64,000 nucleotides of DNA, taken from positions 16,455 to 80,454 of the forward strand of contig SIBG01000005.1 of NCBI GenBank assembly GCA_009695305.1, read 5' to 3'. Position numbers and translations under genes: made by a program. Each line of letters starts with the position of its first letter. The first letter of the stretch is position 1. This DNA comes from Opitutus sp. (lineage in GTDB: Bacteria > Verrucomicrobiota > Verrucomicrobiia > Opitutales > Opitutaceae). The notes under the pieces are model-generated. The model searched no databases. It was not told the origin of the DNA and saw only the letters and a list, made by a program, of their open reading frames with translations. Of this stretch, positions 1-64,000 are shown piece after piece.

Positions 1-881
1 GCGGCTATCGAAAGCCCCAGCGGGAACATGAACGCCAGCGATGCGCTCGTGATCGCGATCTGGTGCGCCGCCAGCGGCACCGTGCCCAGCCAGCCGATCA
101 TCACGCTCGAATACGCAAAGGCCGTGGCCTCGAACAACAGCATCCCCGACGCCGGCAGCCCGATTTTCAGCATTTCCCAAAACCGCTTGCGCGAAAAATT
201 TCCAAACCATTTCTCCGGCCATGCCGCCCGCACGGCCGGATCCCGCCGCAACCAGACGAAAATCACCCACGCGCCCAGCGCGCGCGACACCAGCGTCGAG
301 AGGCCCGCGCCCGTGAGCCCCAGCGCCGGCACGCCGAGATGGCCGTAAATAAAAACCCAGTTGAGCGCCGCGTTGAGCCCGACGCCGGCGAGCATGATAA
401 ACATCGGCACCCACGGGTGCCCCATCGCCTCCGCAAACTGCCGCAGCACGAGGTAAACGAACACCGAGGTGATCGACGCCGCCATCAGCAGAAAAAACGG
501 CGTTACCACCGCCAGCACTTCCGGCGGCTAACCGAAGCGCGCGAGCTGCGTGCTCAGCGCGACCATCGCCAGCGTTTCCAATACCCCGAACGCCAGGGCC
601 AGGGCCATGCCATGCCGCAAATATTCACCGGCCTCAGCCGGTTTCGCCGCCCCCCGCGCCCGCGAGACCAGGATCGACACCGGGATCATCAGCCCGATGC
701 CCACGACAAAAAACACGTTGAAGACATTGCCGCCAAACGCCGACGCCGCGAGCGGCACCGTGCCCGCGCGGCCGATCATCACGCTGTCCGTGACGCCCAT
801 GAGCATCTGGCTCACCTGCCCGACGATGATCGGCAGGGCCAGCGTGAGCGTCGGGCGGATTTCGCGGAGGGCGGATTTCAT
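1..881 (-). pseudogene. MATE family efflux transporter, interrupted by an in-frame TAG; 3' end beyond window
   Basis: Reading leftward from ATG 879-881, the first 117 residues match the N-terminal half of MATE multidrug/cation antiporters (motifs LALPIIVGQVSQMLMGVTDSVMIG and PVSILVSRARG). The frame meets TAG at 528-530 and then continues without any shift into more MATE sequence (PPEVLAVVTPFFLLMAAS, then GHPWVPMFIMLAGVGLNAALN) to the window edge. The stop lies after 'LARFG', where MATE proteins commonly have a Gln before a short acidic/proline stretch, so a single C-to-T change in a CAG codon explains it. About 293 of roughly 450 expected codons are inside the window. A Met at 483-485 could restart translation. 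It could be a true nonsense mutation, a sequencing error or suppression; I call it a pseudogene on sequence alone. Gene identity is confident; loss of function is inferred. Confidence 0.8.
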
Positions 882-1038
882 GTCAATGGAAGCGCGATGA
901 TGCTTCGCGTCATTTTCTAGCGCACGCCGAATCGCGCCGCCTCCTCCGCACAGCGCACCCCGCCGCGGCGCGGCTCAGTTCTCGCCCTCGGTCGTTTTCT
1001 CCGTGCTCTCGACCGACTCACCCTCCACTCTCCTGACC

Positions 1039-3507
1039 ATGCTCCGCTCCGTCGCCCCCCGCCTCGCGTTGCTCTTCTTCCTCGCGCTCACGCCGGCTCT
1101 CCGCGCGCAGTCCGACTCATCCTACCGCAAGCCGTCCCCCGCGCTCGCCGCGCTCGTCGACGCTCTCGCGGCACCCGCCGTCAGCATCAGCCCCGACCGC
1201 CAGTCCCTCCTGCTGCTCGAGCGCACCGAGGCTCCGTCCATTGCTGAACTCGCGCAGCCTGAGCTGCGGCTCGCCGGCATCCGCCTCGATCCGGCGAACA
1301 ATTCTACGAGCCGCGCGCTCACCTACACCGGCCTCACCTTAAAACCGATTTCCGGCGCTGCCGAGCGGCGCATCGGCGGCCTGCCTGCCGGCGTGCGCAT
1401 CGCCCACTACGCCTGGTCACCCGACTCCCGGCACCTCGCCTTCACGCTGCTCCGCGAAAACATTCTCGAACTCTGGCTCGCCGACCCCGCCCGGGCCCAG
1501 GCGCATCTCCTCACTCCGTCTGCCCTCAACGCCGTCCTTGACACTCCGTTCGTGTGGCTCGACGACGCCACGCTCGCCATCCTCCACGTTCCAGCCGGCC
1601 GCGGCCCCGCTCCCCTCGCACCGCGCGTCCCCACAGGTCCAATCACCCAGGAGAATCTCGGCAAGAGAGTCCCCACCCGGACCTACGAGGATCTGCTCGC
1701 CAACCCCCACGATGAAGCCCTCTTCGATCACTACGGCACCGCCGATCTCGCCCTCGTTTCCGTCGAAGGGAAACTCACCCCGCTGAACGTTCGCGGACTC
1801 ATTACCCGCGTCACACCTTCGCCCGACGGTCAGCTCCTCCTCAGCGAGGCGCTCCATCGTCCCTACTCCTACCAGGTGCCCGCCGCCCGCTTCCCCAAGC
1901 TCATCGACGTGATCAACCGCACTGGCCACCGCGACTATCGTGTGTCCGACCTCGCCCTCGACGAAGCCGGCGACGCTGGTGCCGGCGGTGTGCGTGGCGG
2001 CCCGCGGCAGATTGTTTGGCGCGCGGACCAACCCGCCACGCTGAGCTGGGTCCAGTCGCTCGACCGCGGACCCGCCAACGCCGCCGCCCCGGGCGAAGGA
2101 AAAAAATCCGCCCCAGTTCGCGAGCGCGACGTCTGGTTCACCATCGCCGCCCCGTTCACGGGCTCGCCCGTCGAACAACAGCGCTTCCAATATCGCGTCG
2201 CGTCCGTCGCGTGGGGTGACGACACCCTCGCGCTCGTCACCGAGAATTGGCAAACTACGCGCACAGTGCGCACGTGGCGCGTCGCTCCCGGTAAACCCGG
2301 CGGCAAACGTGAACTGCTCTCCGAACGCTCGTCACAAGATCGCTACGCCGACCCCGGCCGCCCGGTCAACGAACGCAACGCCGCCGGCCGCCTCGTCCTC
2401 CAACGCAGCACGGACGGCACAAAGATTTTCCTCAACGGCCTCGGCGCCTCGCCGGATGGCGACCGTCCGTTCCTCGACGAGTTCGACCTCGCGACGAAAC
2501 AGACCCGGCGCGTCTGGCGCTCTGCGCCACCGCACTACGAAGAATTCGTCGCGTTCACGGACGCCACGTTGACGCGCGCGCTCACCGTGCGCCAGTCGAC
2601 CACCGAGCCAGAAAACTATTTCGTCCGTGACCTCACCACCGGTGCGCTCACCGCGCTCACCGCCTTTCCCAACCCCTACCCGCAGTTCGCCAGCGTGAAG
2701 AAAGAACTCATCCGCTACCAACGCGCCGATGGCGTCGCGCTCTCCGGCACGCTCTACCTGCCGCCCGGCTACACCCCCGGCCAAGGCCCGCTGCCGACCC
2801 TGCTCTGGGCCTACCCGCGAGAATTCCTCGCCGCCGACACCGCCGAGCAGATCACCGCCAGCGGCACACCGGAAAAGTTTGTGCGTCTCAGCGTTCAGGG
2901 CCCGCTCCCCTTCCTCCTCGCCGGCTACGCCGTGCTGAACGACCCCACGATGCCCATCGTCAACCAAAAGGGAAAACCGGGCAACGACACCTACGTCGAA
3001 CAACTCGTCGCAAACGCGCAGGCCGCGATCGGCGAACTCACCCGCCGCGGCGTCACGGATCCGCGACGCGTGGCCGTGGGCGGCCACAGTTACGGCGCGT
3101 TCATGACCGCCAACCTCCTCGCCCACTCCCGTCTCTTCCGCGCCGGCATCGCGCGCAGCGGCGCTTACAACCGCACGCTCACGCCCAATGGTTTCCAATC
3201 GGAGACCCGCACCATTTGGCAGGCGCCCCAAGTCTACGCGGCGATGTCGCCCTTTAATTTCGCCAACAAAATAAAAGATCCGCTGCTCCTCATCCACGGC
3301 GAAGCCGACAACAATTCGGGCACGTTTCCCATCCAGAGCGAACGTTTCTACGCCGCGCTCAAAGGCCAGGGCGCGACGACGCGTTTCACCCTGCTGCCAC
3401 ACGAATCACACGGCTACCGTGCCCGCGAAAGCCTCCTGCACATGCTGTGGGAAATGGAAAACTGGCTCGACTTCCACGTAAAAGCCGCGCCCCCGGAATT
3501 GAAATAG
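1039..3507 (+). CDS. Secreted S9 prolyl-oligopeptidase-family peptidase, S9D glutamyl-endopeptidase-like
   Basis: This is a two-domain serine peptidase: an N-terminal beta-propeller (to about residue 550) that restricts access, and a C-terminal alpha/beta-hydrolase domain. The nucleophile elbow GGHSYGAF places the catalytic Ser at residue 684, with Asp757 in HGEADNNSG and His791 in HESHGY. The long match around ARSGAYNRTLTP and WQAPQVYAAMSPF resembles the S9D subfamily, whose characterised member is the chloroplast glutamyl endopeptidase. An ATG exists at 1003, but the ATG at 1039 begins directly with a signal peptide (MLRSVAPRLALLFFLALTP, cleavage near ALRAQ), so I use 1039, giving 822 residues. 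Export to the periplasm is inferred. It stands alone, 157 bases from the divergent MATE gene, with no recognised site in the gap. Confidence 0.9.
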   Translation: MLRSVAPRLALLFFLALTPALRAQSDSSYRKPSPALAALVDALAAPAVSISPDRQSLLLLERTEAPSIAELAQPELRLAGIRLDPANNSTSRALTYTGLTLKPISGAAERRIGGLPAGVRIAHYAWSPDSRHLAFTLLRENILELWLADPARAQAHLLTPSALNAVLDTPFVWLDDATLAILHVPAGRGPAPLAPRVPTGPITQENLGKRVPTRTYEDLLANPHDEALFDHYGTADLALVSVEGKLTPLNVRGLITRVTPSPDGQLLLSEALHRPYSYQVPAARFPKLIDVINRTGHRDYRVSDLALDEAGDAGAGGVRGGPRQIVWRADQPATLSWVQSLDRGPANAAAPGEGKKSAPVRERDVWFTIAAPFTGSPVEQQRFQYRVASVAWGDDTLALVTENWQTTRTVRTWRVAPGKPGGKRELLSERSSQDRYADPGRPVNERNAAGRLVLQRSTDGTKIFLNGLGASPDGDRPFLDEFDLATKQTRRVWRSAPPHYEEFVAFTDATLTRALTVRQSTTEPENYFVRDLTTGALTALTAFPNPYPQFASVKKELIRYQRADGVALSGTLYLPPGYTPGQGPLPTLLWAYPREFLAADTAEQITASGTPEKFVRLSVQGPLPFLLAGYAVLNDPTMPIVNQKGKPGNDTYVEQLVANAQAAIGELTRRGVTDPRRVAVGGHSYGAFMTANLLAHSRLFRAGIARSGAYNRTLTPNGFQSETRTIWQAPQVYAAMSPFNFANKIKDPLLLIHGEADNNSGTFPIQSERFYAALKGQGATTRFTLLPHESHGYRARESLLHMLWEMENWLDFHVKAAPPELK

Positions 3508-3526
3508 CAATGGTCTCGGCATGTTT

Positions 3527-3601
3527 GTAGCCCTGCCCGTGAGGGCAGCGACGGACACGGTTCTCACGTCTCGCCCTTCCGCCGCTCACGCAGCGGGCTA
3601 C
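3527..3601. repeat. REP-like imperfect inverted repeat (GTAGCCC...GGGCTAC)
   Basis: The 173-base gap between the peptidase and the transporter holds an element that begins GTAGCCCTGCCCGTGAGGGC and ends CCGCTCACGCAGCGGGCTAC. The outer arms are complementary and an inner hairpin (GCCC-GTGA-GGGC) lies in the left half. It resembles repetitive extragenic palindromes rather than a classical terminator, since no T-run follows. No gene is seen here. Confidence 0.6.
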
Positions 3602-3680
3602 ATCCGAGCCGCCCATCACGTCAAAGCGACCCGTTTGTTTCTTCCATGTCGTCCCCGCCCTTCGCAACCCACCTTGATCC

Positions 3681-4601
3681 ATGACTGCCTTCGCGCTCAC
3701 GCTCGTGCTGGTCGCCGCGGTGCTCCACGCGACGTGGAATCTCTGCGCGAAACGCGCCGGCGGTGGGCTGCCGTTTGTGTGGATGGTCGGCGCGATCATC
3801 TGCGTGGGTTACGTGCCCGTCGTGGCCGGCTACTGGGCGTGGCAGCATCCCACACTGCCCGCGGGCGCCGCGTGGTGGATCCTCGGCAGCGGCGGGCTGA
3901 AGACGAGCTACGCGCTTTTTCTCCAACGCGGTTACCGCACCGGCGATTTTTCACTGATCTATCCGCTCGCGCGCGGCACCGGGCCGCTGCTCTCCACTCT
4001 CGCGGCCGTCGCACTGCTCGGCGAACGGCCATCGGCGCTCGCGATGGGCGGCGGGCTCGTGATCGTCGCGGCGATTTTTTTCCTCACGAGCGGCGCGTCC
4101 GCGGCCGGACGGATTATCCTCAAGCCGTCGCCTCGGCGCGCACCAAGCACGGAGCGGCGCGTTAAGGATAACGCGCCCTACCTCGGAGCGGTCTTCTACG
4201 GTGTGATGTCCGGCGTGTTCATCGCGGCCTACACGCTCTGGGACCGGCATGGGGTCGCGGCGCTCGGCGTGCCGCCCCTGCTCTACGACGCCGGCACGGC
4301 GTTCACGCAGCTCGCACTGTTGACGCCATTTGCCCTCCGCCGCCGCGACGAGGTGGTGACCGAGTGGCGGGAGAAAAAACACTGGGCTTTCGCCGTGGCG
4401 CTGCTTTCGCCGATCGCTTACGTGCTCGTGCTGACCGCCCTGCGCTCGACGCCGGTGAGTTACGTGGCGCCGGCGCGCGAGGTGAGCATCGTGATCGGCG
4501 CGTTCCTCGGCGCGCGCGTCCTTCAGGAGCCGGATGGCCGCCGCCGGGGCTGGGCCGCGGTGGCGATGGCCGCGGGTGTCATCGCGCTGGCCTTGGGCTG
4601 A
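3681..4601 (+). CDS. EamA/DMT-family transporter
   Basis: The 306-residue protein has the two-fold EamA architecture of ten predicted membrane segments, starting MTAFALTLVLVAAVLHATWN, with the family-typical N-terminal 'HATWN' segment and a mid-protein 'YPLARGTGPLLSTLAA' helix. Members export metabolites or amino acids across the inner membrane; the substrate cannot be predicted. The loop between the two halves (about residues 143-170, PSPRRAPSTERRVKDNAP) is basic and unusually long, and its DNA contains a palindromic repeat core (4156-4177) also found elsewhere in the window. The insertion is in frame, so the gene is probably still functional. The start ATG gives a protein that begins at the usual first helix. 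Confidence 0.88.
   Translation: MTAFALTLVLVAAVLHATWNLCAKRAGGGLPFVWMVGAIICVGYVPVVAGYWAWQHPTLPAGAAWWILGSGGLKTSYALFLQRGYRTGDFSLIYPLARGTGPLLSTLAAVALLGERPSALAMGGGLVIVAAIFFLTSGASAAGRIILKPSPRRAPSTERRVKDNAPYLGAVFYGVMSGVFIAAYTLWDRHGVAALGVPPLLYDAGTAFTQLALLTPFALRRRDEVVTEWREKKHWAFAVALLSPIAYVLVLTALRSTPVSYVAPAREVSIVIGAFLGARVLQEPDGRRRGWAAVAMAAGVIALALG
4156..4182. repeat. REP core inside the EamA transporter gene
   Basis: GGCGCGTTA and TAACGCGCC form a perfect 9-base stem around a 4-base loop. The 24 bases at 4159-4182 differ at only four positions from 9259-9282, the right half of an intergenic palindrome, so this looks like a repeat fragment absorbed into coding sequence. Confidence 0.65.
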
Positions 4602-4622
4602 GCGATCGGTCATGTTCGCCCC

Positions 4623-4910
4623 ATGAAAAGCCGCCCGCTGTGGATTTTCGTCGCGGTGATCGTGCTGGGTGCCATCGGCCTGCTGGTGGCGCGGAAAAAA
4701 ATGTTGCCCGGTAAATTGAAGCCCGAGGTCGCGATCCAAGACGGCAAGACCATCGATTTTTCCAGTGGCAAGCCGGTCGTGAAGGACACCGAAAAAGAAA
4801 AAGCCATCATCGCGCGCGCGGAAAAGGACATGGCCGAGGCCGCGAAAGGCGTGACGTTCAGCCCGGTCGCGCCGGTGGCGGAAAAGAAACCGGCGGAGCC
4901 GAAAAAATAG
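4623..4910 (+). CDS. Small single-pass membrane protein of unknown function
   Basis: The 95-residue protein has an N-terminal membrane anchor (residues 6-23, LWIFVAVIVLGAIGLLVA) followed by Arg-Lys-Lys, and then a charged Lys/Glu-rich tail with short Ala/Pro-Lys repeats at the end (KKPAEPKK). Topology is most likely N-in with the tail outside the cytoplasm, although the positive residues just after the helix would also allow the reverse. It begins 21 bases after the EamA gene on the same strand and may be co-transcribed. I recognise no domain. Codon usage is like that of its neighbours and the tail is low-complexity. The TAG stop is followed directly by GGGCCCC. That it is a real gene is likely, not certain. 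Confidence 0.6.
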   Translation: MKSRPLWIFVAVIVLGAIGLLVARKKMLPGKLKPEVAIQDGKTIDFSSGKPVVKDTEKEKAIIARAEKDMAEAAKGVTFSPVAPVAEKKPAEPKK

Positions 4911-4928
4911 GGCCCCTCCTAAATGATG

Positions 4929-5048
4929 GTCATCGCGAGGTGCGCGAAGCGCGCCGGGGCGATCCAGCTGGATTGCTTCGGCGCCGCGCCCAGCGCGGCT
5001 CCTCGCAATGACAAACCCCGAAAGGGCGGGTCGGAGACCCAGCCCTAC
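4929..5048. repeat. REP-like inverted repeat plus adjoining hairpin between convergent genes
   Basis: The left arm GTCATCGCGAGG (4929-4940) pairs with CCTCGCAATGAC (5001-5012), and the core carries GCGATCCAG-CTGGATTGCTTCG. The same core recurs at 22981-23053. A second hairpin (GGGCGGGTC-GGA-GACCCAGCCC, 5024-5045) abuts the end of the next gene, and its GTAGGGC arm, read on the minus strand, contains that gene's TAG stop. It may act as a bidirectional barrier or terminator; that is inferred. Confidence 0.65.
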
Positions 5049-5884
5049 TTTTTCCCCGTCAGCATGTCTTCCATCAGCGCGAGCGCGGTGGCTTCGGTGA
5101 TGTCGCGCACGTCGAACTGCCGCACGATCCGGCCGGCTTGCGCGTCCTTGCCCAGAATGTCGCTGGCCGCGGCCTGGCCAATGATCGCGGAATCCTTCAG
5201 GCGGATCGCGGTGGCCTGGATGTCAGGCACGGCATAGGTGGCATCGCCCGAGACCTGCGGCACCGTCAGATTGCGGCTTGAGATGAGGACTTCGACGGCG
5301 ATGTCGGCGACCGACAGGAGCGCCTCGCGCTCCTTCGCCGCCTGATCGCCGACGAGGCGCTGGCCGGGCTGATCCGGGAGCAGGGCGGCGGCAGCTTTCT
5401 GATCGGCGAGCTGCGCGCCAGCGTTGCGGAACGCGCGGCCGAAGAGTCGCTCCACTTCGCGCACGGTCTGCTGATCGGCGAGCGTCGGCGCGGGCGGGTC
5501 CTTCACCGTGTAGGTGTTCTGTCCGCTGGTTTTTACGATGGCCTCGACCTTCTCGTAATTCTCCGTATGCCCCGTGAGCTTGGGGCCGGAGGTGGTGTCG
5601 ACGAGCGCGCGGTTGACGCAGATGACGACGCGCGGGGCGCGATCGGTTTTGTAGACTTTGCGGAAATTTTCGAGGATGCCGTCGGCGGTCTGGCGCGCGA
5701 TCAGCGTGTCCCCACTCACCGGTCCGTAAATGCGCTGGGCGCCGGCCTGTGGGCCGGGCGACGGCGCGGCGGCGAGGGTCTGGCCGACCGGCACGGGCGC
5801 CTCGACCGTGGCGGGCCCTTGCGCGAGAAGCAGCGGGAGGGCAAAAAAAGTAAACGGGGCGAAGAGAAAAAAGCGGGAGTTCAT
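5045..5884 (-). CDS. Secreted protein of an LpoB-type locus, possible CsgG/LpoB-like fold
   Basis: The 279-residue protein has a signal peptide (MNSRFFLFAPFTFFALPLLLAQ) and no lipobox. A Pro/Ala-rich linker follows and then a domain with alternating hydrophobic strands (PRVVICVNRALVD, SVADIAVEVLISSRN, YAVPDIQATAIRLKDSAIIGQA). That strand pattern resembles the nucleotide-binding-like fold of CsgG, TolB N-terminal and LpoB proteins, but I cannot assign it firmly. It is the last gene of a minus-strand set running glycine-zipper, lpoB, COG3014-like, ycfL-like and this gene, so a role alongside LpoB in the envelope is a reasonable guess. A palindromic element separates it from the ycfL-like gene, and its stop codon lies in another. 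Confidence 0.65.
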   Translation of the reverse strand: MNSRFFLFAPFTFFALPLLLAQGPATVEAPVPVGQTLAAAPSPGPQAGAQRIYGPVSGDTLIARQTADGILENFRKVYKTDRAPRVVICVNRALVDTTSGPKLTGHTENYEKVEAIVKTSGQNTYTVKDPPAPTLADQQTVREVERLFGRAFRNAGAQLADQKAAAALLPDQPGQRLVGDQAAKEREALLSVADIAVEVLISSRNLTVPQVSGDATYAVPDIQATAIRLKDSAIIGQAAASDILGKDAQAGRIVRQFDVRDITEATALALMEDMLTGKK

Positions 5885-5902
5885 GGCGGGTGTTTTTGTT
5901 CG

Positions 5903-5978
5903 TCTTTCTCTTTCCTCTTTCTCGTTATTTTTCTCCGGCTCGAAACTTTCCGACCGAGAGAAAGAGGAAAGAAAAAGA
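5903..5978. repeat. Imperfect inverted repeat of pyrimidine/purine type
   Basis: A CT-rich arm (TCTTTCTCTTTCCTCTTTCT, 5903-5922) is mirrored by an AG-rich arm (5955-5978) across a 30-base spacer. It occupies the gap between two genes of the lpo-type locus and may attenuate expression of the last gene. It is similar in style to the GAACGAGAACGAT repeat at 50527-50597. Confidence 0.55.
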
Positions 5979-5987
5979 TGGGCTACG

Positions 5988-6410
5988 TCACCGCGCCTGG
6001 CGGACGCGGACGGTATATTTTTTCGCGGCGGTGTTCATGGCGGTGAACCGCACCGCCTCGGTGGAATTCTCCGCGAGGATGAGGGTCTGAAACGGCGTCT
6101 CGTCGCTCGTGGAATAACCCAGGTCGTCCTTGAACACACAGTTGATCTGAACTTGGATGCGGCGGCTTTCGCGATTTTTCACGTTGGCGACGACTTCGAG
6201 GCGGCCATCAGCCAGCGTGCGTTCCTGGAGACCGGTGCAGGTGACGGAGAACTGGGCGGGTTGATCGAGGAGCACGAATTTTTCCGTGTTCTCGAGCGTG
6301 AATCGAGTCGTGTCCTGCGGGAGGAACGGGCCGGTCGGGACGGCCGCGCAGCCGGCGAAAAACGCGAGGGTCGCGAGGGCGGCGAAAAGATGAGAGGGCT
6401 TGATTTTCAT
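5988..6410 (-). CDS. YcfL-like (DUF1425) lipoprotein
   Basis: The 140-residue lipoprotein starts MKIKPSHLFAALATLAFFAG with Cys in the lipobox FFAGC. The mature part has a beta-rich domain with a pattern typical of DUF1425 (LADGRLEVVANVKNRESRRIQVQ, then a Phe-Lys-Asp-Asp-Leu-Gly-Tyr segment and ILAENSTEAVRF). In enterobacteria ycfL lies directly beside lpoB (ycfM), and the same association is seen here, separated by the COG3014-like gene. The molecular role of YcfL is not established. An upstream TTG (6417-6419) would add three residues; I chose the ATG at 6408-6410 because the signal peptide starts there. Confidence 0.8.
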   Translation of the reverse strand: MKIKPSHLFAALATLAFFAGCAAVPTGPFLPQDTTRFTLENTEKFVLLDQPAQFSVTCTGLQERTLADGRLEVVANVKNRESRRIQVQINCVFKDDLGYSTSDETPFQTLILAENSTEAVRFTAMNTAAKKYTVRVRQAR

Positions 6411-6447
6411 ATTCGGCAAGGTGGTGGTCGTAGGGTGAGACTGTAAG

Positions 6448-7746
6448 TCAGCGTTTAAGTTCGCTTAAAATTATCACCGTATCGCGCGTGGGATCGCCGA
6501 CGGTCAGCGTGAGCCGGCGGGTGAGGTCGGCGACCGCGTGGCCGCCGGCATCGAAAAACTGCAGGAGGGCGGGATGCTCGCCGGGCGGCAGGCGGAGCGT
6601 GGCGAAGCTGAGATATTGCGGGAGATTGTCCCACGTGCGGGTATCGGCCTGCGGCGTGGTGGCGGCGGAGGCGATCTTGCTAAAAACTCCGATGACGCCG
6701 AGCGCGATGGCCGTGGTCTGGGCATCCTCGTTTTTTTCCACCTCGGTGACGACGCGCTTGCGGCCCTTCTCGTCGGTTTCGACGTGTTTCTTTTCCTTGT
6801 AGATGCGGTCAGCGGCGATCGCCGAGCCGGCGAGCGCGATGTCGCCGACCGTGTCGGCGTTGCGCTTGAAGACGGCCTTGTTGCCGAGGATATGGTCCAT
6901 CACGCGGCCGCCGCGGGTGACGGCTTGGAAATTCAGGCTGTCCCACGGCGTGAAATGGAGATTCTGCTCCCCGACCGTGAGCGCCGCGGAGCGGATGCGC
7001 GCGGGTTCGACGCGGAAGCGCAGTTGTTCGCCATACTGGCCGGCGGCGATTTTGCGCGGGCCGGGGCCAAATTCGACGAAGCAAAGCACGTTGGCCTGCG
7101 GTTCGTAGGCCGGGAGTTCGTGCTTCGCGAGTTTCTGCGCGCGCGCGCGCGCGTCGGCGCCGTCGGCCGCGAGTTTCACCGAGACAAGTCCGTCGAGATA
7201 ATCGAGCAGCACATAGTCGCTCTTGAAGGAGTCGGACTCGGCATCGCTGTCGATGAACTGCGCGGAGCGGAAACACGCGCGGGCGTTGTCGGGCTGGCCG
7301 TCGCGCCAATAAAGCAGGCCGCGATAATAATACGCCATCACGCGCTCGTAGGGTTCGCCAATAAAGGTTTTTTCGCGCTCCGCGGTGAAGAGGCTGCGGG
7401 CGCGTTTCGCCGATTCGTCGTTGGTGATGATGCCCCCGATTTGGGCGATGGCGGCGTCGAGCTTGGCCTTCGCCTCGGTGAAATTGCCGGCGCGGAGCGC
7501 GGCGGCGGCAATGCGATAATCCCAGAGCACCCGATCTTTCGCGGGCGCGGCGGCGAGTTCGGCGTTGCCGTCGACGACCGCGTTGCCCGTGGGGCGCACG
7601 GGCGCACGAGCGGGTGGGTCCGGCACCACTTCGCAACCAGCGAGGGAGAGGAGGACGGCGGTGGTCATGACGAGGCGGAGGCCGGAGGCGGTGGACGTGG
7701 AACGGGGGCGCGCGCGGCTCGGCGTGGCGGGACGAGAGTCAGTCAT
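6448..7746 (-). CDS. COG3014-like lipoprotein of the lpoB locus
   Basis: The 432-residue lipoprotein has a basic N-terminus and the lipobox LSLAGC near residue 38. An alpha-helical repeat-like region follows (about 70-210, including RVMAYYYRGLLYWRDGQPDN, which looks like a TPR hairpin), then a beta-rich C-terminal half. A hydrophobic Gly/Ala segment (TAIALGVIGVFSKIASAAT) near residue 350 could be membrane-associated. This organisation fits the uncharacterised COG3014 lipoproteins that accompany LpoB and YcfL in several phyla. An internal ATG (7666-7668) would leave almost no positively charged n-region, so I keep 7746. It lies 43 bases downstream of lpoB and 37 upstream of the ycfL-like gene, consistent with an operon. 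Confidence 0.75.
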   Translation of the reverse strand: MTDSRPATPSRARPRSTSTASGLRLVMTTAVLLSLAGCEVVPDPPARAPVRPTGNAVVDGNAELAAAPAKDRVLWDYRIAAAALRAGNFTEAKAKLDAAIAQIGGIITNDESAKRARSLFTAEREKTFIGEPYERVMAYYYRGLLYWRDGQPDNARACFRSAQFIDSDAESDSFKSDYVLLDYLDGLVSVKLAADGADARARAQKLAKHELPAYEPQANVLCFVEFGPGPRKIAAGQYGEQLRFRVEPARIRSAALTVGEQNLHFTPWDSLNFQAVTRGGRVMDHILGNKAVFKRNADTVGDIALAGSAIAADRIYKEKKHVETDEKGRKRVVTEVEKNEDAQTTAIALGVIGVFSKIASAATTPQADTRTWDNLPQYLSFATLRLPPGEHPALLQFFDAGGHAVADLTRRLTLTVGDPTRDTVIILSELKR

Positions 7747-7789
7747 GGTGTTTGCGACGCGCTGGCGGGCGCCGCAACGCGGAAGGGCA

Positions 7790-8428
7790 TTACCGGTAAG
7801 CGGCGTCCTCTAGGCCCTGCTTCTTGATCTCCGAGGAATCCTCCCAGACGATCTCGCTGGTGCGCGCGTTGATCAATTGGAAGCTGTAGAGGATATAGTC
7901 GCTTGTGCCCTGCGAGGTGCGCGTGGTGAGGCCGCCCAGTTTGCCCGTGAGAAAATAGTCGGCGCCGCGAAACTCGGTGACATGGGGATCGGCGCTGGCG
8001 GTGACCTGGCCGGATTGCTTGAGCGCGCGCTCGCGTTCGAGGGCCTTCATCCGGTCACGCGCGAGGAACGTCACGCGGTCGATCGCGTGCTTGTTGAGCT
8101 CGATGCGGATGCGATCCGTGAAGAGATCCTTGTTGATCGGGAAACGCGTGTCGTTGACGACGGGATCGATCACGATGACCGGCTTCACCGGCGCGCGGGC
8201 GATCTGCGGAATGCCGATGATGCTGCGGGCCATCTTGTCGGTGACGGAGACGAGATCCTGCGACTCGACGCCGGTGCCGGCGACAAAGCCGCGTTCATCG
8301 GGCCGCATCTCGGTGACAGGCACGCCGGTGGGATTGCGGACGCCCTGAGTGGTCTCGCAGCCGGCAAAAAAGGCCGAGCCAACGGCGAGGCTGGAAAGAA
8401 GCAGAAAACGGGAGGAGGAATTTTTCAT
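7790..8428 (-). CDS. lpoB: LpoB-family lipoprotein, putative peptidoglycan synthase activator
   Basis: The 212-residue lipoprotein starts MKNSSSRFLLLSSLAVGSAF with the lipobox FFAGC. The mature part has the LpoB/YcfM pattern: paired MARSIIGIP and PVIVIDPVVNDTRFPINKDLF segments, then FTDRIRIELNKH, a 'GADYFLTGKLGGL' strand and a terminal 'FQLINARTSEIVWEDSSEIKKQG' motif. In Enterobacteriaceae LpoB spans the periplasm from the outer membrane and activates PBP1B. Whether it does so here is inferred from family only, since the cognate PBP domain is not in view. The start is preceded by GGAG-like sequence on the minus strand and begins exactly at the signal peptide. It forms an operon with the COG3014-like and YcfL-like lipoproteins. 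Confidence 0.85.
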   Translation of the reverse strand: MKNSSSRFLLLSSLAVGSAFFAGCETTQGVRNPTGVPVTEMRPDERGFVAGTGVESQDLVSVTDKMARSIIGIPQIARAPVKPVIVIDPVVNDTRFPINKDLFTDRIRIELNKHAIDRVTFLARDRMKALERERALKQSGQVTASADPHVTEFRGADYFLTGKLGGLTTRTSQGTSDYILYSFQLINARTSEIVWEDSSEIKKQGLEDAAYR

Positions 8429-8505
8429 TGGTGTGATCGGAAAAATAGCAGGCGGTGCGTTGGGTGCGCGGCGTGGCAACCGGCGGTCGCAACCAGCGCC
8501 ATTAC

Positions 8506-9159
8506 CTACCGGCCGAAGAGGCCGTTGGCGGCCGTCATCGGCGTGGCGTTGCCGTAGTAGTTGTTGATGATCGTGACCTGCTGCGGTGCGGCGGCGGCGG
8601 GCGCAGGTGCGGCCTGCACGACGACGGGCTGGGGCTGCTGCACGAGGACACCGCGCGGGTAATCGTAGGAAGGATAGTAATAGGAATTGGCGTTGATGAT
8701 GGAGCCGAGGAGCCAGCCAGCACCCGCGCCCCACGCGGCGCCGCGCCAGCCATCGTGGTAATAACCGCCGCGGCCGTAGTAGCCCCCGCGTCCATAATAG
8801 CCGCCGCGACCGTGGGAAGAGTTGTGGCCAATGATACCGCCCGCGAGCGCACCGAGCACCAGGCCGTTGGCGGCGGCACTGCCGCGGTAGCCGTCGCGAT
8901 AAACGTAGCCGCCGGGCTGGACCGGTGAACCATAACTTGAGCGAGAGTTACCGAAAGCAGCGTCGAGCAGCAGACCCGCGCCTGCCCCGATGGCCGCTCC
9001 CTGCCAGGCCTTGTGGTGCAACGAACCGCTGTTGTGGCCGATGACCGCACCCGCCACGCCGCCGAGGACAGCGCCATTGACGGACGACGGGCGGAAGACC
9101 TGCGCTGACGCAGTGGATAGCGCAAGCAGGGCAAAACCGAGGGCGAGGGACGTTTTCAT
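8506..9159 (-). CDS. Glycine-zipper envelope protein with GRGGYY repeats
   Basis: The 217-residue exported protein starts MKTSLALGFALLALSTASAQ. It contains three glycine-zipper hairpins (VLGGVAGAVIGHNSG, GAAIGAGAGLLLDAAFG and VLGALAGGIIGHNSS, plus a fourth partial GAAWGAGAGWLLG), a tandem GRGGYY-GRGGYY-GRGGYY block, and a Pro/Ala/Gln-rich tail ending in a VTIINNYYG segment. Glycine-zipper proteins usually insert into or sit on the outer membrane; the function is unknown. An upstream GTG/ATG would extend it by 15 residues of non-signal sequence, so I use 9157-9159. It is transcribed toward lpoB with a 77-base gap. A REP element lies just upstream. Confidence 0.75.
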   Translation of the reverse strand: MKTSLALGFALLALSTASAQVFRPSSVNGAVLGGVAGAVIGHNSGSLHHKAWQGAAIGAGAGLLLDAAFGNSRSSYGSPVQPGGYVYRDGYRGSAAANGLVLGALAGGIIGHNSSHGRGGYYGRGGYYGRGGYYHDGWRGAAWGAGAGWLLGSIINANSYYYPSYDYPRGVLVQQPQPVVVQAAPAPAAAAPQQVTIINNYYGNATPMTAANGLFGR

Positions 9160-9208
9160 GATGAGTGGAAACTGTGCGACAGCATCAACGGCGCAAGGTT
9201 TCACGCAA

Positions 9209-9282
9209 GGTGGAGCGCGTTGTCCTCAGCGCGCTGTTCGGGAGCATCCACAGAAAGCGCGTTAGGGACAACGCGCTCCACC
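9209..9282. repeat. REP-like inverted repeat (GGTGGAGCGCGTTGTCC...)
   Basis: The arm GGTGGAGCGCGTTGTCCT (9209-9226) is the reverse complement, apart from one extra G, of 9264-9282. The inner sequence is also partly self-complementary. It sits between the RND permease gene and the glycine-zipper gene. Its right half is almost identical to the repeat core embedded in the EamA gene at 4159-4182. Confidence 0.75.
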
Positions 9283-9303
9283 CCGCCAGAGGCGGGCAAG
9301 CCT

Positions 9304-12300
9304 TCACTTCGCCATCGCCGTCTCGCCGGCGAGCGACGCGTGGGCCGCAGTCTGCTTTTTCCTCAGGCGTGAGGTGAACTTGTCCATGTAAACGTAGATC
9401 ACCGGCGTGATGTAGAGCGTCAGGAATTGCGAAACGATCAGGCCGCCCATGACCGCGAGGCCGAGCGGCCGGCGTGAGTCGGCGCCGGCACCGAGACCGA
9501 GCGCGATGGGCAGGGCGCTCGCAAGCGCGGCAAAGGTCGTCATCATGATCGGGCGAAAGCGCACCAGGCAGGCCTCGACGATGGCCTGTTCGGCGTGGAA
9601 CGCCGCGCCCTGTTCGCGTTCCCGCGCGATGGCGAAGTCGACCATCATAATCGCGTTTTTCTTTACGATGCCGACGAGCAGAATCACGCCGACATAGCCC
9701 ATGATGTTCAGTTCCTCCTTGAACAGCCACAGCGTGAACAGCGCCCCGAAACTCGCCGCGGGCAGACCCGAGAGAATGGTGAGCGGATGGATGAAATCCT
9801 CGTAGAGCACGCCGAGCACGATGTAGATCACGAGCACCGCCATGAAGAGCAGCAGCGTCAGCCCCTGCATCGACGACGCGAACGCCTGCGCTGAACCTTG
9901 AAACCCGTAGCTAATCGTCGCCGGCAGCTCGATCCGCGCGAGTTCGGACACCGCCACCGACGCCTCGCCGAGCGAATAACCGGGCCGGAGGTTGAAAGAA
10001 ATTGTGACCGCCGGCACCTGCCCGAGGTGATTCACGGTCAGCGGCCCGACCTCGCGTTTCAACTCGGCCACCGCATCGAGCGGCACCGTCTTGCCGTCCC
10101 GGCTGCGCAGATAGAGCAGGGACAGCGCCTCGGGATTTTTCTGAAACTCCGGCGCCATCTCCATGATGACGAAATACTGGTTCGTCGGCGTGTAGATGGT
10201 GGAGACCTGGCGCGAGCCATACGCGCTGTAGAGCGCCTCCTCGATTTGCTGGGGCGTGATGCCGAGGGCGGAGGCCCGGTCGCGCTTGATGGCGACGCGG
10301 AGCTGCGGATTGGAGATTTGCAGATCCGAATTTACATCCTGCAAGCCATCGAGGCCGCGCATCTTCGTCTCCATGTTTTGCGCCGCGGCGTAGAGGCCTT
10401 TCAGGTCCGTGCCGAAGAGCGTGAATTGATAAAGCGCCTTCGTGAGCGAGCCCCCGATGCGAATCGGCGGGAGAATCTGCGGGTAGGCGCGCAGCCCCGG
10501 GATCACCGCGAGTTTTTTCCGGAGATCCTGCACGATCTCGGTGGCCGGCGGACGCTCGCTACGGGGCTTCAGGCGCATGAAAATCCGCCCCTGGTTGATC
10601 GTCGAAACCGTCGGCCCACCGCCCAGGGCCGACATGAACGCCTCCACCGACGGATGCTGCGCCACGATGGCCGCCGCCGCCTGCTGATGTTTCACCATCT
10701 CTCCGAACGACACATCCTGCGCCCCCTCGGTGAAAACAAAAATCTGCCGCGTATCTTCGGTGGGCAGGAATCCGGTAGGCAGGACGCGGGCCACGACCAC
10801 GGTCAACACGAGCATGATCGCGGCCACGCTGACCGTGGCCGCCCGGTGGCGCATCGCCACCCGGAGCGACCGTTCGTAGAACGAGATCATCGCGTTGAAC
10901 GCGCGCTCGCTGGCCTGATAGATTTTCCCGTGCCCCTCCGCCCCGCTGGCACGATGCGACTGGAGAAACCGGCTGCACAACATCGGCGTGAGCGTGAGGG
11001 ACACGACCCCCGAGACGAGAATCGACGCCGTGATCGTGACCGCGAACTCGTGCAACAGTCGCCCGAGAATTCCGCCCATGAACAGCACGGGGATGAACAC
11101 GGCGACGAGCGAGAGCGTCATCGACAGAATCGTGAACCCGATCTCGCCCGAGCCCTTCAAGGCCGCCTCGCGCACGGGCAGGCCCTGCTCGATGTAGCGC
11201 ACGATGTTTTCGAGCATGACGATGGCATCGTCGACCACGAACCCCACCGAGAGCGTGAGCGCGAGGAGCGAGAGATTGTCCAGCGTGTAGCCGAAGAAAT
11301 ACATCACGATGAACGTGCCCAGCAGCGCCATCGGGATCGCGACCGACGGTATAATCGTCGCCGTCAGCGACCGCAGGAACAGGAAGATGACCAGCACGAC
11401 GAGCGCGATCGAGAGCAGGAGCGTGAATTGCACGTCGTGGACCGACTCGCGGACCGAGATGGATTTATCCATGAGAATCTCGATGCTCATCGAGGCCGGC
11501 AGTTGCTGCCGGAGACTCGGCAGGAGCGCCCGGACGCGGCCGACGACTTCGATGGTGTTGGTGCCCGGCTGCCGCTGGACGCCGAGACCGATCGCCCGCG
11601 TGCCGGGGTCGCCGCGCTGGCCGCTGTAAAACCAATAACCGACGCGATTCTCCTGCACATTGTCGATGACCTGCGCGAGCTCGCCGAGTCGCACCGGGGC
11701 ACCGTGGCGGTAGGCCACCACGATCTGGCTGAACTCGGCGCTGTTCGCGAGCTGGCCGGACGCGACGACCGTCATGGTCTGCTGATTGCCGTCGAGCACA
11801 CCCGTCGGCAGGTTGACGTTATGCGTGGCCAGCGCGCCGCGCACCTCCTCGAGCGTGATGCCGCGGCTGGCGAGGGCCCGCGGATCGAGCTGCACCCGGA
11901 GCGCATACTTCTGCGCACCGTAGATCTGCACCAGGGCGACTCCCTCGAGGGTGGAGATCCGCTGGGCGATGCGCGTCTCGGCAAACTCGTGCACGACAGA
12001 CAGCGGCAACGTCGGCGAGACGACCGACATAAAAAGAATCGGCTGGTCCGCGGGGTTCGTTTTGCGAAAGGAAGGCGGCGCCGGCATGTCGTTCGGCAAC
12101 CGGCGTTGCACGGCGGCGAGCGCCGATTGCACGTCCTGCGCCGCGGCGTCGATATTGCGCTCGAGGGCGAACTGCAGCGTGATCGCCGTCGCGCCCAGCG
12201 AGCTCGACGACGTCATCGAATCAAGGCCGGCGATGGTGGAGAACTGCTGTTCGATCGGCGTGGCCACGGCCGAGGCCATCGTCTCGGGCGTCGCCCCCGG

Positions 12301-12453
12301 CAGGCTGGCCGTCACCACGATCGTGGGAAAATCGACGTTCGGCAGATCGTTGACCGGGAGAAACCGATACGCCATCGCGCCGAACACGCACAACGCCGCC
12401 GTGAGCAGCGTCGTCATCACCGGCCGGCGGATGCAATGCGCGGGCAGACTCAT
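9304..12453 (-). CDS. RND-family efflux permease (MdtB/MdtC/AcrB-like)
   Basis: The 1049-residue protein matches the normal length of resistance-nodulation-division pumps. It starts near IRRPVMTTLLTAALCVFGAM and has the porter motif LPNVDFPTIVVTASLPGATPE, the TM4 segment VGFVVDDAIVMLENIVRY containing the two proton-relay Asp residues, and a second-half helix with GIVKKNAIMMVDFAI. The 'PNVDFP' N-terminus and the VDDAIVMLEN form favour the MdtBC/drug-exporting (HAE) clade over metal exporters. It works with the adaptor encoded 133 bases upstream; no outer-membrane TolC-like gene is in the window. I chose the ATG at 12451-12453. Longer reading upstream runs through a palindromic repeat and gives no signal. 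Confidence 0.93.
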   Translation of the reverse strand: MSLPAHCIRRPVMTTLLTAALCVFGAMAYRFLPVNDLPNVDFPTIVVTASLPGATPETMASAVATPIEQQFSTIAGLDSMTSSSSLGATAITLQFALERNIDAAAQDVQSALAAVQRRLPNDMPAPPSFRKTNPADQPILFMSVVSPTLPLSVVHEFAETRIAQRISTLEGVALVQIYGAQKYALRVQLDPRALASRGITLEEVRGALATHNVNLPTGVLDGNQQTMTVVASGQLANSAEFSQIVVAYRHGAPVRLGELAQVIDNVQENRVGYWFYSGQRGDPGTRAIGLGVQRQPGTNTIEVVGRVRALLPSLRQQLPASMSIEILMDKSISVRESVHDVQFTLLLSIALVVLVIFLFLRSLTATIIPSVAIPMALLGTFIVMYFFGYTLDNLSLLALTLSVGFVVDDAIVMLENIVRYIEQGLPVREAALKGSGEIGFTILSMTLSLVAVFIPVLFMGGILGRLLHEFAVTITASILVSGVVSLTLTPMLCSRFLQSHRASGAEGHGKIYQASERAFNAMISFYERSLRVAMRHRAATVSVAAIMLVLTVVVARVLPTGFLPTEDTRQIFVFTEGAQDVSFGEMVKHQQAAAAIVAQHPSVEAFMSALGGGPTVSTINQGRIFMRLKPRSERPPATEIVQDLRKKLAVIPGLRAYPQILPPIRIGGSLTKALYQFTLFGTDLKGLYAAAQNMETKMRGLDGLQDVNSDLQISNPQLRVAIKRDRASALGITPQQIEEALYSAYGSRQVSTIYTPTNQYFVIMEMAPEFQKNPEALSLLYLRSRDGKTVPLDAVAELKREVGPLTVNHLGQVPAVTISFNLRPGYSLGEASVAVSELARIELPATISYGFQGSAQAFASSMQGLTLLLFMAVLVIYIVLGVLYEDFIHPLTILSGLPAASFGALFTLWLFKEELNIMGYVGVILLVGIVKKNAIMMVDFAIAREREQGAAFHAEQAIVEACLVRFRPIMMTTFAALASALPIALGLGAGADSRRPLGLAVMGGLIVSQFLTLYITPVIYVYMDKFTSRLRKKQTAAHASLAGETAMAK

Positions 12454-12492
12454 GGCGCGAACATGCCCGGTCGCCCGGTGCCGGGTTGAACG

Positions 12493-12558
12493 GTGGGAGG
12501 GGCTTGATGCCCCGACGCCATGCGACGACGACGAGTCGGGGCATAAAGCCCCTCCCAC
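12493..12558. repeat. REP-like inverted repeat (GTGGGAGGGGCTTGATGCCC)
   Basis: The arm GTGGGAGGGGCTTGATGCCC-CGA (12493-12515) pairs with its near-perfect complement at 12536-12558, leaving a 20-base loop of GAC/GACGA character. It lies between the RND adaptor and permease genes, where a strong hairpin could lower permease expression relative to the adaptor; this effect is inferred. Confidence 0.75.
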
Positions 12559-12586
12559 AGTTTCGAAACGCGTGGACGAAAATCGG

Positions 12587-13738
12587 TCATGACTTCGGCG
12601 CGATGGCGGGTTTCGGCGCCGGCGCGATGGCGGTGAGCGTGGTCGATTCGACCCTGGCGCCGGGCACCAGGCGGAGGTGACCATCGGTCACGACCGTCTC
12701 GCCGGCGTGCAAGCCCTCGGCAATGAGCAGCTCATCGCCCGAGGAGCGCAACACCTTCACCGGCCGGAGCTCGACGGTCTGGTCGGCCTTGACGACATAC
12801 ACCTGCGAGCCGCTCGGCCCCGTCTGCACGGCCGCCGCTGGCACCACGAGCGCGGCAAGATCGACGCCGATTTTCGTCTGCACCTGGACAAACTGGCCGG
12901 GCCACAGCAGGTGATCCGCATTTTCGAACACCGCCTTGAGCACGATGGTGCCGCTGGTCGGATCGACGGCGTTATCCACGAAGCTCAGCTTCCCGTCGGT
13001 GCGCACGAGTCCCGAGGAACGATCGGTGACGGCGACACTCGCGCGGCCCTCGGCGAGCGCGCCACGGATCACCGCGAGCACGCTCTCCGGCACCGCGAAC
13101 GCCACCGCGATCGGCGCGAGCTGGTTGAGCGTGACGATCGACTGGTTGACATCGTTCGCCTTGACCAACGCGCCTTCGTGCAAAATCAACTGGCCGGTGC
13201 GCCCGTGAATCGGGGCGCGGATCTGGGTGTAGCCGAGGAGCAGTTCGGCGTTGGCGACCGTCGCTTCCTTGCCCTGCACGAGCGCCTGCGTGGTCTCGGC
13301 GCGGGTGTTGAGCAGCGCGAATTGCTCCTTCGAAATCGCCGCCTGCTGCTCGAGCTGCTGGTAACGCTCGGCGTCCGCCTTGGCGTGAGCGGATTCGGCG
13401 CGGGCGTTCGCCAGCTCGGCGCGGGCGATGCGCAGCAAATTTTCAAACGGCCGGCGATCGAGCGACACCAGCGGGTCGCCCGCCTTCACCTCGTCGCCCT
13501 CTTGGAAATGGACCTGCGCGATCATGCCATCGACCTGGGACTTAACGGTCACCATGCGGAGCGCCTGCACGGCCCCGACCGACTCGATGACCCGCGGCAC
13601 ATCGCGCTGCTGCGTCACGGCGGTCTGCACGGGCACGGGCGGCGGAGCGGAGCCGGTGGCCGCGCCACCCGCCGGCTTGCAAGCGGTCAGCACCAGACCG
13701 GTAACAGAGAGGAGCAACGAGAGGGCTGGGGTATTCAT
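12587..13738 (-). CDS. RND efflux periplasmic adaptor (membrane fusion protein)
   Basis: The 383-residue lipoprotein has the lipobox VLTAC. The membrane-fusion architecture is visible: a lipoyl-like half (VTVKSQVDGMIAQVHFQEGD), an alpha-helical hairpin of about 70 residues (ARAELANARAESAHAKADAE), the second lipoyl half (YTQIRAPIHGRTGQ), a beta-barrel domain and a membrane-proximal domain. It should bridge the downstream-encoded RND permease to an outer-membrane channel. The ATG at 13736-13738 gives MNTPALSLLLSVTGLVLTAC; an ATG nine bases upstream (13745-13747) is equally possible. It is transcribed divergently from the first beta-propeller gene, leaving a 210-base divergent promoter region (13739-13948) with no clear motif. 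Confidence 0.92.
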   Translation of the reverse strand: MNTPALSLLLSVTGLVLTACKPAGGAATGSAPPPVPVQTAVTQQRDVPRVIESVGAVQALRMVTVKSQVDGMIAQVHFQEGDEVKAGDPLVSLDRRPFENLLRIARAELANARAESAHAKADAERYQQLEQQAAISKEQFALLNTRAETTQALVQGKEATVANAELLLGYTQIRAPIHGRTGQLILHEGALVKANDVNQSIVTLNQLAPIAVAFAVPESVLAVIRGALAEGRASVAVTDRSSGLVRTDGKLSFVDNAVDPTSGTIVLKAVFENADHLLWPGQFVQVQTKIGVDLAALVVPAAAVQTGPSGSQVYVVKADQTVELRPVKVLRSSGDELLIAEGLHAGETVVTDGHLRLVPGARVESTTLTAIAPAPKPAIAPKS

Positions 13739-13948
13739 GGTGGCCATGCCGCGCATCAGAGAACGGTAAGCGTTGGTAAACCCGCCCTCTCGCCCTGCAA
13801 GCTCCGAGTTGCGTGCGGGCGTCCGCCGGCCCCGCCACGGCTCAGAGCGGAGTCTCGCTTCTCGACATCGCGCCACGTCGTCGTTCTATTCGCCGTCCCC
13901 ACTTCACCCCGGCGTTTGCGCGGCATCAATTTCCTGGAACCAGCCCTC

Positions 13949-15385
13949 ATGAACCACCCTCGCCCAGCAACAACCCTGCGTTCTCATTTTTCCGCCACCG
14001 CGACCTGCGTCGCGCTGCTGGTGGCCTGCGGCTGGCCGCTCGTCGCGCCCGCCGCCAACTGGCCGGGCTGGCGCGGACCCAACGGCGACGGCACCACCAC
14101 CGCCACGAAGAACCTCCCCGAGACGTGGAGCCCCACGCAGAACATCAAGTGGAAGCAGGAAATGCCGGCGTGGAGCGGCTCCTCGCCCGTCGTGTGGGGT
14201 GACCGTATTTTTATCAACAGCCCGTCGAAGGAAGTAGCGGCGGCCCCGGCTGAAACCCCGCCACCGGCCCCACCCGCCGGGCCTGACGGAAAAAAGGGAA
14301 AGGGGAAGGGCGGACCAGGCGGCGGGCGTGGCCCGGCCGGTGGGAGCATCGGCGGTCAGGAACTGCTGCTGCTGTGCCTCGACCGCGGGACGGGCCGAGA
14401 ACTTTGGCGGAAACAGGTCGACCGAGGAAACGAGTTCAAGATGCATCACAACTCGTCCAGCCCCTCGCCGGTGACGGATGGCGAGCACGTGTGGGTGGTC
14501 TCCGGCAACGGCCTGATCGCCTGTTTCGATTTCGCCGGCGCGGAAAAGTGGCGTTTCAATCTGGTGGAAAAATACGGCGTGCTCGGCGCCAACCACGGCT
14601 ACGGGTCCTCACCCGTCCTCGTCGACGGCAAACTCGTCGTGCAAGTCCTCCACGGCATGAAGACCAAGGAGCCGTCCTATCTCCTCGCGCTCGACCCGCG
14701 CACCGGCGCCGTGGTTTGGCGCGTCGAACGTGCAACCGACGCCCTCTTCGAATCTCCCGATGCCTACACCACGCCGGCGGTTGCCATGATCGACGGCCAG
14801 CGACAACTCGTCGTCCTCGGCGGCAACTACCTCACCGGCCACGCCGTCACGACCGGCGCGGAACTCTGGCGCGCCGGCGGATTGAACCCGAAGAACGACC
14901 GCACTTTTCGCGTCGTTCCCTCCCCGACCGTGCGCGACGGCATGATCTTTGCCCCGACCCGCAAGATCCCGCTCCTCGCCTTCCGCGCCGGCGGCCGAGG
15001 TGATATTTCCACCAGCCAGCTCGCGTGGAGTTGGACTGACCAGCGAAGCGCACCCGACGTGCCCAGTCCGGTGAGCGACGGCAAATATTTCTACATGGCG
15101 GGCGACAACGGCACGATCACCTGCCTCGATGCCAAAACCGGCGCGGTCATCTACGGCCCGGAGGACACCGGCGTCGGCCGCACGTGGGGCTCGCCGATCA
15201 TCGCGGACGGCAAGATCTACCTCACCGGCCAGACCGCTGAGACCGCGGTCATCCAGGCCGGCGCGGCCTACCAACTCCTCGGGAAAAACTCGCTCGACGG
15301 CAGCTACACGCTCTGCACCCCGGCGTTTGCGGATGGAGAGATTTTCATCCGCACGGGGACGCATCTCTATTGTGTGACGAAATGA
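13949..15385 (+). CDS. PQQ-like beta-propeller protein 1, exported
   Basis: The 478-residue protein has a signal sequence (residues 1-36, ending PLVAPAA) and the N-terminal signature NWPGWRGPNGDG. Repeated beta-propeller blades follow, each ending in a 'D-x-x-T-G-x-x-x-W' docking motif (DRGTGRELW, DPRTGAVVW, DAKTGAVIY). A Gly/Pro/Lys-rich insertion at about residues 85-130 (PPPAPPAGPDGKKGKGKGGP) interrupts the first blade and is probably a flexible surface loop. The length fits an eight-blade PQQ-like/BamB-like propeller without the extra parts of true quinoprotein dehydrogenases. The function is unknown. A longer reading upstream exists only because of the adaptor gene's opposite frame, so the ATG at 13949 is well supported. 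It is first of thirteen such genes. Confidence 0.9.
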   Translation: MNHPRPATTLRSHFSATATCVALLVACGWPLVAPAANWPGWRGPNGDGTTTATKNLPETWSPTQNIKWKQEMPAWSGSSPVVWGDRIFINSPSKEVAAAPAETPPPAPPAGPDGKKGKGKGGPGGGRGPAGGSIGGQELLLLCLDRGTGRELWRKQVDRGNEFKMHHNSSSPSPVTDGEHVWVVSGNGLIACFDFAGAEKWRFNLVEKYGVLGANHGYGSSPVLVDGKLVVQVLHGMKTKEPSYLLALDPRTGAVVWRVERATDALFESPDAYTTPAVAMIDGQRQLVVLGGNYLTGHAVTTGAELWRAGGLNPKNDRTFRVVPSPTVRDGMIFAPTRKIPLLAFRAGGRGDISTSQLAWSWTDQRSAPDVPSPVSDGKYFYMAGDNGTITCLDAKTGAVIYGPEDTGVGRTWGSPIIADGKIYLTGQTAETAVIQAGAAYQLLGKNSLDGSYTLCTPAFADGEIFIRTGTHLYCVTK

Positions 15386-15491
15386 CCGCGGCCCCACCTT
15401 GACCGACGTTGCGCAGCCCGCCGCGACAATTCATCCGACAGCCTCTGCCGCTGGCGACTGCGATGCCGTTTTTCACGAACGCGGGCCTGGA

Positions 15492-15561
15492 GTAGGGCAG
15501 GTCTCTGACCGGCCCTGGGAACACTCCGTGCGCGAAAGGGCAGGTCAAAGACCTGCCCTAC
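15492..15561. repeat. REP-like inverted repeat (GTAGGGCAGGTCT...)
   Basis: The arm GTAGGGCAGGTCTCTGACC pairs with GGTCAAAGACCTGCCCTAC at the right end, enclosing about 30 bases. It fills most of the 195-base gap between the propeller gene and the antiporter gene. It belongs to the GTAGGGC-bounded class, as do 5024-5048 and 47435-47488. Confidence 0.75.
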
Positions 15562-15580
15562 CTCGGGCCGTCCGCGGCCC

Positions 15581-16834
15581 ATGACCAACCTTCAACTGTC
15601 GGTTCATTTCTTTTTCCAGGTCACCGTCATCTTGGTTGTCTGCCGGCTTGTGGGCGTATTGGGCCGGCGGATCGGTCAGCCGCAGGTCGTGGCCGAGATG
15701 GTGGCGGGCGTGCTGCTCGGGCCGTCGTTGCTGGGGCTGATCTGGCCGGAGGGGTTGGCGCGATTGTTTCCGACGGAGACGATGCGCGTGCTCTATCCCG
15801 TGGCGCAACTCGGGCTGGCCGGCTACATGTTCGTGGTGGGGCTGGAATTCCGGCTGGATCTCGTGCGGCAAAGCGCGCGCAGTGCACTGGCAGTGGCGGT
15901 GGCGGGCATGGCGGCGCCGATCGCCTGCGGCGCGGCGCTCGGGTGGTATTTTCACCGGCACACCACGCTGTTTCCGGCGAAGACCACGCTGGCGGAGGCG
16001 GCGCTCTTTGTGGCGGCGGCGCTGTGCATCACGGCGTTTCCGATGCTGGCGCGGATCATCCAACACAAGAATCTCGGGGCGACGACGATGGGCGTGGTGT
16101 CACTCGGCGCCGGCGCGATCAACGACGCGGCGGCGTGGTGCCTGCTGACGGGCGTCGTGGCGAGCGTGGATGGAGACGCCTGGCGCATCGTCGCGAGCGC
16201 GGGTGGCGGGGTGGGTTACGTCGCGGTGGTGGTGCTGGTGGTGCGCCCGTGGCTGACGCGGTGGGCCGAGCCCATCGAACTGCGCGGTCGACTGAACGTC
16301 GGCGAATTTCTACTGTGCCTCGCGTTGCTGGCGGCGGGCGCCTGGTGCACGGATCGGGCCGGGTTGCACGCGGTCTTCGGAGCGTTCGTGATGGGAGCGG
16401 CGATGCCGCGCGGCATCGTTTCCGCCGGGCTGGCGACGCGCATCCAGCCGCTGACGGCGACGCTGTTGTTACCATTATTTTTCGCCTACTCCGGTCTCAA
16501 TACGCAGCTCGGGACGCTGGGCACCGCGAATCTCTGGGCGATGACCGCGCTGGCGCTGGCCGTCGCGATCGGCGCGAAGGGCGTCGCCTGCTGGCTGGCG
16601 GCGCGGGCGACGGGCGTGCCCCATCGCGAGGCGTTGGGGATCGGCACGCTGATGAACGTGCGCGGTCTCATGGAGTTGATCGTGCTCAACATCGGGCTCG
16701 AGCGCGGCCTCATCACGCCAAAATTATTCACGGTGCTGGCGATCATGGCGCTCGTCACGACGCTGATGGCCTCGCCGATCTTCGATTTGCTGGTGGGCCG
16801 GCCTCGACCGGCAACGGACTCCGCGCGGCCCTGA
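15581..16834 (+). CDS. CPA2-family cation:proton antiporter (Kef/Na-H exchanger type)
   Basis: The 417-residue membrane protein has about twelve predicted segments. The N-terminal helices read GVLGRRIGQPQVVAEMVAG and LLGPSLLGLIWPEG, followed by FVVGLEF, which are characteristic of the CPA2 Na+/H+ exchanger domain. The ion-binding pair is Asn181-Asp182 in GAGAINDAAAW, the ND form seen in electroneutral or Kef-like members. There is no C-terminal TrkA-N domain, so it is a membrane-domain-only protein. It should exchange K+ or Na+ for H+ at the inner membrane. It lies between beta-propeller genes 1 and 2 with no obvious functional link. Its stop codon lies inside a perfect 12-base hairpin. Confidence 0.9.
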   Translation: MTNLQLSVHFFFQVTVILVVCRLVGVLGRRIGQPQVVAEMVAGVLLGPSLLGLIWPEGLARLFPTETMRVLYPVAQLGLAGYMFVVGLEFRLDLVRQSARSALAVAVAGMAAPIACGAALGWYFHRHTTLFPAKTTLAEAALFVAAALCITAFPMLARIIQHKNLGATTMGVVSLGAGAINDAAAWCLLTGVVASVDGDAWRIVASAGGGVGYVAVVVLVVRPWLTRWAEPIELRGRLNVGEFLLCLALLAAGAWCTDRAGLHAVFGAFVMGAAMPRGIVSAGLATRIQPLTATLLLPLFFAYSGLNTQLGTLGTANLWAMTALALAVAIGAKGVACWLAARATGVPHREALGIGTLMNVRGLMELIVLNIGLERGLITPKLFTVLAIMALVTTLMASPIFDLLVGRPRPATDSARP

Positions 16835-16852
16835 GCGTGGGCTCAGGGCCGC
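16825..16852 (+). terminator. Perfect 12-base-stem hairpin spanning the antiporter stop codon
   Basis: GCGGCCCTGAGC, a GTGG loop and GCTCAGGGCCGC form an uninterrupted stem, with the TGA stop inside the left arm. It lies between convergent genes (antiporter and propeller 2), which suits a terminator, but no T-run follows, so it may equally be a palindromic repeat. Confidence 0.5.
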
Positions 16853-16885
16853 TGCCTCCCATCCCTGCGCTCACGCGCCAGGCCA

Positions 16886-18145
16886 CTACAGTTCCAAGCA
16901 CACGCCCTGCGTCGTGCTGCGGAGCAGGATCTGGCCGTCGCTAAATGCGGGGCTCGCCCAGACTTTGCCCTCGATGACCTTGGCGCTCGCGAGTTCGCGA
17001 TACGCCGTCGGCGTCGGCTCGATGAGCTTGAGCACACCGGCGTCCGTGGTCGCGACGAGCCGGTTCCCGACCATGATCACCTGGCTGGGCCCGAAGCCGG
17101 GCTGCGTCCATTGAATTTTCCCGGTTCGAATATCGATGCACTTCATGGGATTATTGCCGAAATCGCGATGCCCATAGAGCCCGTAAAGATAACCGTCATG
17201 CACGACGGCCGTGCTCCAATGCGCCTCCGCGTCCTTGCCCGGAATGCGCCACAGCTCGGTCACTTCCCATTGGTCCCCCGTGCGCTTGACTTGACAGGCC
17301 GCGCCGCCGACGCCGTAGGCCGCCGCGCAGTTGACGATGTCGCCCCAGACCACGGGTGAAGCGGCGGTCGAGGTGCGGTAGGGAAACGGATAGTGCCAGA
17401 GTTCGCGACCATTGGCGGGATCGCGGGCCACGATGCCACGCTCGACCATGAAGATGGCCTGTTGCACCCCGTGAATCGTCGCCACGATGGGGGTCGAATG
17501 CACGGCGCGGTCGCTGCCGGCTTTCCACAACACTTCGCCGGACTCCGCTTTGAACGCGAGGTAAGTCTGTCCGCTGCCGCCGCCCGCGACCAGCACGCGA
17601 TCTCCGATGACGAGTGGCGACGCGGCGTTCGCCCACGTGATTTCGTTGCCGCCGAATTCCTTGATTAGATCCCGCGTCCACTCGGCCGCACCCGTGGCGC
17701 TGTTGAGCGCGTGAAGATCGAACTTGCCGCCAAACACGAAAACTCGGCCGCCGGAGAAAACCGGGGTCGCCCGCGGGCCGTCGCCGCCGTCGTTGCCGGG
17801 CGCGCCACGTTCCCCGCCACCGCGGTAGCCCGTCACACCCAGTGGCGTTTGCCAGACGGTTTTTCCGCTCTGGCGATCGATCGCGATGGCGGTCTCGCGA
17901 CCATCGACCGGCACGACCGTGTAGGCCCGGCCTTCGCCAGTGACGAAGGAACTGAACCCGCCGCCCGCGGTGATTTCCCAGATCTTGCGCGGCTGGCCCG
18001 CGGTCCACGTCGCGGCGGCGATTTCCGCCGTCTTGCGGTTGCCGCTCGGGCCCATGATTTGCGACCAGTCGCCGGCCCGCGCGGCGGGAAGGCCGACGGC
18101 AAGCACGAGCGTGGCGAAAAGCGGGAGACGGGGAGAGGTTTTCAT
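16886..18145 (-). CDS. PQQ-like beta-propeller protein 2, exported
   Basis: The 419-residue protein has a signal peptide (MKTSPRLPLFATLVLAVGLP, cleavage near AARAG). The signature is diverged (DWSQIMGPSGNRKT), lacking the usual Arg-Gly-Pro. Blade motifs include DRQSGKTVW, NSATGAAEW, KAESGEVLW, DPANGRELW and DIRTGKIQW. The sequence GGGERGAPGNDGGDGP is an internal Gly-rich loop. The minus-strand start at 18143-18145 begins exactly with the signal peptide; longer reading upstream is not signal-like. It converges on the antiporter and diverges from the small membrane protein gene. Of the thirteen propellers this and proteins 4 and 13 are the most divergent at the N-terminal motif. Confidence 0.88.
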   Translation of the reverse strand: MKTSPRLPLFATLVLAVGLPAARAGDWSQIMGPSGNRKTAEIAAATWTAGQPRKIWEITAGGGFSSFVTGEGRAYTVVPVDGRETAIAIDRQSGKTVWQTPLGVTGYRGGGERGAPGNDGGDGPRATPVFSGGRVFVFGGKFDLHALNSATGAAEWTRDLIKEFGGNEITWANAASPLVIGDRVLVAGGGSGQTYLAFKAESGEVLWKAGSDRAVHSTPIVATIHGVQQAIFMVERGIVARDPANGRELWHYPFPYRTSTAASPVVWGDIVNCAAAYGVGGAACQVKRTGDQWEVTELWRIPGKDAEAHWSTAVVHDGYLYGLYGHRDFGNNPMKCIDIRTGKIQWTQPGFGPSQVIMVGNRLVATTDAGVLKLIEPTPTAYRELASAKVIEGKVWASPAFSDGQILLRSTTQGVCLEL

Positions 18146-18312
18146 GGAGCGGGCCGGAGCGGGCGAAGGGCCAGACGTATGAACCATCAAACCGATTCCG
18201 CCGACGCGCGAATTTCCAAGCGCGCCGGCCGCGCGCGGCGGGGCGCGGGTGATGCCGTGCATCCTTACCGCCCGTTGGCGCGTCTTCCGCGCAGTCGCGA
18301 CCCAGTAAAAAT

Positions 18313-18420
18313 CCCCGGGGCAAGCCCCGGGGCATTTGACAAGACCGCCGCAAACTCATCCGACCATAATGCAATTCGCGCTTAAACCCGTCCGTCCAAC
18401 CAAGCCGAAGCAAGCTTCGG
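18313..18420. repeat. Two palindromes in the divergent intergenic region
   Basis: CCCCGGGGC-AA-GCCCCGGGG (18313-18332) has the same core as the palindromes flanking the REP transposase at 60787-61386. CCGAAG-CAAG-CTTCGG (18405-18420) ends 19 bases before the next start codon. The rest of the 294-base gap 18146-18439 shows nothing else I can name. Confidence 0.65.
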
Positions 18421-18439
18421 GGTATCGGACCCACAGCGA

Positions 18440-19051
18440 ATGAAATTTTTCGGACTCACTCCTGGCGCCCTCCCCGCCGATCCATCGTCGATGGCGGGGC
18501 GCGGGCGGCGACTGCCGTGGACGCTCGGCTACGGGAGCCTGAGCTTCGGGGCCGTCAGTGTGCTGGCCTACGCGATCTGGGCTTTCCGGTTGGTGCCGGG
18601 CACCGCGGCGATGTATGCGACGACGGCGGCGGTTTACGTGGGCGGTGGTGGGTTCGCGCTCAGCCGGCTGGTCTTGGCGCCGGGCGCGTGGCGACGTTTC
18701 CCGCCGTGCTTCGCCCTGGCGTTTCTCGCCTACGCAGTGGGCTGGTGCGCGTTTTGGTTCGGGCTGCGCGGAAAATACCACGCCGATCTCTTCGGTGCCG
18801 CCGCGGGCCTCGCGGCGATGACGTGGCTGTTTCAGCGTGCCTTCGGGAAAAAAGATGACTTCCTGCCACTCTTCGCGGTGTTGTTCACTGGTCACAGTCT
18901 CGGCTACTACGTGGGCGATGCCCTCCATGCGATCGTGGCCGGCGCGCCGGGCCGGCTGCTGTGGGGCGCGGCCCACGGGCTTGGCTTCGGCGCGGGCCTC
19001 GGCTACGTCCTTTGGCAATGCCAGCCGCGCCCGCGCGCAGCCCTCGAATAA
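18440..19051 (+). CDS. Integral membrane protein of unknown function, partner of a halogenase-like flavoprotein
   Basis: The 203-residue protein has about five predicted membrane helices (beginning LGYGSLSFGAVSVLAYAIWAF) and short cytoplasmic tails rich in Arg. Conserved-looking polar residues occur within helices (GHSLGYYVGDALHAI and AAHGLGFGAGLGY), including several His and Asp residues that could bind metal or a cofactor, but I do not recognise the family. It ends 13 bases before the start of the FAD-dependent oxidoreductase gene on the same strand, so the two are probably co-transcribed and may act on the same substrate. The ATG follows a short palindrome and a weak purine-rich stretch. 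Confidence 0.72.
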   Translation: MKFFGLTPGALPADPSSMAGRGRRLPWTLGYGSLSFGAVSVLAYAIWAFRLVPGTAAMYATTAAVYVGGGGFALSRLVLAPGAWRRFPPCFALAFLAYAVGWCAFWFGLRGKYHADLFGAAAGLAAMTWLFQRAFGKKDDFLPLFAVLFTGHSLGYYVGDALHAIVAGAPGRLLWGAAHGLGFGAGLGYVLWQCQPRPRAALE

Positions 19052-19064
19052 TTTTTCTTCCCTC

Positions 19065-20384
19065 ATGCCGACCAAGACCGCAACCCAATCCTACGACGCG
19101 ATCATCATCGGCGGCGGGCCCGCCGGCGCCTGCGCCGGCGCGATCCTCGGCGAATACGGCCACCGCGTGCTCATCCTCGAACGCGAAAAATTTCCCCGCT
19201 TCCACATCGGCGAATCGCTGATCCCGTTTACGTTTCAGCCGCTCCAGCGCATCGGCATGATTCCGAAAATGAAGGCGTCGGCCTTCCAGAAGAAATACAG
19301 CGTGACCTTCGTGCAACCGGACGGCCGGCGCTCGCAGCCCTTTTATTTTTTCAACCGCTACGACCGGGAGACCGTCGCGCAGACGTGGCAGGTGCTGCGG
19401 TCGGAGTTCGACCAGTTGATGCTCGACAACGCCCGCGAGAAAGGCGCCGAGGTGCGCGAAGAGACGACTGTCAACCGCCCGCTGCTGGACGGCGACCGCA
19501 TCGTCGGCGTCGAGGCCACCGACAAATCCGGCCGCACCTATGAGGTGCGCGCACCCATCACCCTGGATTGCACCGGCAAGGAGGCGTTCCTCTCGAACCG
19601 CAACGGCTGGCGCATGCGCGACCCTTACCTCAACAAGATTGCCGTCTGGACCTACTACAAAGATTCGAAACGCGGCGCGGGCATCGACGAAGGCGACACC
19701 ACGGTCGCCTACGTGCCGGACAAAGGCTGGTTCTGGCACATCCCGCAGCACCGCGGGATGACGAGCGTCGGGGTCGTCGCCGAGGGGAAGTATCTCACGC
19801 GCGATGGCTTCAAGGAGCCGAAGGAAATTTTCCATCGCGAGGTCGAGCAGAACCTCTGGATCAAGGACCGCCTGTCGGTCGGCGAGTGCACGGGCGAGTA
19901 TTACATCACGAGCGAATATTCGCGGCACTCCCGCTACTGCGCGTCGCCCGGCTTGGTGTTGGTCGGCGATGCGTTCGCGTTTCTCGATCCCGTGTTCAGC
20001 AGCGGCGTGATGCTCGCGCTCAAGAGCGGACAACTCGTGGGTGAGACCATCCACGTCGGCCTGCTGGCGGGCGATTTGTCGCCCGCGCGCTTCACGGCCT
20101 ATGGCGCGACGGTCCGGCAGGGCGTCGAAAACATGCGCAAGCTGGTCTACGCGTTCTACGACCCGAAATTTTCCTTCCGCGAAGTCATTGCGCGCTATCC
20201 CGACGCGGCCGGAGAAATCACCGACTGCCTCTCGGGCGACGTGAACAAGGATTTTTCCCAACTGTGGAGCCGCATCCGCGAATTCGTGCCGTTGCCGGAC
20301 GATCTACCCTACGGCGAACCGCTGGGAGCGGACGCCCTGGCGCGATCGTTGCCAACGGCCCAAAACGGCGGGCGGCCCGGCTGA
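19065..20384 (+). CDS. FAD-dependent oxidoreductase of the flavin-halogenase / geranylgeranyl-reductase-like superfamily
   Basis: The 439-residue protein has an N-terminal Rossmann FAD motif (IIGGGPAGACAG, residues 15-26), followed by EREKFPRFHIGESLIP, typical of the tryptophan/phenol halogenase-like family. A second FAD-contact motif is GDAFAFLDPVFSSGVMLA. Residues 222-227 read WFWHIP, matching the W-x-W-x-I-P signature of flavin-dependent halogenases; W-F-W-x-I-P variants occur in phenolic halogenases. Family relatives also include reductases and monooxygenases without halogenating activity, so the chemistry is not proven. I cannot confirm the catalytic Lys. It is probably co-transcribed with the membrane protein upstream and ends 9 bases from the convergent propeller gene. 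The ATG at 19065 is preceded by an A/T-rich TTTTTCTTCCCTC stretch rather than a clear Shine-Dalgarno. Confidence 0.85.
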   Translation: MPTKTATQSYDAIIIGGGPAGACAGAILGEYGHRVLILEREKFPRFHIGESLIPFTFQPLQRIGMIPKMKASAFQKKYSVTFVQPDGRRSQPFYFFNRYDRETVAQTWQVLRSEFDQLMLDNAREKGAEVREETTVNRPLLDGDRIVGVEATDKSGRTYEVRAPITLDCTGKEAFLSNRNGWRMRDPYLNKIAVWTYYKDSKRGAGIDEGDTTVAYVPDKGWFWHIPQHRGMTSVGVVAEGKYLTRDGFKEPKEIFHREVEQNLWIKDRLSVGECTGEYYITSEYSRHSRYCASPGLVLVGDAFAFLDPVFSSGVMLALKSGQLVGETIHVGLLAGDLSPARFTAYGATVRQGVENMRKLVYAFYDPKFSFREVIARYPDAAGEITDCLSGDVNKDFSQLWSRIREFVPLPDDLPYGEPLGADALARSLPTAQNGGRPG

Positions 20385-20393
20385 TTGTCAGTC

Positions 20394-21665
20394 TCACCGC
20401 GCTGGAATTCCCCCGGCCGGCACGCCCACGCACCAGAGAAACTCTTCGCGTGGTTCGCCCTTTTTCGCGTGGCGGAGGTAGACGCGCCCGCCGCAGATGG
20501 CGGGCGAGGCGAACGCCTCGTCGCCGAGTTGGTTTTGCGCGAGGAGTTTGAAATGTTGCGGCGTCGCCTCGAACACGCTGGTCACGCCGCGCAGGCTGGT
20601 CGCGTAGACGCGATCACCGGCCATGATGGGCGAAGCGTAGAAGTCTTTGTCGACCTTTTCGCGCCACACCTCGGCGCCGGTGTCCGCGCGCCAGCAAAAG
20701 GCCGTGCCCGCGTCGAGCACGCCAAACAAATGGCCGTCGCGCACGAGGAGCGAGGGCACGTAAAGGCGCGCGGGCGATTGCCAGACGACCTGGCCCGAGC
20801 CATCGGCGGCGACGGCCGCAACGTGGTTGCGCGGGTAGCCACCGCTGATGAACACGCGCCGACCGTCGCTCGCGGCCGTGACGACCGTCTCCTCGGTCGA
20901 GCCGGCGGTTTCCCAGAGTTTCTGGCCCGTGAGGGGATCGAAGCTGACGACCAAGTTACAGCCGGCGAGCACCGCCTGCACGCGGCCGCCGATGGTAAAA
21001 ATTGCCGGCGAGGCGTAGTTGGGAATTTTCGGACGCGCCTGCGACCAGATGATTTTCCCCGTGGCGCGATCGAGGCCGGCCACGCGGCCGCCGGCGCGGT
21101 TGTCGGCCGCGACGATGACGACGTTTTCGTGGACGACCGCCGAGGCACCGAAGCCCTGATGCACCTGGTAGTCTGCGACGCGCGTCTGCCAGAGAATTTT
21201 GCCGGCGGGGTCGAGTGCCGTGGTGTGAATCGCCTGGCCATGGAGAAAATTGATGTAGAGCCGGTCGCCATCGCACACCACGGAGGCGGACGCCGCGGAC
21301 GAGTTCTTGTGGTTGCCGGACTCGAGCGGGCCGCGGTGGACCACGGTTTGCCAGAGCTGCCGGCCGGTGCTGCGATCGAACGCGATGACGAGCTGCTCGC
21401 TGGTGGCGCTGTCGGCGGTGGCGAGGTAGACGCGCTCGCCAGCGACGGTGGGCGAACCGTGGCCCTTGCCGCGAACCGATGCGCGCCAGAGCACGTTTTC
21501 GGTCTCGCTCCATTTGACCGGGGCGTTTTGGTCCGCCGCCGCCTGGCCGTCGCGCGTGGGGCCGCGCCACGCGGGCCAGTCGGCACTCGCACCGGCGCGA
21601 GCGAGGGGCGGGGCGAACGAGCCGAGCAGGAGGGAGAGGAGCGCCAGCCGGTAAAAAAATTTCAT
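20394..21665 (-). CDS. PQQ-like beta-propeller protein 3, exported
   Basis: The 423-residue protein has a signal peptide (MKFFYRLALLSLLLGSF, cleavage near LARAG) and the signature ADWPAWRGPTRDG. Blade motifs include DRSTGRQLW, DPAGKILW, DRATGKIIW, DPLTGQKLW and RADTGAEVW. It has a His-rich stretch LESGNHKNSSAAS that recurs in similar form in propeller 5 (THRPGNKNAGYANGSA) and propeller 7 (IHDKNSPASPTPI); in this superfamily that loop is conserved between the first and second blades. It ends nine bases from the halogenase-like gene on the other strand. Upstream is a 376-base gap with three short GTGGGGCAAAAA repeats, but no gene. Confidence 0.9.
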   Translation of the reverse strand: MKFFYRLALLSLLLGSFAPPLARAGASADWPAWRGPTRDGQAAADQNAPVKWSETENVLWRASVRGKGHGSPTVAGERVYLATADSATSEQLVIAFDRSTGRQLWQTVVHRGPLESGNHKNSSAASASVVCDGDRLYINFLHGQAIHTTALDPAGKILWQTRVADYQVHQGFGASAVVHENVVIVAADNRAGGRVAGLDRATGKIIWSQARPKIPNYASPAIFTIGGRVQAVLAGCNLVVSFDPLTGQKLWETAGSTEETVVTAASDGRRVFISGGYPRNHVAAVAADGSGQVVWQSPARLYVPSLLVRDGHLFGVLDAGTAFCWRADTGAEVWREKVDKDFYASPIMAGDRVYATSLRGVTSVFEATPQHFKLLAQNQLGDEAFASPAICGGRVYLRHAKKGEPREEFLWCVGVPAGGIPAR

Positions 21666-21848
21666 GGGGACCCGCCGACAGTTCCGCCGATTTTACCGTC
21701 GCAAGCAAGAGCGCAGTGCGGTCAACGGTCGTCGCCGATGACGGCGGCGGGACTGAAATGATGCAGAAAAAACCGCCCGGCGATCGTTTCAGTTGCGTGG
21801 CACGCGGCCCACGCCACGATTCGCGCCTCCCTGCGGTATGAATTCACA

Positions 21849-21891
21849 GTGGGGCAAAAAAGTGGGGCAAAAAGGTGTGGGGCAAAAAGGG
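21849..21891 (+). repeat. Three tandem GTGGGGCAAAAA units
   Basis: GTGGGGCAAAAA starts at 21849, 21862 and 21877, at 13- and 15-base spacing, directly before an A/T-rich stretch (AATGTTTAATTTTTAG). It lies in the 376-base gene-free gap 21666-22041 upstream of the toxin-antitoxin pair. It could be a transposon-end remnant or a binding-site array; nothing else in the gap is recognisable. Confidence 0.55.
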
Positions 21892-22015
21892 TCTGGTTTT
21901 AATGTTTAATTTTTAGTGCGCTGGCATCCGAGCGGCTGAAATCGACACCGGCGCTGGCGGCCGGAGCGTGAGCAGGAACGAGCCGGGGATTTCCCAATGT
22001 GTTCGACTTCCTTTC

Positions 22016-22032
22016 ATGTCCGTCATTGACAT
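22016..22032. promoter_or_regulatory. Possible operator upstream of the toxin-antitoxin pair
   Basis: ATGTC and GACAT are separated by seven bases and end nine bases before the TTG start of the toxin gene. Type II antitoxins with an XRE domain often repress their own operon by binding short palindromes in this position. The assignment rests on position and symmetry only. Confidence 0.25.
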
Positions 22033-22041
22033 ACTCTCCGC

Positions 22042-22350
22042 TTGATCTTCATTGAGGATTCAGCTTTCACCAAAGCCCGCGAAACCCTGCTTTCCGATGA
22101 CGATTTTTACGCGCTGCAAAACTGGCTCCTCGTCTCTCCCGAGAGCGGCGCGGTCATCCAGCGGAGCGGCGGTTGCCGAAAAATTCGCTGGGCGGCCAAG
22201 GGACACGGCAAGCGGGGCGGCGTGCGCGTGATCTATTTTTACCGCCTCTCCGCCGCCGAAATCCTCCTTTTGGAAATCTATCCGAAAAACGAAAAAGAAG
22301 ACCTCACCGCCGAAGACTTGAAAAGACTTAAAAGGAAAATCAACCCATGA
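22042..22350 (+). CDS. RelE/HigB-family toxin
   Basis: The 102-residue protein resembles the HigB/RelE-like family often annotated as addiction-module toxin RelE. It begins MIFIEDSAFTKAR and contains the helix LLSDDDFYALQNWLLVSPES and the strand motifs KIRWAAKGHGKRGGVRVIYFYR and ILLLEIYPKN. The family cleaves mRNA, usually on the ribosome, and basic residues in the Arg-Trp and Arg-Val-Ile-Tyr-Phe strands are typical active-site positions. The start is TTG at 22042; no ATG in frame gives a full first helix. The antitoxin gene overlaps it by four bases, in the toxin-first order typical of higBA. A nearby palindrome may be its operator. Confidence 0.85.
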   Translation: MIFIEDSAFTKARETLLSDDDFYALQNWLLVSPESGAVIQRSGGCRKIRWAAKGHGKRGGVRVIYFYRLSAAEILLLEIYPKNEKEDLTAEDLKRLKRKINP

Positions 22351-22694
22351 ACCCGACGAAACTCAGACTAAAAAAGGAGCGCCTCCTCCGCGGTCGCGTG
22401 ACGCCGGCGCGCGTGACGGAGGTGCTCTCCGACGGTCGCGGCGGATTCGTCCGGCGAGAGCTCGACCCCGCCGCGTGGCGGCGCGACCAGGCGGCCGACT
22501 ACGCCGAGCGCGTGAAACAGGCGCGGCGCAAGCTCGGCATGACGCAGGACACGTTTGCGGCGCTTCTCGGCGTGCCGCGCGGCACGCTGCGCAACTGGGA
22601 GCAAAACCATCGCGAGCCGTCAGGCGCCGCCAAGGTGCTCATTACCGTCGCCGGCCACAACCCGCAGGCGGTGCTCGACGCGATTAACGCGTAA
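22347..22694 (+). CDS. XRE-family antitoxin (HigA-like)
   Basis: The 115-residue protein has a basic N-terminal segment (residues 1-50, probably the toxin-neutralising part) and a C-terminal helix-turn-helix: VKQARRKLGMTQDTFAALLG, then GTLRNWEQNHREPSGAAKVL, a typical XRE/HigA recognition arrangement. It should bind and inhibit the RelE-like toxin and repress the operon. The ATG overlaps the toxin's TGA (ATGA, 22347-22350), indicating translational coupling. The pair is isolated between propeller genes and flanked by repetitive sequence, which suggests acquisition by transfer or rearrangement; that is inferred. Confidence 0.87.
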   Translation: MNPTKLRLKKERLLRGRVTPARVTEVLSDGRGGFVRRELDPAAWRRDQAADYAERVKQARRKLGMTQDTFAALLGVPRGTLRNWEQNHREPSGAAKVLITVAGHNPQAVLDAINA

Positions 22695-22880
22695 CCCGAA
22701 ATCGGACGCCTCGTTTCCACGGCCCACGGTGCGCGATTCCCTCGCTGACGGATTGTCGCTCACTCTCCGCCATCGGAGGGGTCAGAAACCGGGCCTGGGT
22801 GGCCAATCATTCACTCCGTTGCTTGGTCCGGAGCGCTCCGTCCGCCCACGTAAAAGTGCCAGCGAACTCGCGGCCTATCT

Positions 22881-22985
22881 GACCCCCGGCAGCCGCACCC
22901 GTCCCGCCGCGAGCGCCAGCAGCGTCACGACCCCGGCCAGCGCGGAGAACACCGCTGCATACGAGTCGGTCAGCGCGTGGCATTG
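22881..22985 (-). pseudogene. Possible remnant of a membrane transporter C-terminus
   Basis: Read on the minus strand, about 35 residues (LTDSYAAVFSALAGVVTLLA followed by LAAGRVRLPG and a stop) look like the last helix and tail of an MFS-type permease. The segment is cut off at its upstream side by the REP element at 22981-23053. There is no start codon or rest of the gene. The remaining part of the 432-base gap 22695-23126 shows no recognisable gene. Confidence 0.25.
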
Positions 22986-23053
22986 CGCGAGAAGGAGCGG
23001 CGATCCAGTCAGATGGATTGCTTCGTCGCCTGCTTCGCGGGCTTCTCGCAATG
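22981..23053. repeat. REP-like inverted repeat with GCGATCCAG...GGATTGCTTCG core
   Basis: CATTGCGCGAGAAG (22981-22994) pairs with CTTCTCGCAATG (23042-23053). The internal GCGATCCAG-TCAGATGGATTGCTTCG closely matches the core at 4929-5012, so these two elements are one family. Confidence 0.7.
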
Positions 23054-23126
23054 ACAAACCACAACACCACGAAGCTTTCAGTTGCCGCGTCCACTCAAAT
23101 TCGGAGACTTCGTCCCCGGTCCCGTC

Positions 23127-24554
23127 ATGAACTTGTCAAAAGCCTCCCCCAAAATCGCCGGTCTCGCCTGCATCCTCGCGCTCGCGTTTTTTCCGCACCG
23201 CACGCCGGCGCAGGAGGCGAAGACTTACGCGGGACTCACGTTTCACGGTTCGCCGAAGCCGTTGCCCGCGGGCGCCATGACGGAGGACTGGCCGCACTTT
23301 CTCGGCCCGCATCACGACGCCACGACGCGCGAAACCAAGTTGCTCGCCCACTGGCCCGTGGGCGGCCCGAAGAAGATTTGGGAAATGGCAACCGGCGAGG
23401 GCTACGCGTGTCCCGTATTCGCGGGGGGCCGGTTGGTTTACTTCCACCGGATCGACGGCAAGGAAACCGTCGATTGCCTCGACCCGGAGACGGGCCGACG
23501 CTTCTGGCGTTTCGACTACCCGGCGGAATACCAAGATCGCTACGGTTTCAGTCCCGGGCCGCGCTCCAGTGCCGTGATCGATGACGGGCGCGTCTACGTC
23601 GCCGGCGTGACGGCCAGGTTGCACTGTCTCGATCTCAAGACCGGCCGGGTGATCTGGCGGCGCGACCTGATGGCGGACTACCAGGTCCCTCAATATTTTT
23701 TCGGCTACGGCCCGACGCCGCTCGTCTGGAAAGATCGCGTGATCGTCAACGTCGGCGGCAAGGCCCGCGATGGCGTCACCGGCACCTGCGTCGCCGCGTT
23801 CGACAAACTCACCGGTAAAACACTCTGGGAAGTGGAGGACGATTGGGGCGCCAGCTATGCCTCGCCCATCGTCGCGAAGCTCCGCGGCCGCGAGGTCGCC
23901 CTCGTGATCGCGGCGGGCGAGAGCCGGCCGAGCGTCGGCGGGCTGCTCACGATCGACCCGGCAACGGGCCAGGTCCTCGATCGTTTTCCATGGCGCGCCA
24001 AGGTCTACGAATCCGTGATCGCCGGCACGCCCCTCGTGGTCGACGAGCAGCGCGTCTTCATTTCCGAAACCTACGAAAAGGGCGGCACGCTGCTCGAGTT
24101 CGACGAGAATTTGAAATCGAAGCAGCGCTGGACGCAGCGCGGCTTCGGCCTGCATTGGATGATGCCGCTCCAGCTCGGCGGCCATCTCTACGGCTTCGCC
24201 GGCCGCAACCCACCCGACACCGAATTCAAGGGCCTCGACGTCGCCACGGGAAAAATCGTCTGGAGCGACGACACGCAGTTCGACGAGAACGGCCGGACCA
24301 GCAGTTTTTTTCGCGCGAGTCTCCTCCAGGCCGACGGTCGCGTCTTTTGCCTCGGCGAAGACGGACTCCTAGCCGAATTCAGTCTCACGCCGAAGGGCGC
24401 CGTCACGAAGCAGCGCGTCCGCCTCTTTTACGCGACTTCCACCTGGACGCTCCCGGCGCTGCATCGCGGCCTGCTCTACGTCGTGCATAACACCCGCGAT
24501 GTCCGCGACGACCAGCCGCCGCGGTTGATCTGCTACGATTTCCGCGGGGAGTGA
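23127..24554 (+). CDS. PQQ-like beta-propeller protein 4, exported
   Basis: The 475-residue protein has a signal peptide (residues 1-28, IAGLACILALAFFPHRTPAQ). The signature is displaced and diverged (EDWPHFLGPHHDATTRET). It is preceded by a 20-residue segment (AKTYAGLTFHGSPKPLPAGA) absent from the other propellers. Blade motifs are DPETGRRFW, DLKTGRVIW, DKLTGKTLW, DPATGQVLD and DVATGKIVW. The final region lacks the usual terminal strand seen in proteins 5-7 (it ends RLICYDFRGE), so the propeller may close differently. It opens a four-gene same-strand run (proteins 4-7), with 137 bases to the next gene. The start ATG was chosen at the signal peptide. Confidence 0.87.
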   Translation: MNLSKASPKIAGLACILALAFFPHRTPAQEAKTYAGLTFHGSPKPLPAGAMTEDWPHFLGPHHDATTRETKLLAHWPVGGPKKIWEMATGEGYACPVFAGGRLVYFHRIDGKETVDCLDPETGRRFWRFDYPAEYQDRYGFSPGPRSSAVIDDGRVYVAGVTARLHCLDLKTGRVIWRRDLMADYQVPQYFFGYGPTPLVWKDRVIVNVGGKARDGVTGTCVAAFDKLTGKTLWEVEDDWGASYASPIVAKLRGREVALVIAAGESRPSVGGLLTIDPATGQVLDRFPWRAKVYESVIAGTPLVVDEQRVFISETYEKGGTLLEFDENLKSKQRWTQRGFGLHWMMPLQLGGHLYGFAGRNPPDTEFKGLDVATGKIVWSDDTQFDENGRTSSFFRASLLQADGRVFCLGEDGLLAEFSLTPKGAVTKQRVRLFYATSTWTLPALHRGLLYVVHNTRDVRDDQPPRLICYDFRGE

Positions 24555-24691
24555 GGGGGCGCAAGGTCGCGCCCGGCCCCGCGCTGGCGCCCGCCGTCCT
24601 CCGCGGAGCGGCGGCGGAATTCTCTTTGACCGCGAGTCCCCCGCCGACTGTGCTTCCGGCTCGCGCCGCCCACCGGCCGATCCCCCACCCC

Positions 24692-25951
24692 ATGAAATCC
24701 CTACCACGAGGCGCCATGCTCGCCGTGCTCGCGACCGCCTTCTGCTCCACCGCCGTCGTCGCCCAGGAGTGGACCCGCTTCCGCGGACCCAACGGCACCG
24801 GCATCAGTCCCGCCAAAAATATCCCGGTGACGTGGACGGAAAAAGATTTTCTTTGGCGCCGGCCCATCGCGGGCGAGAGCCACTCGCAGCCCGTCATTTG
24901 GGGCGACCGCCTGTTTTTGATGACGGCGATGGATGGGGGCAAGGAGCGCGCCCTTCTTTGCCTGCGCAAGAGCGACGGCCAGGAACTCTGGACCAAGTCC
25001 TACCCGCTGCCGACGCACCGGCCGGGCAACAAGAACGCCGGCTACGCCAACGGCTCGGCCACCGTCGACCGCGAGCGCGTGATCACCTGCTTTGTTTCCA
25101 GCGAACATTTTTGGGTGCGAGCCTACGATCACGCCGGCAAAGAATTGTGGAGCCGGGACCTGGGGACGTTCGAATCGCAGCACGGTCACGGGGCCTCCCC
25201 CATGATCCACGACGGCAAGGTGATCGTGACGAACGATCAGGACGGCGAGAGCTCGGTCGTCGCGCTGGATTTGCAGACGGGCGCCGTGGCGTGGAAGGCC
25301 CCACGCCGACCAGGCCGCAACCCCAATATCGCGGCGGCTTACGCCACGCCCATTATCCACCATCGCGCTGACGGTTCCGAGGAGTTGCTGCTCACGAGCC
25401 AGTCGCACGGTGTGTCCAGCCTCGATCCGCGCTCCGGCGTGCTCAACTGGGAGTCGCCTATGTTCGACAAGCGCATGGTCGCCTCACCCATTGTGGCCGG
25501 CGATCTCGCGATCGGCAGCTGCGGCTCCGGCCTTGGCACGGGCAACTATCTCTCGGCGATCAAGCTCGGCGGCCAGGGCAACGTCAGCAAGACGCACGTC
25601 GCCTACACGCTGCGCCGCGCGACGCCGTATGTGCCGACGCCGCTGTCCCTCGACGGGCGGCTCTATCTGATTAGCGACAACGGCATGGCCAGCGCGATCG
25701 AGGCGGCGACCGGACGCGAGATCTGGAGTGAACGTCTGCGCGCCGAGTTCTTCGGCTCGCCGGTGTTGATCGACGGCAAGATTTATTGCCCGACCTCCAA
25801 GGGCGAGATGATCGTCATCGCCACCGGCGACACCTTCAAGGAACTCGGGCGCAGCCCCCTCGGCGAAGGCACGCACAGCACACCGTGCGTCGACGGTGGC
25901 CGGATCTACGTGAAAACGTTCACGCACCTCGTGTGCATCGGGAGCAAATGA
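24692..25951 (+). CDS. PQQ-like beta-propeller protein 5, exported
   Basis: The 419-residue protein has a signal peptide (MKSLPRGAMLAVLATAFCST, cleavage near VVAQ) and the signature EWTRFRGPNGTG. Blade motifs include RKSDGQELW, DHAGKELW, DLQTGAVAW, DPRSGVLNW and EAATGREIW. It contains the conserved loop LPTHRPGNKNAGYANGSATV between blades. This is the most canonical member, with 'SQPVIWGDRLFLMTAMDGGK' after the first strand, matching the equivalent segments of proteins 1 and 9. Its TGA overlaps the ATG of protein 6 (ATGA, 25948-25951), so the two are translationally coupled. Confidence 0.9.
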   Translation: MKSLPRGAMLAVLATAFCSTAVVAQEWTRFRGPNGTGISPAKNIPVTWTEKDFLWRRPIAGESHSQPVIWGDRLFLMTAMDGGKERALLCLRKSDGQELWTKSYPLPTHRPGNKNAGYANGSATVDRERVITCFVSSEHFWVRAYDHAGKELWSRDLGTFESQHGHGASPMIHDGKVIVTNDQDGESSVVALDLQTGAVAWKAPRRPGRNPNIAAAYATPIIHHRADGSEELLLTSQSHGVSSLDPRSGVLNWESPMFDKRMVASPIVAGDLAIGSCGSGLGTGNYLSAIKLGGQGNVSKTHVAYTLRRATPYVPTPLSLDGRLYLISDNGMASAIEAATGREIWSERLRAEFFGSPVLIDGKIYCPTSKGEMIVIATGDTFKELGRSPLGEGTHSTPCVDGGRIYVKTFTHLVCIGSK

Positions 25952-27312
25952 GGCGCGCGCGGAATCTGGTAGCCCTCGCCGTTTTCGGATGCTCGCTCGC
26001 TCGCGCCGACGACTGGCCGATGCTCGGCGGCCGGCCGGATCGCAACATGGTCTCACGCGAGGTCGGCCTGCCCGGCGAGTGGGACGCCAGCGGGAAGAGT
26101 CCGAGGAGCAACCTCAAATGGATCGCACCACTCGGCCGCGTGACGTTCGGCGCACCCGTGATCAGTCAGGGCCGGGTTTTCATTGGCACCGACCACGAGG
26201 CCAAGGAGCATACCGAGCAGCGCGGCGTGCTGAAGTGTTTTTCGGAGCGCGACGGTCAACTCCTCTGGTCCGTGACGCACGAGAAACTCCGCAACCCCGG
26301 CGAAGACGACGGCACGATCGGCATCTGCTCCACGCCCTGCGTGGCGGGCGAATTTGTTTACTACGTGAGCAACCGCGCCGAGCTCGTCTGCCGCGCCGTG
26401 CAAGACGGTAAGCAGATTTGGTCGATCGACCTGCGAGCGACACTCGGTGTGATGCCGAACCAAGCGTCTTCCTCCTCGCCCATCGTGGTCGACGGCCGCG
26501 TGTTTGTCGTCACCGGCACCGCCGCCGACTACAAGACCGGCAAGGTCAAAAACCCCACCGCCCCCAGTTTTCTCGCCGTCGATGCCAAGACCGGAAAAGT
26601 CCTGTGGCAGGACAACTCTCCCGGCGCCCGCATCATGACCGGCCAATGGGGCTCGCCCGGATACGGCGTGGTGGACGGCGTGCCGCAGGTGGCGTTCCCC
26701 GGCGGCGACGGCTGGCTCTACAGCTTCGAGCCGGCCACGGGCAAACTCCTCTGGAAATTCAACGGCAAGGCGCACGAGAAACCGCTCGCCTCGGGTGAAC
26801 CGGAGACGACGCTGCAATTCCTCGCCGCCCCGGTGTTCGTCGGTCATCAGGTCTTCGCCGCGATCGGCGAACCCGAGGCGGGCACGGGCCCGGGCGCCCT
26901 GCGCTGCCTCGACGCGCGCCAGCGCGGCGACGTGACCAAGACGGCCGAACTCTGGCGGCTCGGCGGCAGCGACTTCAACGACAGCATCTCGATGCCGGTG
27001 GTGCACGACGGCCTCATTTACGCCGTCGATACGCCGGGCTACGTCTATTGTCTCGACGCGGCGAGGGGGAAAAAACTCTGGTCGCACGATTTGAAGGCTA
27101 ACATCTGGGGCTCGCCCCTCGTGGCGGACGGCAAGGTCTACGTGCAATCCTCGGAAGGGGCGGTCGCGGTGTTCGCCGTGGGCCGGGAGAAAAAAATCCT
27201 CGCGACCAACACCACGCTCCCCGAAGTGCAGCACGGCACACCCGTCGCCGCCAACGGCGTCCTTTACATCACCGGTCAGAAACACCTCTACGCGATCGCG
27301 GCGGGGAAGTGA
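25948..27312 (+). CDS. PQQ-like beta-propeller protein 6, 'WPM-GG-P-x-R-N-M-V-S' sub-clade
   Basis: The 454-residue protein has a short signal peptide (MRRARNLVALAVFGCSLARA). Its signature is DDWPMLGGRPDRNMVS rather than the R-G-P form. Blade motifs include SERDGQLLW, VQDGKQIW, DAKTGKVLW, EPATGKLLW and DAARGKKLW. The region GICSTPCVAGEFVYYVSNRAE is conserved with protein 12 (47405-49006), which also shares the N-terminal motif; the two form a sub-clade. The ATG at 25948 overlaps the stop of protein 5. A longer upstream reading is a frame artefact within protein 5. The next propeller gene starts 37 bases downstream. Confidence 0.9.
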   Translation: MRRARNLVALAVFGCSLARADDWPMLGGRPDRNMVSREVGLPGEWDASGKSPRSNLKWIAPLGRVTFGAPVISQGRVFIGTDHEAKEHTEQRGVLKCFSERDGQLLWSVTHEKLRNPGEDDGTIGICSTPCVAGEFVYYVSNRAELVCRAVQDGKQIWSIDLRATLGVMPNQASSSSPIVVDGRVFVVTGTAADYKTGKVKNPTAPSFLAVDAKTGKVLWQDNSPGARIMTGQWGSPGYGVVDGVPQVAFPGGDGWLYSFEPATGKLLWKFNGKAHEKPLASGEPETTLQFLAAPVFVGHQVFAAIGEPEAGTGPGALRCLDARQRGDVTKTAELWRLGGSDFNDSISMPVVHDGLIYAVDTPGYVYCLDAARGKKLWSHDLKANIWGSPLVADGKVYVQSSEGAVAVFAVGREKKILATNTTLPEVQHGTPVAANGVLYITGQKHLYAIAAGK

Positions 27313-27349
27313 TGATTCCATGCCGGGAAGAGCTACGCCAAGGGCACCC

Positions 27350-28615
27350 ATGTTGAAACGCCTGTCATTCGCCGCGTTGCTGGGCGGGGCGGCCGTGGGC
27401 TTCGGCGCCGAAGACTGGCCGGAATTTCGCGGGCCGACGGGCCAGGGGCATTCGACGGCGACGGGGTTGCCCGTCGAGTGGTCGAACCGGAAAAATGTCG
27501 CATGGAAACAGGCCGTTCGCGGCGAGGGTTGGTCGTCGCCGGTCGTCAGCGCGGGGCAGGTTTTCCTGACCTCCGGCGTCGGCGGCGCCAGGGGCGGGCC
27601 GTCGCTGCGCGCGCTCGGTTTCGACGCGGCGACCGGGCGGCCGCTCTGGGACACCGAGGTCTTTCCTCCGGCCGAAACCCCCGGGCAGCCGATCCACGAC
27701 AAGAACAGCCCGGCCAGCCCGACGCCGATCATCGAAGGGGATCGCCTCTACGTGCACTTCGGTCATCACGGCACCGCGTGTCTCGACCGCGCGGGAAAAA
27801 TCATCTGGCGCAACAACCAGCTCAGCTACGCGCCCGTGCATGGCAACGGCGGCTCGCCCGTTCTCGTCGACGACCGGTTGATCTACTCGGCGGACGGCGG
27901 GAAATCGCCGTTCGTCGTCGCCCTCGACAAACGCACCGGGGAAATTATTTGGAAAGTCCCACGCGCCACGCAACCCCGGCAGACGTTTTCATTTTCTACC
28001 CCGTTACTCATCACGGTCAACGGCCGGCCCCAGGTCATCTGTCCCGGCAGCGGCGCGGTGTCCGCGCTCGATCCCAAGGATGGTCGCGAGATCTGGCGCG
28101 TCCTCTACGGTCGCGGCTATTCCGTCGTGCCGCGGCCGGTTTTCGGCCAGGGCCTGCTCTTCCTCGCGACCGGCTACGACCGCGCGGATTTGCTGGCCAT
28201 CCGGCCCGACGGCGAAGGCGACGTCACCGCCACCCACATCGTCTGGCGCACGACCAAGGGCGCACCGCTCACGCCGTCGATGCTGGTGGTCGGCGAAGAA
28301 CTTTACGCCGTCGCCGACATCGGGCTGGCCAGCTGTTTCGACGCGAAGACCGGCCAGCTGCACTGGCAGGAGCGGCTCGAGGGCAGCTACTCCGCATCGC
28401 CGGTCGCCGCGGAGGGGCGGATCTATTTTCAGGACGAGGAGGGCACGGGCACCGTCATCAAGGCCGCCCGCAAATTTTCCAAGGTCGCGACCAACCAGCT
28501 TGGAGAACGCTCGCTCGCCTCCTATGCCGTCGCGGAAAATTCGTTGTTTATCCGGACCGTCGGTCAGCTCTATCGCATCGGACCAGCCGCCAGCGTGGCT
28601 GAGCGACGCCCGTGA
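27350..28615 (+). CDS. PQQ-like beta-propeller protein 7, 'E-F-R-G-x-T-G-Q-G' sub-clade
   Basis: The 421-residue protein has a signal peptide (MLKRLSFAALLGGAAVGFGA) and the signature EDWPEFRGPTGQG. The segment that follows (VEWSNRKNVAWKQAVRGEGW, then SSPVVSAGQVFLTSG) is nearly the same as in protein 10 (43524-44840). Both also share the blades DGREIWRV and the Gly-Thr-Val end strand, so they are clear paralogues. Blade motifs here include DAATGRPLW, DRAGKIIW, DKRTGEIIW, DPKDGREIW and DAKTGQLHW. An alternative ATG at 27320 would add ten residues of non-signal sequence; 27350 begins with the signal. It ends the 23127-28615 propeller run, 38 bases from the convergent DUF1501 gene. Confidence 0.9.
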   Translation: MLKRLSFAALLGGAAVGFGAEDWPEFRGPTGQGHSTATGLPVEWSNRKNVAWKQAVRGEGWSSPVVSAGQVFLTSGVGGARGGPSLRALGFDAATGRPLWDTEVFPPAETPGQPIHDKNSPASPTPIIEGDRLYVHFGHHGTACLDRAGKIIWRNNQLSYAPVHGNGGSPVLVDDRLIYSADGGKSPFVVALDKRTGEIIWKVPRATQPRQTFSFSTPLLITVNGRPQVICPGSGAVSALDPKDGREIWRVLYGRGYSVVPRPVFGQGLLFLATGYDRADLLAIRPDGEGDVTATHIVWRTTKGAPLTPSMLVVGEELYAVADIGLASCFDAKTGQLHWQERLEGSYSASPVAAEGRIYFQDEEGTGTVIKAARKFSKVATNQLGERSLASYAVAENSLFIRTVGQLYRIGPAASVAERRP

Positions 28616-28653
28616 GGCGGCGCTGGTGGGAAGGTTCGAGCCCAACCCGCGCT

Positions 28654-30126
28654 TCAGACAAATAGTTTCGTGACGGCCTTCGCCTTCACCAATTCACGCG
28701 GCTGGTTGAGGTGGTTATAGACGATCGTCTCCGGGTCGATGCCGAAGGCGTGATAAATCGTCGCCAGTAACTCGGTCGGATGCACGGGATCGTTCGCCGG
28801 GCTGGACGCCGTCTTGTCGGACTCGCCATGGACATAACCGCGCTTGATGCCGGCACCGCCGATGATGCTCGTGTAGCAATACGGCCAGTGGTCGCGACCA
28901 TCGGCGCTGTTGGTATTGCCCGAGGTGCTGACCCCGCGTTCGGGGCTGCGGCCGAATTCGCCGAGCGCGACCACGAGCGTTTCGCTCAGGAGGCCGCGCT
29001 GATCAAGATCCTCGAAGAGCGCACTGAGGCCCTGGTCGAGCATGGGGCCGGATTTGCCTTTCATGCGCTCGGTCAGGCCGACGTGATGATCCCAGGAGTG
29101 GTTGTCGGAGTTCGCCACCTTCGGCCAGATGACCTCGACGACGCGGGTGCCCGCTTCGACGAGCCGGCGCGCGAGCAGCAGGCTCTGGCCAAACGTGTTC
29201 CGGCCATAACGATCGCGGAGTTTCTCGCCTTCCGCGGCCAGGTCGAACGCCTCGCGCGCGCGGCCCGACACGATGAGGTTGAGCGCGCGTTGATAGTATT
29301 CATCGAGATTATAAGACGCGGTGGCTTTCTCGATGTCCGGCATCGCCGCCTCGATCGTCTCGCGCAGGCGGGCGCGCCGCTCGAGGCGCATGGCGAAGAC
29401 TTCCGGTGGGAGTTTGAGGTCCTCGGTCTTGAGGCGGTCCATCTTGGTCATGTCGAGGTCGTCGCCCTCGGGGTAGAGCGTGTAGGGGTCGTAGGCCTTG
29501 CCGAGAAAGCCCGCGGAGCCGCCCTTCCCCACCACATTCGATTCTTGCAGCGGACGCGGCAGCATCACGAACGGCAGCATCGGCTCGGTGACGGGTTTCA
29601 GGCGCACGATTTGGGAGCCGAAGTTCGGGAAATCTTTCGCGTTGGGCGGCTCGAGTTGACCGGACGGGCTGACCTTGTCCGTCGTGTAGCCCGTCATGAT
29701 TTGGTAGATCGCCGCCGTGTGATTGAACAGGCCGTTGGGCGTGTAGCTCATCGACCGGATCATGGTGAATTTGTCGTTCACCTTCGCGAGTTGCGGGATG
29801 ATTTCGGTGAAGTTGACGCCGGGAATCTTCGTCGCGATGGGCTTAAACGAGCTGCGGATTTTTTCCGGCGCGTTTTCCTTCGGGTCCCAGAGGTCGAGAT
29901 GCGACGGGCCGCCCTGCAGGTAAACCATGATGACACTCTTGGCCTTGCCCCAGCCGGGACCGCCGCGGGTGGCGGGCGCAGTGCTGGCGCTCGCGTTGAG
30001 CCGCAGCATCTGGCCAAGCGAGAGGCCGAGGATGCTGGAGCCGCCGAGGCGCAGCAGATCGCGGCGCGTCATCTTGGCGTGGGTATCGCAGAGATCGGAA
30101 TTTGATCCACCGGGGAGACGTATCAT
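28654..30126 (-). CDS. DUF1501 domain protein, Tat-exported
   Basis: The 490-residue protein starts [18 protein letters not shown] and then has a twin-arginine motif ([20 protein letters not shown]), so folded export is expected. The body is a DUF1501 (sulfatase-like alkaline-phosphatase-superfamily) domain: [16 protein letters not shown] near the start, the conserved GYTTDK and IMTGY region, '[10 protein letters not shown]' with metal-ligand-like residues, and '[14 protein letters not shown]' with '[10 protein letters not shown]'. In Planctomycetota and Verrucomicrobiota this family almost always pairs with DUF1549/DUF1553 proteins, as here. The substrate is unknown. The start was chosen at 30126 because it leads straight into the Tat motif; an upstream ATG adds non-signal residues. 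Confidence 0.92.
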
Positions 30127-30243
30127 GGCGGGAGCGGGATTGAGGTTTTGGGCAGACGGAGAGAAATAACGAAATTTCGCGGAGCGGTGACAAATCAAGC
30201 GCTCAGCATGACAAACATGGGAAAAGGCATCGGAGGTTGCTCG

Positions 30244-33200
30244 TCAGCGGTTAAACAGGAACGCCGGGTTGTTGATGACGGCCCAGGTCAGGTCTTGCGC
30301 GCCGGTGAGGCGTTGATCGGCGAGTTGCCTGGCGCTCATGGCGGCGTCGGCGCGGAGTTGCACGAGTTTCGAGTCGAGGGCGATGGGTTGCCGGGCGGCG
30401 GCGAGGGCCGACTTGAGTTCTGTGAGCCGCTGGTCTTCGGGCACGGGAAGTTTTGCTTTGGCGAGTGCCTGTTGTTTTTGCAGCAGACCGGTGTCGGTGG
30501 CGCGGCGGTAAGCCTCGATCGTTTCCTGCTGCGCGGCGGTGCGTTCGGCGACCGGGGTCTTCACGGCGGCGAGGACGTTTTCCGGCAGGCCGAGTTCGAG
30601 CGGCGCGGGGGCCGTCGTCACCCAGAGCCGGAAACGGCCGATGGAAAAATTCTCGCGGAACTGGTGCAGGAGCGTGAAATTCAGGGTCGCGCCCTCCGCG
30701 CCGCCTATGGGCTCAGCCAGCGAAAACCGCGCGTAGTGTGGTTCGCCGTATTTCGGGGAGACGCCCCAGCCGTCGCGCGCGCCGTCTTCCTTCTCCGCGA
30801 TCGCGGTCTTCACATCGAATTTGTTCTGGGAAAAATCCGCGCGCGCATCCGTGAACTTGACTTCCAGGTTGGGGCGATTGCCGGCCTTGTCGGTCCACCG
30901 GAGCAAAAATTTCGACAACACAAAATTCCCCGCCGCCCGGCCCGGGCCGGAGACCGGCAGGCGGTCGTCGGGCAACACCTCCAACATCACGCCGGTGATG
31001 CCGACCAGCTTGGTGTCGGCCGCGAGATCGTAGTTCAGGAAATTCGCCGCCGCGCCCGAGGCGAGATAGGAACCGTCGGCGAGCTTGGTCAGCTGGTTGA
31101 GGTTGTTCGCCGTCGCTTTCTGAAATTCCAGCGGCACCCACGCGGTGCCGAGCCGGGCGGCATCCAGCGCCGCTTCCCACCCGGCCTGCTTCGCGCCGAG
31201 CGTCTCCTCGTAGGCGGCGAGGGCCGTCGCCTCGCGGGCGATTTTTTCCTCCCGCTGCTGCTCCGCGGCGGCCACCTGCGGCGCGATTTGGGCGGTGTGC
31301 GCGGCGACCGCGGTGGTGGCGGTGGCGGCGGCGGACTCGCGCTGCTGCTGCTGCTGCACGTAAATGGGCGCCCACCACTCCTCGCGCTGGGCGAGATCGG
31401 CCGCGAGCTTGGTGTGTTCGTTCCCGAGGGTGTTCCACGTGGCCAGGGTCGCCGTGATTTCCTTTTCCGCCGCGTGGCGGTTGAGGGTGCGGAGGAAAAT
31501 CTCGTCCACGAGCTGGCGGTCGTCGGTCACGCTCGCGGTGAGTTGCGCGAGTTCGTTTTTCGGATCGTTGATGGCGCCGGACACCGCGGGGCCGCTGAGG
31601 AGCGCCATGATGGAGCCGAGGCCCAGGTCACCGCTGCGTTCGCACTCGCAGGCGGATTCACGCGCGGGCCGGCCGAGGCTGGCGAGCAATCCGCTCGGCA
31701 CGTCGACCGCCGAGTCGGGCAGTTGTGCGGCACGCGTGCCGGGCTTCACGCCGGGAAAATTCGGCGTCGAGCCGGTGACCCGGAGCACGGCGTCAAACAG
31801 CACCTCGGCCGGCAGGCGGCGCGCCAGCGCGTGGGAATAGTTGGTCCGGTCATCCGCGTTCCACGCGTGGGTGGCGAGGGTGAGCTGGTAGGTGCGCGAC
31901 TGGCAGATGAGGCGCTGGAGGCGGCGCACGTCGAACCCGCTCTGCACGAACTCCTGCGTGAGCCAGTGCAACAGCTCCGGATTCGAGGGCGGATTGCCCG
32001 CGCGGATGTCATCGAGCGGATCGATCAGACCGACGCCCATGAGGTAACCCCACATTCGGTTGACGTAGCTGAGCGCGAAGTAGCGGTTGTCGGGCGAGGT
32101 GATCCACCCGGCGAGCTGCTCGCGGCGCGTGGGCTTTTCCGGCGGGGCCGAAATTTTGGCGGGAAACGGAAAATCCGGCGGCGTGATCTGCCCGGTGCGA
32201 TCGTGCTTCACCTCGCCCTCGGCCTGGTCGGAGGTGATTTCGTAGAGCGGCTTGGCGCCCTCGACCGCCGTGCCGGCGATGGTTTTATTGCCGCTCTCCG
32301 GATCTTTCTTCAACTCGACCTGCGCGAAGAACGCGGCGAGCTGGTAATACTGATCCTGCGTCCAACGCTCGAACGGATGATCATGGCATTTGTTGCAGTT
32401 GAAGCGCGTCGCGAGGAAGAGATGCGTGGTGTTCTCCATCGTTTCGGCCGGCGTCCGCAGGACCTTGAAATAACTCGCCGCGGGGTTCTCCCGGTTGGAC
32501 CCGGTGGCCGTGAGAATTTTTTTGGCGAAGTGGTCGTAGGGCGTGTTGGCCACGATCTCCGCGCGGATCCACTCGCGAAACCGCTTCGCGCCGTCTTCGC
32601 CGAGAAACTTGCGGTTCACCTGGAGCAGGTCGGCCCACTTGTTGGCCCAGTGGTCCACATAGTCGGGGGAGCCGATCAAACGATCAATCACCGCGTCGCG
32701 TTTCACGCGCGGCGCGCTGGCGTCGGCGAGAAATTCGCGCACCTCCGCCGCCGTCGGCGGCAGGCCGGTGAGGTCGAGGTAGACGCGGCGCAGGAAGTCC
32801 GCGTCGTCGCACAGTCCGGAGGGCAGGATTTTCATCCGCTGCCATTTCGCGGCGGTGAACTCGTCGAGCTTGTTCCATTTCTCCGGCTCCTGCCACGTGA
32901 AGCCGGTGCGATCGCCCATCACCGTCACGGTCGTCGCGGCATAGTTGCCCTCGTAGCGCGCGAGAATGGGGGCTTCCCCGCGGCGGAGCGTGGTGACGAG
33001 GCCGCCGCGCTCGGTGGCGGCGACGTCGGGGTTGCCGGAATCGATGAAGCCCTCGGCCGTCACGTCGCGCTGCCGACCGTCGGCAAACGTGGCGATGATC
33101 CGCATCTGTTGTTTCGAGCCGACCGCCTGCAACACGGGGTCTTTCGGCGAAACTTCAATCCCGGTCACCCGCGGCGTGGCGAGGTCGAGTTTTGCGCCGT

Positions 33201-33909
33201 CGGCGATCCAGGCGCGGAGGATGCGATAATATTTGTCGTCGAGCTTCGTCCGCTGCCCGCCCTCGTGCGGCACGGCGCCGGTGGCCTTGAGCAGCATGAG
33301 CGAATCGTCGGGCGAGGCGAAGTTCACCCGGCGGCCCGCGTGATCATCGACCAGCGAACGCACATCGAAGACGGGATCGTAGCCCCGCAGCGAGAGCTTG
33401 AAGCCGGCCTTGCCATCCTTGGCCCCGTGACAGGCGCCCGCACTGCACCCCAGCTGCGCCAGCACGGGATTCACGTCGCGGATGAAATTGACCTGTTGGT
33501 TCGGGTCGAAGCCCACGACCTCGAGCGGCACCTTGGCGGATTGGCCCGCCAGCTTCACGGTGAGCTGGGTCCGACCGTTCGCGAGCGGGCTGGCCTGCCC
33601 CGCGGCGGAAACGGCCCCGACCGCGGCGTTGAGTTCGTAGGCGACGAGCCGGGTCACGTCGATTCGGTCCCCCGTTGCGAGCGTCGCGGTGACGAGCAGT
33701 TGCACCGCATCGAAGGTGCCCTGAAGTTTTATGGCGGCGGGTGCGACCGTGAGCGCCGTGAGCTTGGCGCCGGGCGGCAGGGTTTCCTTCGCAGCCGCGG
33801 GCGCGAAGGGGTTCATCGCCGCGGCGGCGAACGCCACCGTCGCGAGCCACGGGGCGCCGAGGAGGGAGCAAAGTAGTTTCATGCGGGAAGTGACGAAGGA
33901 AACACTCAT
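30244..33909 (-). CDS. Large DUF1549/DUF1553 cytochrome-like protein with Ig-like domains
   Basis: The 1221-residue exported protein has, in order: a signal peptide; a BIG2-like Ig domain (about 45-135); a heme-c-like segment with C-S-A-G-A-C-H (CX4CH) before LSLRGYDP; a second Ig-like domain (about 250-330); DUF1549 (FLRRVYLDLTGLPPTAAEVR through RFNCNKCHDHPFERW, which contains a CXXCH motif); DUF1553 (YVNRMWGYLMGVGLIDPLDD, QSRTYQ); and a C-terminal Ala/Gln-rich coiled-coil-like and carbohydrate-binding-like region. The CX4CH form is common in this subfamily. It is presumed to be a periplasmic c-type cytochrome partner of the DUF1501 protein. The ATG at 33907-33909 overlaps the upstream TGA (ATGA), so translation is coupled; an ATG at 33882 is the alternative. 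Confidence 0.9.
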   Translation of the reverse strand: MSVSFVTSRMKLLCSLLGAPWLATVAFAAAAMNPFAPAAAKETLPPGAKLTALTVAPAAIKLQGTFDAVQLLVTATLATGDRIDVTRLVAYELNAAVGAVSAAGQASPLANGRTQLTVKLAGQSAKVPLEVVGFDPNQQVNFIRDVNPVLAQLGCSAGACHGAKDGKAGFKLSLRGYDPVFDVRSLVDDHAGRRVNFASPDDSLMLLKATGAVPHEGGQRTKLDDKYYRILRAWIADGAKLDLATPRVTGIEVSPKDPVLQAVGSKQQMRIIATFADGRQRDVTAEGFIDSGNPDVAATERGGLVTTLRRGEAPILARYEGNYAATTVTVMGDRTGFTWQEPEKWNKLDEFTAAKWQRMKILPSGLCDDADFLRRVYLDLTGLPPTAAEVREFLADASAPRVKRDAVIDRLIGSPDYVDHWANKWADLLQVNRKFLGEDGAKRFREWIRAEIVANTPYDHFAKKILTATGSNRENPAASYFKVLRTPAETMENTTHLFLATRFNCNKCHDHPFERWTQDQYYQLAAFFAQVELKKDPESGNKTIAGTAVEGAKPLYEITSDQAEGEVKHDRTGQITPPDFPFPAKISAPPEKPTRREQLAGWITSPDNRYFALSYVNRMWGYLMGVGLIDPLDDIRAGNPPSNPELLHWLTQEFVQSGFDVRRLQRLICQSRTYQLTLATHAWNADDRTNYSHALARRLPAEVLFDAVLRVTGSTPNFPGVKPGTRAAQLPDSAVDVPSGLLASLGRPARESACECERSGDLGLGSIMALLSGPAVSGAINDPKNELAQLTASVTDDRQLVDEIFLRTLNRHAAEKEITATLATWNTLGNEHTKLAADLAQREEWWAPIYVQQQQQRESAAATATTAVAAHTAQIAPQVAAAEQQREEKIAREATALAAYEETLGAKQAGWEAALDAARLGTAWVPLEFQKATANNLNQLTKLADGSYLASGAAANFLNYDLAADTKLVGITGVMLEVLPDDRLPVSGPGRAAGNFVLSKFLLRWTDKAGNRPNLEVKFTDARADFSQNKFDVKTAIAEKEDGARDGWGVSPKYGEPHYARFSLAEPIGGAEGATLNFTLLHQFRENFSIGRFRLWVTTAPAPLELGLPENVLAAVKTPVAERTAAQQETIEAYRRATDTGLLQKQQALAKAKLPVPEDQRLTELKSALAAARQPIALDSKLVQLRADAAMSARQLADQRLTGAQDLTWAVINNPAFLFNR

Positions 33910-35498
33910 GGTTGACGCGCGTTCCGGGCGGGCGCGGCGGAGGTGAGCCGCGCGCCGCCGAGGGGCACGGGCACAAACTCCTTTGCCACCGCGCCGTCCG
34001 CGGTGTGGATGAGCCGCACGCGCCCGTCCTCGCCGGCGGCGGCGACGAGCTGGCCGTCAGGATGAAACGCGAGCGCGTAGATGCCGCCGGAAAAATTCGT
34101 CGCGGCGACGAGTTTTACTTCGGCGGTGGTGAAGCTCTCGATCGCCGCCTTTTCCTCCGCGGAATACGCGCTGGCGATCTTGCCGGCGTAGGCCTTGAGC
34201 AGCAGGGCGGGAATGGTGGCGTCGAACTCGCCCGTGTAGATATTCACCGCGCCCCGGCCGTTGAAACTGCTGGAGGCCGCGATGAGCCGGCCGTCGCGGC
34301 TGTAGTCCACGGCGAAGATGCGGCCGGCCATGGGGGGGAACCGGCGGAGCAGGTTGGCGTTGTCCCCGATCCGACGCGTGGTCTGGCGGAACACCTGATA
34401 AATCGCCGGCACGCCATCCGCGCCGCCGATCAGGACTTCATCGCGGCCGGGCCGGCGCGCCACCGCCTGCAATCCCCCGCGCAACGCGCCCGGCGTGATC
34501 GACGAGATGTTGTCCACAAAACGCTGCGTCTCGACCTCGGTGAGCTTGGTGCTCATGTCGCGCCCCACGGAGATGAGGTGCGTGCCATCACGACTGAAGA
34601 CGGTGCCGAGCACCCAGTCGTTGTGCGAACCCTGCTGGAGCACGAGCTCGCCCGTCGCGGCGGTGAGGGCGCGCACCTTGTTGTCGGGGCAGCCAAACGC
34701 CACCAGCCGGCCGTCGGGCGACCAGCTCACGCCATAGACCGTGTCGTAGCCGATGGGCACTGACACGAGGAGCGTGCGGTCCGCGACCTGCCAAATTTGC
34801 ACTTCGCCCATGCGGGCCGGCAGCCCGCCCGCCACGGCGAGCAATTTCCCATCCGGGGAAAAACGCACGGACTCGATTCGCTCCGACAACCCCACCAGCC
34901 GCGCCACCAGCCCGGTGCCATCCGCGTGGTGGAGCAGCACCTCGTGAAAACCCGCCACGGCGAGCAGCGCGCCATCGGGTGAAAAATCCAGCGAGGTGAT
35001 GACCGGGGGACGTTGGTAAACCGGCGGATGCTTTTCATCGTAGCGCTGCACCACATTTTTCGGCGTGTCGTCCACCGCCCCCTCAGCGATCCATCTACTG
35101 ATGAGGGCGACCTCGGCGGGAGGCAGCGGCGGCTTGTCCTTGGGCATGTCCGCCTCGCCGTCGAGCAGAGTGATCGCGGTCACGAGGGGACTTTGCGCGG
35201 GCTGGCGCGGCACGACGGCGTGGTCGCCGCTATCGCCGCCGGCGAGGAGCCGGCTGAAATCGGTCATCACGTAGCCGCCCTTGTTTTTCGCGGGCTGATG
35301 GCAACCCTGACAGTTCGCCTGAAAAATCGGCCGAATCTGCTTCCAGTAGCTCACCGGTGCGTGGGGATCGACGACCTCCGGTTTCGGCGGTGCCGCCGCG
35401 ATGGCGCCCACCGGCCAGCCCGCGGCGAAGCACGCGGTGGCGACGAGCCACGCGCGCCAGCGTGGCGGGCGCCCGGAGGGAGCGGCACTTCTCGTCAT
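33906..35498 (-). CDS. c-type cytochrome / WD40 beta-propeller protein
   Basis: The 530-residue protein has a signal-like N-terminus (WRAWLVATACFAAGWPVGA), then a heme-binding domain with C-Q-G-C-H (residues 63-67) in a 'PIFQANCQGCHQPA' context and a distal Met candidate, followed by about seven WD40-like repeats (ITSLDFSPDGALLAVAG, VRFSPDGKLLAVAGG, VYGVSWSPDGRLVAFG, VDYSRDGRLIAASS, LAFHPDGQLVAAAGEDG). The WD40 part should form a second propeller. Such proteins head DUF1549-DUF1501 operons in Verrucomicrobiota and Planctomycetota. The gene leads the minus-strand trio and diverges from propeller 8 across 168 bases (35499-35666), which must hold both promoters; no motif was identified there. 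Confidence 0.92.
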   Translation of the reverse strand: MTRSAAPSGRPPRWRAWLVATACFAAGWPVGAIAAAPPKPEVVDPHAPVSYWKQIRPIFQANCQGCHQPAKNKGGYVMTDFSRLLAGGDSGDHAVVPRQPAQSPLVTAITLLDGEADMPKDKPPLPPAEVALISRWIAEGAVDDTPKNVVQRYDEKHPPVYQRPPVITSLDFSPDGALLAVAGFHEVLLHHADGTGLVARLVGLSERIESVRFSPDGKLLAVAGGLPARMGEVQIWQVADRTLLVSVPIGYDTVYGVSWSPDGRLVAFGCPDNKVRALTAATGELVLQQGSHNDWVLGTVFSRDGTHLISVGRDMSTKLTEVETQRFVDNISSITPGALRGGLQAVARRPGRDEVLIGGADGVPAIYQVFRQTTRRIGDNANLLRRFPPMAGRIFAVDYSRDGRLIAASSSFNGRGAVNIYTGEFDATIPALLLKAYAGKIASAYSAEEKAAIESFTTAEVKLVAATNFSGGIYALAFHPDGQLVAAAGEDGRVRLIHTADGAVAKEFVPVPLGGARLTSAAPARNARQP

Positions 35499-35666
35499 CA
35501 AAAAAGCAGCGGAGAGTTTCACGAAGGGTAGATCGCGGAGTGGGACCGCGGGAAAGCGCCCCCCATGAACCAAACTGTCGCGCGCAAGACAAGGCCGATC
35601 GCGGTTCCAGCAAACTCGGTGCGATTGCCTCGTTGCATCCGGCCGACGCCCACGTTGGCTCTGACG

Positions 35667-37109
35667 ATGATCCCCGCCCGGCACCCCATCCGCCGCCTCC
35701 TGCTTTTCGCCGCCGGCGGCGCCCTCGCGGCGGCGGAGCCGCCCGTCGCGAACTGGCCGCAATTTCGCGGCGCCCATGGCGCCGGCGTCGCCACGGCGGC
35801 CAAGCCGCCCGTGAAAATCGGACCAACCGAGGGCGTGTTGTGGAGTGTCGAGGTGCCGTGGTCGCCGTCGTCGCCGTCGTCGCCGAGCATTTGGGGTGAC
35901 CAGATTTTTCTCACGACGTTTCACGACGGCCAGTTGGAAACGCGTTGCCACGACCGCACCGACGGCCGCCTGCGCTGGGCCCGCCGCCTCAAGCCGGAGG
36001 GCGTCGAGGAGTTTCACCGCTCGGACGGCAGTCCCGCGGCCTCGACCCCTGCCACGGATGGCCAGCACGTCGTCAGCTACTTTGGCTCGTTCGGGCTCAT
36101 CTGCCACGATGTGGACGGCAAGGAACTCTGGCGGCATCCCATGCCACTGGCGGAGAGCATGGGCCAATACGGTTCGGGCACGTCGCCGATCATCGTCGGC
36201 CAGCGCGTGCTGTTGAGCCGCGACCAGCATCGCTTTCCCTCGCTGCTCGCAGTCGATCTCGCGACAGGCAAAACGCTCTGGGAAACACCCCGGCTCGACT
36301 CCGCGGGGAGTTTTGGCACCCCTGTGCTTTGGCGAAACAACGGCGTGGATGAAATCGTGCTCGCGGGCCCGGGTCGGCTCAAGGGTTACGACCTGGCGAC
36401 GGGCGCGGAACGCTGGGTCGTCGAGGGTATCACCGCCAACGTTTGCACGACGCCCGTGATCGCCGACGGGCTGCTGTGTTTCGCCGCGTGGTCCAACGGC
36501 CAGACCGACTCGCCCCTGGCGACGTGGGACATGTTTCTCAAAACCTACGACAAGAACGGCGACGGGGTGGTGGACTTCGATGAAACCCCGATGGCCCAAC
36601 GCGACTACCTGCGTGGACTCGATGTGAATCGCGACGGTAAATATACGAAGGAGGACTGGGACATCATCCAGGCGAAGGTCTCGCGAACCGGAAACGTGAT
36701 GGTGGCCGTGAAGCCCGGCGGCACGGGCGACATCACCGAAACGCATGTAGCTTGGATTTTTCGCAAGGGCCTGCCCTACGTGCCTTCGCCGCTCTACTAC
36801 GACGGACGCATTTATCTGGTGAAGGACGGCGGAATCTTTTCCTCGCTCGACGCGAAAACCGGCGAGCCGTTCTACGCGCAGGAGCGAATCGGCGCGGCCG
36901 GCGACTACTATGCCTCACCCGTGGCCGCGGACGGGCGGATCTACGTCGCATCGCTCGCGGGCAAACTCACCGTCGTGCAGGCAGGCGGCGACAAACCCGA
37001 GATTCTCCATCAAGCGGAATTCAACGAGCGCATCCTCGCCACGCCAGCGTTGGTCGGTGACGAGCTCTATCTGCGCACGGAGCAGCGGCTGTGGGCGTTT
37101 GGGAAGTAG
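35667..37109 (+). CDS. PQQ-like beta-propeller protein 8 with an inserted EF-hand pair
   Basis: The 480-residue protein has a signal peptide (residues 1-22, RRLLLFAAGGALAAAEPP) and the signature NWPQFRGAHGAG. Blades include DRTDGRLRW, DVDGKELW, DLATGKTLW, DLATGAERW and DAKTGEPFY. Between blades, at about residues 293-330, lie two 12-residue EF-hand loops: DKNGDGVVDFDE and DVNRDGKYTKED, each with acidic or Asn ligands at 1, 3, 5 and 12. None of the other propellers in the window shows this. It probably binds two Ca2+ ions, which could control propeller stability or a surface loop. It diverges from the cytochrome-WD40 gene and converges on the nitrilase gene. Confidence 0.9.
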   Translation: MIPARHPIRRLLLFAAGGALAAAEPPVANWPQFRGAHGAGVATAAKPPVKIGPTEGVLWSVEVPWSPSSPSSPSIWGDQIFLTTFHDGQLETRCHDRTDGRLRWARRLKPEGVEEFHRSDGSPAASTPATDGQHVVSYFGSFGLICHDVDGKELWRHPMPLAESMGQYGSGTSPIIVGQRVLLSRDQHRFPSLLAVDLATGKTLWETPRLDSAGSFGTPVLWRNNGVDEIVLAGPGRLKGYDLATGAERWVVEGITANVCTTPVIADGLLCFAAWSNGQTDSPLATWDMFLKTYDKNGDGVVDFDETPMAQRDYLRGLDVNRDGKYTKEDWDIIQAKVSRTGNVMVAVKPGGTGDITETHVAWIFRKGLPYVPSPLYYDGRIYLVKDGGIFSSLDAKTGEPFYAQERIGAAGDYYASPVAADGRIYVASLAGKLTVVQAGGDKPEILHQAEFNERILATPALVGDELYLRTEQRLWAFGK

Positions 37110-37131
37110 CCCCGCGCATCGTCGCCCCGCA

Positions 37132-38100
37132 CTACTCCGAGAATTTTATCTCGCGCGTGTCGCGTTCTTGGCCCGTTCGCTGGGTGAGCGGGCCGTAGAG
37201 TTCGGGACGCCGGGCGCGAATCCACAGGCGGCCGGTGGCGTGCTCCAGGAGGCTCCCTTCGAGATCGGCGACGACCATCGCATCGGCGGCAGCTGATGTC
37301 TCGGTGAGGATACGCCCGTAGGGGTCGAGGATCATCGCGTTGCCCGTGCGGATTTCGTCGTCGTCGACGCCGACGCCGTTGCTGAAGATGAGAAAAATAC
37401 CGTTGTCGTGCGCCCGGCTCGGGAGCCAGCGCATCAGCCAGCCCCGGCCCTTGTCGCCGAGAAACTCCCGCTGGATCGCGGCGGGGTCCTGGTGGCGGTG
37501 GTCCCACACCGCGCGCTCGATGAGGCCCATGAGATGCGGGTTCCGGCTGCGGACGGCGCCGGTTTGGTGCGGCGCAATCAGGATTTCCGCGCCGCGCAGC
37601 GTGGTCAGGCGCACGTTCTCGACGAGGTTGCAGTCGTAGCAAATCAGCACGCCGACGCGAAATCCCTCCGGCAAATCGAAGACCGTGAGCTCGGTGCCGC
37701 TGCGCACGACCTCGTGCTCGAAGGCGTGGAGCTTGCGATGCCGGTGAATGGTGCCGTCCGGCAGCGCGACCACGTAGCTATTGTGAAACACACCGTCGAC
37801 GCCCGCCTCGAACCAGCCCGCGCCCACCGAGACGTTGTGCCGGCGCGCGAGCGCGATCAGTCGTTGCGTGCTCGGGCCGTCGGGGATCGGCTCGGCGAGC
37901 GCGGCGAGCTGGGCGACGGTGAGATTCCGCACGAACCAGTAGCCGCTCACGCAGCCTTCCGGAAACACCACGAGCCGCACGCCCTGCGCCGCGGCTTCGG
38001 CCGTGAAGGCCTCGATCTTGCGGAAGTTCGCCTCCTTGTCACCAGGCGCGCTCTCGAGCTGGACCGAGGCGACGCGAAGTTGACGGGGAGAGGAGGACAT
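37132..38100 (-). CDS. Carbon-nitrogen hydrolase (nitrilase superfamily)
   Basis: The 322-residue protein has the Glu-Lys-Cys triad in context: VVFPEGCVSGYW (Glu), HRHRKLHAFEHE (Lys) and GVLICYDCNLVE (Cys in ICYD). Members hydrolyse nitriles, amides or carbamoyl groups; the substrate is not predictable here, although the amidase-like branch (aliphatic amidase or carbamoyl-amino-acid hydrolase) is more likely than true nitrilase. It has no signal peptide and should be cytoplasmic. I chose the ATG at 38098-38100; the upstream extension reads through a palindromic repeat. It may be co-transcribed with the FG-GAP gene upstream (157 bases away), but the repeat lies between them. Confidence 0.88.
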   Translation of the reverse strand: MSSSPRQLRVASVQLESAPGDKEANFRKIEAFTAEAAAQGVRLVVFPEGCVSGYWFVRNLTVAQLAALAEPIPDGPSTQRLIALARRHNVSVGAGWFEAGVDGVFHNSYVVALPDGTIHRHRKLHAFEHEVVRSGTELTVFDLPEGFRVGVLICYDCNLVENVRLTTLRGAEILIAPHQTGAVRSRNPHLMGLIERAVWDHRHQDPAAIQREFLGDKGRGWLMRWLPSRAHDNGIFLIFSNGVGVDDDEIRTGNAMILDPYGRILTETSAAADAMVVADLEGSLLEHATGRLWIRARRPELYGPLTQRTGQERDTREIKFSE

Positions 38101-38110
38101 AAAAGGGATT

Positions 38111-38204
38111 GTCATTCTGAGCGCAGCGAAGAATCCAATTGGATTTTCACCGCGGTTTCGGGAGACGTTTTTCCTGCTGGATTTTTCGCTTCGCTCCGCA
38201 TGAC
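38111..38204. repeat. REP-like inverted repeat (GTCATTCTGAGCG...)
   Basis: GTCATTCTGAGCGCAGCGAA at 38111-38130 (running on to 38137) pairs with the complementary segment 38178-38204, which ends in CGCATGAC. It lies just upstream of the nitrilase gene and close to the end of the FG-GAP gene. It is a family distinct from the other palindromes, though the GTCATTN(C/G)-type outer end is shared with 4929-5012. Confidence 0.75.
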
Positions 38205-38257
38205 AAACGTAAGAAGCACTGCTGGACGCCCGGGTTGGCTCTCGGTGCACCAAAGAG

Positions 38258-39697
38258 CTATTTCTTGGGTGCCGCCTTGGCTTTTCCACTGTCGGCCTTC
38301 GCTGCATCGGTGGCGCGCGCGGTGTGCGTGATCACGTCGCGGGCGGTGAGTGAATTTTTTTCGGCGTCGGGGAAGAGCACCCTGGGTTGCGCCGCGGCCC
38401 ACTCGGCGGGCGAGACTTTCTGCGCCTGATTCGTGAAGACGAACGCGCCTTTTTTGTTGCCGATGATGATGTCGGGGCGGCCGTCGCCGTTGACGTCGCC
38501 GAGGCCGATCTGGCGGCCGACGCCCGAGTTGTCGTCGATCAGGTGCGGCACCCAGTCGACCGATTTGTCGGGGCGGCGCACGAGTTTGAACCAGTAGAGG
38601 ACGGCGGGCGCGCCGGCGTCGGCCGGGGCGCTCGCCGCGCCGGGCGGGCCGTGCGCCCAGAAGCATTTGCCGGTGACGATGTCCTTGAGGCCGTCGCCGT
38701 CCACGTCGACGAGCTCGACGGCGTGGACTTCCGAGAAGGTAACGCCGTAGCGATTCTCGCGCGGCTCCTTATTTAGGAAAATGTGCGGCTTGAAGTCGGG
38801 CCCGCCGTCGGGAGTTTTTTCGGCGAGCTGCTCATACCACGCGAAACCGTAGCCGTGCGCAGCGAGCGAGGTGATAATGTCGGCCCGGCCGTCGCCATTA
38901 ATATCGTAGGCAAACATCTGCGCGCCGCCCGGTGCGAAAAAATAACGGTGCAGCTTCCAGGCGGGGTTGCCTTCGAGCGAGGCGGGCTGCTCGAACCAGC
39001 CGTCTTTGAACAATACATCCGGGCGGCCGTCGCCGTTCACGTCACCCACGCCGAGGCCGTGCGTGTAGCGCTGCCAGTTGCCGCCGGTGGAGATGGCGGT
39101 GAACTTCCACTTCGCGCCCGGGTTTTTCCAATCGGGCGAAGCGTAGCCGAAGTTCCCGCCGTTCACGCAGACGATCTCGGGTTTTCCATCGCCGGTCAGA
39201 TCGACGAAGGTCGGTGACTCGTTGTCGACTTCGTCGAGCACGGTGTGGCGCGTCCAGTGCCGGTCGTCGCCGGCAGGGTTGAGGTAGAGGTAGGCGGGGG
39301 TGTGCGGCAGGCCGTAGGTGAGCACGTCGTTCCAGCCGTCGCCGTTGAAGTCGTGGACGAAGGTGAAGAAGTTGTCGTTCGAGTAGGCGTTGGCGTTGCC
39401 CATGCCGCCGTGCCAGCCGGCGAAGGTGCGGGAGGAGCCGTCCGGGTTTTTCACCGTGGTGGTTTTGGCCGGCGCGTAGAGTTCATGCCGCCGCGTGAAG
39501 TCCGGGCCCTCCCACCAATACGGGCCGCAGACGGCGTCGGGTTTCCCGTCGCGGTTCAAATCGCCGAGCGCCGCGCCTTCGCTCCAATAAAACTCCTCGA
39601 GGTGTTGTTTTTTGAACGAGTGCAGCGTGAGATCGGCGGCCATCACGGACGCCACCATCGCGCCGACGATCGCCAGGGGGAGCAGTTTCGTGTGCAC
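38258..39697 (-). CDS. FG-GAP/VCBS-repeat exported protein
   Basis: The 479-residue protein has a signal peptide (MHTKLLPLAIVGAMVASVMA) and at least seven FG-GAP calcium-binding loops: DLNRDGKPD, DFNGDGWND, DLTGDGKPE, DVNGDGRPD (twice), DINGDGRAD and DVDGDGLKD. This arrangement forms an integrin-like beta-propeller, so it is a further exported propeller near the PQQ-like set. The C-terminal tail is Ala/Lys-rich (AADSGKAKAAPKK-like) and probably disordered. Such proteins are typical of Verrucomicrobiota cell surfaces and may bind ligands or carbohydrate. It diverges from propeller 9 across 148 bases (39698-39845) with no identifiable motif. Confidence 0.9.
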   Translation of the reverse strand: MHTKLLPLAIVGAMVASVMAADLTLHSFKKQHLEEFYWSEGAALGDLNRDGKPDAVCGPYWWEGPDFTRRHELYAPAKTTTVKNPDGSSRTFAGWHGGMGNANAYSNDNFFTFVHDFNGDGWNDVLTYGLPHTPAYLYLNPAGDDRHWTRHTVLDEVDNESPTFVDLTGDGKPEIVCVNGGNFGYASPDWKNPGAKWKFTAISTGGNWQRYTHGLGVGDVNGDGRPDVLFKDGWFEQPASLEGNPAWKLHRYFFAPGGAQMFAYDINGDGRADIITSLAAHGYGFAWYEQLAEKTPDGGPDFKPHIFLNKEPRENRYGVTFSEVHAVELVDVDGDGLKDIVTGKCFWAHGPPGAASAPADAGAPAVLYWFKLVRRPDKSVDWVPHLIDDNSGVGRQIGLGDVNGDGRPDIIIGNKKGAFVFTNQAQKVSPAEWAAAQPRVLFPDAEKNSLTARDVITHTARATDAAKADSGKAKAAPKK

Positions 39698-39845
39698 GCG
39701 CTACGGTGGTGGCGCCGCGCCCGCCCAGTCAAGACGGTTGCGGCCGGGGCCCGACCGCACGGAGGTGGCTTTGGGCGCGCGAGACGAGGACCAGCGGTAG
39801 CCGTCGCGGCTTGCACGGCGAGGGCATTTGCCCTCGGCTTCGCGC

Positions 39846-41198
39846 ATGAAAAAGATCACCCCGTTTCGCTTCGTAGCCGCACTGGTCCTCGCCGCGTCAG
39901 CCGCGGCCGCCGCGAACTGGCCCCAGTATCGCGGGCCCAGCGCCAGCGGCCTGGACGCCACCACCGCGCTGCCGACCACGTGGAATGCCGCGACCGGCGA
40001 AAATCTCCGCTGGCAGACGCCGATCCCCGGTCTCGCCCACTCCTCGCCCATCGTCTGGGGTGATCGCGTTTACCTCGCCACCGCGGTGGCGGCCGGCGGC
40101 AAGTCCGATCTCAAGGTCGGGCTCTACGGCGACATCGCTTCGGCCCCAAATACCGAGAAAAACCAATGGCGGCTGCTCGCGCTCGACAAGCTCACCGGCC
40201 AGGTCGTCTGGAACGTGCTCGGCCACGAATCCGTGCCCAAAGTCGCGCGCCACACGAAGGCCACGCACTGCAACTCCACGCCCGTTACCGACGGCTCGCG
40301 CCTCGTCGCCCTCTTCGGTTCGGAGGGCCTGTTCTGTTTCGACGCGAAGGACGGCAAACTCCTCTGGAAAAAAGACCTCGGCCCAATGGACGCCGGTTAT
40401 TTCGCGATGCCGAACGCCCAGTGGGGCTTCGCCAGTTCGCCGATCATTCATGAGGGCAAGGTCATCGTGCAATGCGACGTGCAGAAAGGCTCGTTCCTCG
40501 CCGCGTTCGACCTCGCGACGGGCCGGGAACTCTGGCGCACAGCGCGGGCCGATGTCCCGACTTGGAGCACGCCCACCATCGTCACCGCCGCCGGTCGCAC
40601 CCAGATCGCCGTCAATGGCTGGCACCACACCGGCGGCTACGATTTCGCGACCGGCCAGGAGCTATGGAAACTCGACGGCGGCGGCGATATTCCCGTGCCC
40701 ACGCCCATCGCCGCCGGCGAGTTCATCTACTTCACGAGCGGCCACGGACGCAGCAGCCCGATGCGCGCCATCCGCGCCGACGCCACCGGCGACATCACGC
40801 CCGACAACTCCGACTGGAAACACCCCGCCATCGCGTGGAATCACGATCGCCGCGGCGACTACATGCAGACCCCCATCCTCGTGGGCGCGTTGCTCTATGG
40901 CTGCCGGGACAACGCAACGCTCACCTGCTTCGACGCGCAGACTGGCGAGGTGCGTTTCACGGAACGCCTCTCCAGCAACGCGAGCGAAGGCTTCACGTCG
41001 TCCCCAGTGTCGGACGGGCGGCACGTTTACTTCACGAGCGAGCTCGGCAACGTGCGGGTGATCGCGGCCACGGAAAAATTTTCCCTCGTCGCGACGAATT
41101 CACTCGGGGAAACCTGCCTCTCCACGCCCGCGATTTCCGACGGCATGCTGTTTTTCCGCACGCGCGAGAAACTCGTGGCGGTCGGAGCGAAGCGCTGA
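39846..41198 (+). CDS. PQQ-like beta-propeller protein 9, exported
   Basis: The 450-residue protein has a signal peptide (residues 1-23, FRFVAALVLAASAAAAA) and the signature NWPQYRGPSASG. The 'SSPIVWGDRVYLATA' segment and the following Gly/Lys-rich loop (VAAGGKSDLKVGLYGD) resemble protein 1. Blade motifs are DKLTGQVVW, DAKDGKLLW, DLATGRELW, DFATGQELW and DAQTGEVRF. A TTG 18 bases upstream is possible; I prefer the ATG. It ends a divergent pair with the FG-GAP gene and is followed by a palindromic element before the TonB receptor gene. Confidence 0.9.
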   Translation: MKKITPFRFVAALVLAASAAAAANWPQYRGPSASGLDATTALPTTWNAATGENLRWQTPIPGLAHSSPIVWGDRVYLATAVAAGGKSDLKVGLYGDIASAPNTEKNQWRLLALDKLTGQVVWNVLGHESVPKVARHTKATHCNSTPVTDGSRLVALFGSEGLFCFDAKDGKLLWKKDLGPMDAGYFAMPNAQWGFASSPIIHEGKVIVQCDVQKGSFLAAFDLATGRELWRTARADVPTWSTPTIVTAAGRTQIAVNGWHHTGGYDFATGQELWKLDGGGDIPVPTPIAAGEFIYFTSGHGRSSPMRAIRADATGDITPDNSDWKHPAIAWNHDRRGDYMQTPILVGALLYGCRDNATLTCFDAQTGEVRFTERLSSNASEGFTSSPVSDGRHVYFTSELGNVRVIAATEKFSLVATNSLGETCLSTPAISDGMLFFRTREKLVAVGAKR

Positions 41199-41213
41199 GG
41201 CGTCTTCGGGCGC

Positions 41214-41274
41214 GACCGCTGGGCGCGCCGCAATCGTGACATAACTCGAGGCACCCTCGGCGGGCCCAGCGGTC
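41214..41274. repeat. REP-like inverted repeat (GACCGCTGGGC...GCCCAGCGGTC)
   Basis: The 11-base perfect arms (41214-41224 and 41264-41274) enclose about 39 bases. A closely related GCCCAGCGGTCC-GTCCC sequence recurs inside the 44846-45024 element. The rest of the 235-base gap 41199-41433 shows no gene and no recognisable promoter. Confidence 0.65.
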
Positions 41275-41433
41275 CCGCCCTCCTCTCGAACTGACTGTTT
41301 CGACGCCCGATTAGAACACGGTCCGCCCACGAAAAATCTGGACGGTGGGTCGCACCTTCGGGCAATGGTGAAGCGTCCTGACTGCCGGTGCTCCCACCGC
41401 CGCGCCGAGCCCACATCTTCAAACCCACTTCCC

Positions 41434-43527
41434 ATGCTACCCACCCGAAATATTCGCCTGCGCGCGATCCTCGCCCTCGGCGCTGCAACGTGCGGAGGCC
41501 ACCTGGCCGCCGCCGAGTCCAAGGTGACCGAAATGTCGCCGTTCCGGGTCGAGGCCGAGTTTGGCATCGAGGGTCTCCGCATCCAAAATTCCCAGGCCGT
41601 GCTCAACCCCTACCTGCTCGAGCAGCACGGCGTCGGGCAATTGCAGGACATCGCCGGCCTCGCCCCCAATCTGTTTTCGAGCAACAGCGACACGCGTGGT
41701 TTCGGCGATGTGCTCGCGCTCCGCGGCAGCGCCAATTCGATTTTTTTCGGCGCTCCGTCGGTCGCCCTCTATCTCGACGACGTGCCAAGTGGCTCGGTGT
41801 CCTCGTATCCGAGCACGCTGCTGAACATCGACAGCTTCGTGGTGAAGGCCGGACCGCAGGGCACCGACAACGGCCGTAACGCGCCCGCCGGCGTGATCGA
41901 CATCAAGACGCCGGTCCCGGGGGCCAAGGCGCGGGGGAAAATTTCGGCCGACTACGGCTCGTTCCACGCGACGACGTGGCAAGCCGCGTTCGACGGCCCG
42001 CTCGGCGCCACCGCCGGCTATAGTGCGAGTTTCGGCTATGCGGAGCGGGAGGGTTATATCGAGAACACCTTTTTAAAGCGTTCGGCCGACGACCGTCGGT
42101 CCTTCACCGGCCGCGGCGCGCTCTACTTGAAACCCGATCCCACGCTCCAGCTCCGTCTGGGCGTGCTCGTCGAAAACGCGCAGGACGATGCGACGCGCCT
42201 GAGTTCGCTCTTCAGTCGCGACCCCTTCGTCGTTTCCTCGGATCTCAACGGCGTGACGCGGAGCGACCGTTACCAGCTGTCGTTGCAAGCGCGGAAAAAA
42301 TTCAGCTGGGGCACCGTGACCTCGACGACGGCGAAGCAGGAATGGGACCTCGACCCGTCGTCCACCGACCTCGATCTCAGCCAATTTCCCGCCGCCTTTT
42401 CCCGCGTGGTCCAAAACGAAGCGACGTGGACGCAGGAATTCCGCGTCGAGTCCGCGCCCGCGCCCGGCCAGCCGCAATGGCGCGCGGGCCTGTTTTACCT
42501 CGATACGGACGTGGCCGGCGATGCGCTCCGCCAGTTCATCGTGCCGCCGAGTGCGTTTGTGCCACCGGGGTTTGTGCAGACGGAACGGACCGTCTTCGCG
42601 CTCGGGCAGAAGAGCTTCGCCGGTTACGTGAACTTCGACGATCCGCTGACCAAGGCCACGACGCTCAAGCTCGGTGGCCGCCTCGAGCGGGCCGAGTCGG
42701 AGATCGGGCGCACGAAGGCCGCCTCGAACAGCTACGGATTTCCCTCGCCCCAGGAGGCGCGGCTCGCCCGCACCCAGACCGGCCACGAGGTTTCGGCGAC
42801 GGTCGGGCTCGTGCACGCGGCGTCCGACTCGTTGAGTCTGCTCGCGCGGACCTCGCTCGCGCGAAAGCCCGCGGGCTTCACCGCCTTCACCGGTAATCCC
42901 GCGCTCGCGGGTTTCCAGGCCGAGCAGTCGTGGGCCAGCGAAATCGGCCTCACCTTCGGCCCGCCGAAAGGGCGGTTCGGCGGCAGCGTCTTGGGGTTCT
43001 GGACCAAGATCTCCGACTATCAATTCGAGCGCACGGTGCCGGGCTCCACCGACTTCGTGGTGGTGAACGCGCCGCAGGTCATCTCGCGCGGCCTCGAGGC
43101 GAAGTTCATGTGGAATCCCGTCGAGCGCGTCTGGTGGGATTTTCAGGCCGGCTACACGGAGGTGACTTTCGACCAGCACCGCGATGCGACGGGCGCGAGC
43201 GTGAAGGGCAAGCATGTGCCCTTCATCCCGGCGGCCACGCTGCGCACCGGCGTCACGGTGAATTTTGGCCAGGGCTTTACCGGCAACGCGAGTTACGCCC
43301 TGGTCGGCCGGTCGTTCTTCGATGAGCGCAACACCGCCATGTTCTCGCAAAAATCCTACGGGATCGTAAACGCCCAGCTCCGCTACCGATTCGATCGCTG
43401 GACCACGACCGTCTACGGCCAGAATCTGACCCAGGAAAAATACTACCAGTTCATCAACCCGGAGATCTTCGCCGGCAGTCCGGGCGCCCCGCGCCGATTC
43501 GGCGTCCAGCTCACTTTCGTCTATTGA
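41434..43527 (+). CDS. TonB-dependent outer-membrane receptor
   Basis: The 697-residue protein has a signal peptide (MLPTRNIRLRAILALGAATC, cleavage near AAAES), then 'EMSPFRVEAEFG', a short signature common at the N-terminus of Verrucomicrobiota TonB receptors. The plug domain (about 40-165; LQDIAGLAPNLFSSNSDTRG, VALYLDDVPSGSVSSYPST, VVKAGPQGTDNGRNAPAG) leads to a 22-strand-type barrel ending 'RRFGVQLTFVY' with terminal aromatic Tyr. It should take up a large or scarce substrate across the outer membrane with TonB; the ligand cannot be predicted. Its TGA overlaps the TTG start of propeller 10, so the two are expressed together. Confidence 0.92.
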   Translation: MLPTRNIRLRAILALGAATCGGHLAAAESKVTEMSPFRVEAEFGIEGLRIQNSQAVLNPYLLEQHGVGQLQDIAGLAPNLFSSNSDTRGFGDVLALRGSANSIFFGAPSVALYLDDVPSGSVSSYPSTLLNIDSFVVKAGPQGTDNGRNAPAGVIDIKTPVPGAKARGKISADYGSFHATTWQAAFDGPLGATAGYSASFGYAEREGYIENTFLKRSADDRRSFTGRGALYLKPDPTLQLRLGVLVENAQDDATRLSSLFSRDPFVVSSDLNGVTRSDRYQLSLQARKKFSWGTVTSTTAKQEWDLDPSSTDLDLSQFPAAFSRVVQNEATWTQEFRVESAPAPGQPQWRAGLFYLDTDVAGDALRQFIVPPSAFVPPGFVQTERTVFALGQKSFAGYVNFDDPLTKATTLKLGGRLERAESEIGRTKAASNSYGFPSPQEARLARTQTGHEVSATVGLVHAASDSLSLLARTSLARKPAGFTAFTGNPALAGFQAEQSWASEIGLTFGPPKGRFGGSVLGFWTKISDYQFERTVPGSTDFVVVNAPQVISRGLEAKFMWNPVERVWWDFQAGYTEVTFDQHRDATGASVKGKHVPFIPAATLRTGVTVNFGQGFTGNASYALVGRSFFDERNTAMFSQKSYGIVNAQLRYRFDRWTTTVYGQNLTQEKYYQFINPEIFAGSPGAPRRFGVQLTFVY

Positions 43528-44840
43528 GTGGACCTTGCGAGCACATCGGGTCGCGCGCGAACACCGACGGTATCGCGGCCCGAGGTTGCGGGGCGATCGC
43601 CCGCTCCGCGGTGGTCCCGGTCTGCCTGTTGCTCGCAGCCGTCGCCGTCGCGGCGGATGAGTGGCCGGAGTTTCGCGGAGCGACGGGCCAGGGAAACGCC
43701 AGCGGGGCGGAGCCGCCCATCGAGTGGTCGACGACAAAAAACGTCGCGTGGAGACAGCCGGTGCCGGGCGCGGGCTGGTCCTCGCCCGTGATCGGCGGCG
43801 GCCGGGTGTTTTTGACCAGCCGCCTCGCGGCCGCGACCGGCGATGTTTCGTTGCAGCTATTGTGCTTCGACGCTGCGACCGGCCAGATCGAGTGGCAGGC
43901 GGAGATCTTCGGATCGGCGGAGGTGCCGCCGCGGCCGGGCCATGAGAAATCGCTGCCCGCGAGTGCGACCGCGGTCATCGACGGCGAGCACATCTACGTC
44001 TACTTCGGCCACCACGGGGCCGCCTGCCTCGATCGCTCCGGCCGCATCGTCTGGCGAAACCCCCTGCTGCGTTTCGATTCCGGCCCGGCCAACGCCAGTT
44101 CGCCCGTCATCGTCGGCGATCGCTTCATCTATCTCGCGGAGGGAGCGATCGCCCCCTCCGTCGTGGCGCTGGACAAGCACACCGGAAAAATCCTCTGGCG
44201 CGTGCGCCGCACGCTCCCCACCAAGCTCAAATTCTCCTTTGGCACGCCGCTGGCAATCGTCGGGGCAGGACGGTCGCAGCTGATCGTGCCGGGGGACGGC
44301 TCCGTCGCGGCGCTCGATCCGCAGGATGGCCGCGAGATCTGGCGCGTGCGCCACAGCGAAATCTACGCCGTGATGCCGCGCCCGGTCTTCGCGCACGGCC
44401 TGGTCTTCGTGAGCGCGGGTTACAATCGCGGGGAGCTCCGCGCGATCCGGCCCGACGGCACGGGCGATGTCACCGACACCCACGTCGTCTGGCGCACGAT
44501 CAAGGGTGCCCCGGTCACTCCGGGGCTGGTGGCCGCCGGCGACGAGCTCTACGCCGTCAACGATGCCGGCGTGGCGACGTGCTGGGAGGCCGCCACCGGC
44601 CGGGTGGTGTGGCAGGAACGCATCCCGGGCAACTACTCGGCGTCGCCCATCGCGGCAGACGGACGCATTTATTTTCAAAACGAAACCGGCATCGGCACCG
44701 TGCTCCGGGCCGGCCGGGCGTTCGCCGAACTCGCATCGAACGACCTCGGGGAGCCCACGCTCGCCTCGTATGCGGTCGCAGAGCACGCGGTGTTCATCCG
44801 CACCGCCGGCCACCTTTATCGGATCGAACGCCAGCCGTGA
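43524..44840 (+). CDS. PQQ-like beta-propeller protein 10, coupled to the TonB receptor
   Basis: The 438-residue protein has the signature DEWPEFRGATGQG and the long segment 'IEWSTTKNVAWRQPVPGAGW' shared with protein 7. The start is TTG at 43524, overlapping the receptor stop (TTGA), and the N-terminus 'MSGPCEHIGSRANTDGIAAR' precedes a hydrophobic stretch (AVVPVCLLLAAVAVAADE) that fits a signal peptide. No later start gives a complete signal. Blade motifs include DAATGQIEW, DRSGRIVW, DKHTGKILW, DPQDGREIW and EAATGRVVW. Coupling to a TonB receptor suggests the propeller works near or on the same ligand pathway; this is inferred from gene arrangement. Confidence 0.87.
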   Translation: MSGPCEHIGSRANTDGIAARGCGAIARSAVVPVCLLLAAVAVAADEWPEFRGATGQGNASGAEPPIEWSTTKNVAWRQPVPGAGWSSPVIGGGRVFLTSRLAAATGDVSLQLLCFDAATGQIEWQAEIFGSAEVPPRPGHEKSLPASATAVIDGEHIYVYFGHHGAACLDRSGRIVWRNPLLRFDSGPANASSPVIVGDRFIYLAEGAIAPSVVALDKHTGKILWRVRRTLPTKLKFSFGTPLAIVGAGRSQLIVPGDGSVAALDPQDGREIWRVRHSEIYAVMPRPVFAHGLVFVSAGYNRGELRAIRPDGTGDVTDTHVVWRTIKGAPVTPGLVAAGDELYAVNDAGVATCWEAATGRVVWQERIPGNYSASPIAADGRIYFQNETGIGTVLRAGRAFAELASNDLGEPTLASYAVAEHAVFIRTAGHLYRIERQP

Positions 44841-44845
44841 CGGCT

Positions 44846-45024
44846 AATACCAACTACGATGAGCCTTGGGATTTCTGGTGGTCGGGCGCGCCGTCAGAAC
44901 ATTCGAGGACGGCCCAGCGGTCCGTCCCTCCCTTCAGTCCAACGCCGTTGAGTAATTGGCACAATTTGTTCGATTTTATCTTTCCTCGGAACCAAGCGTT
45001 TGCTTGCCGCGGCGAGTTGGTATT
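44846..45024. repeat. MITE-like element with AATACCAACT terminal inverted repeats
   Basis: AATACCAACT (44846-44855) and AGTTGGTATT (45015-45024) are perfect 10-base inverted ends of a 179-base segment. It is more A/T-rich in its right half than the coding DNA around it and holds no gene. It includes a GGCCCAGCGGTCCGTCCC stretch similar to the repeat at 41264-41280. The size and ends fit a miniature inverted-repeat element, but no target duplication was established. Confidence 0.5.
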
Positions 45025-45120
45025 CAATTATCTTTCGTCTACTAAGTAACCGACCGGCTTCCGCATAGTAACGGAAGCCCGTCCCGTCCGTCTCGCGTCA
45101 TTCTCAGCCCTCACCGTCCT

Positions 45121-47412
45121 ATGAGCATCACCGCCCGCCTCCGTCCCCTCGCCCTCGTGTGGTCTATCGGCCTCAGCGTGTGCAGCCTGCACGCCGCCTC
45201 CGGCTGGCTCAACTGGCGCGGGCCAGACCAGAACGGCATTTCGCCCGCCAAGCAAAAGCTCGTCACCGACCTCACCCTCGGCGGGCCCAACGACCGCTGG
45301 ACGTTTAAGGCCCACGGCGCGGGGACGCCCGTCATCGCCGACGGCCGGGTCTACGCCATGTGCTACTACGGCGAGACCGGCGGCGACGTCGAAGAAGCGA
45401 TCGTGTGCCTCGACGTGAAGAACGGCGCGAAGCTCTGGGAACACCGCTTCAAGGACTTCCTGAGCGACACCGTCTACAACCGCTACGCGATTGGCGCCCC
45501 CTACGTCGAGGCCGAGACGGGCAACATCTACTGCGAATCGGCCTGCGGCGTGATCACGTCCTTGACGCGCGACGGAAAAATCATCTGGCAACGCTCCATG
45601 ATGGAGGAGTTCGGCCGCCTGACATTTCCGAACAGTCGCACCGGCGCCCTCGTCACCGATGGAGAGTTCTTGTATGCCAAAGGCATCACCGCCAATTGGG
45701 GCACCGACGGCCCGGCGCGCAACCGCTACTACGCGTTCGAAAAACGCACGGGCGAGCTCGTCTGGGCGAGCACCCCGGGAGTTGAGCCGGTCGACAATCC
45801 CATGGGCGCGCCGGTCTTCGGCGATCTCGGCGGCCATCGTGTCTTCTACGTCGGCACCGGCTGCGGCCACGTCGCCTGCATCAACGCCCGCACCGGCGAA
45901 CCCGTCTGGCGCTTCAAGCTCTCCAACGGCGGCCTCAACTCCGACGTCCTCCTCGCCGGTCCCGGCAAGCTCATCGCGATCCACGGCAAGGAAAACATCG
46001 ACACGTCTACGCAAGGTCGCCTCGTCGCCCTCAAGATTCCCACCGAATATCCCACGGGCCCAAAGCCCGTCATCCTCGGCAAAGAGGCCGAGCTCTGGCG
46101 CAACGACGAATTCAGCGCCTTCACCAGCTCACCGCTGCTCGTCGACGGCCGCGTTTACTCCACGGGCACGACCGGACTCTTCCAATGCGCCGACGCTGCG
46201 ACGGGCGCGACGATCTTCGCCGAGAAACTCGGCGCCGACCAAGTCCACGCCTCGCCCGCCTATGCCGACGGCCGCTTTTACGTGCCGATGCACGAGGCGC
46301 GCTTCTTCGTCATCGAGGTCAAAGGCGACAAGCCCGTCATCGTCTCGAACAACAAGATGGAAGCCGGCACCGTCTGCCTCGGTTCACCGGCGTTCTACGG
46401 CGACTCGATTTTCTATTTCACCAAAGACGGCCTGCACTGCTTCGGTCCGAAAACCAGCGCGCCAATCATCCCGGCCGCGATTCCCGGGCCCGCGCCCGCC
46501 GCGCTCTCCACCGCGCCCATCGCGGCGCTGCAAGTCGTGCCAGCGGAGTTCACGCTTTACGCCGGCCAGTCGCAGGCGTTCAAAATCTGGGGCCTCGACG
46601 CCACCGGGCGCCGAGTGAAGGACGTGACCGCCGAGACCACTCTCGCGAAATTCATTCCTCCCACCGCGCTCGTGAAATCCGAGGTCGATGGCGAGATCGT
46701 GGGCAACGTCGTCAAAACCACCCCGGCCGCGAAGATCTCCGCCGGCTCCTTTCAGGCCAAGTGGAACAACCTCGCCGCCACCGCTCGCGGCCGCATCCTT
46801 GCCGGTTACGGCTACAAGGAGAACTTCGACGCGTTGCCCCTCGGCCAGAAAAACACCGAGGGCACGGATGTCGGGTTCCCGCCGCTGCCCTGGCTCGGCG
46901 CGCGCCTGAAGTGGCACGTCTTCGAGCGCGACGGCGGCAAGGTTTTGGGCAACCGCCTCGATTCGCTCCTCTTCATGCGCACGATGAACTTCATCGGCGG
47001 CCCCGACATGAAAAACTACACGATCGAGGCCGACGTGATGACCGACGGCAACCGCCGCATCATGTCGAACGTAGGCCTCATTAACCAGCGCTACCTGTTC
47101 AACATGGCCGCCAACAACCGCATCCTCGAAGTCACGAGCAACGCCGAGCGCTTCACGGCTTCCGTCCCCTTCGAGGCCGCCGCCAACACGTGGTATCACC
47201 TGAAGACGCGCGTGGACCACGACAAGACGGGCGAAGGCGGCTTCGTCCGCGCCAAACTCTGGCCGCGCGCCGAACCCGAGCCCGCCAAGTGGACGCTTGA
47301 AGTGCATCAGGCCAAGCTCCACACGCACGGCGCCCCCGCCGTCTACGCCTTCTCCCCGCAAAGCCAAAAGCGCGTCTTCATCGACAATCTCGCCATCACC
47401 GCCAATGAATAA
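45121..47412 (+). CDS. PQQ-like beta-propeller protein 11: propeller, Ig-like and lectin-like fusion
   Basis: The 763-residue exported protein has a signal peptide (residues 1-25, LALVWSIGLSVCSLHAAS) and a propeller signature GWLNWRGPDQNG. The propeller fills about 27-450, with blades such as DVKNGAKLW, RDGKIIW, EKRTGELVW, NARTGEPVW and DAATGATIF. A Pro/Ala linker (about 450-470) leads to an Ig-like domain (VVPAEFTLYAGQSQAFKIWG, about 475-565). The C-terminal part (about 570-763; YTIEADVMTDGNRRIMSNVG, ANTWYHLKTRVDHDKTGEGG) resembles a laminin-G/concanavalin-type sugar-binding or glycoside-hydrolase-like jelly roll. Such fusions suggest carbohydrate targeting. Its stop overlaps the start of protein 12 by eight bases. 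Confidence 0.87.
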   Translation: MSITARLRPLALVWSIGLSVCSLHAASGWLNWRGPDQNGISPAKQKLVTDLTLGGPNDRWTFKAHGAGTPVIADGRVYAMCYYGETGGDVEEAIVCLDVKNGAKLWEHRFKDFLSDTVYNRYAIGAPYVEAETGNIYCESACGVITSLTRDGKIIWQRSMMEEFGRLTFPNSRTGALVTDGEFLYAKGITANWGTDGPARNRYYAFEKRTGELVWASTPGVEPVDNPMGAPVFGDLGGHRVFYVGTGCGHVACINARTGEPVWRFKLSNGGLNSDVLLAGPGKLIAIHGKENIDTSTQGRLVALKIPTEYPTGPKPVILGKEAELWRNDEFSAFTSSPLLVDGRVYSTGTTGLFQCADAATGATIFAEKLGADQVHASPAYADGRFYVPMHEARFFVIEVKGDKPVIVSNNKMEAGTVCLGSPAFYGDSIFYFTKDGLHCFGPKTSAPIIPAAIPGPAPAALSTAPIAALQVVPAEFTLYAGQSQAFKIWGLDATGRRVKDVTAETTLAKFIPPTALVKSEVDGEIVGNVVKTTPAAKISAGSFQAKWNNLAATARGRILAGYGYKENFDALPLGQKNTEGTDVGFPPLPWLGARLKWHVFERDGGKVLGNRLDSLLFMRTMNFIGGPDMKNYTIEADVMTDGNRRIMSNVGLINQRYLFNMAANNRILEVTSNAERFTASVPFEAAANTWYHLKTRVDHDKTGEGGFVRAKLWPRAEPEPAKWTLEVHQAKLHTHGAPAVYAFSPQSQKRVFIDNLAITANE

Positions 47413-49006
47413 CTTCGAAATTCCCTTCTCCGGCGTAGGGCCGGCGCTTGTCGCCGTGCCGCGGCTTGCCGGCAAGCGGCAGCCCTACAAAATCCTGTTC
47501 GCCGCAGCGCTCCTGGCGACGCCCCTGCTTCGCGCGGCCGACTGGCCCATGTGGGGCGGTTCGCCCACGCGCAACATGGTCTCCAGTGGCAAGGGCCTCC
47601 CCGCCCCCGACGAAATCGCCGCCGGAAAATTTCTCCCGAAGAGCGAGACCATCGATCCCAAGTCCACCAAGAACGTGCGCTGGGTCTCGAAGCTCGGCTC
47701 CCAAGCCTACGGCAGTCCCGTCGTGGCGGGCGGACGCGTTTTCGTCGGCACCAACAACGAGGCGCCCCGCGATCCCAAGCAGACCGGCGACCGCGGCATC
47801 TTGATGTGCTTCGACGAAAAGACCGGCGAATTCCTCTGGCAACTCGTCGTCCCGAAACTCGGCTCCGGCAAGGTCAGCGACTGGGAATACGTCGGCATCT
47901 GCTCCTCGCCCGCGATCGAAGGCGACCGCGGCTACGTCGTCACCAATCGCGGCGAAGTCGTCTGCTTCGACGTCAAGGGCCAGTCCGACGGCAACCAAGG
48001 CCCGTTTATGGATGAAGGGAAATTTTCCGCGCAAGACGGCAAACCCACCGAAGTCACTCCCAAGTGCGCCGACATCCTCTGGGTGAGCGACGTCCGCACC
48101 GAGCTCGGCATCTTCCCCCACAACATCTCGAGCTGCTCGCCGCTCATCGTCGGCGAAAAACTCTACATCGCCACCTCCAACGGTGTCGACTGGTCGCACC
48201 TGAACATTCCCGCACCCTTCGCCCCGGCCGTCGCCGTGCTCGACAAAAACACCGGAGCCGTCGTCGGCGAAGAAATCTCCGGCGTCTCGAAACGCGTGCT
48301 CCACTGCAGTTGGAGTTCTCCCTCCTTCACCACCGTCAACGGCCAGGCCATGGTCGTGTGGGGCGGCGGCGACGGTTGGTGCTACGGTTTCGATCCCGTG
48401 CCCGTGAAAGACAAAGACGGCACGCCCGTCCTCAAAGAACTCTTCCGCTACGACGCCAATCCGCCCGAGTATCGCAACAAGGACGGCCAGCCCCTGAAAT
48501 ACGCGACCTTCAACGGCCCCAGCGAACTCATCTGCACCGTCGTCGTGCAAGACGGCCGCGCCTACATGTCCATCGGCCAAGACCCCGAACACGGCGATGG
48601 CATCGGCATGTTCAGCTGCATCGATCTCAACGGACGCGGTGACCTCAGCGGCAAGGCCCTCTGGACCAGCAAGGGCATCGGACGCACGATCTGCACCCCG
48701 AGCGTCGTCGGCGGGCTGGTTTTCCAAGCCGAGTATAACGGCAACATCCACTGCTTCGACGCCAAGACCGGCAAAGAGCAATGGGTCCACGCCACCAATA
48801 GCCGCATCTGGTCATCCACTCTCGTCGCCGACGGCAAAGTCTACTGCGGCACCGAAGACGGCGAACTCGTCGTCCTCGCGGCCACGCGCGAGAAAAAGGT
48901 CGTCGGAAAAGTCGAGTTCTACAGTCCCATCTACAGCACGCCAGTGATCGCCAACGACACCCTCTTCGTCGGCACGATCACCCACCTGTATTCCATCGGC
49001 CGGTAG
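47405..49006 (+). CDS. PQQ-like beta-propeller protein 12, 'WPM-GG' sub-clade, with REP-encoded N-terminus
   Basis: The 533-residue protein has the signature ADWPMWGGSPTRNMVSSGKG, shared with protein 6, and it is longer than protein 6 because of inserts such as DGNQGPFMDEGKFSAQDGKP and VPVKDKDGTP. Blade motifs include DEKTGEFLW, DKNTGAVVG and DAKTGKEQW. The ATG at 47405 overlaps the previous gene. The first 30 residues (MNNFEIPFSGVGPALVAVPR and following) come before the real signal-like stretch (KILFAAALLATPLLRAADWP), and the DNA there is a palindromic repeat (47435-47488), so the N-terminus is partly repeat-derived. A later non-ATG start cannot be excluded. Export still seems likely. Confidence 0.87.
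   Translation: MNNFEIPFSGVGPALVAVPRLAGKRQPYKILFAAALLATPLLRAADWPMWGGSPTRNMVSSGKGLPAPDEIAAGKFLPKSETIDPKSTKNVRWVSKLGSQAYGSPVVAGGRVFVGTNNEAPRDPKQTGDRGILMCFDEKTGEFLWQLVVPKLGSGKVSDWEYVGICSSPAIEGDRGYVVTNRGEVVCFDVKGQSDGNQGPFMDEGKFSAQDGKPTEVTPKCADILWVSDVRTELGIFPHNISSCSPLIVGEKLYIATSNGVDWSHLNIPAPFAPAVAVLDKNTGAVVGEEISGVSKRVLHCSWSSPSFTTVNGQAMVVWGGGDGWCYGFDPVPVKDKDGTPVLKELFRYDANPPEYRNKDGQPLKYATFNGPSELICTVVVQDGRAYMSIGQDPEHGDGIGMFSCIDLNGRGDLSGKALWTSKGIGRTICTPSVVGGLVFQAEYNGNIHCFDAKTGKEQWVHATNSRIWSSTLVADGKVYCGTEDGELVVLAATREKKVVGKVEFYSPIYSTPVIANDTLFVGTITHLYSIGR
47435..47488. repeat. REP-like inverted repeat inside the start of propeller 12
   Basis: The ends GTAGGGC (47435-47441) and GCCCTAC (47482-47488) are perfect inverted repeats, and the inner CGGCTTGCCGGCAAGCGGC forms a further hairpin. 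The element is read in frame as part of the predicted N-terminus of propeller 12, upstream of its hydrophobic signal region. Confidence 0.65.
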
Positions 49007-49015
49007 CGGCCTTCA

Positions 49016-49031
49016 AGCGGCGCGCGCCGCT
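49016..49031. terminator. Perfect 16-base palindrome between convergent genes
   Basis: AGCGGCGCGCGCCGCT lies ten bases after the stop of propeller 12, between it and the convergent aldehyde dehydrogenase gene. It could act in termination in both directions, but there is no T-run and the stem has no loop, so the assignment is weak. Confidence 0.3.
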
Positions 49032-49060
49032 CAAAGGTTCGCCGGAGGGCGGCGAGGCGA

Positions 49061-50494
49061 TTATTTCGCCGTTTCCGTCGTCGTCTGGTAAGCCCGCGCG
49101 CGGAAGAGGAAGTCCACGATGCTGCCCTCGTGGGGTTGGAACCAGTTGAGCTGCACGGTGGGCATCGCCCCGATGTTCAGGCGGTCGATGTTGCGCGCGT
49201 CGAGCAGCGCCCGGCTGAATTTCGCGTCCTTCGTGATCGCCGAACAAACCAGCGTCTGGCCGATCTTGGCGAGCATCTGCTCCTGCGGGCACTCGACGAC
49301 GGTGGCGAAGGGAAACATGTATTCCTTTTTCACCATCGCCACCTCGGGCGAAGCGCAATGCACGATGGTGGGGCGCACGTAGTCGCAGCGCTCCATCTTC
49401 ACCAAGCGGTCGCCGCCGCGATACTTCGCCGTGACGTCCACGACGCCGGGTTCCTTGAGCGCAGCCTCGATGTCCTTGTCGATTCCTTCCGCCTGGCCCG
49501 TCACCGTAAAGGCGGCGAGGGCGGCCTTCGGATCCGTGGGCGGCAGCGGCGCGATGGGGCCGAGCTTTTTCGCGAGGGCGTCGGCGATCTCCTTCGTGTG
49601 GCGGGAGGCCCAGACGCCCGAGCAGTTGATGCAACCGCGGCCGCTGTTGATGGCGATGCTCGTCGCCATCAGGTCGATGTATTTCTCCCAGTTGTCCACC
49701 TCGTCGTCGCCGAGGAGAATTTTGCTGAAGCCGGGACCGTGCACTTGGACGGCGGGGTTGCCGTGGTAGCGTTCGACGGTGGCGGTCGAGCCGAAGATGA
49801 GCGTCTTGGGGCAGTGGGTGAGCACGGCGGCGCCGACTTCGGCCGCGCCAGGATAAATCGAGATCGCCTCCTTCGGGATGCCCGCTTGAAAAAACGCCTG
49901 CGTCATCCGCCAGGGCGTCCAAGGTTCCTGCGGTCCGGGTTTCAGGACGAGGCCGATTTGCAGCGGGATGATCGGGAGCCAGAGGCCGTGCACCCCAGGC
50001 GAGTTGGAGGGCAACACCATGCCGAGCACCGGCGTCAACGCCTGATAGCTGCGCATGACGCCGTTCTCCATCCCGTAGCCGCGCGTGAGGATATCGAAAT
50101 CCAAGCCGCGGGTCAGCGAGGAGAGGATGGCCTCGAGATTTTGGAGCACATAGGCGAGCTTCCCCATGTTAAAGCGGGACATGTGCTCGGGGAGTCCCGT
50201 CGTGGCGGACTGGCATTTGACGAACTCGTCGGGCGTCTGCGTGCCGTCACCCGCCGGGAGCGTGGCGTTGATGAAGAGGTCACCGGCCTTGCGGCACATC
50301 GCGAGCAGCTCTTTACAGGGAATTTCCCGGAGCACGGCGCGCGCGCGCTCCGCGTGCCGCATGTCGCGCGCGATGATGCCGGCGTTGGCCTGGCTGACCT
50401 CGGCCAGCTGCTCGCCCGTGGCGTGATGGAAGACTTTGTCGACTTCCAAGCTTTTGTAGGGCTCGCCCCAGCGGAGGATTGGGAAATGAATCAT
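49061..50494 (-). CDS. Aldehyde dehydrogenase-family protein (possible acyl-CoA/carboxylate reductase)
   Basis: The 477-residue cytoplasmic protein shows an ALDH-type fold: a nucleotide-site region (GMVLPSNSPGVHGLWLPIIP, then LVLKPGPQEPWTPWRMTQAF) and a catalytic region INSGRGCINCSG with candidate nucleophiles Cys288 and Cys291. It is not a standard retinaldehyde-type ALDH. Length, the lack of the usual P-W-N-F-P box and its neighbouring AMP-ligase recall LuxC-like acyl reductases, which reduce activated acids to aldehydes. The upstream ligase gene on the same strand, 106 bases away across a repeat, is probably co-transcribed, and an iron alcohol dehydrogenase lies divergently beyond. The direction and substrate of the reaction are unknown. 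Confidence 0.82.
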   Translation of the reverse strand: MIHFPILRWGEPYKSLEVDKVFHHATGEQLAEVSQANAGIIARDMRHAERARAVLREIPCKELLAMCRKAGDLFINATLPAGDGTQTPDEFVKCQSATTGLPEHMSRFNMGKLAYVLQNLEAILSSLTRGLDFDILTRGYGMENGVMRSYQALTPVLGMVLPSNSPGVHGLWLPIIPLQIGLVLKPGPQEPWTPWRMTQAFFQAGIPKEAISIYPGAAEVGAAVLTHCPKTLIFGSTATVERYHGNPAVQVHGPGFSKILLGDDEVDNWEKYIDLMATSIAINSGRGCINCSGVWASRHTKEIADALAKKLGPIAPLPPTDPKAALAAFTVTGQAEGIDKDIEAALKEPGVVDVTAKYRGGDRLVKMERCDYVRPTIVHCASPEVAMVKKEYMFPFATVVECPQEQMLAKIGQTLVCSAITKDAKFSRALLDARNIDRLNIGAMPTVQLNWFQPHEGSIVDFLFRARAYQTTTETAK

Positions 50495-50526
50495 GGGTGA
50501 AGAAGTTTTTGGATGTGAAGAACTGT

Positions 50527-50597
50527 ATCGTTCTCGTTCTCGAGCCTGAGCGGACTGCTACGAGAGAAAGATTAAGAGAACGAAGAACGAGAACGAT
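50527..50597. repeat. Imperfect inverted repeat (ATCGTTCTCGTTC...GAACGAGAACGAT)
   Basis: The 13-base perfect arms ATCGTTCTCGTTC (50527-50539) and GAACGAGAACGAT (50585-50597) enclose about 45 bases containing a second AG/CT-rich symmetry. It fills most of the 106-base gap between the ligase and the aldehyde dehydrogenase genes, so it lies within the probable operon. Confidence 0.65.
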
Positions 50598-50600
50598 TAC

Positions 50601-51710
50601 TCAATACACTCCGACGGTCGTCGTCGCGGCGAAGACGCGGTAGGGTCGCACGCCGCTCACGCCGTCCCACGGAAACTCCGCGCACGGCGCCTCGAGTTCC
50701 GCTTCGTCGCGTTCGAAAAAGCGGGGCACGAAGAACTCCTTCGTCAGCGTGGTGATCATGACGCGTCCGGTCTGGCCGTGCTGGGTGATGGGTTTCTCGT
50801 TATCGTCGACGTCCACGAGTTGAATGACGGCGCGAGGCTGGGGCGCGTGGTAAATGATCTTGAATTGGTTCTCGGGACGGAGCGTCTCCGCGCGCGCGAG
50901 GCCCATGAGCGTGTTGCCGTAGCACGCGGCGAGGTAGACTTTGGGGCCGAGCAATTCCTCGACGGCGAACCGCGCCCATTGCGCGGTCATCTCGGTGCCG
51001 CCGCAGAAGATGCCCGTGATGCCGGACTTTTCGATGCTGGACCCCTTGGCCTCCAAGCGCGCGGCGAGCGCGTCGAGCAGCTTGGGCGTGACGAACATGC
51101 ATTTGATGTCGTGGCCGGCGGAAAGAATCGTCAGGGCCTGATCGATCACGTGATCAGAGTAGAGTTTCAGTTCGTCCATCTTGCCGCGCTTGATCAGCTT
51201 CACGACCCAGCGCGGGTCGAGATCGACACAAAAACAAATCCCGCCGCGATGTTGGCAGAGATGCTCGACCGCCAGGCGGAGGCGGCGCGGGCCGGACGGC
51301 CCCAGCATGAGCCAGTTGGCGCCTTTCGGAAATTGGGCGTCCGGCAGGGTCTCGGAGAGCATCTCGTAGTCGATGCGGAAGTCGTCGACGACCACGCGGC
51401 TCTTCGGGATGCCAGTGGTGCCGCCGGTTTCGAAGACATAGGTGGGTTTGTTCGCGTAGGCCTTGGGCACCCAGCGGCGGACGGGGCCACCGCGGAGCCA
51501 CTCGTCCTCGAAGTGGCCGAAGCGGTTGAGGTCGGCGAATGACTTGACCTCCTGGCGCGGATCCCATCCGGCCTGCTTGGCCCATTCGAGCCAGAAGGGC
51601 GTGCCGGTCTCCGGGGAGAAATGCCATTGGATGATTTCGCGGACGTGAGCGTCCAGCTTTTCGGCGGCGCTCTTGACGGCGGCGGGGGAGACGGAGGCAG
51701 TCTGGCTCAT
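50601..51710 (-). CDS. AMP-forming ligase of the PaaK / LuxE-like group
   Basis: The 369-residue protein has the adenylate-forming core: the P-loop-like FETGGTTGIPKSRVV (about residues 89-103), an aromatic/Tyr-rich mid-region, and GRVMITTLTKEFFVPRFFERDE near the C-terminus, where these enzymes usually have their hinge. Length and motifs fit phenylacetate-CoA ligase-like or LuxE acyl-protein synthetase enzymes rather than full-length acyl-CoA synthetases. It would activate a carboxylic acid as an adenylate or CoA ester for the aldehyde dehydrogenase encoded next. The ATG at 51708-51710 was chosen because the longer reading adds only basic, non-conserved residues. Confidence 0.85.
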   Translation of the reverse strand: MSQTASVSPAAVKSAAEKLDAHVREIIQWHFSPETGTPFWLEWAKQAGWDPRQEVKSFADLNRFGHFEDEWLRGGPVRRWVPKAYANKPTYVFETGGTTGIPKSRVVVDDFRIDYEMLSETLPDAQFPKGANWLMLGPSGPRRLRLAVEHLCQHRGGICFCVDLDPRWVVKLIKRGKMDELKLYSDHVIDQALTILSAGHDIKCMFVTPKLLDALAARLEAKGSSIEKSGITGIFCGGTEMTAQWARFAVEELLGPKVYLAACYGNTLMGLARAETLRPENQFKIIYHAPQPRAVIQLVDVDDNEKPITQHGQTGRVMITTLTKEFFVPRFFERDEAELEAPCAEFPWDGVSGVRPYRVFAATTTVGVY

Positions 51711-52026
51711 GGGTGGCTTTTCTTTTGGGCGGTGTTCAATGGATAAACTTCGGGTGGTCCCTGCGACCATCTGCCGTCAGGATGAGCCGAAGACGCAAAC
51801 CTCGGTCTGGCCCGCCGTCAACGGGCGAGTAGCGAAACTGTCCACCGCATTCGCCCGATCAATTTCGATGCGGGAGGCTCGTCCCTGCGATTTTGTTTCG
51901 GCCAACTCAGCGCCGGAACGAGAATACCCTTGTCCGCCCTTTAGGAACTTGTCGGGCTGGCCTGTCCGCGGTGTGCGCGGTTTTCCCATTGCCTCACCTG
52001 TCCTTTCCGCGTCCGCCGCCTCCCCC
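51711..52026. other. Gene-free divergent region between ligase and alcohol dehydrogenase genes
   Basis: These 316 bases carry no gene that I can support. They must hold divergent promoters for the ligase/aldehyde dehydrogenase pair and the iron alcohol dehydrogenase, but I see no clear -10/-35 pair or operator. Confidence 0.5.
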
Positions 52027-53175
52027 ATGATCAATCCTTTCGCCTCCCGACCCGCCCCCAAGCTCGTCTTCGGACCGGGTGCGCTGCGAGAACTGCCCGC
52101 CTGCGTGCGCGAGGTCGGCGGTTCAGCGGTGTTGCTCGTCAGCGACCGCGGGCTTGCGGGCTCAGGTCACCTCGACCGCGCGCAACGCCTCCTCGAAGCC
52201 GCGGGCATTCCGGTTTCGGTCTTCGCCGACGCGCAGGAAAACCCCACCGAGGCCGACGTCGCCGTGTGCCGCGACCACGCGCAGGGCCAGACCTTCGACT
52301 GCCTCGTCGCCCTCGGCGGCGGCAGCAGCCTGGACACCGCCCGGGCCTGTAATTTTCTCCTCACCAATGGTGGGGCGATGCGCGACTACCACGGCTACGG
52401 CAAAGCCGTGAAGCCCATGCTGCCGTTGATCGCGATCCCCACGACCGCCGGCACTGGCAGTGAAACGCAGTCCTACGCCCTCGTCAGCCGCGACGACACC
52501 CACGAGAAGATGGCTTGCGGCGATCCGAAGGCGCGGGCCCGCCTCGCCCTCCTCGATCCCGAGCTAACGGCCACGATGCCGCAGTCGGTCGCGATTCTCT
52601 CCGGCCTCGATGCGCTTTCCCATGCGCTGGAGTCGGCGGTCTCCACGCGGCGCAACGAAATTTCCGCCCTTTATTCCGAGGCGGCGTTTGGTCATCTCGC
52701 GATCGCGATCAACCGCGTCGTCGCCGGCTCGGCCACCAGCGACGACCGCGGCCACATGCTGCTCGGCGCGGCTCTGGCCGGCCTGGCCATCGAGAACAGC
52801 ATGCTCGGCGCGGCCCACGCGTCGGCCAACCCGCTCACCGCCCGGCTCGGCGTCGTGCATGGTCAGGCCGTGTCGCTGATGCTCCCGTCCGTGATGCGGT
52901 TCAACTCCGCGGACCCCGCGACGGCCGCCATCTACGCCCGGTTATCGGACCGACTTAAAGCCTCGGGCGTCACGTCGCTGCCGGTGATTGATTGGGTGGT
53001 GGAGTTGATCAGCCAAGGTGCCCTCCCCTCGGTCGCGATCGCCGCGTCCGCTCTGCCCACCCTCGCGCAAGACGCGTCGAAACAGTGGACGGGGCAATTC
53101 AATCCCCGCGCGTTGCAGGTCGACGATTACGTCACACTCTACCGCCGTGCGCTTTCGATCCATGTCACCGGCTGA
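52027..53175 (+). CDS. Iron-containing alcohol dehydrogenase
   Basis: The 382-residue protein has the group III fold: a dinucleotide motif GGGSSLDTA (residues 97-105), the conserved 'PTTAGTGSETQ' stretch (139-149) and the metal-binding set Asp195, His199, His264 and His278 (LSGLDALSHALES, GAAHASANPL, GVVHGQA), which matches the canonical spacing. It interconverts an alcohol and an aldehyde or ketone with NAD(P)H and Fe2+ or Zn2+. Divergent from the ligase/aldehyde dehydrogenase pair, it would complete an acid-aldehyde-alcohol series, and the genes probably belong together. The ATG at 52027 begins the conserved N-terminus FASRPAPKLVFGPGAL. Confidence 0.92.
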   Translation: MINPFASRPAPKLVFGPGALRELPACVREVGGSAVLLVSDRGLAGSGHLDRAQRLLEAAGIPVSVFADAQENPTEADVAVCRDHAQGQTFDCLVALGGGSSLDTARACNFLLTNGGAMRDYHGYGKAVKPMLPLIAIPTTAGTGSETQSYALVSRDDTHEKMACGDPKARARLALLDPELTATMPQSVAILSGLDALSHALESAVSTRRNEISALYSEAAFGHLAIAINRVVAGSATSDDRGHMLLGAALAGLAIENSMLGAAHASANPLTARLGVVHGQAVSLMLPSVMRFNSADPATAAIYARLSDRLKASGVTSLPVIDWVVELISQGALPSVAIAASALPTLAQDASKQWTGQFNPRALQVDDYVTLYRRALSIHVTG

Positions 53176-54433
53176 TCGTTGCATCGTAGGCCGCGAGCTT
53201 GCTCGCACTCCGTGCCTGCCCAAGCGCGAGCAACCTCGCGGCCTACGGGAAGCCCTATCGGCCGCGCTCCTCGCGTGCGCCTTGGCCTTTACCGCCTGCG
53301 GCGACCGCTCCACCCCGGACTCGAAAAAAAAATCCGCCGCCCAAAAAACCACCGCCGCCCCCGAAATTTCCTGGCCCATGACCCGCGGCGGTCCCGCGCT
53401 CAGCGGCAACGTGGCCGCGAACCTCCCCCGCGATCCCGTGATCGCGTGGACGTTCACCGCGTCGGGCCCGATCTCCGCCGAAGCGGCCATCGTCGCCGGC
53501 CGCGTATTCGTCGGCACCGGCAAGGGCACGCTGCACTGCCTCGCCGCCGACACCGGCCGGGAGCGGTGGCACTTCGACACGAAGGACGCCATCACCGCCG
53601 CGCCCGCCCTCGCCGGCGGCCGAGTATTTCTCTCCTCCAACGACGGCCGGCTCTACGCCCTCGCGGCCGACACCGGCCAAGAGGCCTGGCAGTTTGCGAG
53701 CGAGGACAAGATCAGCGCCGGCGCGATCGCGATCAAGGCGCCCGATGGCTCCGCCGACTGGGTGCTGCTCAACGGCTACGATGGCACGACCCGCGTGCTC
53801 AACGCCGCCGACGGAAAAATTATTTGGAGCTACAAGACCGAGGACTTCATCAACGGCTCTCCCGCGGTCGTCGACGGCCGCTTCCTCGTCTTCGGCGGCT
53901 GCGATGCGCAACTCCACGTCGTGAACCTCAAGGACGGCACGCTCGTGCACAAGATTCCCACCAGCGCGCAAATCCCGGCCTCGATCGGCACCTTCGGGAC
54001 GATGGCGTTCTGTGGCAACTACGCCAATCAGACCGTGGCCTTCGACGTCATTGGCGGCAAAGTCGCGTGGACTTACGAGGACCGTTCGCTCCCGTTCTTC
54101 AGCTCGCCCGCCATCAACGAGCGCCTGGTCTTGATCGGTTCGCGGGACAAGAGCCTGCACGCCATCCACCGCGCGACCGGCGAAAGCGCCTGGAAATTCA
54201 AGACGGGAGGCCGGATCGAGGGTTCGCCGATCTTGTTTGAGGATGGCGTGGTCTTCGGCTCGACCGACGGCCGGCTCTATGCCGCGGGCCTCGACACGGG
54301 CGCGGAGCTCTGGCAACTCGATCTCGGCGAATCGCTGGTCGCCTCCGCCGCTTTCGGTGATCACCAGATTATCGTGAGCGGCGAAAAGGGCACGGTGTTC
54401 GCAGTTCGCAGCCGCGCGCCGCAAAAACCCTGA
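53162..54433 (+). CDS. PQQ-like beta-propeller protein 13, BamB-like lipoprotein
   Basis: The 423-residue protein has a lipobox (residues 43-48, LAFTAC) followed by GDRSTPDSKKKSAAQ. The signature is diverged (SWPMTRGGPALSGN). Regular blades are AADTGRERW, AADTGQEAW, DGKIIW, HRATGESAW and DTGAELW, giving the most even repeat pattern of all thirteen. This is the form closest to the outer-membrane assembly lipoprotein BamB, although the role is not established. The ATG at 53162 overlaps the alcohol dehydrogenase gene by 14 bases, and the first 30 residues are encoded by a palindromic repeat (53186-53246). A start after the repeat would remove the n-region, so I keep 53162 with caution. Confidence 0.85.
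   Translation: MSPADRCIVGRELARTPCLPKREQPRGLREALSAALLACALAFTACGDRSTPDSKKKSAAQKTTAAPEISWPMTRGGPALSGNVAANLPRDPVIAWTFTASGPISAEAAIVAGRVFVGTGKGTLHCLAADTGRERWHFDTKDAITAAPALAGGRVFLSSNDGRLYALAADTGQEAWQFASEDKISAGAIAIKAPDGSADWVLLNGYDGTTRVLNAADGKIIWSYKTEDFINGSPAVVDGRFLVFGGCDAQLHVVNLKDGTLVHKIPTSAQIPASIGTFGTMAFCGNYANQTVAFDVIGGKVAWTYEDRSLPFFSSPAINERLVLIGSRDKSLHAIHRATGESAWKFKTGGRIEGSPILFEDGVVFGSTDGRLYAAGLDTGAELWQLDLGESLVASAAFGDHQIIVSGEKGTVFAVRSRAPQKP
53186..53246. repeat. REP-like inverted repeat inside the start of propeller 13
   Basis: GTAGGCCGCGAGCTTGCTCG (53186-53205) pairs with the right arm at 53226-53246, with one mismatch over 21 bases. It lies between the alcohol dehydrogenase stop and the propeller's lipobox, and is translated in the predicted N-terminus. 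Confidence 0.75.
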
Positions 54434-54479
54434 ACACATTTCCTGCGCCCTACGTCCAGCCGCCACTCCGACCATTCCC

Positions 54480-55814
54480 ATGAACGAAGCGCCCACCAGC
54501 CCTGCCGCCCCGGCTAAGATGTCCACCCTGGCGGGAAACTATTTCATCTCGAACTACCCCCCGTTTTCGTTTTGGTCCGAGGACCAAAAAATCGAGGTCG
54601 AGCAAGCCCTCGACTCCCCACCCGCGCCCGGCGCGAAGCTCGGACTCTATCACCACATCCCGTTTTGCCGGAAGCGCTGCCATTTTTGCTACTTCCGGGT
54701 CTACACCGACAAGAATGCCCAGGACATCCAGACCTACCTCGACGCCACGATCACCGAGCTAAAGTCCATCGCCGAGCGCCCGCTCTTCCGCGGTCGCAAA
54801 CCCCACTTCGTCTACTTCGGCGGCGGCACGCCTTCCTATCTCTCCGCCAAGCAGCTCCACGAACTCACGGACAAACTCAAAGCCGTCCTCCCGTGGGACG
54901 CCGCGCAGGAAGTCGCCTTCGAGGCGGAGCCCGGCACGCTCAATCCTGGCAAGCTCACCGCCATCAAAGAAGTCGGCGTCACCCGTCTCAGCCTCGGCAT
55001 CGAGCACTTCGACGACCATGTGCTCGAAATCAATGGCCGCGCGCACCGTTCCGCCGAGGTGTTCACCGCCTACGAACGCGCCCGCGCCGAGAACTTTTCC
55101 CAGATCAACATCGATCTGATCGCGGGCATGCTGGAGGAGACCGAGGCGCTTTGGCAGCGCAACATCGAGCAGACCCTCGCCCTCCGTCCGGACAGCGTGA
55201 CGATCTACCAAATGGAGGTCCCCTACAATACCACCATTTACAAAGAGATGAAGGCCGACGGAAAACTCGTCGCACCGGTGGCCGATTGGCAGACGAAACG
55301 CCGCTGGGTGAAAGAAGCCTTCGCCGCCCTCGAGAGCGCCGGCTACACCATCGCCAGCGGCTACACCGCTGTGCTCGACCCGTCGCGCACCAAATTTGTC
55401 TATCGCGACGAGTTGTGGACGGGCGCCGACTTGATCGGGTTGGGCGTCGCGTCCTTCTCCCACGCCGCCGGTGTCCACTATCAGAATGTCACCGAAATCG
55501 AACCCTACCTCGCGGCGCTCAACGCCAGAGAGCGTCCCGTCAAACGCGCTTTCCGCACCTCGCGCGACGAGCTCATGATCCGCGAATTCATCCTCCAGAT
55601 GAAACTCGGCCGTGTCGCCCTCGGCTATTTCTCGGAAAAATTTGGGGTCGATCTCGCGCAGCGTTTCGCCGCGCAGCTCGGTCACCTCGCCGCCGAGGGT
55701 TTCCTCACCGTCGACGCCACGCACGTCCGCCTCTCCCGCGACGGCCTCCTCTGCGTCGACACCCTGCTGCACGAGTTCTTCCTCGCGCAGCACCGCACCA
55801 ACAAGATCGTCTGA
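54480..55814 (+). CDS. HemN/HemW-like radical SAM protein
   Basis: The 444-residue protein has the radical SAM cluster motif at Cys63, Cys67 and Cys70 (HIPFCRKRCHFC). The 'CYFRVY' that follows lacks the extra Cys two residues later that true coproporphyrinogen III dehydrogenase HemN has. Conserved elements include YFGGGTPSYLSAKQL, FEAEPGTLN, LSLGIEHFDDHVL and a C-terminal winged-helix-like HemN_C region. It is therefore a HemN-like family member whose substrate is uncertain: a heme-handling HemW-type protein, a methyltransferase-like class C radical SAM enzyme, or another. It starts an apparent operon of tightly packed plus-strand genes and is followed by a chorismate-lyase-fold gene after 19 bases. 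Confidence 0.85.
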   Translation: MNEAPTSPAAPAKMSTLAGNYFISNYPPFSFWSEDQKIEVEQALDSPPAPGAKLGLYHHIPFCRKRCHFCYFRVYTDKNAQDIQTYLDATITELKSIAERPLFRGRKPHFVYFGGGTPSYLSAKQLHELTDKLKAVLPWDAAQEVAFEAEPGTLNPGKLTAIKEVGVTRLSLGIEHFDDHVLEINGRAHRSAEVFTAYERARAENFSQINIDLIAGMLEETEALWQRNIEQTLALRPDSVTIYQMEVPYNTTIYKEMKADGKLVAPVADWQTKRRWVKEAFAALESAGYTIASGYTAVLDPSRTKFVYRDELWTGADLIGLGVASFSHAAGVHYQNVTEIEPYLAALNARERPVKRAFRTSRDELMIREFILQMKLGRVALGYFSEKFGVDLAQRFAAQLGHLAAEGFLTVDATHVRLSRDGLLCVDTLLHEFFLAQHRTNKIV

Positions 55815-55833
55815 CCGTCCCGTTTTTCCGCTC

Positions 55834-56391
55834 GTGGAAACCACGGATCAACCCGCCGTTCAGGCCTTGCCCACAGCCTTTGCGCGTTTCATGCGCGATT
55901 CCTGCCGGCTCCAGCTCGACGCCTTCCGGGCGTTGCCCGGTTCGAATCTGCCCGACGGCGCCCGACGCTTGCTCGACCATGGGCGCGACATGACGTCCAC
56001 GCTCGCCGATTTTCACGCCAGCGATCTCCGCGTCGAAGTGCTGCAGGTCGGCGAGTCCGAAGATTTCTATCTGCGCGAGGTTTTTCTGCGCACGACCGCC
56101 ACCGACCGGGTCGTCGAATACGGCGTGCTCGCCGTTGCGCTCAACCAATTCAACGCGGTCCAACGCACGGCACTCACCGCCGGCCGCACTCCCCTCGGCG
56201 CCATCCTGCACAAATTTGAAATTCCGTTCGACAGCTCTCCGCTCGGTTTTTTCGCCGTGCCCGCGTCGCTGCTTCCCTCGATTCCCGCCCCGTCTCCGGT
56301 CGCCACCGAGTGCTTCGGCCGTTTCAACCGCCTCGCGAAACCGTCGGGCGAGCCGCTCGCGTGGATCCTTGAAATCCTACCCTCGTCGTGA
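55834..56391 (+). CDS. Chorismate-lyase/UTRA-fold-like protein
   Basis: The 185-residue protein starts GTG at 55834. The region from about 45 to 150 (LLDHGRDMTSTLADFHASDL, FYLREVFLRT, VVEYGVLAVALNQF, GRTPLGAILHKFEI) has the spacing of the chorismate pyruvate-lyase and DUF98 family, including the terminal 'PLG-x-I-L' motif. Chorismate lyases make 4-hydroxybenzoate from chorismate. I infer this function from pattern alone and could not test the fold. It lies immediately after a radical SAM gene and immediately before a glycosyltransferase gene, with which it overlaps by four bases (GTGA). The start is supported by the coupled arrangement and by the absence of any better in-frame Met. Confidence 0.65.
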   Translation: METTDQPAVQALPTAFARFMRDSCRLQLDAFRALPGSNLPDGARRLLDHGRDMTSTLADFHASDLRVEVLQVGESEDFYLREVFLRTTATDRVVEYGVLAVALNQFNAVQRTALTAGRTPLGAILHKFEIPFDSSPLGFFAVPASLLPSIPAPSPVATECFGRFNRLAKPSGEPLAWILEILPSS

Positions 56392-57683
56392 AAATCGTTT
56401 TCCTCACGGCCGGCACCGGCAGCTACTATTGCGGCGCCTGCATGCGCGACAACGCTCTCGCCCGCGAACTTCACCGCGCTGGCCACGACGTCACCATCGC
56501 GCCGATGTATCTGCCGCTGATCCTCGACGAGATCACGCTGGCCGGCGCGGAAAACGTCCCGGTTTTTTTCGGCGGCATCAATGTCTTCCTCCAGCAGAAA
56601 ATTCCGCTCTTCCGGCATACGCCCGCTGCCTTTGACCGGCTGCTCAATTCCACCGGCCTGCTGCGGTGGGCTGCGCGCCACAGCCATATGACCTCCGCCC
56701 GCACGCACGGCGAGATGGCCGTCGAGATGCTCAACGTCGCCACGAGCCCCCTCCGCAAGGAGCTCGACAAACTCCTCGACTGGCTCGGTGGCGTCGCGAA
56801 ACCCGATCTCGTGTGTCTCTCCAACGCCCTGCTCGCCGGCTTCACGCCCGAGTTGAAACGCCGGCTCGGCGCACCGGTCGCCGTCTTTTTTCAGGGCGAA
56901 GACTCGTTCCTCGACGGCCTGCCCGAACCCTACCGCGCGCAGTGCTGGGCCGCCCTAAAAACCCATCTCCCCACCGCCGATGCGCTCCTCTCCCCGAGCC
57001 ACCGCTACGCCGATTACATGGGCCGTCGCCTCAGTCTCGCTCCGGCCTCCATCGAAGTTGTGCCCAACGGTATTTCCCTCGAGGGCTATGCCGCCGGCTC
57101 CGCCCCCGCCATCCCGACCATCGGTTACCTCGCCCGCCTGTGCCGCGAAAAAGGCGTCGAGCTGCTCGTCGACGCCTTCCTTTTGCTCGCCGGCGAACTC
57201 GGCGATTCCCGCACCCACCTGAAGATCGCCGGAGCCGCCACCGCCGGCGACCAACCGTTGATTGCCCAATTACAAAAACGTCTCGCCGCCGCCGGCCTCG
57301 CGTCGCGCGTCTCGTGGTTTCCCAACGTCTCGCGCGAAGAAAAAATCTCCTTTCTCCGCCGCCTGACGCTCTTCTCGGTGCCCACCCTCTACGAAGAAGC
57401 CTTCGGTCTCTACGTCGTCGAAGCGATGGCCTGCGGCGTCCCGGTCGTGCAACCCAACTCCGCGTCGTTTCCGGAGATCATCAACGCCACCGGCGGCGGT
57501 CTCTGCGTGCCACCCCATGATGCCCGCGCCTTGGCCCAGGCCTGGCAGCTGCTGCTCGCCGATGCACCCCGCCGCACGGCCCTCGGCCACGCCGGCCGAT
57601 TGGGCGTTGAAAAACTCTTCAGTGCCCAGAGCATGAGCGCAAAATTCAGCGTGGTTGCCCGCCGCCTCACCGCGACGACGTGA
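56388..57683 (+). CDS. GT4-type glycosyltransferase
   Basis: The 431-residue cytoplasmic protein has a GT-B fold pattern: an N-terminal GTGSYYCGACMRDNALARELHRAGHD, an inter-domain region and a nucleotide-sugar domain with EVVPNGISLEGY, IGYLARLCREKGVELLVDA and the E-x7-E motif EEAFGLYVVEAMACGVPVV. It should transfer a sugar from a nucleotide donor to an acceptor such as a lipid or aromatic compound; neither is known. The GTG start overlaps the upstream stop (GTGA, 56388-56391) and its own stop overlaps a GTG of the next gene, showing coupled translation in this operon. Confidence 0.9.
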   Translation: MKIVFLTAGTGSYYCGACMRDNALARELHRAGHDVTIAPMYLPLILDEITLAGAENVPVFFGGINVFLQQKIPLFRHTPAAFDRLLNSTGLLRWAARHSHMTSARTHGEMAVEMLNVATSPLRKELDKLLDWLGGVAKPDLVCLSNALLAGFTPELKRRLGAPVAVFFQGEDSFLDGLPEPYRAQCWAALKTHLPTADALLSPSHRYADYMGRRLSLAPASIEVVPNGISLEGYAAGSAPAIPTIGYLARLCREKGVELLVDAFLLLAGELGDSRTHLKIAGAATAGDQPLIAQLQKRLAAAGLASRVSWFPNVSREEKISFLRRLTLFSVPTLYEEAFGLYVVEAMACGVPVVQPNSASFPEIINATGGGLCVPPHDARALAQAWQLLLADAPRRTALGHAGRLGVEKLFSAQSMSAKFSVVARRLTATT

Positions 57684-57697
57684 TCCGACCCTGCACC

Positions 57698-58162
57698 ATG
57701 GACCTTCCCGCTCACTTTCATTTCAGCCACCGCCGCATGGTCGAATTCTCCGACACCGACCTCGCGGGCCTCATGCATTTTGCGAATTTTTTTCGTTTCG
57801 TGGAAAGCGCCGAGCACGCGTTTTTCCGCTCGCTGGGCTTGCGCGTGCACACGGCGGACGGCACCGCGCAGCAGGGCTGGCCGCGACTCGAAGTTTCCTG
57901 CCAATACCACCGACCCGCGCGCTTCGAGCAGACCTTGGAAATCTGCCTCCGCGTCGAGGAAGTCCGCACCAGCAGCTTGCGCTACGGATTCTGGATCTTG
58001 GCCGAAGGCGAAAAACCCCGGTCGGCCCTGGCCACCGGCTCGTTCACGATCGTCCACGTCGCCTTGGACACCGTGTCGCACACGATTCGCAAGGCGCCGA
58101 TCCCCGCCGCGGTCCACGCCAAACTTGTGCGCCTCGCCGCTCCACCTCCCGCTTCAACCTGA
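57698..58162 (+). CDS. Hotdog-fold acyl-CoA thioesterase (YbgC/4HBT family)
   Basis: The 154-residue protein starts MDLPAHFHFSHRRMVEFSDT and has the family's catalytic strand-helix FSDTDLAGLMHFANFFRFVE with the active-site Asp, then PRLEVSCQYHRPARFEQTLE. It should hydrolyse an acyl- or hydroxybenzoyl-CoA thioester. It follows a GT4 gene and precedes a membrane protein and an AMP-ligase gene, consistent with the release step of an acyl- or aryl-CoA pathway; this is inferred. A GTG at 57680 overlaps the GT4 stop (GTGA) and would add six residues, and that is a real alternative start. I use the ATG at 57698. Confidence 0.88.
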   Translation: MDLPAHFHFSHRRMVEFSDTDLAGLMHFANFFRFVESAEHAFFRSLGLRVHTADGTAQQGWPRLEVSCQYHRPARFEQTLEICLRVEEVRTSSLRYGFWILAEGEKPRSALATGSFTIVHVALDTVSHTIRKAPIPAAVHAKLVRLAAPPPAST

Positions 58163-58182
58163 ACCCCTAAATCCAAAAACCT

Positions 58183-58704
58183 ATGCAATGGCTCTACTAC
58201 GTTCTTCTCACCGTCGTCACCTGGGGCCTCTACGGCGTCTATCTCCACAGCGGCCGGATGGCCATGGGCGACCCGGTCAACGGCCTGTATAAGGCGTTTC
58301 TTTTCGTCGGCGTGGCCTACTTCATCATCGCGGTGCTCGCGCCGCTCGTCGTGCTCAAGCTCAACGGCTCCGACTTCAACTTTCCGAGCAAGGGCGTCTG
58401 GATCTCTCTCTTCGCCGGCGCGCTGGGCGCGATCGGCGCGTTCGGCATTCTCCTCGCCTTCGGCGCCAAGGGCATGCCCACCGTCGTCATGGCCATCGTG
58501 TTTGCCGGCGCGCCGATCGTAAACGCCGTCGCCGCGACGCTGATGCATCCGCCCAAGGGCGGCGTTGGCGGCATCGCGTGGCAGTTCTATGCCGGCATCG
58601 TGCTGGCCGCAGCCGGCGGGTGCCTCGTCAGCTACTACAAGCCCGCGCCCGCCCCGAAGGCGGCCGTCGTAAAAACCGCCCCTCTCGCCTCTGGACAGCG
58701 CTGA
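58183..58704 (+). CDS. Small EamA-like integral membrane protein
   Basis: The 173-residue protein has about five predicted membrane helices (MQWLYYVLLTVVTWGLYGVY, then AFLFVGVAYFIIAVLAPLVV and GVWISLFAGALGAIGAFGIL). It has the half-length of DMT transporters, whose four- or five-helix members work as dimers. The 'TWGLYGVYLHSG' N-terminus and 'FAGAPIVNAVAATL' are EamA-like. It may move a pathway product or sugar precursor. It lies between thioesterase and ligase genes with a 20-base gap before it and seven bases after it. The family assignment is moderate and the function unknown. Confidence 0.75.
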   Translation: MQWLYYVLLTVVTWGLYGVYLHSGRMAMGDPVNGLYKAFLFVGVAYFIIAVLAPLVVLKLNGSDFNFPSKGVWISLFAGALGAIGAFGILLAFGAKGMPTVVMAIVFAGAPIVNAVAATLMHPPKGGVGGIAWQFYAGIVLAAAGGCLVSYYKPAPAPKAAVVKTAPLASGQR

Positions 58705-58711
58705 TCCCAAC

Positions 58712-59962
58712 GTGGCGCTCGAGCAACAGCAACTGGCCGCGCTCAACCGCCTGATCGCCGCGATCGCGCCGACGAACCGTTTCTACCGGCCGCGACTCGT
58801 CGCCGCCGACGGTCTCGCCGGCTTCGCGTCGCTCGCGGAGTTTTCCGCCCGCATGCCCTTCACGACGAAGGACGAACTGGCCCGCGACCAACTCGCTCAT
58901 CCGCCTTACGGCACGACGCTGACCTTTGCGCCTGAAACCTACACGCGTTTTCACCAAACGAGTGGCACCAGTGGTCGCCCCCTCATCTGGCTCGATAACG
59001 CCGACAGCTGGCAATGGCTCCTGGAAAACTGGAAGACGATTTGGCGCAGCGCCGGTGCGCGCGCGGGCGACGCCGTGTTCTTCGCCTTTTCGTTTGGGCC
59101 GTTTCTCGGTTTCTGGACCGCGTTCGATTCCGCCCAACAGCTCGGTCTCCGCACCATCGCGGCGGGCGGGATGAGCAGCAGCGAACGCCTGCACTTCCTG
59201 ATTGCGCAACGACCACGCATCCTCTGCTGCACCCCGACCTACGCACTGCGACTCATCGATGTCGCGCGACAGGAGGGCATCGACCTCACGCAGTCGGGCG
59301 TCGAGCGCGTCATGGTGGCCGGTGAACCCGGTGGCAGCATCCCCGCAGTTCGCGACCGCATCGCACGAGGTTGGCCCGGCGCGGCGGTGGTCGATCATCA
59401 TGGCATGACCGAGGTCGGCCCCGTTTCGCACGGCACCCCCGATCAGCCAGCCCTGCTGCACGTCATGCATGATCGCTACTATTGCGAGGTCGTGCGTCCC
59501 GGCACAAACGAGCCCGCCGCGCCTGGAGCTAGCGGTGAACTCATTCTCACCACCCTCGGCCGCGAAGCCTGTCCGCTGCTGCGCTACCGCACCGGTGACC
59601 TTGTGCGCCCTAGCACCGCACCCGGCGATGAGCCTGGTCGTTTCGCACTCTCCGGCGGCATTTTGGGCCGCGCCGACGATATGGTGATTGTCCGCGGCGT
59701 TAACCTTTATCCCGCCGCCGTCGACGCCGTCGTGTGCGCGATGGGTGGACTGCGCGAGTATCAGGTCGAAATCGACCGCCGCGCCGCCTTGCCCGAGGTG
59801 CGCATCCGCTTCGAACCGCTCGACGGCACGCTCGATCCGTCCGACGAATTCTCGCGTCGCCTGCGGAGCGCGTTTCAGGTCCGTATCGAAGTTGAGTGCG
59901 TGTCTGCCGGCACGTTGCCCACCCACGAGTTCAAAGCCCGCCGCTGGAAAATCGTCTCTTGA
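58712..59962 (+). CDS. PaaK-like AMP-forming ligase
   Basis: The 416-residue protein has the adenylating P-loop HQTSGTSGRPLIW (about 80), the aromatic-binding and A5-like region VVDHHGMTEVGPVSH, and the hinge GRADDMVIVRGVNLYPAAVD near the C-terminus, which is typical of phenylacetate-CoA ligases and related small-molecule ligases. The substrate could be an aromatic acid such as 4-hydroxybenzoate, in keeping with the chorismate-lyase-like gene in the same run; that link is inferred. The start is GTG at 58712 (GTGGCGCTCG), with no upstream Met that fits. A repeat element separates it from the ABC ATPase gene. Confidence 0.9.
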   Translation: MALEQQQLAALNRLIAAIAPTNRFYRPRLVAADGLAGFASLAEFSARMPFTTKDELARDQLAHPPYGTTLTFAPETYTRFHQTSGTSGRPLIWLDNADSWQWLLENWKTIWRSAGARAGDAVFFAFSFGPFLGFWTAFDSAQQLGLRTIAAGGMSSSERLHFLIAQRPRILCCTPTYALRLIDVARQEGIDLTQSGVERVMVAGEPGGSIPAVRDRIARGWPGAAVVDHHGMTEVGPVSHGTPDQPALLHVMHDRYYCEVVRPGTNEPAAPGASGELILTTLGREACPLLRYRTGDLVRPSTAPGDEPGRFALSGGILGRADDMVIVRGVNLYPAAVDAVVCAMGGLREYQVEIDRRAALPEVRIRFEPLDGTLDPSDEFSRRLRSAFQVRIEVECVSAGTLPTHEFKARRWKIVS

Positions 59963-59981
59963 GACGGACGCCACTCTTCTC

Positions 59982-60073
59982 CCACGGATCAACCCGGATG
60001 AACACCGCTAGCCACCCCTTCCCGGGTCCGATCACAGGCTTTTTGATCCGGGTTCATCCGTGTCCATCCGTGG
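59982..60073. repeat. REP-like inverted repeat (CCACGGATCAACCCGGATGA)
   Basis: The arm CCACGGATCAACCCGGATGA (from 59982) is repeated in inverted form at 60045-60073, which contains GATCCGGGTTCATCCGTG and a second partial unit. It lies between the ligase and ABC ATPase genes, with no gene in the gap. Confidence 0.7.
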
Positions 60074-60101
60074 TTAAACCCTCCTCCGCTCGCGCCCTCC
60101 C

Positions 60102-60791
60102 ATGATCGACCTGTCCCGCGTATCCAAAATCTACGAAAGCCCCGCCGGCCCGATCACCGTCCTGCGCGACCTCGACCTCCGCGTCGCCGCCGGCGAGTCC
60201 GTCGCCATCGTCGGCCCCTCCGGCAGCGGCAAGACCACGCTCCTCAATCTGCTCGGCGCCCTCGACCAACCCACCTCCGGCTCGCTCACCATCGACGGTG
60301 TCGCGCTCGGTGGACTCGACCCCGCCGCCGCCGCGCGTTTCCGCAACCGCTCCATCGGTTTCATTTTCCAACTCCACTACCTGCTCCCTCAGTGCACGGT
60401 CCTGGAAAACGTCCTCGTGCCGCGCCTCGCCGGCGGTTGGGACGAACCCGTCGCCGCCACCCGCGCCCGCGCCGAAACCCTCCTCGAACATGTCGGCCTA
60501 CGCGACCGCCTGACGCACCTGCCATGGCAACTGTCCGGCGGAGAACAACTCCGCGCCGCCATCGCCCGCGCCCTGATCAACCAGCCGAAGATCATCCTCG
60601 CCGACGAACCCACCGGCTCCCTCGACCCCTCGACGGGCGAACGCATCGCCGACCTCCTCCTGAGCACCAACGCCGGCGCCCAGACCGCCCTCGTGGTCGT
60701 CACCCACAATTCCGCCCTGGCAGCCCGCCTGGCCACAACCTATCAGTTCGAGCAGGGCAGGCTCGTGCCCCAACGGAGCACCAGTCGATAG
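60102..60791 (+). CDS. ABC transporter ATP-binding protein (LolD/MacB-like)
   Basis: The 229-residue protein has Walker A GPSGSGKT (residues 38-45), signature [15 protein letters not shown], and Walker [13 protein letters not shown]. Length and motifs fit LolD/MacB/FtsE-type exporters that energise a FtsX-fold permease for lipoproteins, lipids or drugs. The permease of that type is encoded at 61704 but is separated by an IS200-like transposase unit. Its TAG stop (60789-60791) lies within the terminal GATAGCCC sequence of that unit, so the original C-terminus may have been altered; the last residues are PQRSTSR. Confidence 0.9.
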
Positions 60792-61386
60792 CCCGGGGCA
60801 ACGCCCCGGGAATATATGACGAAAAATCCCAGCCCTGAAAGGGCGTAAGTTCATTTTCCTCCCGTGCCGCAATCCCTCGCTCAAATTCTTGTTCATGTGG
60901 TATTCTCCACGAAAAACCGCGAACCGATTTTGACTCCGGATATCCACCTCGATCTTCAGGCCTACATCGGAGGCATCGTCGGAAACCTCGATGGTATTCT
61001 CCTGAAAGCCGGCTCCGTCGCTGACCACCTCCATTTGCTCATCGCCCACCCCCGCACCTGTGCCCCCGCGCATGTGGTAAAAGAAATAAAAGCCGGCTCC
61101 TCCAAGTGGCTGAAAACGCGCGACCCACGCTACGCCGCCTTTCACTGGCAAACTGGCTATGGCATGTTTTCCGTAAGTCCATCCCATCGGCCCGCCGTGG
61201 AGACCTATCTCGCGAATCAAGCAGACCACCATCGCAAGATCACCTTTCAGGACGAATACCGGAAACTCCTGCAAAAATACGCCATCGCCTACGACGAACG
61301 CTATGTGTGGGACTGACCAAGTTTCGCCCCTTCAGGGCTCCTGCTTGGTAACGCCACGCGTTCCCGGGGCGATGCCCCGGGCTATC
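60787..61386 (+). mobile_element. IS200-like/REP transposase unit flanked by inverted palindromes
   Basis: The element carries a 453-base transposase gene between two flanks that are inverted copies of each other. Each has a large palindrome (CCCGGGGC-N3-GCCCCGGG at 60792-60810 and 61363-61381) and a small one (GCCCTGAAAGGGC at 60832-60844 and GCCCCTTCAGGGC at 61326-61338). The outer ends read GATAGC and GCTATC. It lies inside the ABC transporter operon. A third copy of the flank lies at 61580-61636. The element matches the pattern of a REP-associated tyrosine transposase with its repeats. Confidence 0.8.
60864..61316 (+). CDS. IS200-like / REP-associated tyrosine transposase
   Basis: The 150-residue protein has the HUH Y1 transposase pattern: HVVFSTKNREPIL at the N-terminus, the metal-binding HUH motif His55-Leu-His57 in SVADHLHLLI, and a candidate catalytic Tyr115 in YLANQADHH. 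The N-terminal form and its flanking palindromes suggest a REP-mobilising (RAYT-like) or IS200-type enzyme that nicks and joins single-stranded DNA. The start is GTG at 60864. Both flanks carry the same palindrome family as at 18313-18332, so it may have spread those repeats; this is inferred. It is intact in sequence. Confidence 0.88.
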   Translation: MPQSLAQILVHVVFSTKNREPILTPDIHLDLQAYIGGIVGNLDGILLKAGSVADHLHLLIAHPRTCAPAHVVKEIKAGSSKWLKTRDPRYAAFHWQTGYGMFSVSPSHRPAVETYLANQADHHRKITFQDEYRKLLQKYAIAYDERYVWD

Positions 61387-61387
61387 A

Positions 61388-61645
61388 ACTTCCGCCCCTT
61401 CGGGGCGGTCCGCCTCAAGCAACAATCATCAAGCAAACGGAGATTCTCGATACGATTGTTTGCCGTTGCCCGATCCGGCACCAGCGAGCCCCGGCGTCCG
61501 CTCTGCGCGGGCCCACTCCCACCCTTCGCGGTTCGTCGATCCGACACCAGCGAGCCCCGAAGGGGCGCAAAGATGATAGCCCGGGGCAACGCCCCGGGAA
61601 TCCCCCATCCCAAAAATTCATTAGCCCTGAAAGGGCGTAACCCAC
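61388..61645. repeat. Downstream repeat block with a third REP copy and direct repeats
   Basis: The block contains a palindrome GCCCC-TTC-GGGGC (61394-61406), two 22-base direct repeats differing at one position (GATCCG-G/A-CACCAGCGAG, 61472-61493 and 61538-61559), GCCCCGAAGGGGC (61554-61566), and a direct-orientation copy of the transposase flank (61580-61598 and 61624-61636). It fills most of the gap between the transposase and the permease gene; no other gene is seen in 61317-61703. Confidence 0.7.
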
Positions 61646-61703
61646 TACGCCGCGCACCGCGGATCGCTTGCCCGATGCCCCTCGTGACGCGGCCCTCCTT
61701 CCG

Positions 61704-64000
61704 ATGAACGCGTTTCGCTACGTCCTCCGGAGTGTCGCGCACTATCGCGCTGCCTACCTCGGCGTGCTCGCCGGGGCGGTGCTCGGCGCAACTGTCCTCC
61801 TCGGGGCACTCTTCGCCGGCGATTCCGTCGCCGCTTCGCTCCGGCGCATCGGCGAACAACGCATCGGCCGCGCGACGCACGTCCTCGCCTCCGGTGACCG
61901 TTTCTTCCGTCAGGCTCTCGGCGACGATCTCACCGCCGCCGCCGGCGTCCGCGCCGCTCCCGTCCTCCTGGCCCGCGGCACGGCGACCAATCCTTCGACG
62001 CGTGCCGCCGCCAACCAGGTTCAACTCGTCGGGGTCACGCCGGCCTTCTGGTCGTTCGCCCCGCAATCCACCACGGTCCCACTCGCGGCCGCGAAATCGG
62101 TCATCGCCATCAACGACACCCTCGCGCGTCGGCTCCGACTTTCCGTCGGCGACACCCTGGTTGTCCGCCTCCAAAAACCCGGCGTCCTCGCCGGCAACGC
62201 GCCCATCGCCGGCGCCGAGGGAAAACTGGAATCCCTGCGTTGCGAGGTCACCGCCATCGTAGGCGACGCGTCGTTCGGCCGCTTCAATCTCGAAGCGACG
62301 CAAGTGGCGGTGCCCACGGTTTTTCTCCCGATCGAATTACTGCAGGAAGTCTTCCAGCGTCCGCAACGCGCCAACCTCCTCCTGCTCGACAGCGCGAAAC
62401 CCGACGCCGCGCTCACCGCGGCGCTCGGCCGCGTCCTGCGCCTCGCCGACTACGGACTCACTCTGAAATGGCGCGAGCAACCGGCGGCGTTCGAGGTCGG
62501 GTCGGAGCGCATCTTCCTTGATCCGGAGATGGCCGAGGCGCTGACCCGCGCGCTGCCGGCCGCCCAGCCGGTCGTCACTTATCTCGTGAACGAGCTGCGG
62601 GCCGGCGACCGCACCACCCCGTATTCGATCGCGACGGCGACGACCGCAACCGCCGCGCCCTTCCTGCCGCCTGATCTCGGCCCGCGCGAGATCGTGCTCA
62701 ACCGTTGGCTCGCCGACGACCTGCAGGCGAAGCAAGGCGATGAAGTTCGCGTCACGTATTATCAAGTCGGCCCGGCCGACACGCTCATTGAACAGCAGAC
62801 GGCTTTTCGCGTCCGCACGGTCATCCCGCAGGCCGGCCTCGCCGCCGACCGCGCGTGGATGCCGGATTTTCCCGGCATCAGTGATTCCAAACATCAAAGT
62901 GATTGGGACCCCGGGCTCCCGCTGAAACTCGAGCGTATCCGCCCGCACGATGAAAAATACTGGGACGAGTTTCGCGGCGCACCCAAAGCGTTTTTCTCCC
63001 TCGCCGCCGGCCGCGAAATGTGGGCCACGCGCTGGGGCACGCTCACGGCCCTGCGTCTTCCACTCCTGCAGCCACAGGCCGCCGAACTCGAACGCACGCT
63101 CCTCGCCGCACTGCAGCCCGAGATGAACCAGCTCTTGGTGCGCAACGTCCGCGCCAGCGCCCAGGCTGGCGCGCAATCCGCCGTCGATTTCGGCGGCCTC
63201 TTCCTCGGCATGAGTTTTTTCCTGATCCTCGCCGCGCTCGGCCTCGTCGCGATGTTGTTTCAACTCTGCCTGCTCCAGCGCAATCGCGAAGACGCCCTCC
63301 TCGGCGCCGTCGGCCTGCCCGCGCGCCAAGTGTTGCGCTGGCGCCTCGCCGAGGGCGCCGTCGTCCTCGTCATTGGCGCGGCGCTGGGTTTGCCGCTCGC
63401 CGCACTCTACACTCGTGGCATCCTTCGTTTCCTCGAAACCATTTGGGCCGGTAACGGCGGCGCTGCTACGTTCGCCTTCGCCGCGCAGCCCACGAGTGTC
63501 GCCGTCGGCATCATCATCTTTGTCGCGTGTTCACTCGGAGCGATCTGGCTGGCCGTGCGCCGCCAAGCGCGCACCGCGCTCTCGATCCGGCTCGCCGCGC
63601 ACACCGAAGCCACCGTCGCTCCCGAAAAAATCCGCCGCCGCTCGCTCGTGATCGCCGCCACGTCCGCCGTGATCGGCGCAGCGGCCCTCGCCCTCTCGGG
63701 CCGTGGTCTGCCGGCGCAGGGCGCATTCTATCTCGCGGGTTTCGCCTTCTTGGCGGCCGGCCTCGCGTTGTGCCGGGCCTGGCTCACGCGCGCGCCCGCC
63801 GTGAGCCGCGACGCGCCACTCGACGCCGCCTATCTCGGCACGCTCAACCTCAAAGCGCGCCGGTCGCGCAATCTCGCCGTCGTCGGTCTCATCGCGACCG
63901 CCGTCTTCATGGTGCTCTCCGTCGCATCATTTCGAAAACACGTCGGCTCCGAGTGGCTCGTGCGCGCCAGCGGCACCGGCGGCTTCGCGCTCCAAGTGGA
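61704..64000 (+). CDS. FtsX/MacB-type ABC transporter permease, runs off the window
   Basis: The reading frame starts ATG at 61704 (MNAFRYVLRSVAHYRAAYLG) and is open to the window end, about 765 codons. It has a first membrane helix, a long periplasmic region with MacB-PCD-like features, and then several helices (SFFLILAALGLVAMLFQLCL, VVLVIGAALGLPLAALYTRG) in the arrangement of large FtsX-domain permeases. The motif 'RNREDALLGAVGLPARQVLR' matches the FtsX-type coupling region. It should pair with the LolD/MacB-like ATPase encoded upstream to export or extract an envelope substrate. It is separated from that gene by a REP-type insertion. Its 3' end is not in the window. Confidence 0.88.
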   Translation, partial: MNAFRYVLRSVAHYRAAYLGVLAGAVLGATVLLGALFAGDSVAASLRRIGEQRIGRATHVLASGDRFFRQALGDDLTAAAGVRAAPVLLARGTATNPSTRAAANQVQLVGVTPAFWSFAPQSTTVPLAAAKSVIAINDTLARRLRLSVGDTLVVRLQKPGVLAGNAPIAGAEGKLESLRCEVTAIVGDASFGRFNLEATQVAVPTVFLPIELLQEVFQRPQRANLLLLDSAKPDAALTAALGRVLRLADYGLTLKWREQPAAFEVGSERIFLDPEMAEALTRALPAAQPVVTYLVNELRAGDRTTPYSIATATTATAAPFLPPDLGPREIVLNRWLADDLQAKQGDEVRVTYYQVGPADTLIEQQTAFRVRTVIPQAGLAADRAWMPDFPGISDSKHQSDWDPGLPLKLERIRPHDEKYWDEFRGAPKAFFSLAAGREMWATRWGTLTALRLPLLQPQAAELERTLLAALQPEMNQLLVRNVRASAQAGAQSAVDFGGLFLGMSFFLILAALGLVAMLFQLCLLQRNREDALLGAVGLPARQVLRWRLAEGAVVLVIGAALGLPLAALYTRGILRFLETIWAGNGGAATFAFAAQPTSVAVGIIIFVACSLGAIWLAVRRQARTALSIRLAAHTEATVAPEKIRRRSLVIAATSAVIGAAALALSGRGLPAQGAFYLAGFAFLAAGLALCRAWLTRAPAVSRDAPLDAAYLGTLNLKARRSRNLAVVGLIATAVFMVLSVASFRKHVGSEWLVRASGTGGFALQV

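Follow-up and report, generated by a model that had tools for sequence, protein, structure and literature searches.

The question raised by this locus is what thirteen genes for exported PQQ-like propellers, which rank among the proteins most expanded, without explanation, in Verrucomicrobiota and Planctomycetota, are doing within a 40-kb stretch of an Opitutus sp. contig (assembly 87% complete, 136 contigs). The stretch lies in the window, that is, the 64,000 nucleotides analysed here, whose end is the contig end. A search of the genome gave 38 PF13360 matches falling in 24 places, one of which (C72) is only a 152-aa frame. Thirteen of these places were in the 40-kb stretch, where 0.23 propeller genes would be expected if 24 genes were random over 4.29 Mb (binomial P ~1e-20). 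The 13 genes named in the original prediction all scored 74-140 bits against PF13360, whose cut-off is 27.6 bits, and are given below with the TonB receptor lying among them (percentages are identities to the reciprocal best match in G174, a genome of another genus in the same family, unless stated otherwise).

13949..15385, forward strand: P1, propeller of the WPxxRGP type (81%)
16886..18262, reverse strand: P2, propeller of the D type (tree)
20394..21665, reverse strand: P3, propeller (66%)
23127..24554, forward strand: P4, propeller of the D type (47%)
24692..25951, forward strand: P5, propeller (77%)
25948..27312, forward strand: P6, B-like paralogue, placed with the B family by the tree (82%)
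27350..28615, forward strand: P7, propeller (70%)
35667..37109, forward strand: P8, propeller (PF13360, 74 bits) with an insertion resembling an EF-hand (EF-hand_5 at 19 bits, below cut-off)
39846..41198, forward strand: P9, propeller (78%)
41365..43527, forward strand: tbdr, TonB-dependent receptor with a PF07715 plug (66%; also reciprocal with G012, 38%)
43524..44840, forward strand, TTG start: P10, duplicate of P7 (57% to P7)
45121..47412, forward strand: A, exported PQQ-like propeller (PF13360, 86 bits) with a C-terminal region that looks Ig-like and lectin-like by eye only
47405..49006, forward strand: B, exported propeller (orthologues 42-75%)
53162..54433, forward strand: C, BamB-like propeller with a lipobox (PF13570, 181 bits)

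The export signals predicted for all 13 proteins were recovered as a hydrophobic stretch (mean hydropathy of at least 2.0 over 12 residues) inside the first 90 residues in 13/13, by a simple hydropathy scan and not a signal-peptide predictor. The W-P-x-x-R-G-P-like motif was described as diverged in some, and indeed an N-terminal W-x-x-x-R-G-P/A was present in P1, P3, P5, P7, P8, P9, P10 and A (8/13) and diverged in P2, P4, P6, B and C. Blade ends, described as D-x-x-T-G-x-x-W, were found in 12 of the 13 with a different spacing, three residues before the tryptophan (D-x-x-T-G-x-x-x-W). With D/N and T/S allowed there were 0-4 per protein, with zero in C, and means of 0.00-0.04 in shuffled proteins. 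The coverage of 18.6 kb originally claimed became a total span of 18,489 bp when P2 was read from 18145 and P10 from the in-frame codon 43602.

The density of this region (13 genes versus 0.23 expected) therefore stands, but the local amplification proposed along with it does not: best-match pairs listed within the window were 22-35% identical, with the sole exception of P7/P10. A single recent local amplification was rejected, as the tree shows old, separate and supported propeller families; the P1 clade also includes operon-region copies of G012, G237 and G303, and G012 carries its own tandem set of eight propellers. For P9, the other 119 of 120 listed relatives were 70-81% identical. Seven of the ten propellers outside the operon described below, the TonB receptor, and A, B and C have their reciprocal best matches on one G174 contig, so that relatives do not carry these genes in random scatter. 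Of the one envelope system that had been proposed, a linked system with the TonB receptor held up, whereas membership of the nitrilase, the FG-GAP protein and the DUF1501/DUF1549/cytochrome genes found no support: a search for them at E 1e-10, run over the stretches compared in G174, G012, G013, L099 and L103 and over the other propeller loci of the same genome, gave no match. On our reading the ten remaining propellers are older relatives retained near the operon, and their own ligands need not match.

A, B and C are members of a conserved operon running from 45121 to the contig end. This conserved part of the locus was missing from the original prediction, and no description of the operon or its propellers was found in the open-access literature, which misses most subscription journals. 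The other genes concerned are as follows.

49061..50494, reverse strand: aldh, aldehyde-dehydrogenase superfamily (PF00171, 78 bits; 43% to the G012 and 47% to the G013 orthologue)
50601..51770, reverse strand: amp, EhpF-like adenylating enzyme (profile matches to EhpF, 3l2k and 3hgu, 208 bits)
51673..53175, forward strand: adh, iron-containing alcohol dehydrogenase (PF00465, 156 bits), its true start probably near 52,050, where the domain begins
54480..55814, forward strand: rSAM, HemN-like radical-SAM enzyme (PF04055, HemN_C)
55612..56391, forward strand: cl, chorismate-lyase-fold protein (structure prediction of the G012 orthologue), its true start probably about 55,800
56388..57683, forward strand: gt, GT4 glycosyltransferase (PF00534, 102 bits; orthologues in order)
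57680..58162, forward strand: te, 4HBT thioesterase (PF13279, 48 bits)
58183..58704, forward strand: mem, small hydrophobic protein in nine mapped genomes including the window's (no Pfam family above cut-off)
58712..59962, forward strand: lig, phenylacetate-CoA-ligase-like protein, PaaK/FlxY-like (NCBIfam PaaK 174-182 bits, FlxY 112, all under cut-off)
60102..60791, forward strand: lolD, ABC exporter ATPase (TIGR02211, 238 bits, cut-off 308)
61668..64000, forward strand: ftsX, MacB/FtsX permease (PF12704, PF02687), cut by the contig end
19065..20384, forward strand (ORF opens 18837): fad, flavin-dependent-halogenase family (PDB halogenases 249-289 bits), encoded away from the operon both in the window and in G174

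The order A-B-SSS-amp-aldh-adh-C-rSAM-cl-fad-gt-te-mem-lig-lolD-ftsX, observed directly, was kept in G012, G013, G237, G303, G333 and G291, also in G324 (cl unmatched), and partially in G000, G174 (no SSS, fad elsewhere), G354 and G334. The SSS symporter occurs in most complete copies and is absent from the window and G174, and the strand of aldh is opposite in the window, unlike other mapped loci. Among 80 named rSAM loci, many of which are cut by contig ends, we found cl in 75, C in 63, fad in 57, gt in 49, lig in 36, adh in 33, aldh in 32, amp in 29, B in 27 and A in 22; amp and aldh were both present in 29 loci, 26 of which also had A or B. C, whose N-terminus is lipobox-like, was immediately upstream of rSAM in 50/71 named loci where 1.5 kb of sequence was available. 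In the 29 named loci where the sequence extends 9 kb to either side of rSAM, C and fad were each present in 23, B in 13 and A in 11, which indicates that A-B often lie away from rSAM.

The co-occurrence of A-B with rSAM, again a direct observation, was followed through 387 genomes drawn from Verrucomicrobiota, 19 of which had rSAM; these belong to seven family groups and are related, hence not independent samples. With three candidates scored in each genome, B reached 605-977 bits in 19/19 rSAM-positive genomes, and none of the 368 others had a score above 543 (the 600-bit cut was picked after the list had been inspected). A adjoined B in 20/20 rSAM-positive genomes (19 of the draw plus G013) and in 0/8 B-like loci of rSAM-negative genomes; A orthologues were 32-53% identical in 7 genomes and formed a tree clade of 9 rows (support 100/99). 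The A-B pair and rSAM were on different contigs in 10/20 genomes, and in G213, G201 and G083 both contigs extend at least 28 kb, so the two are truly unlinked there. A strict single B clade was rejected (p-AU 0.0008); in the tree test the window P6, the G174 P6 and the two f39 copies group apart. Moreover, fad reached at least 493 bits in 13/13 rSAM-positive genomes examined, while eight of nine rSAM-negative genomes had no match at E 1e-60 and the ninth (G004) had one of 250 bits. Two propellers thus accompany one biosynthetic pathway in 20 genomes from several families, unlinked cases included, so that "function unknown" gives way to a testable question.

The NCBIfam matches listed for ten scanned proteins were all under cut-off, which speaks against the aromatic pathway proposed below. 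Pfam gave nothing for cl at E 1, and its fold was therefore predicted from the G012 orthologue (AF2, pLDDT 93.7). In Foldseek this model matched DUF98 2nwi (E 3e-7, TM 0.67/0.74) and chorismate lyase 1g81 (E 6e-5, TM 0.58/0.62), and GntR-type effector domains (PhnF, DasR) matched it equally well (E 4e-5 to 5e-5), so that the fold fits an enzyme or a ligand-binding protein. By sequence profile the best PDB matches of cl were Nup50 (E 0.002) and DUF98 2nwi (0.015), and the JGI name chorismate-pyruvate lyase was on 8/120 listed relatives. The catalytic residues of UbiC are Arg and Glu, and R74 and E173 of cl, which may be their counterparts, were invariant in 16/16. The fad protein is 52-53% identical to the operon copy of G012 and 50-51% to that of G013. 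Its WxWxIP (W298, W300, I302, P303) and K153 were invariant in 12/12 and aligned with the PDB halogenases 8zop, 3e1t, PltA and ChlB4; flavin-dependent halogenases have a lysine with an active-site role. In G249, cl and fad were directly seen fused in one ORF. The amp protein aligned with EhpF at full length (profile 7-357 to 12-366) and had no clear relation to lig (hhalign, probability 2%). The rSAM profile matched HemN (1olt, 195 bits) and the methyltransferase NocN (130 bits), and its CxxxCxxC was invariant in 16/16, the 15 others being 44-94% identical to the window copy.

From this gene set we infer a pathway in which cl would cleave chorismate to give a hydroxybenzoate, the flavoenzyme fad might halogenate or hydroxylate the ring, lig and te may load and then release a thioester, and the HemN-like rSAM would add a carbon or methyl group. 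Enzymes of the EhpF type have a reducing role, and amp with aldh and adh may take a carboxyl group to an aldehyde or alcohol, after which gt would attach a sugar and the product would leave through the LolD/FtsX exporter, some form of it being taken back up, on this view, by the TonB receptor. The exported A and B and the lipoprotein C would then hold or oxidise the product in the periplasm. Since A and B were paired in all 20 rSAM-carrying genomes examined, they likely bind or process the molecule of the operon. We lean, with a little more belief than doubt, to the view that A, B and C sit in an operon whose predicted product is an aromatic compound derived from chorismate, and that they bind or process this product beyond the inner membrane.

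That the product is a new quinone-type redox cofactor, used instead of PQQ by A, B and perhaps other propellers, seems to us improbable, though several observations speak for it besides the pairing in 20/20 genomes. At least 30 PF13360 candidates were present in 17/19 rSAM-positive versus 17/368 rSAM-negative genomes, and Asn, Asp, Glu, His and Arg residues are invariant at numerous sites along the sequence of B (orthologue alignment). PqqE (TIGR02109, cut-off 381 bits) was over cut-off in 0/37 genomes, with weaker matches of at most 126 bits in 20/37, which makes PQQ unlikely; this absence speaks of PQQ synthesis and is compatible with PQQ uptake from outside. However, the 17 propeller-rich rSAM-negative genomes lack the pathway (in 16 of them all matches were of HemN type, at 113-176 bits, and one had none), so that most propellers do not need it and the notion that propellers always need the operon is ruled out. 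The cofactor site in the propellers is hypothetical, none having been located, and a carboxyl-reducing module and a glycosyltransferase are not obvious needs of a quinone cofactor. Lifestyle could also explain part of the propeller excess, since a PSCyt1 match was found in 16/19 rSAM-positive versus 45/368 other genomes; PSCyt1 was discarded as a control family, being itself enriched in operon genomes. Within family f14 the two operon genomes had 34 and 37 PF13360 candidates versus 3-23 in 7 listed others (separated), and 35 and 85 PSCyt1 candidates versus 8-72 in 13 listed others (no separation). It is an outside chance, too, that Verrucomicrobiota at large share a system in which an aromatic redox cofactor or mediator, derived from chorismate and distinct from PQQ, is exported after its synthesis in the cytoplasm and serves the dedicated pair of periplasmic propeller enzymes A and B together with the lipoprotein C; if true, this compound would be the first ligand for the unexplained propeller expansions of that phylum.

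Alternatively, the propellers could be BamB-like scaffolds of outer-membrane assembly whose linkage to the operon is functionally meaningless. The model of B (AF2, pLDDT 74) is a propeller of eight blades whose nearest structures (Foldseek, VIA) are designed propellers and BamB, the latter ranking among its best natural matches, and the best NCBIfam score of C, the one propeller of the 13 covered by that scan, was to BamB models. We hold the scaffold reading to be unlikely, because C reached 177 bits in the BamB model TIGR03300 versus a cut-off of 285, and because general scaffolds are not expected to track a biosynthetic gene across seven family groups, even where unlinked. It is quite unlikely that the locus is catabolic, with the TonB receptor and a sodium symporter importing an aromatic glycoside for breakdown by the propellers and enzymes: the receptor and, in most complete copies, the SSS symporter would fit, and alcohol and aldehyde dehydrogenases and CoA ligases serve degradation too, but the chorismate-lyase fold, radical-SAM enzyme, glycosyltransferase and LolD/FtsX exporter suit synthesis and no ring-cleaving enzyme was recognised among the scanned window genes. 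A variant aryl-polyene or flexirubin-type pigment cluster with accessory propellers is very unlikely: the locus shares with the make-up of such clusters hydroxybenzoate-type head-group enzymes, a halogenase-family protein, a FlxY-like ligase, a thioesterase and a glycosyltransferase, but Pfam found no chain-building ketosynthase, carrier protein or dehydratase domain in the 43 window ORFs, a scan that ends with the contig at 64000, genes further on being unseen.

The operon-borne synthesis of an aromatic compound for A, B and C, which we prefer, can be set beside several known systems. Like BamB and the PQQ quinoproteins, the propellers have tryptophan-docking repeats and, in the model of B, eight blades. 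PQQ dehydrogenases carry a vicinal Cys-Cys disulfide at the cofactor, whereas a Cys-Cys pair was present in 0/13 propellers here and PqqE was not over cut-off; unlike BamB, the propellers are tied to a biosynthetic operon and C falls under the BamB cut-off. By its CxxxCxxC and HemN_C, rSAM belongs to the sequence family of HemN and of class C radical-SAM methyltransferases such as NocN (9p2u), but it forms its own subfamily far from HemN, with a predicted reaction. Propellers of hydrazine synthase are treated in PMC12758564. The tailoring of griseoluteic acid (ehp) in Enterobacter agglomerans (PMC3175449) includes EhpF, and the present locus resembles it in that amp matches EhpF at full length and adjoins an aldehyde dehydrogenase, although no phenazine genes were recognised at this locus and a different substrate is expected. 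The bmp-type bromophenol pathways and the 4-BP cluster (PMC10579414) pair a chorismate lyase with a flavin-dependent halogenase. Unlike these, our locus has a radical-SAM enzyme, a carboxyl-reducing module, a glycosyltransferase, an exporter and propellers, with no P450 recognised and a predicted halogenation; like them, it combines a halogenase-family flavoenzyme with an adjoining chorismate-lyase-fold protein, the two being fused in one case.

The strong new result is that two exported propellers, A and B (starting at 45121 and 47405 in the window), consistently accompany a conserved pathway. A profile of the HemN-like radical-SAM gene (rSAM), run at E 1e-80 against a single draw of 387 Verrucomicrobiota genomes with no more than four candidates scored in each, found rSAM in 19. 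The B profile (at most three candidates scored in each genome, bit cut chosen afterwards) found B in 19/19 rSAM-positive genomes at 605-977 bits, and weaker B-like proteins (<=543 bits) in 15 other genomes of the draw. A adjoined B in 10/10 of the rSAM-positive genomes whose rSAM neighbourhood had no mapped B, and lay beside B in 0/8 B-like loci of rSAM-negative genomes; those ten and 10 mapped genomes (G013 included, outside the draw) give an A-B pair in 20/20 rSAM-positive genomes. Loci L196-L203 hold B-like propellers, without adjoining A, in rSAM-negative, propeller-rich genomes. In the ten genomes with B unmapped near rSAM, the A-B pair and rSAM were on different contigs; in G213, G201 and G083 both contigs were long enough to show the pair unlinked from rSAM, and in the other seven a contig break between them is possible. 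In addition, the halogenase-family flavoenzyme (fad), sought in 22 genomes, was present in all 13 rSAM-positive ones (>=493 bits) and, among 9 rSAM-negative ones, matched in G004 (250 bits), the other eight having none at E 1e-60. Genome kinship may inflate this co-occurrence pattern.

In the window, right of the array, the operon reads A, B, aldehyde dehydrogenase (aldh, minus strand), EhpF-like adenylating enzyme (amp, minus strand), alcohol dehydrogenase (adh), propeller C (53162), rSAM, chorismate-lyase-fold gene (cl), glycosyltransferase (gt), thioesterase (te), small hydrophobic protein (mem), PaaK-like ligase (lig) and the exporter genes lolD and ftsX. An IS200-type Y1 transposase (60864-61316) between lolD and ftsX splits the exporter pair. 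The fad gene is apart from the operon, at 19 kb, as it also is in G174. In G012, G013, G237, G303, G333 and G291 the order, in one direction, is A-B-sodium symporter (SSS)-amp-aldh-adh-C-rSAM-cl-fad-gt-te-mem-lig-lolD-ftsX, and a TonB receptor and a D-group propeller are close to the operon in most of them. G324 has the same order without a cl match, and G174, G354 and G334 have parts of the operon. The rSAM scan of named genomes covered the best 80 loci, nearly all from Verrucomicrobiota, a few being labelled Acidobacteria or Phycisphaera with mis-binning possible; L125, L161 and L158, whose contigs carry the labels Acidobacteria, Bryobacteraceae and Phycisphaera, hold operon parts, by transfer or mis-binning. 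With loci on cut contigs counted, the genes near rSAM in the 80 loci were cl 75, C 63, fad 57, gt 49, te 46, mem 41, lig 36, adh 33, aldh 32, lolD 30, amp 29, B 27, ftsX 27, A 22 and SSS 18. Among the same 80, C was directly upstream of rSAM in 50/71 loci with 1.5 kb upstream, and cl next downstream in 66/71 with 0.9 kb downstream. Where rSAM was flanked by 9 kb in each direction (29 loci), cl was seen in 29, C in 23, fad in 23, B in 13 and A in 11, so A-B are often elsewhere than beside rSAM. A or B was also seen in 26/29 of the 80 loci carrying amp and aldh.

The predicted cluster of thirteen propeller genes is real, with its border misplaced: all 13 scored over the PF13360 cut-off as PQQ-like propellers in the Pfam scan and have a hydrophobic N-terminal stretch. 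The genome assembly is 87% complete, in 136 contigs; its PF13360 propeller places number 24, of which 13 are inside one 40-kb stretch (random expectation 0.23); the window end is the contig end. In the 72-row tree, the window propellers fall into A (9 rows, support 100/99), B (8 rows, 100/99, with P6 beside it), C (9 rows, 100/100), a D group (P2, P4) and a W-P-x-x-R-G-P group (P1, P3, P5, P7, P8, P9, P10; 28 rows, 99/96), P1-P10 being the ten propellers other than A, B and C. The A, B and C clades are single copy per genome; a ninth B copy (G354) joins P6 instead with weak support (81/42). P7/P10 (57% identity) is the only close pair among the thirteen. Eight same-direction copies near the G012 operon (L035, contig C68, 39.8-53.7 kb) form their own clade, a separate local expansion within that genome.

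In G174, which belongs to a different genus of the same family, a single contig gave reciprocal best hits for 7/10 non-operon propellers (P1, P3, P4, P5, P6, P7, P9; none for P2, P8, P10), and also for a Na/H exchanger, TonB receptor, fad, A, B, C, rSAM, cl and gt. The DUF1501, DUF1549, WD40-cytochrome, nitrilase and FG-GAP genes have no match at all on that contig; of these, the original prediction had grouped the cytochrome/DUF1549 and FG-GAP genes with the array as likely members of one system. Therefore, the propellers are an old array common to both genera, and the interspersed genes look like later arrivals. DUF1501, DUF1549/DUF1553 and PSCyt1-WD40 are a common planctomycete-type gene set. 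Features in and beside the array are:

5988-12684, minus strand: LpoB-like, TPR and DUF1425 proteins adjoining an AcrB-type RND pump
22042-22694: RelE-like toxin and HTH antitoxin pair (PF06296, PF01381) amid propeller genes
28654-36746, minus strand: DUF1501, DUF1549/DUF1553 and PSCyt1-WD40 genes; the last frame overlaps P8, the true gene being probably shorter
35667-37109: P8, with an inserted EF-hand-like stretch (PF13202, under its cut-off)

Propeller number was approximated by first-look PF13360 candidates, since scoring at this scale was capped (185 unlisted genomes without a match counted as <30); >=30 candidates were found in 17/19 operon genomes and 17/368 others (Fisher p 2e-18). The difference also held within family f1: 34-92 candidates in its 6 operon genomes (three of one genus) versus 1-25 in all 31 others (p 4e-7). 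PSCyt1 genes were enriched too (16/19 versus 45/368), and of the 17 propeller-rich genomes lacking the operon, 16 had only weak HemN-type matches (113-176 bits) and one had none. Therefore, the operon accompanies propeller-rich genomes, yet is not needed for propeller richness.

PqqE scored over its cut-off in 0/37 genomes and a Cys-Cys pair occurs in 0/13 window propellers, so PQQ itself is unlikely for the propellers. B is modelled as a propeller with eight blades (pLDDT 74), its closest structural matches being designed propellers and BamB, and the model gives a predicted fold, not a function; polar residues invariant along much of the B alignment suggest a ligand site. Profile matches of rSAM include HemN (195 bits) and the methyltransferase NocN (130 bits). 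For cl, the Pfam scan found no family and its sequence profile had weak PDB matches only (Nup50, E 0.002; 2nwi, E 0.015); its predicted structure (pLDDT 93.7) has DUF98 as top match, with chorismate lyase ranking alongside GntR-type effector domains, which share this fold, and JGI names 8 of 120 listed relatives chorismate-pyruvate lyase. A single 597-residue reading frame (L087:17812-19602) joins cl and fad in G249; its first 179 residues align with 34% identity to the cl profile. We infer the reactions of the operon enzymes from their families, and the pathway likely makes a chorismate-derived aromatic compound. The aldh protein is distantly related to aldehyde dehydrogenases, amp is homologous to EhpF along its whole length, and fad matches the PDB halogenases 8zop, 3e1t, PltA, ChlB4 and CmlS at 249-289 bits, with the halogenase-aligned lysine and WxWxIP motif invariant in 12/12.
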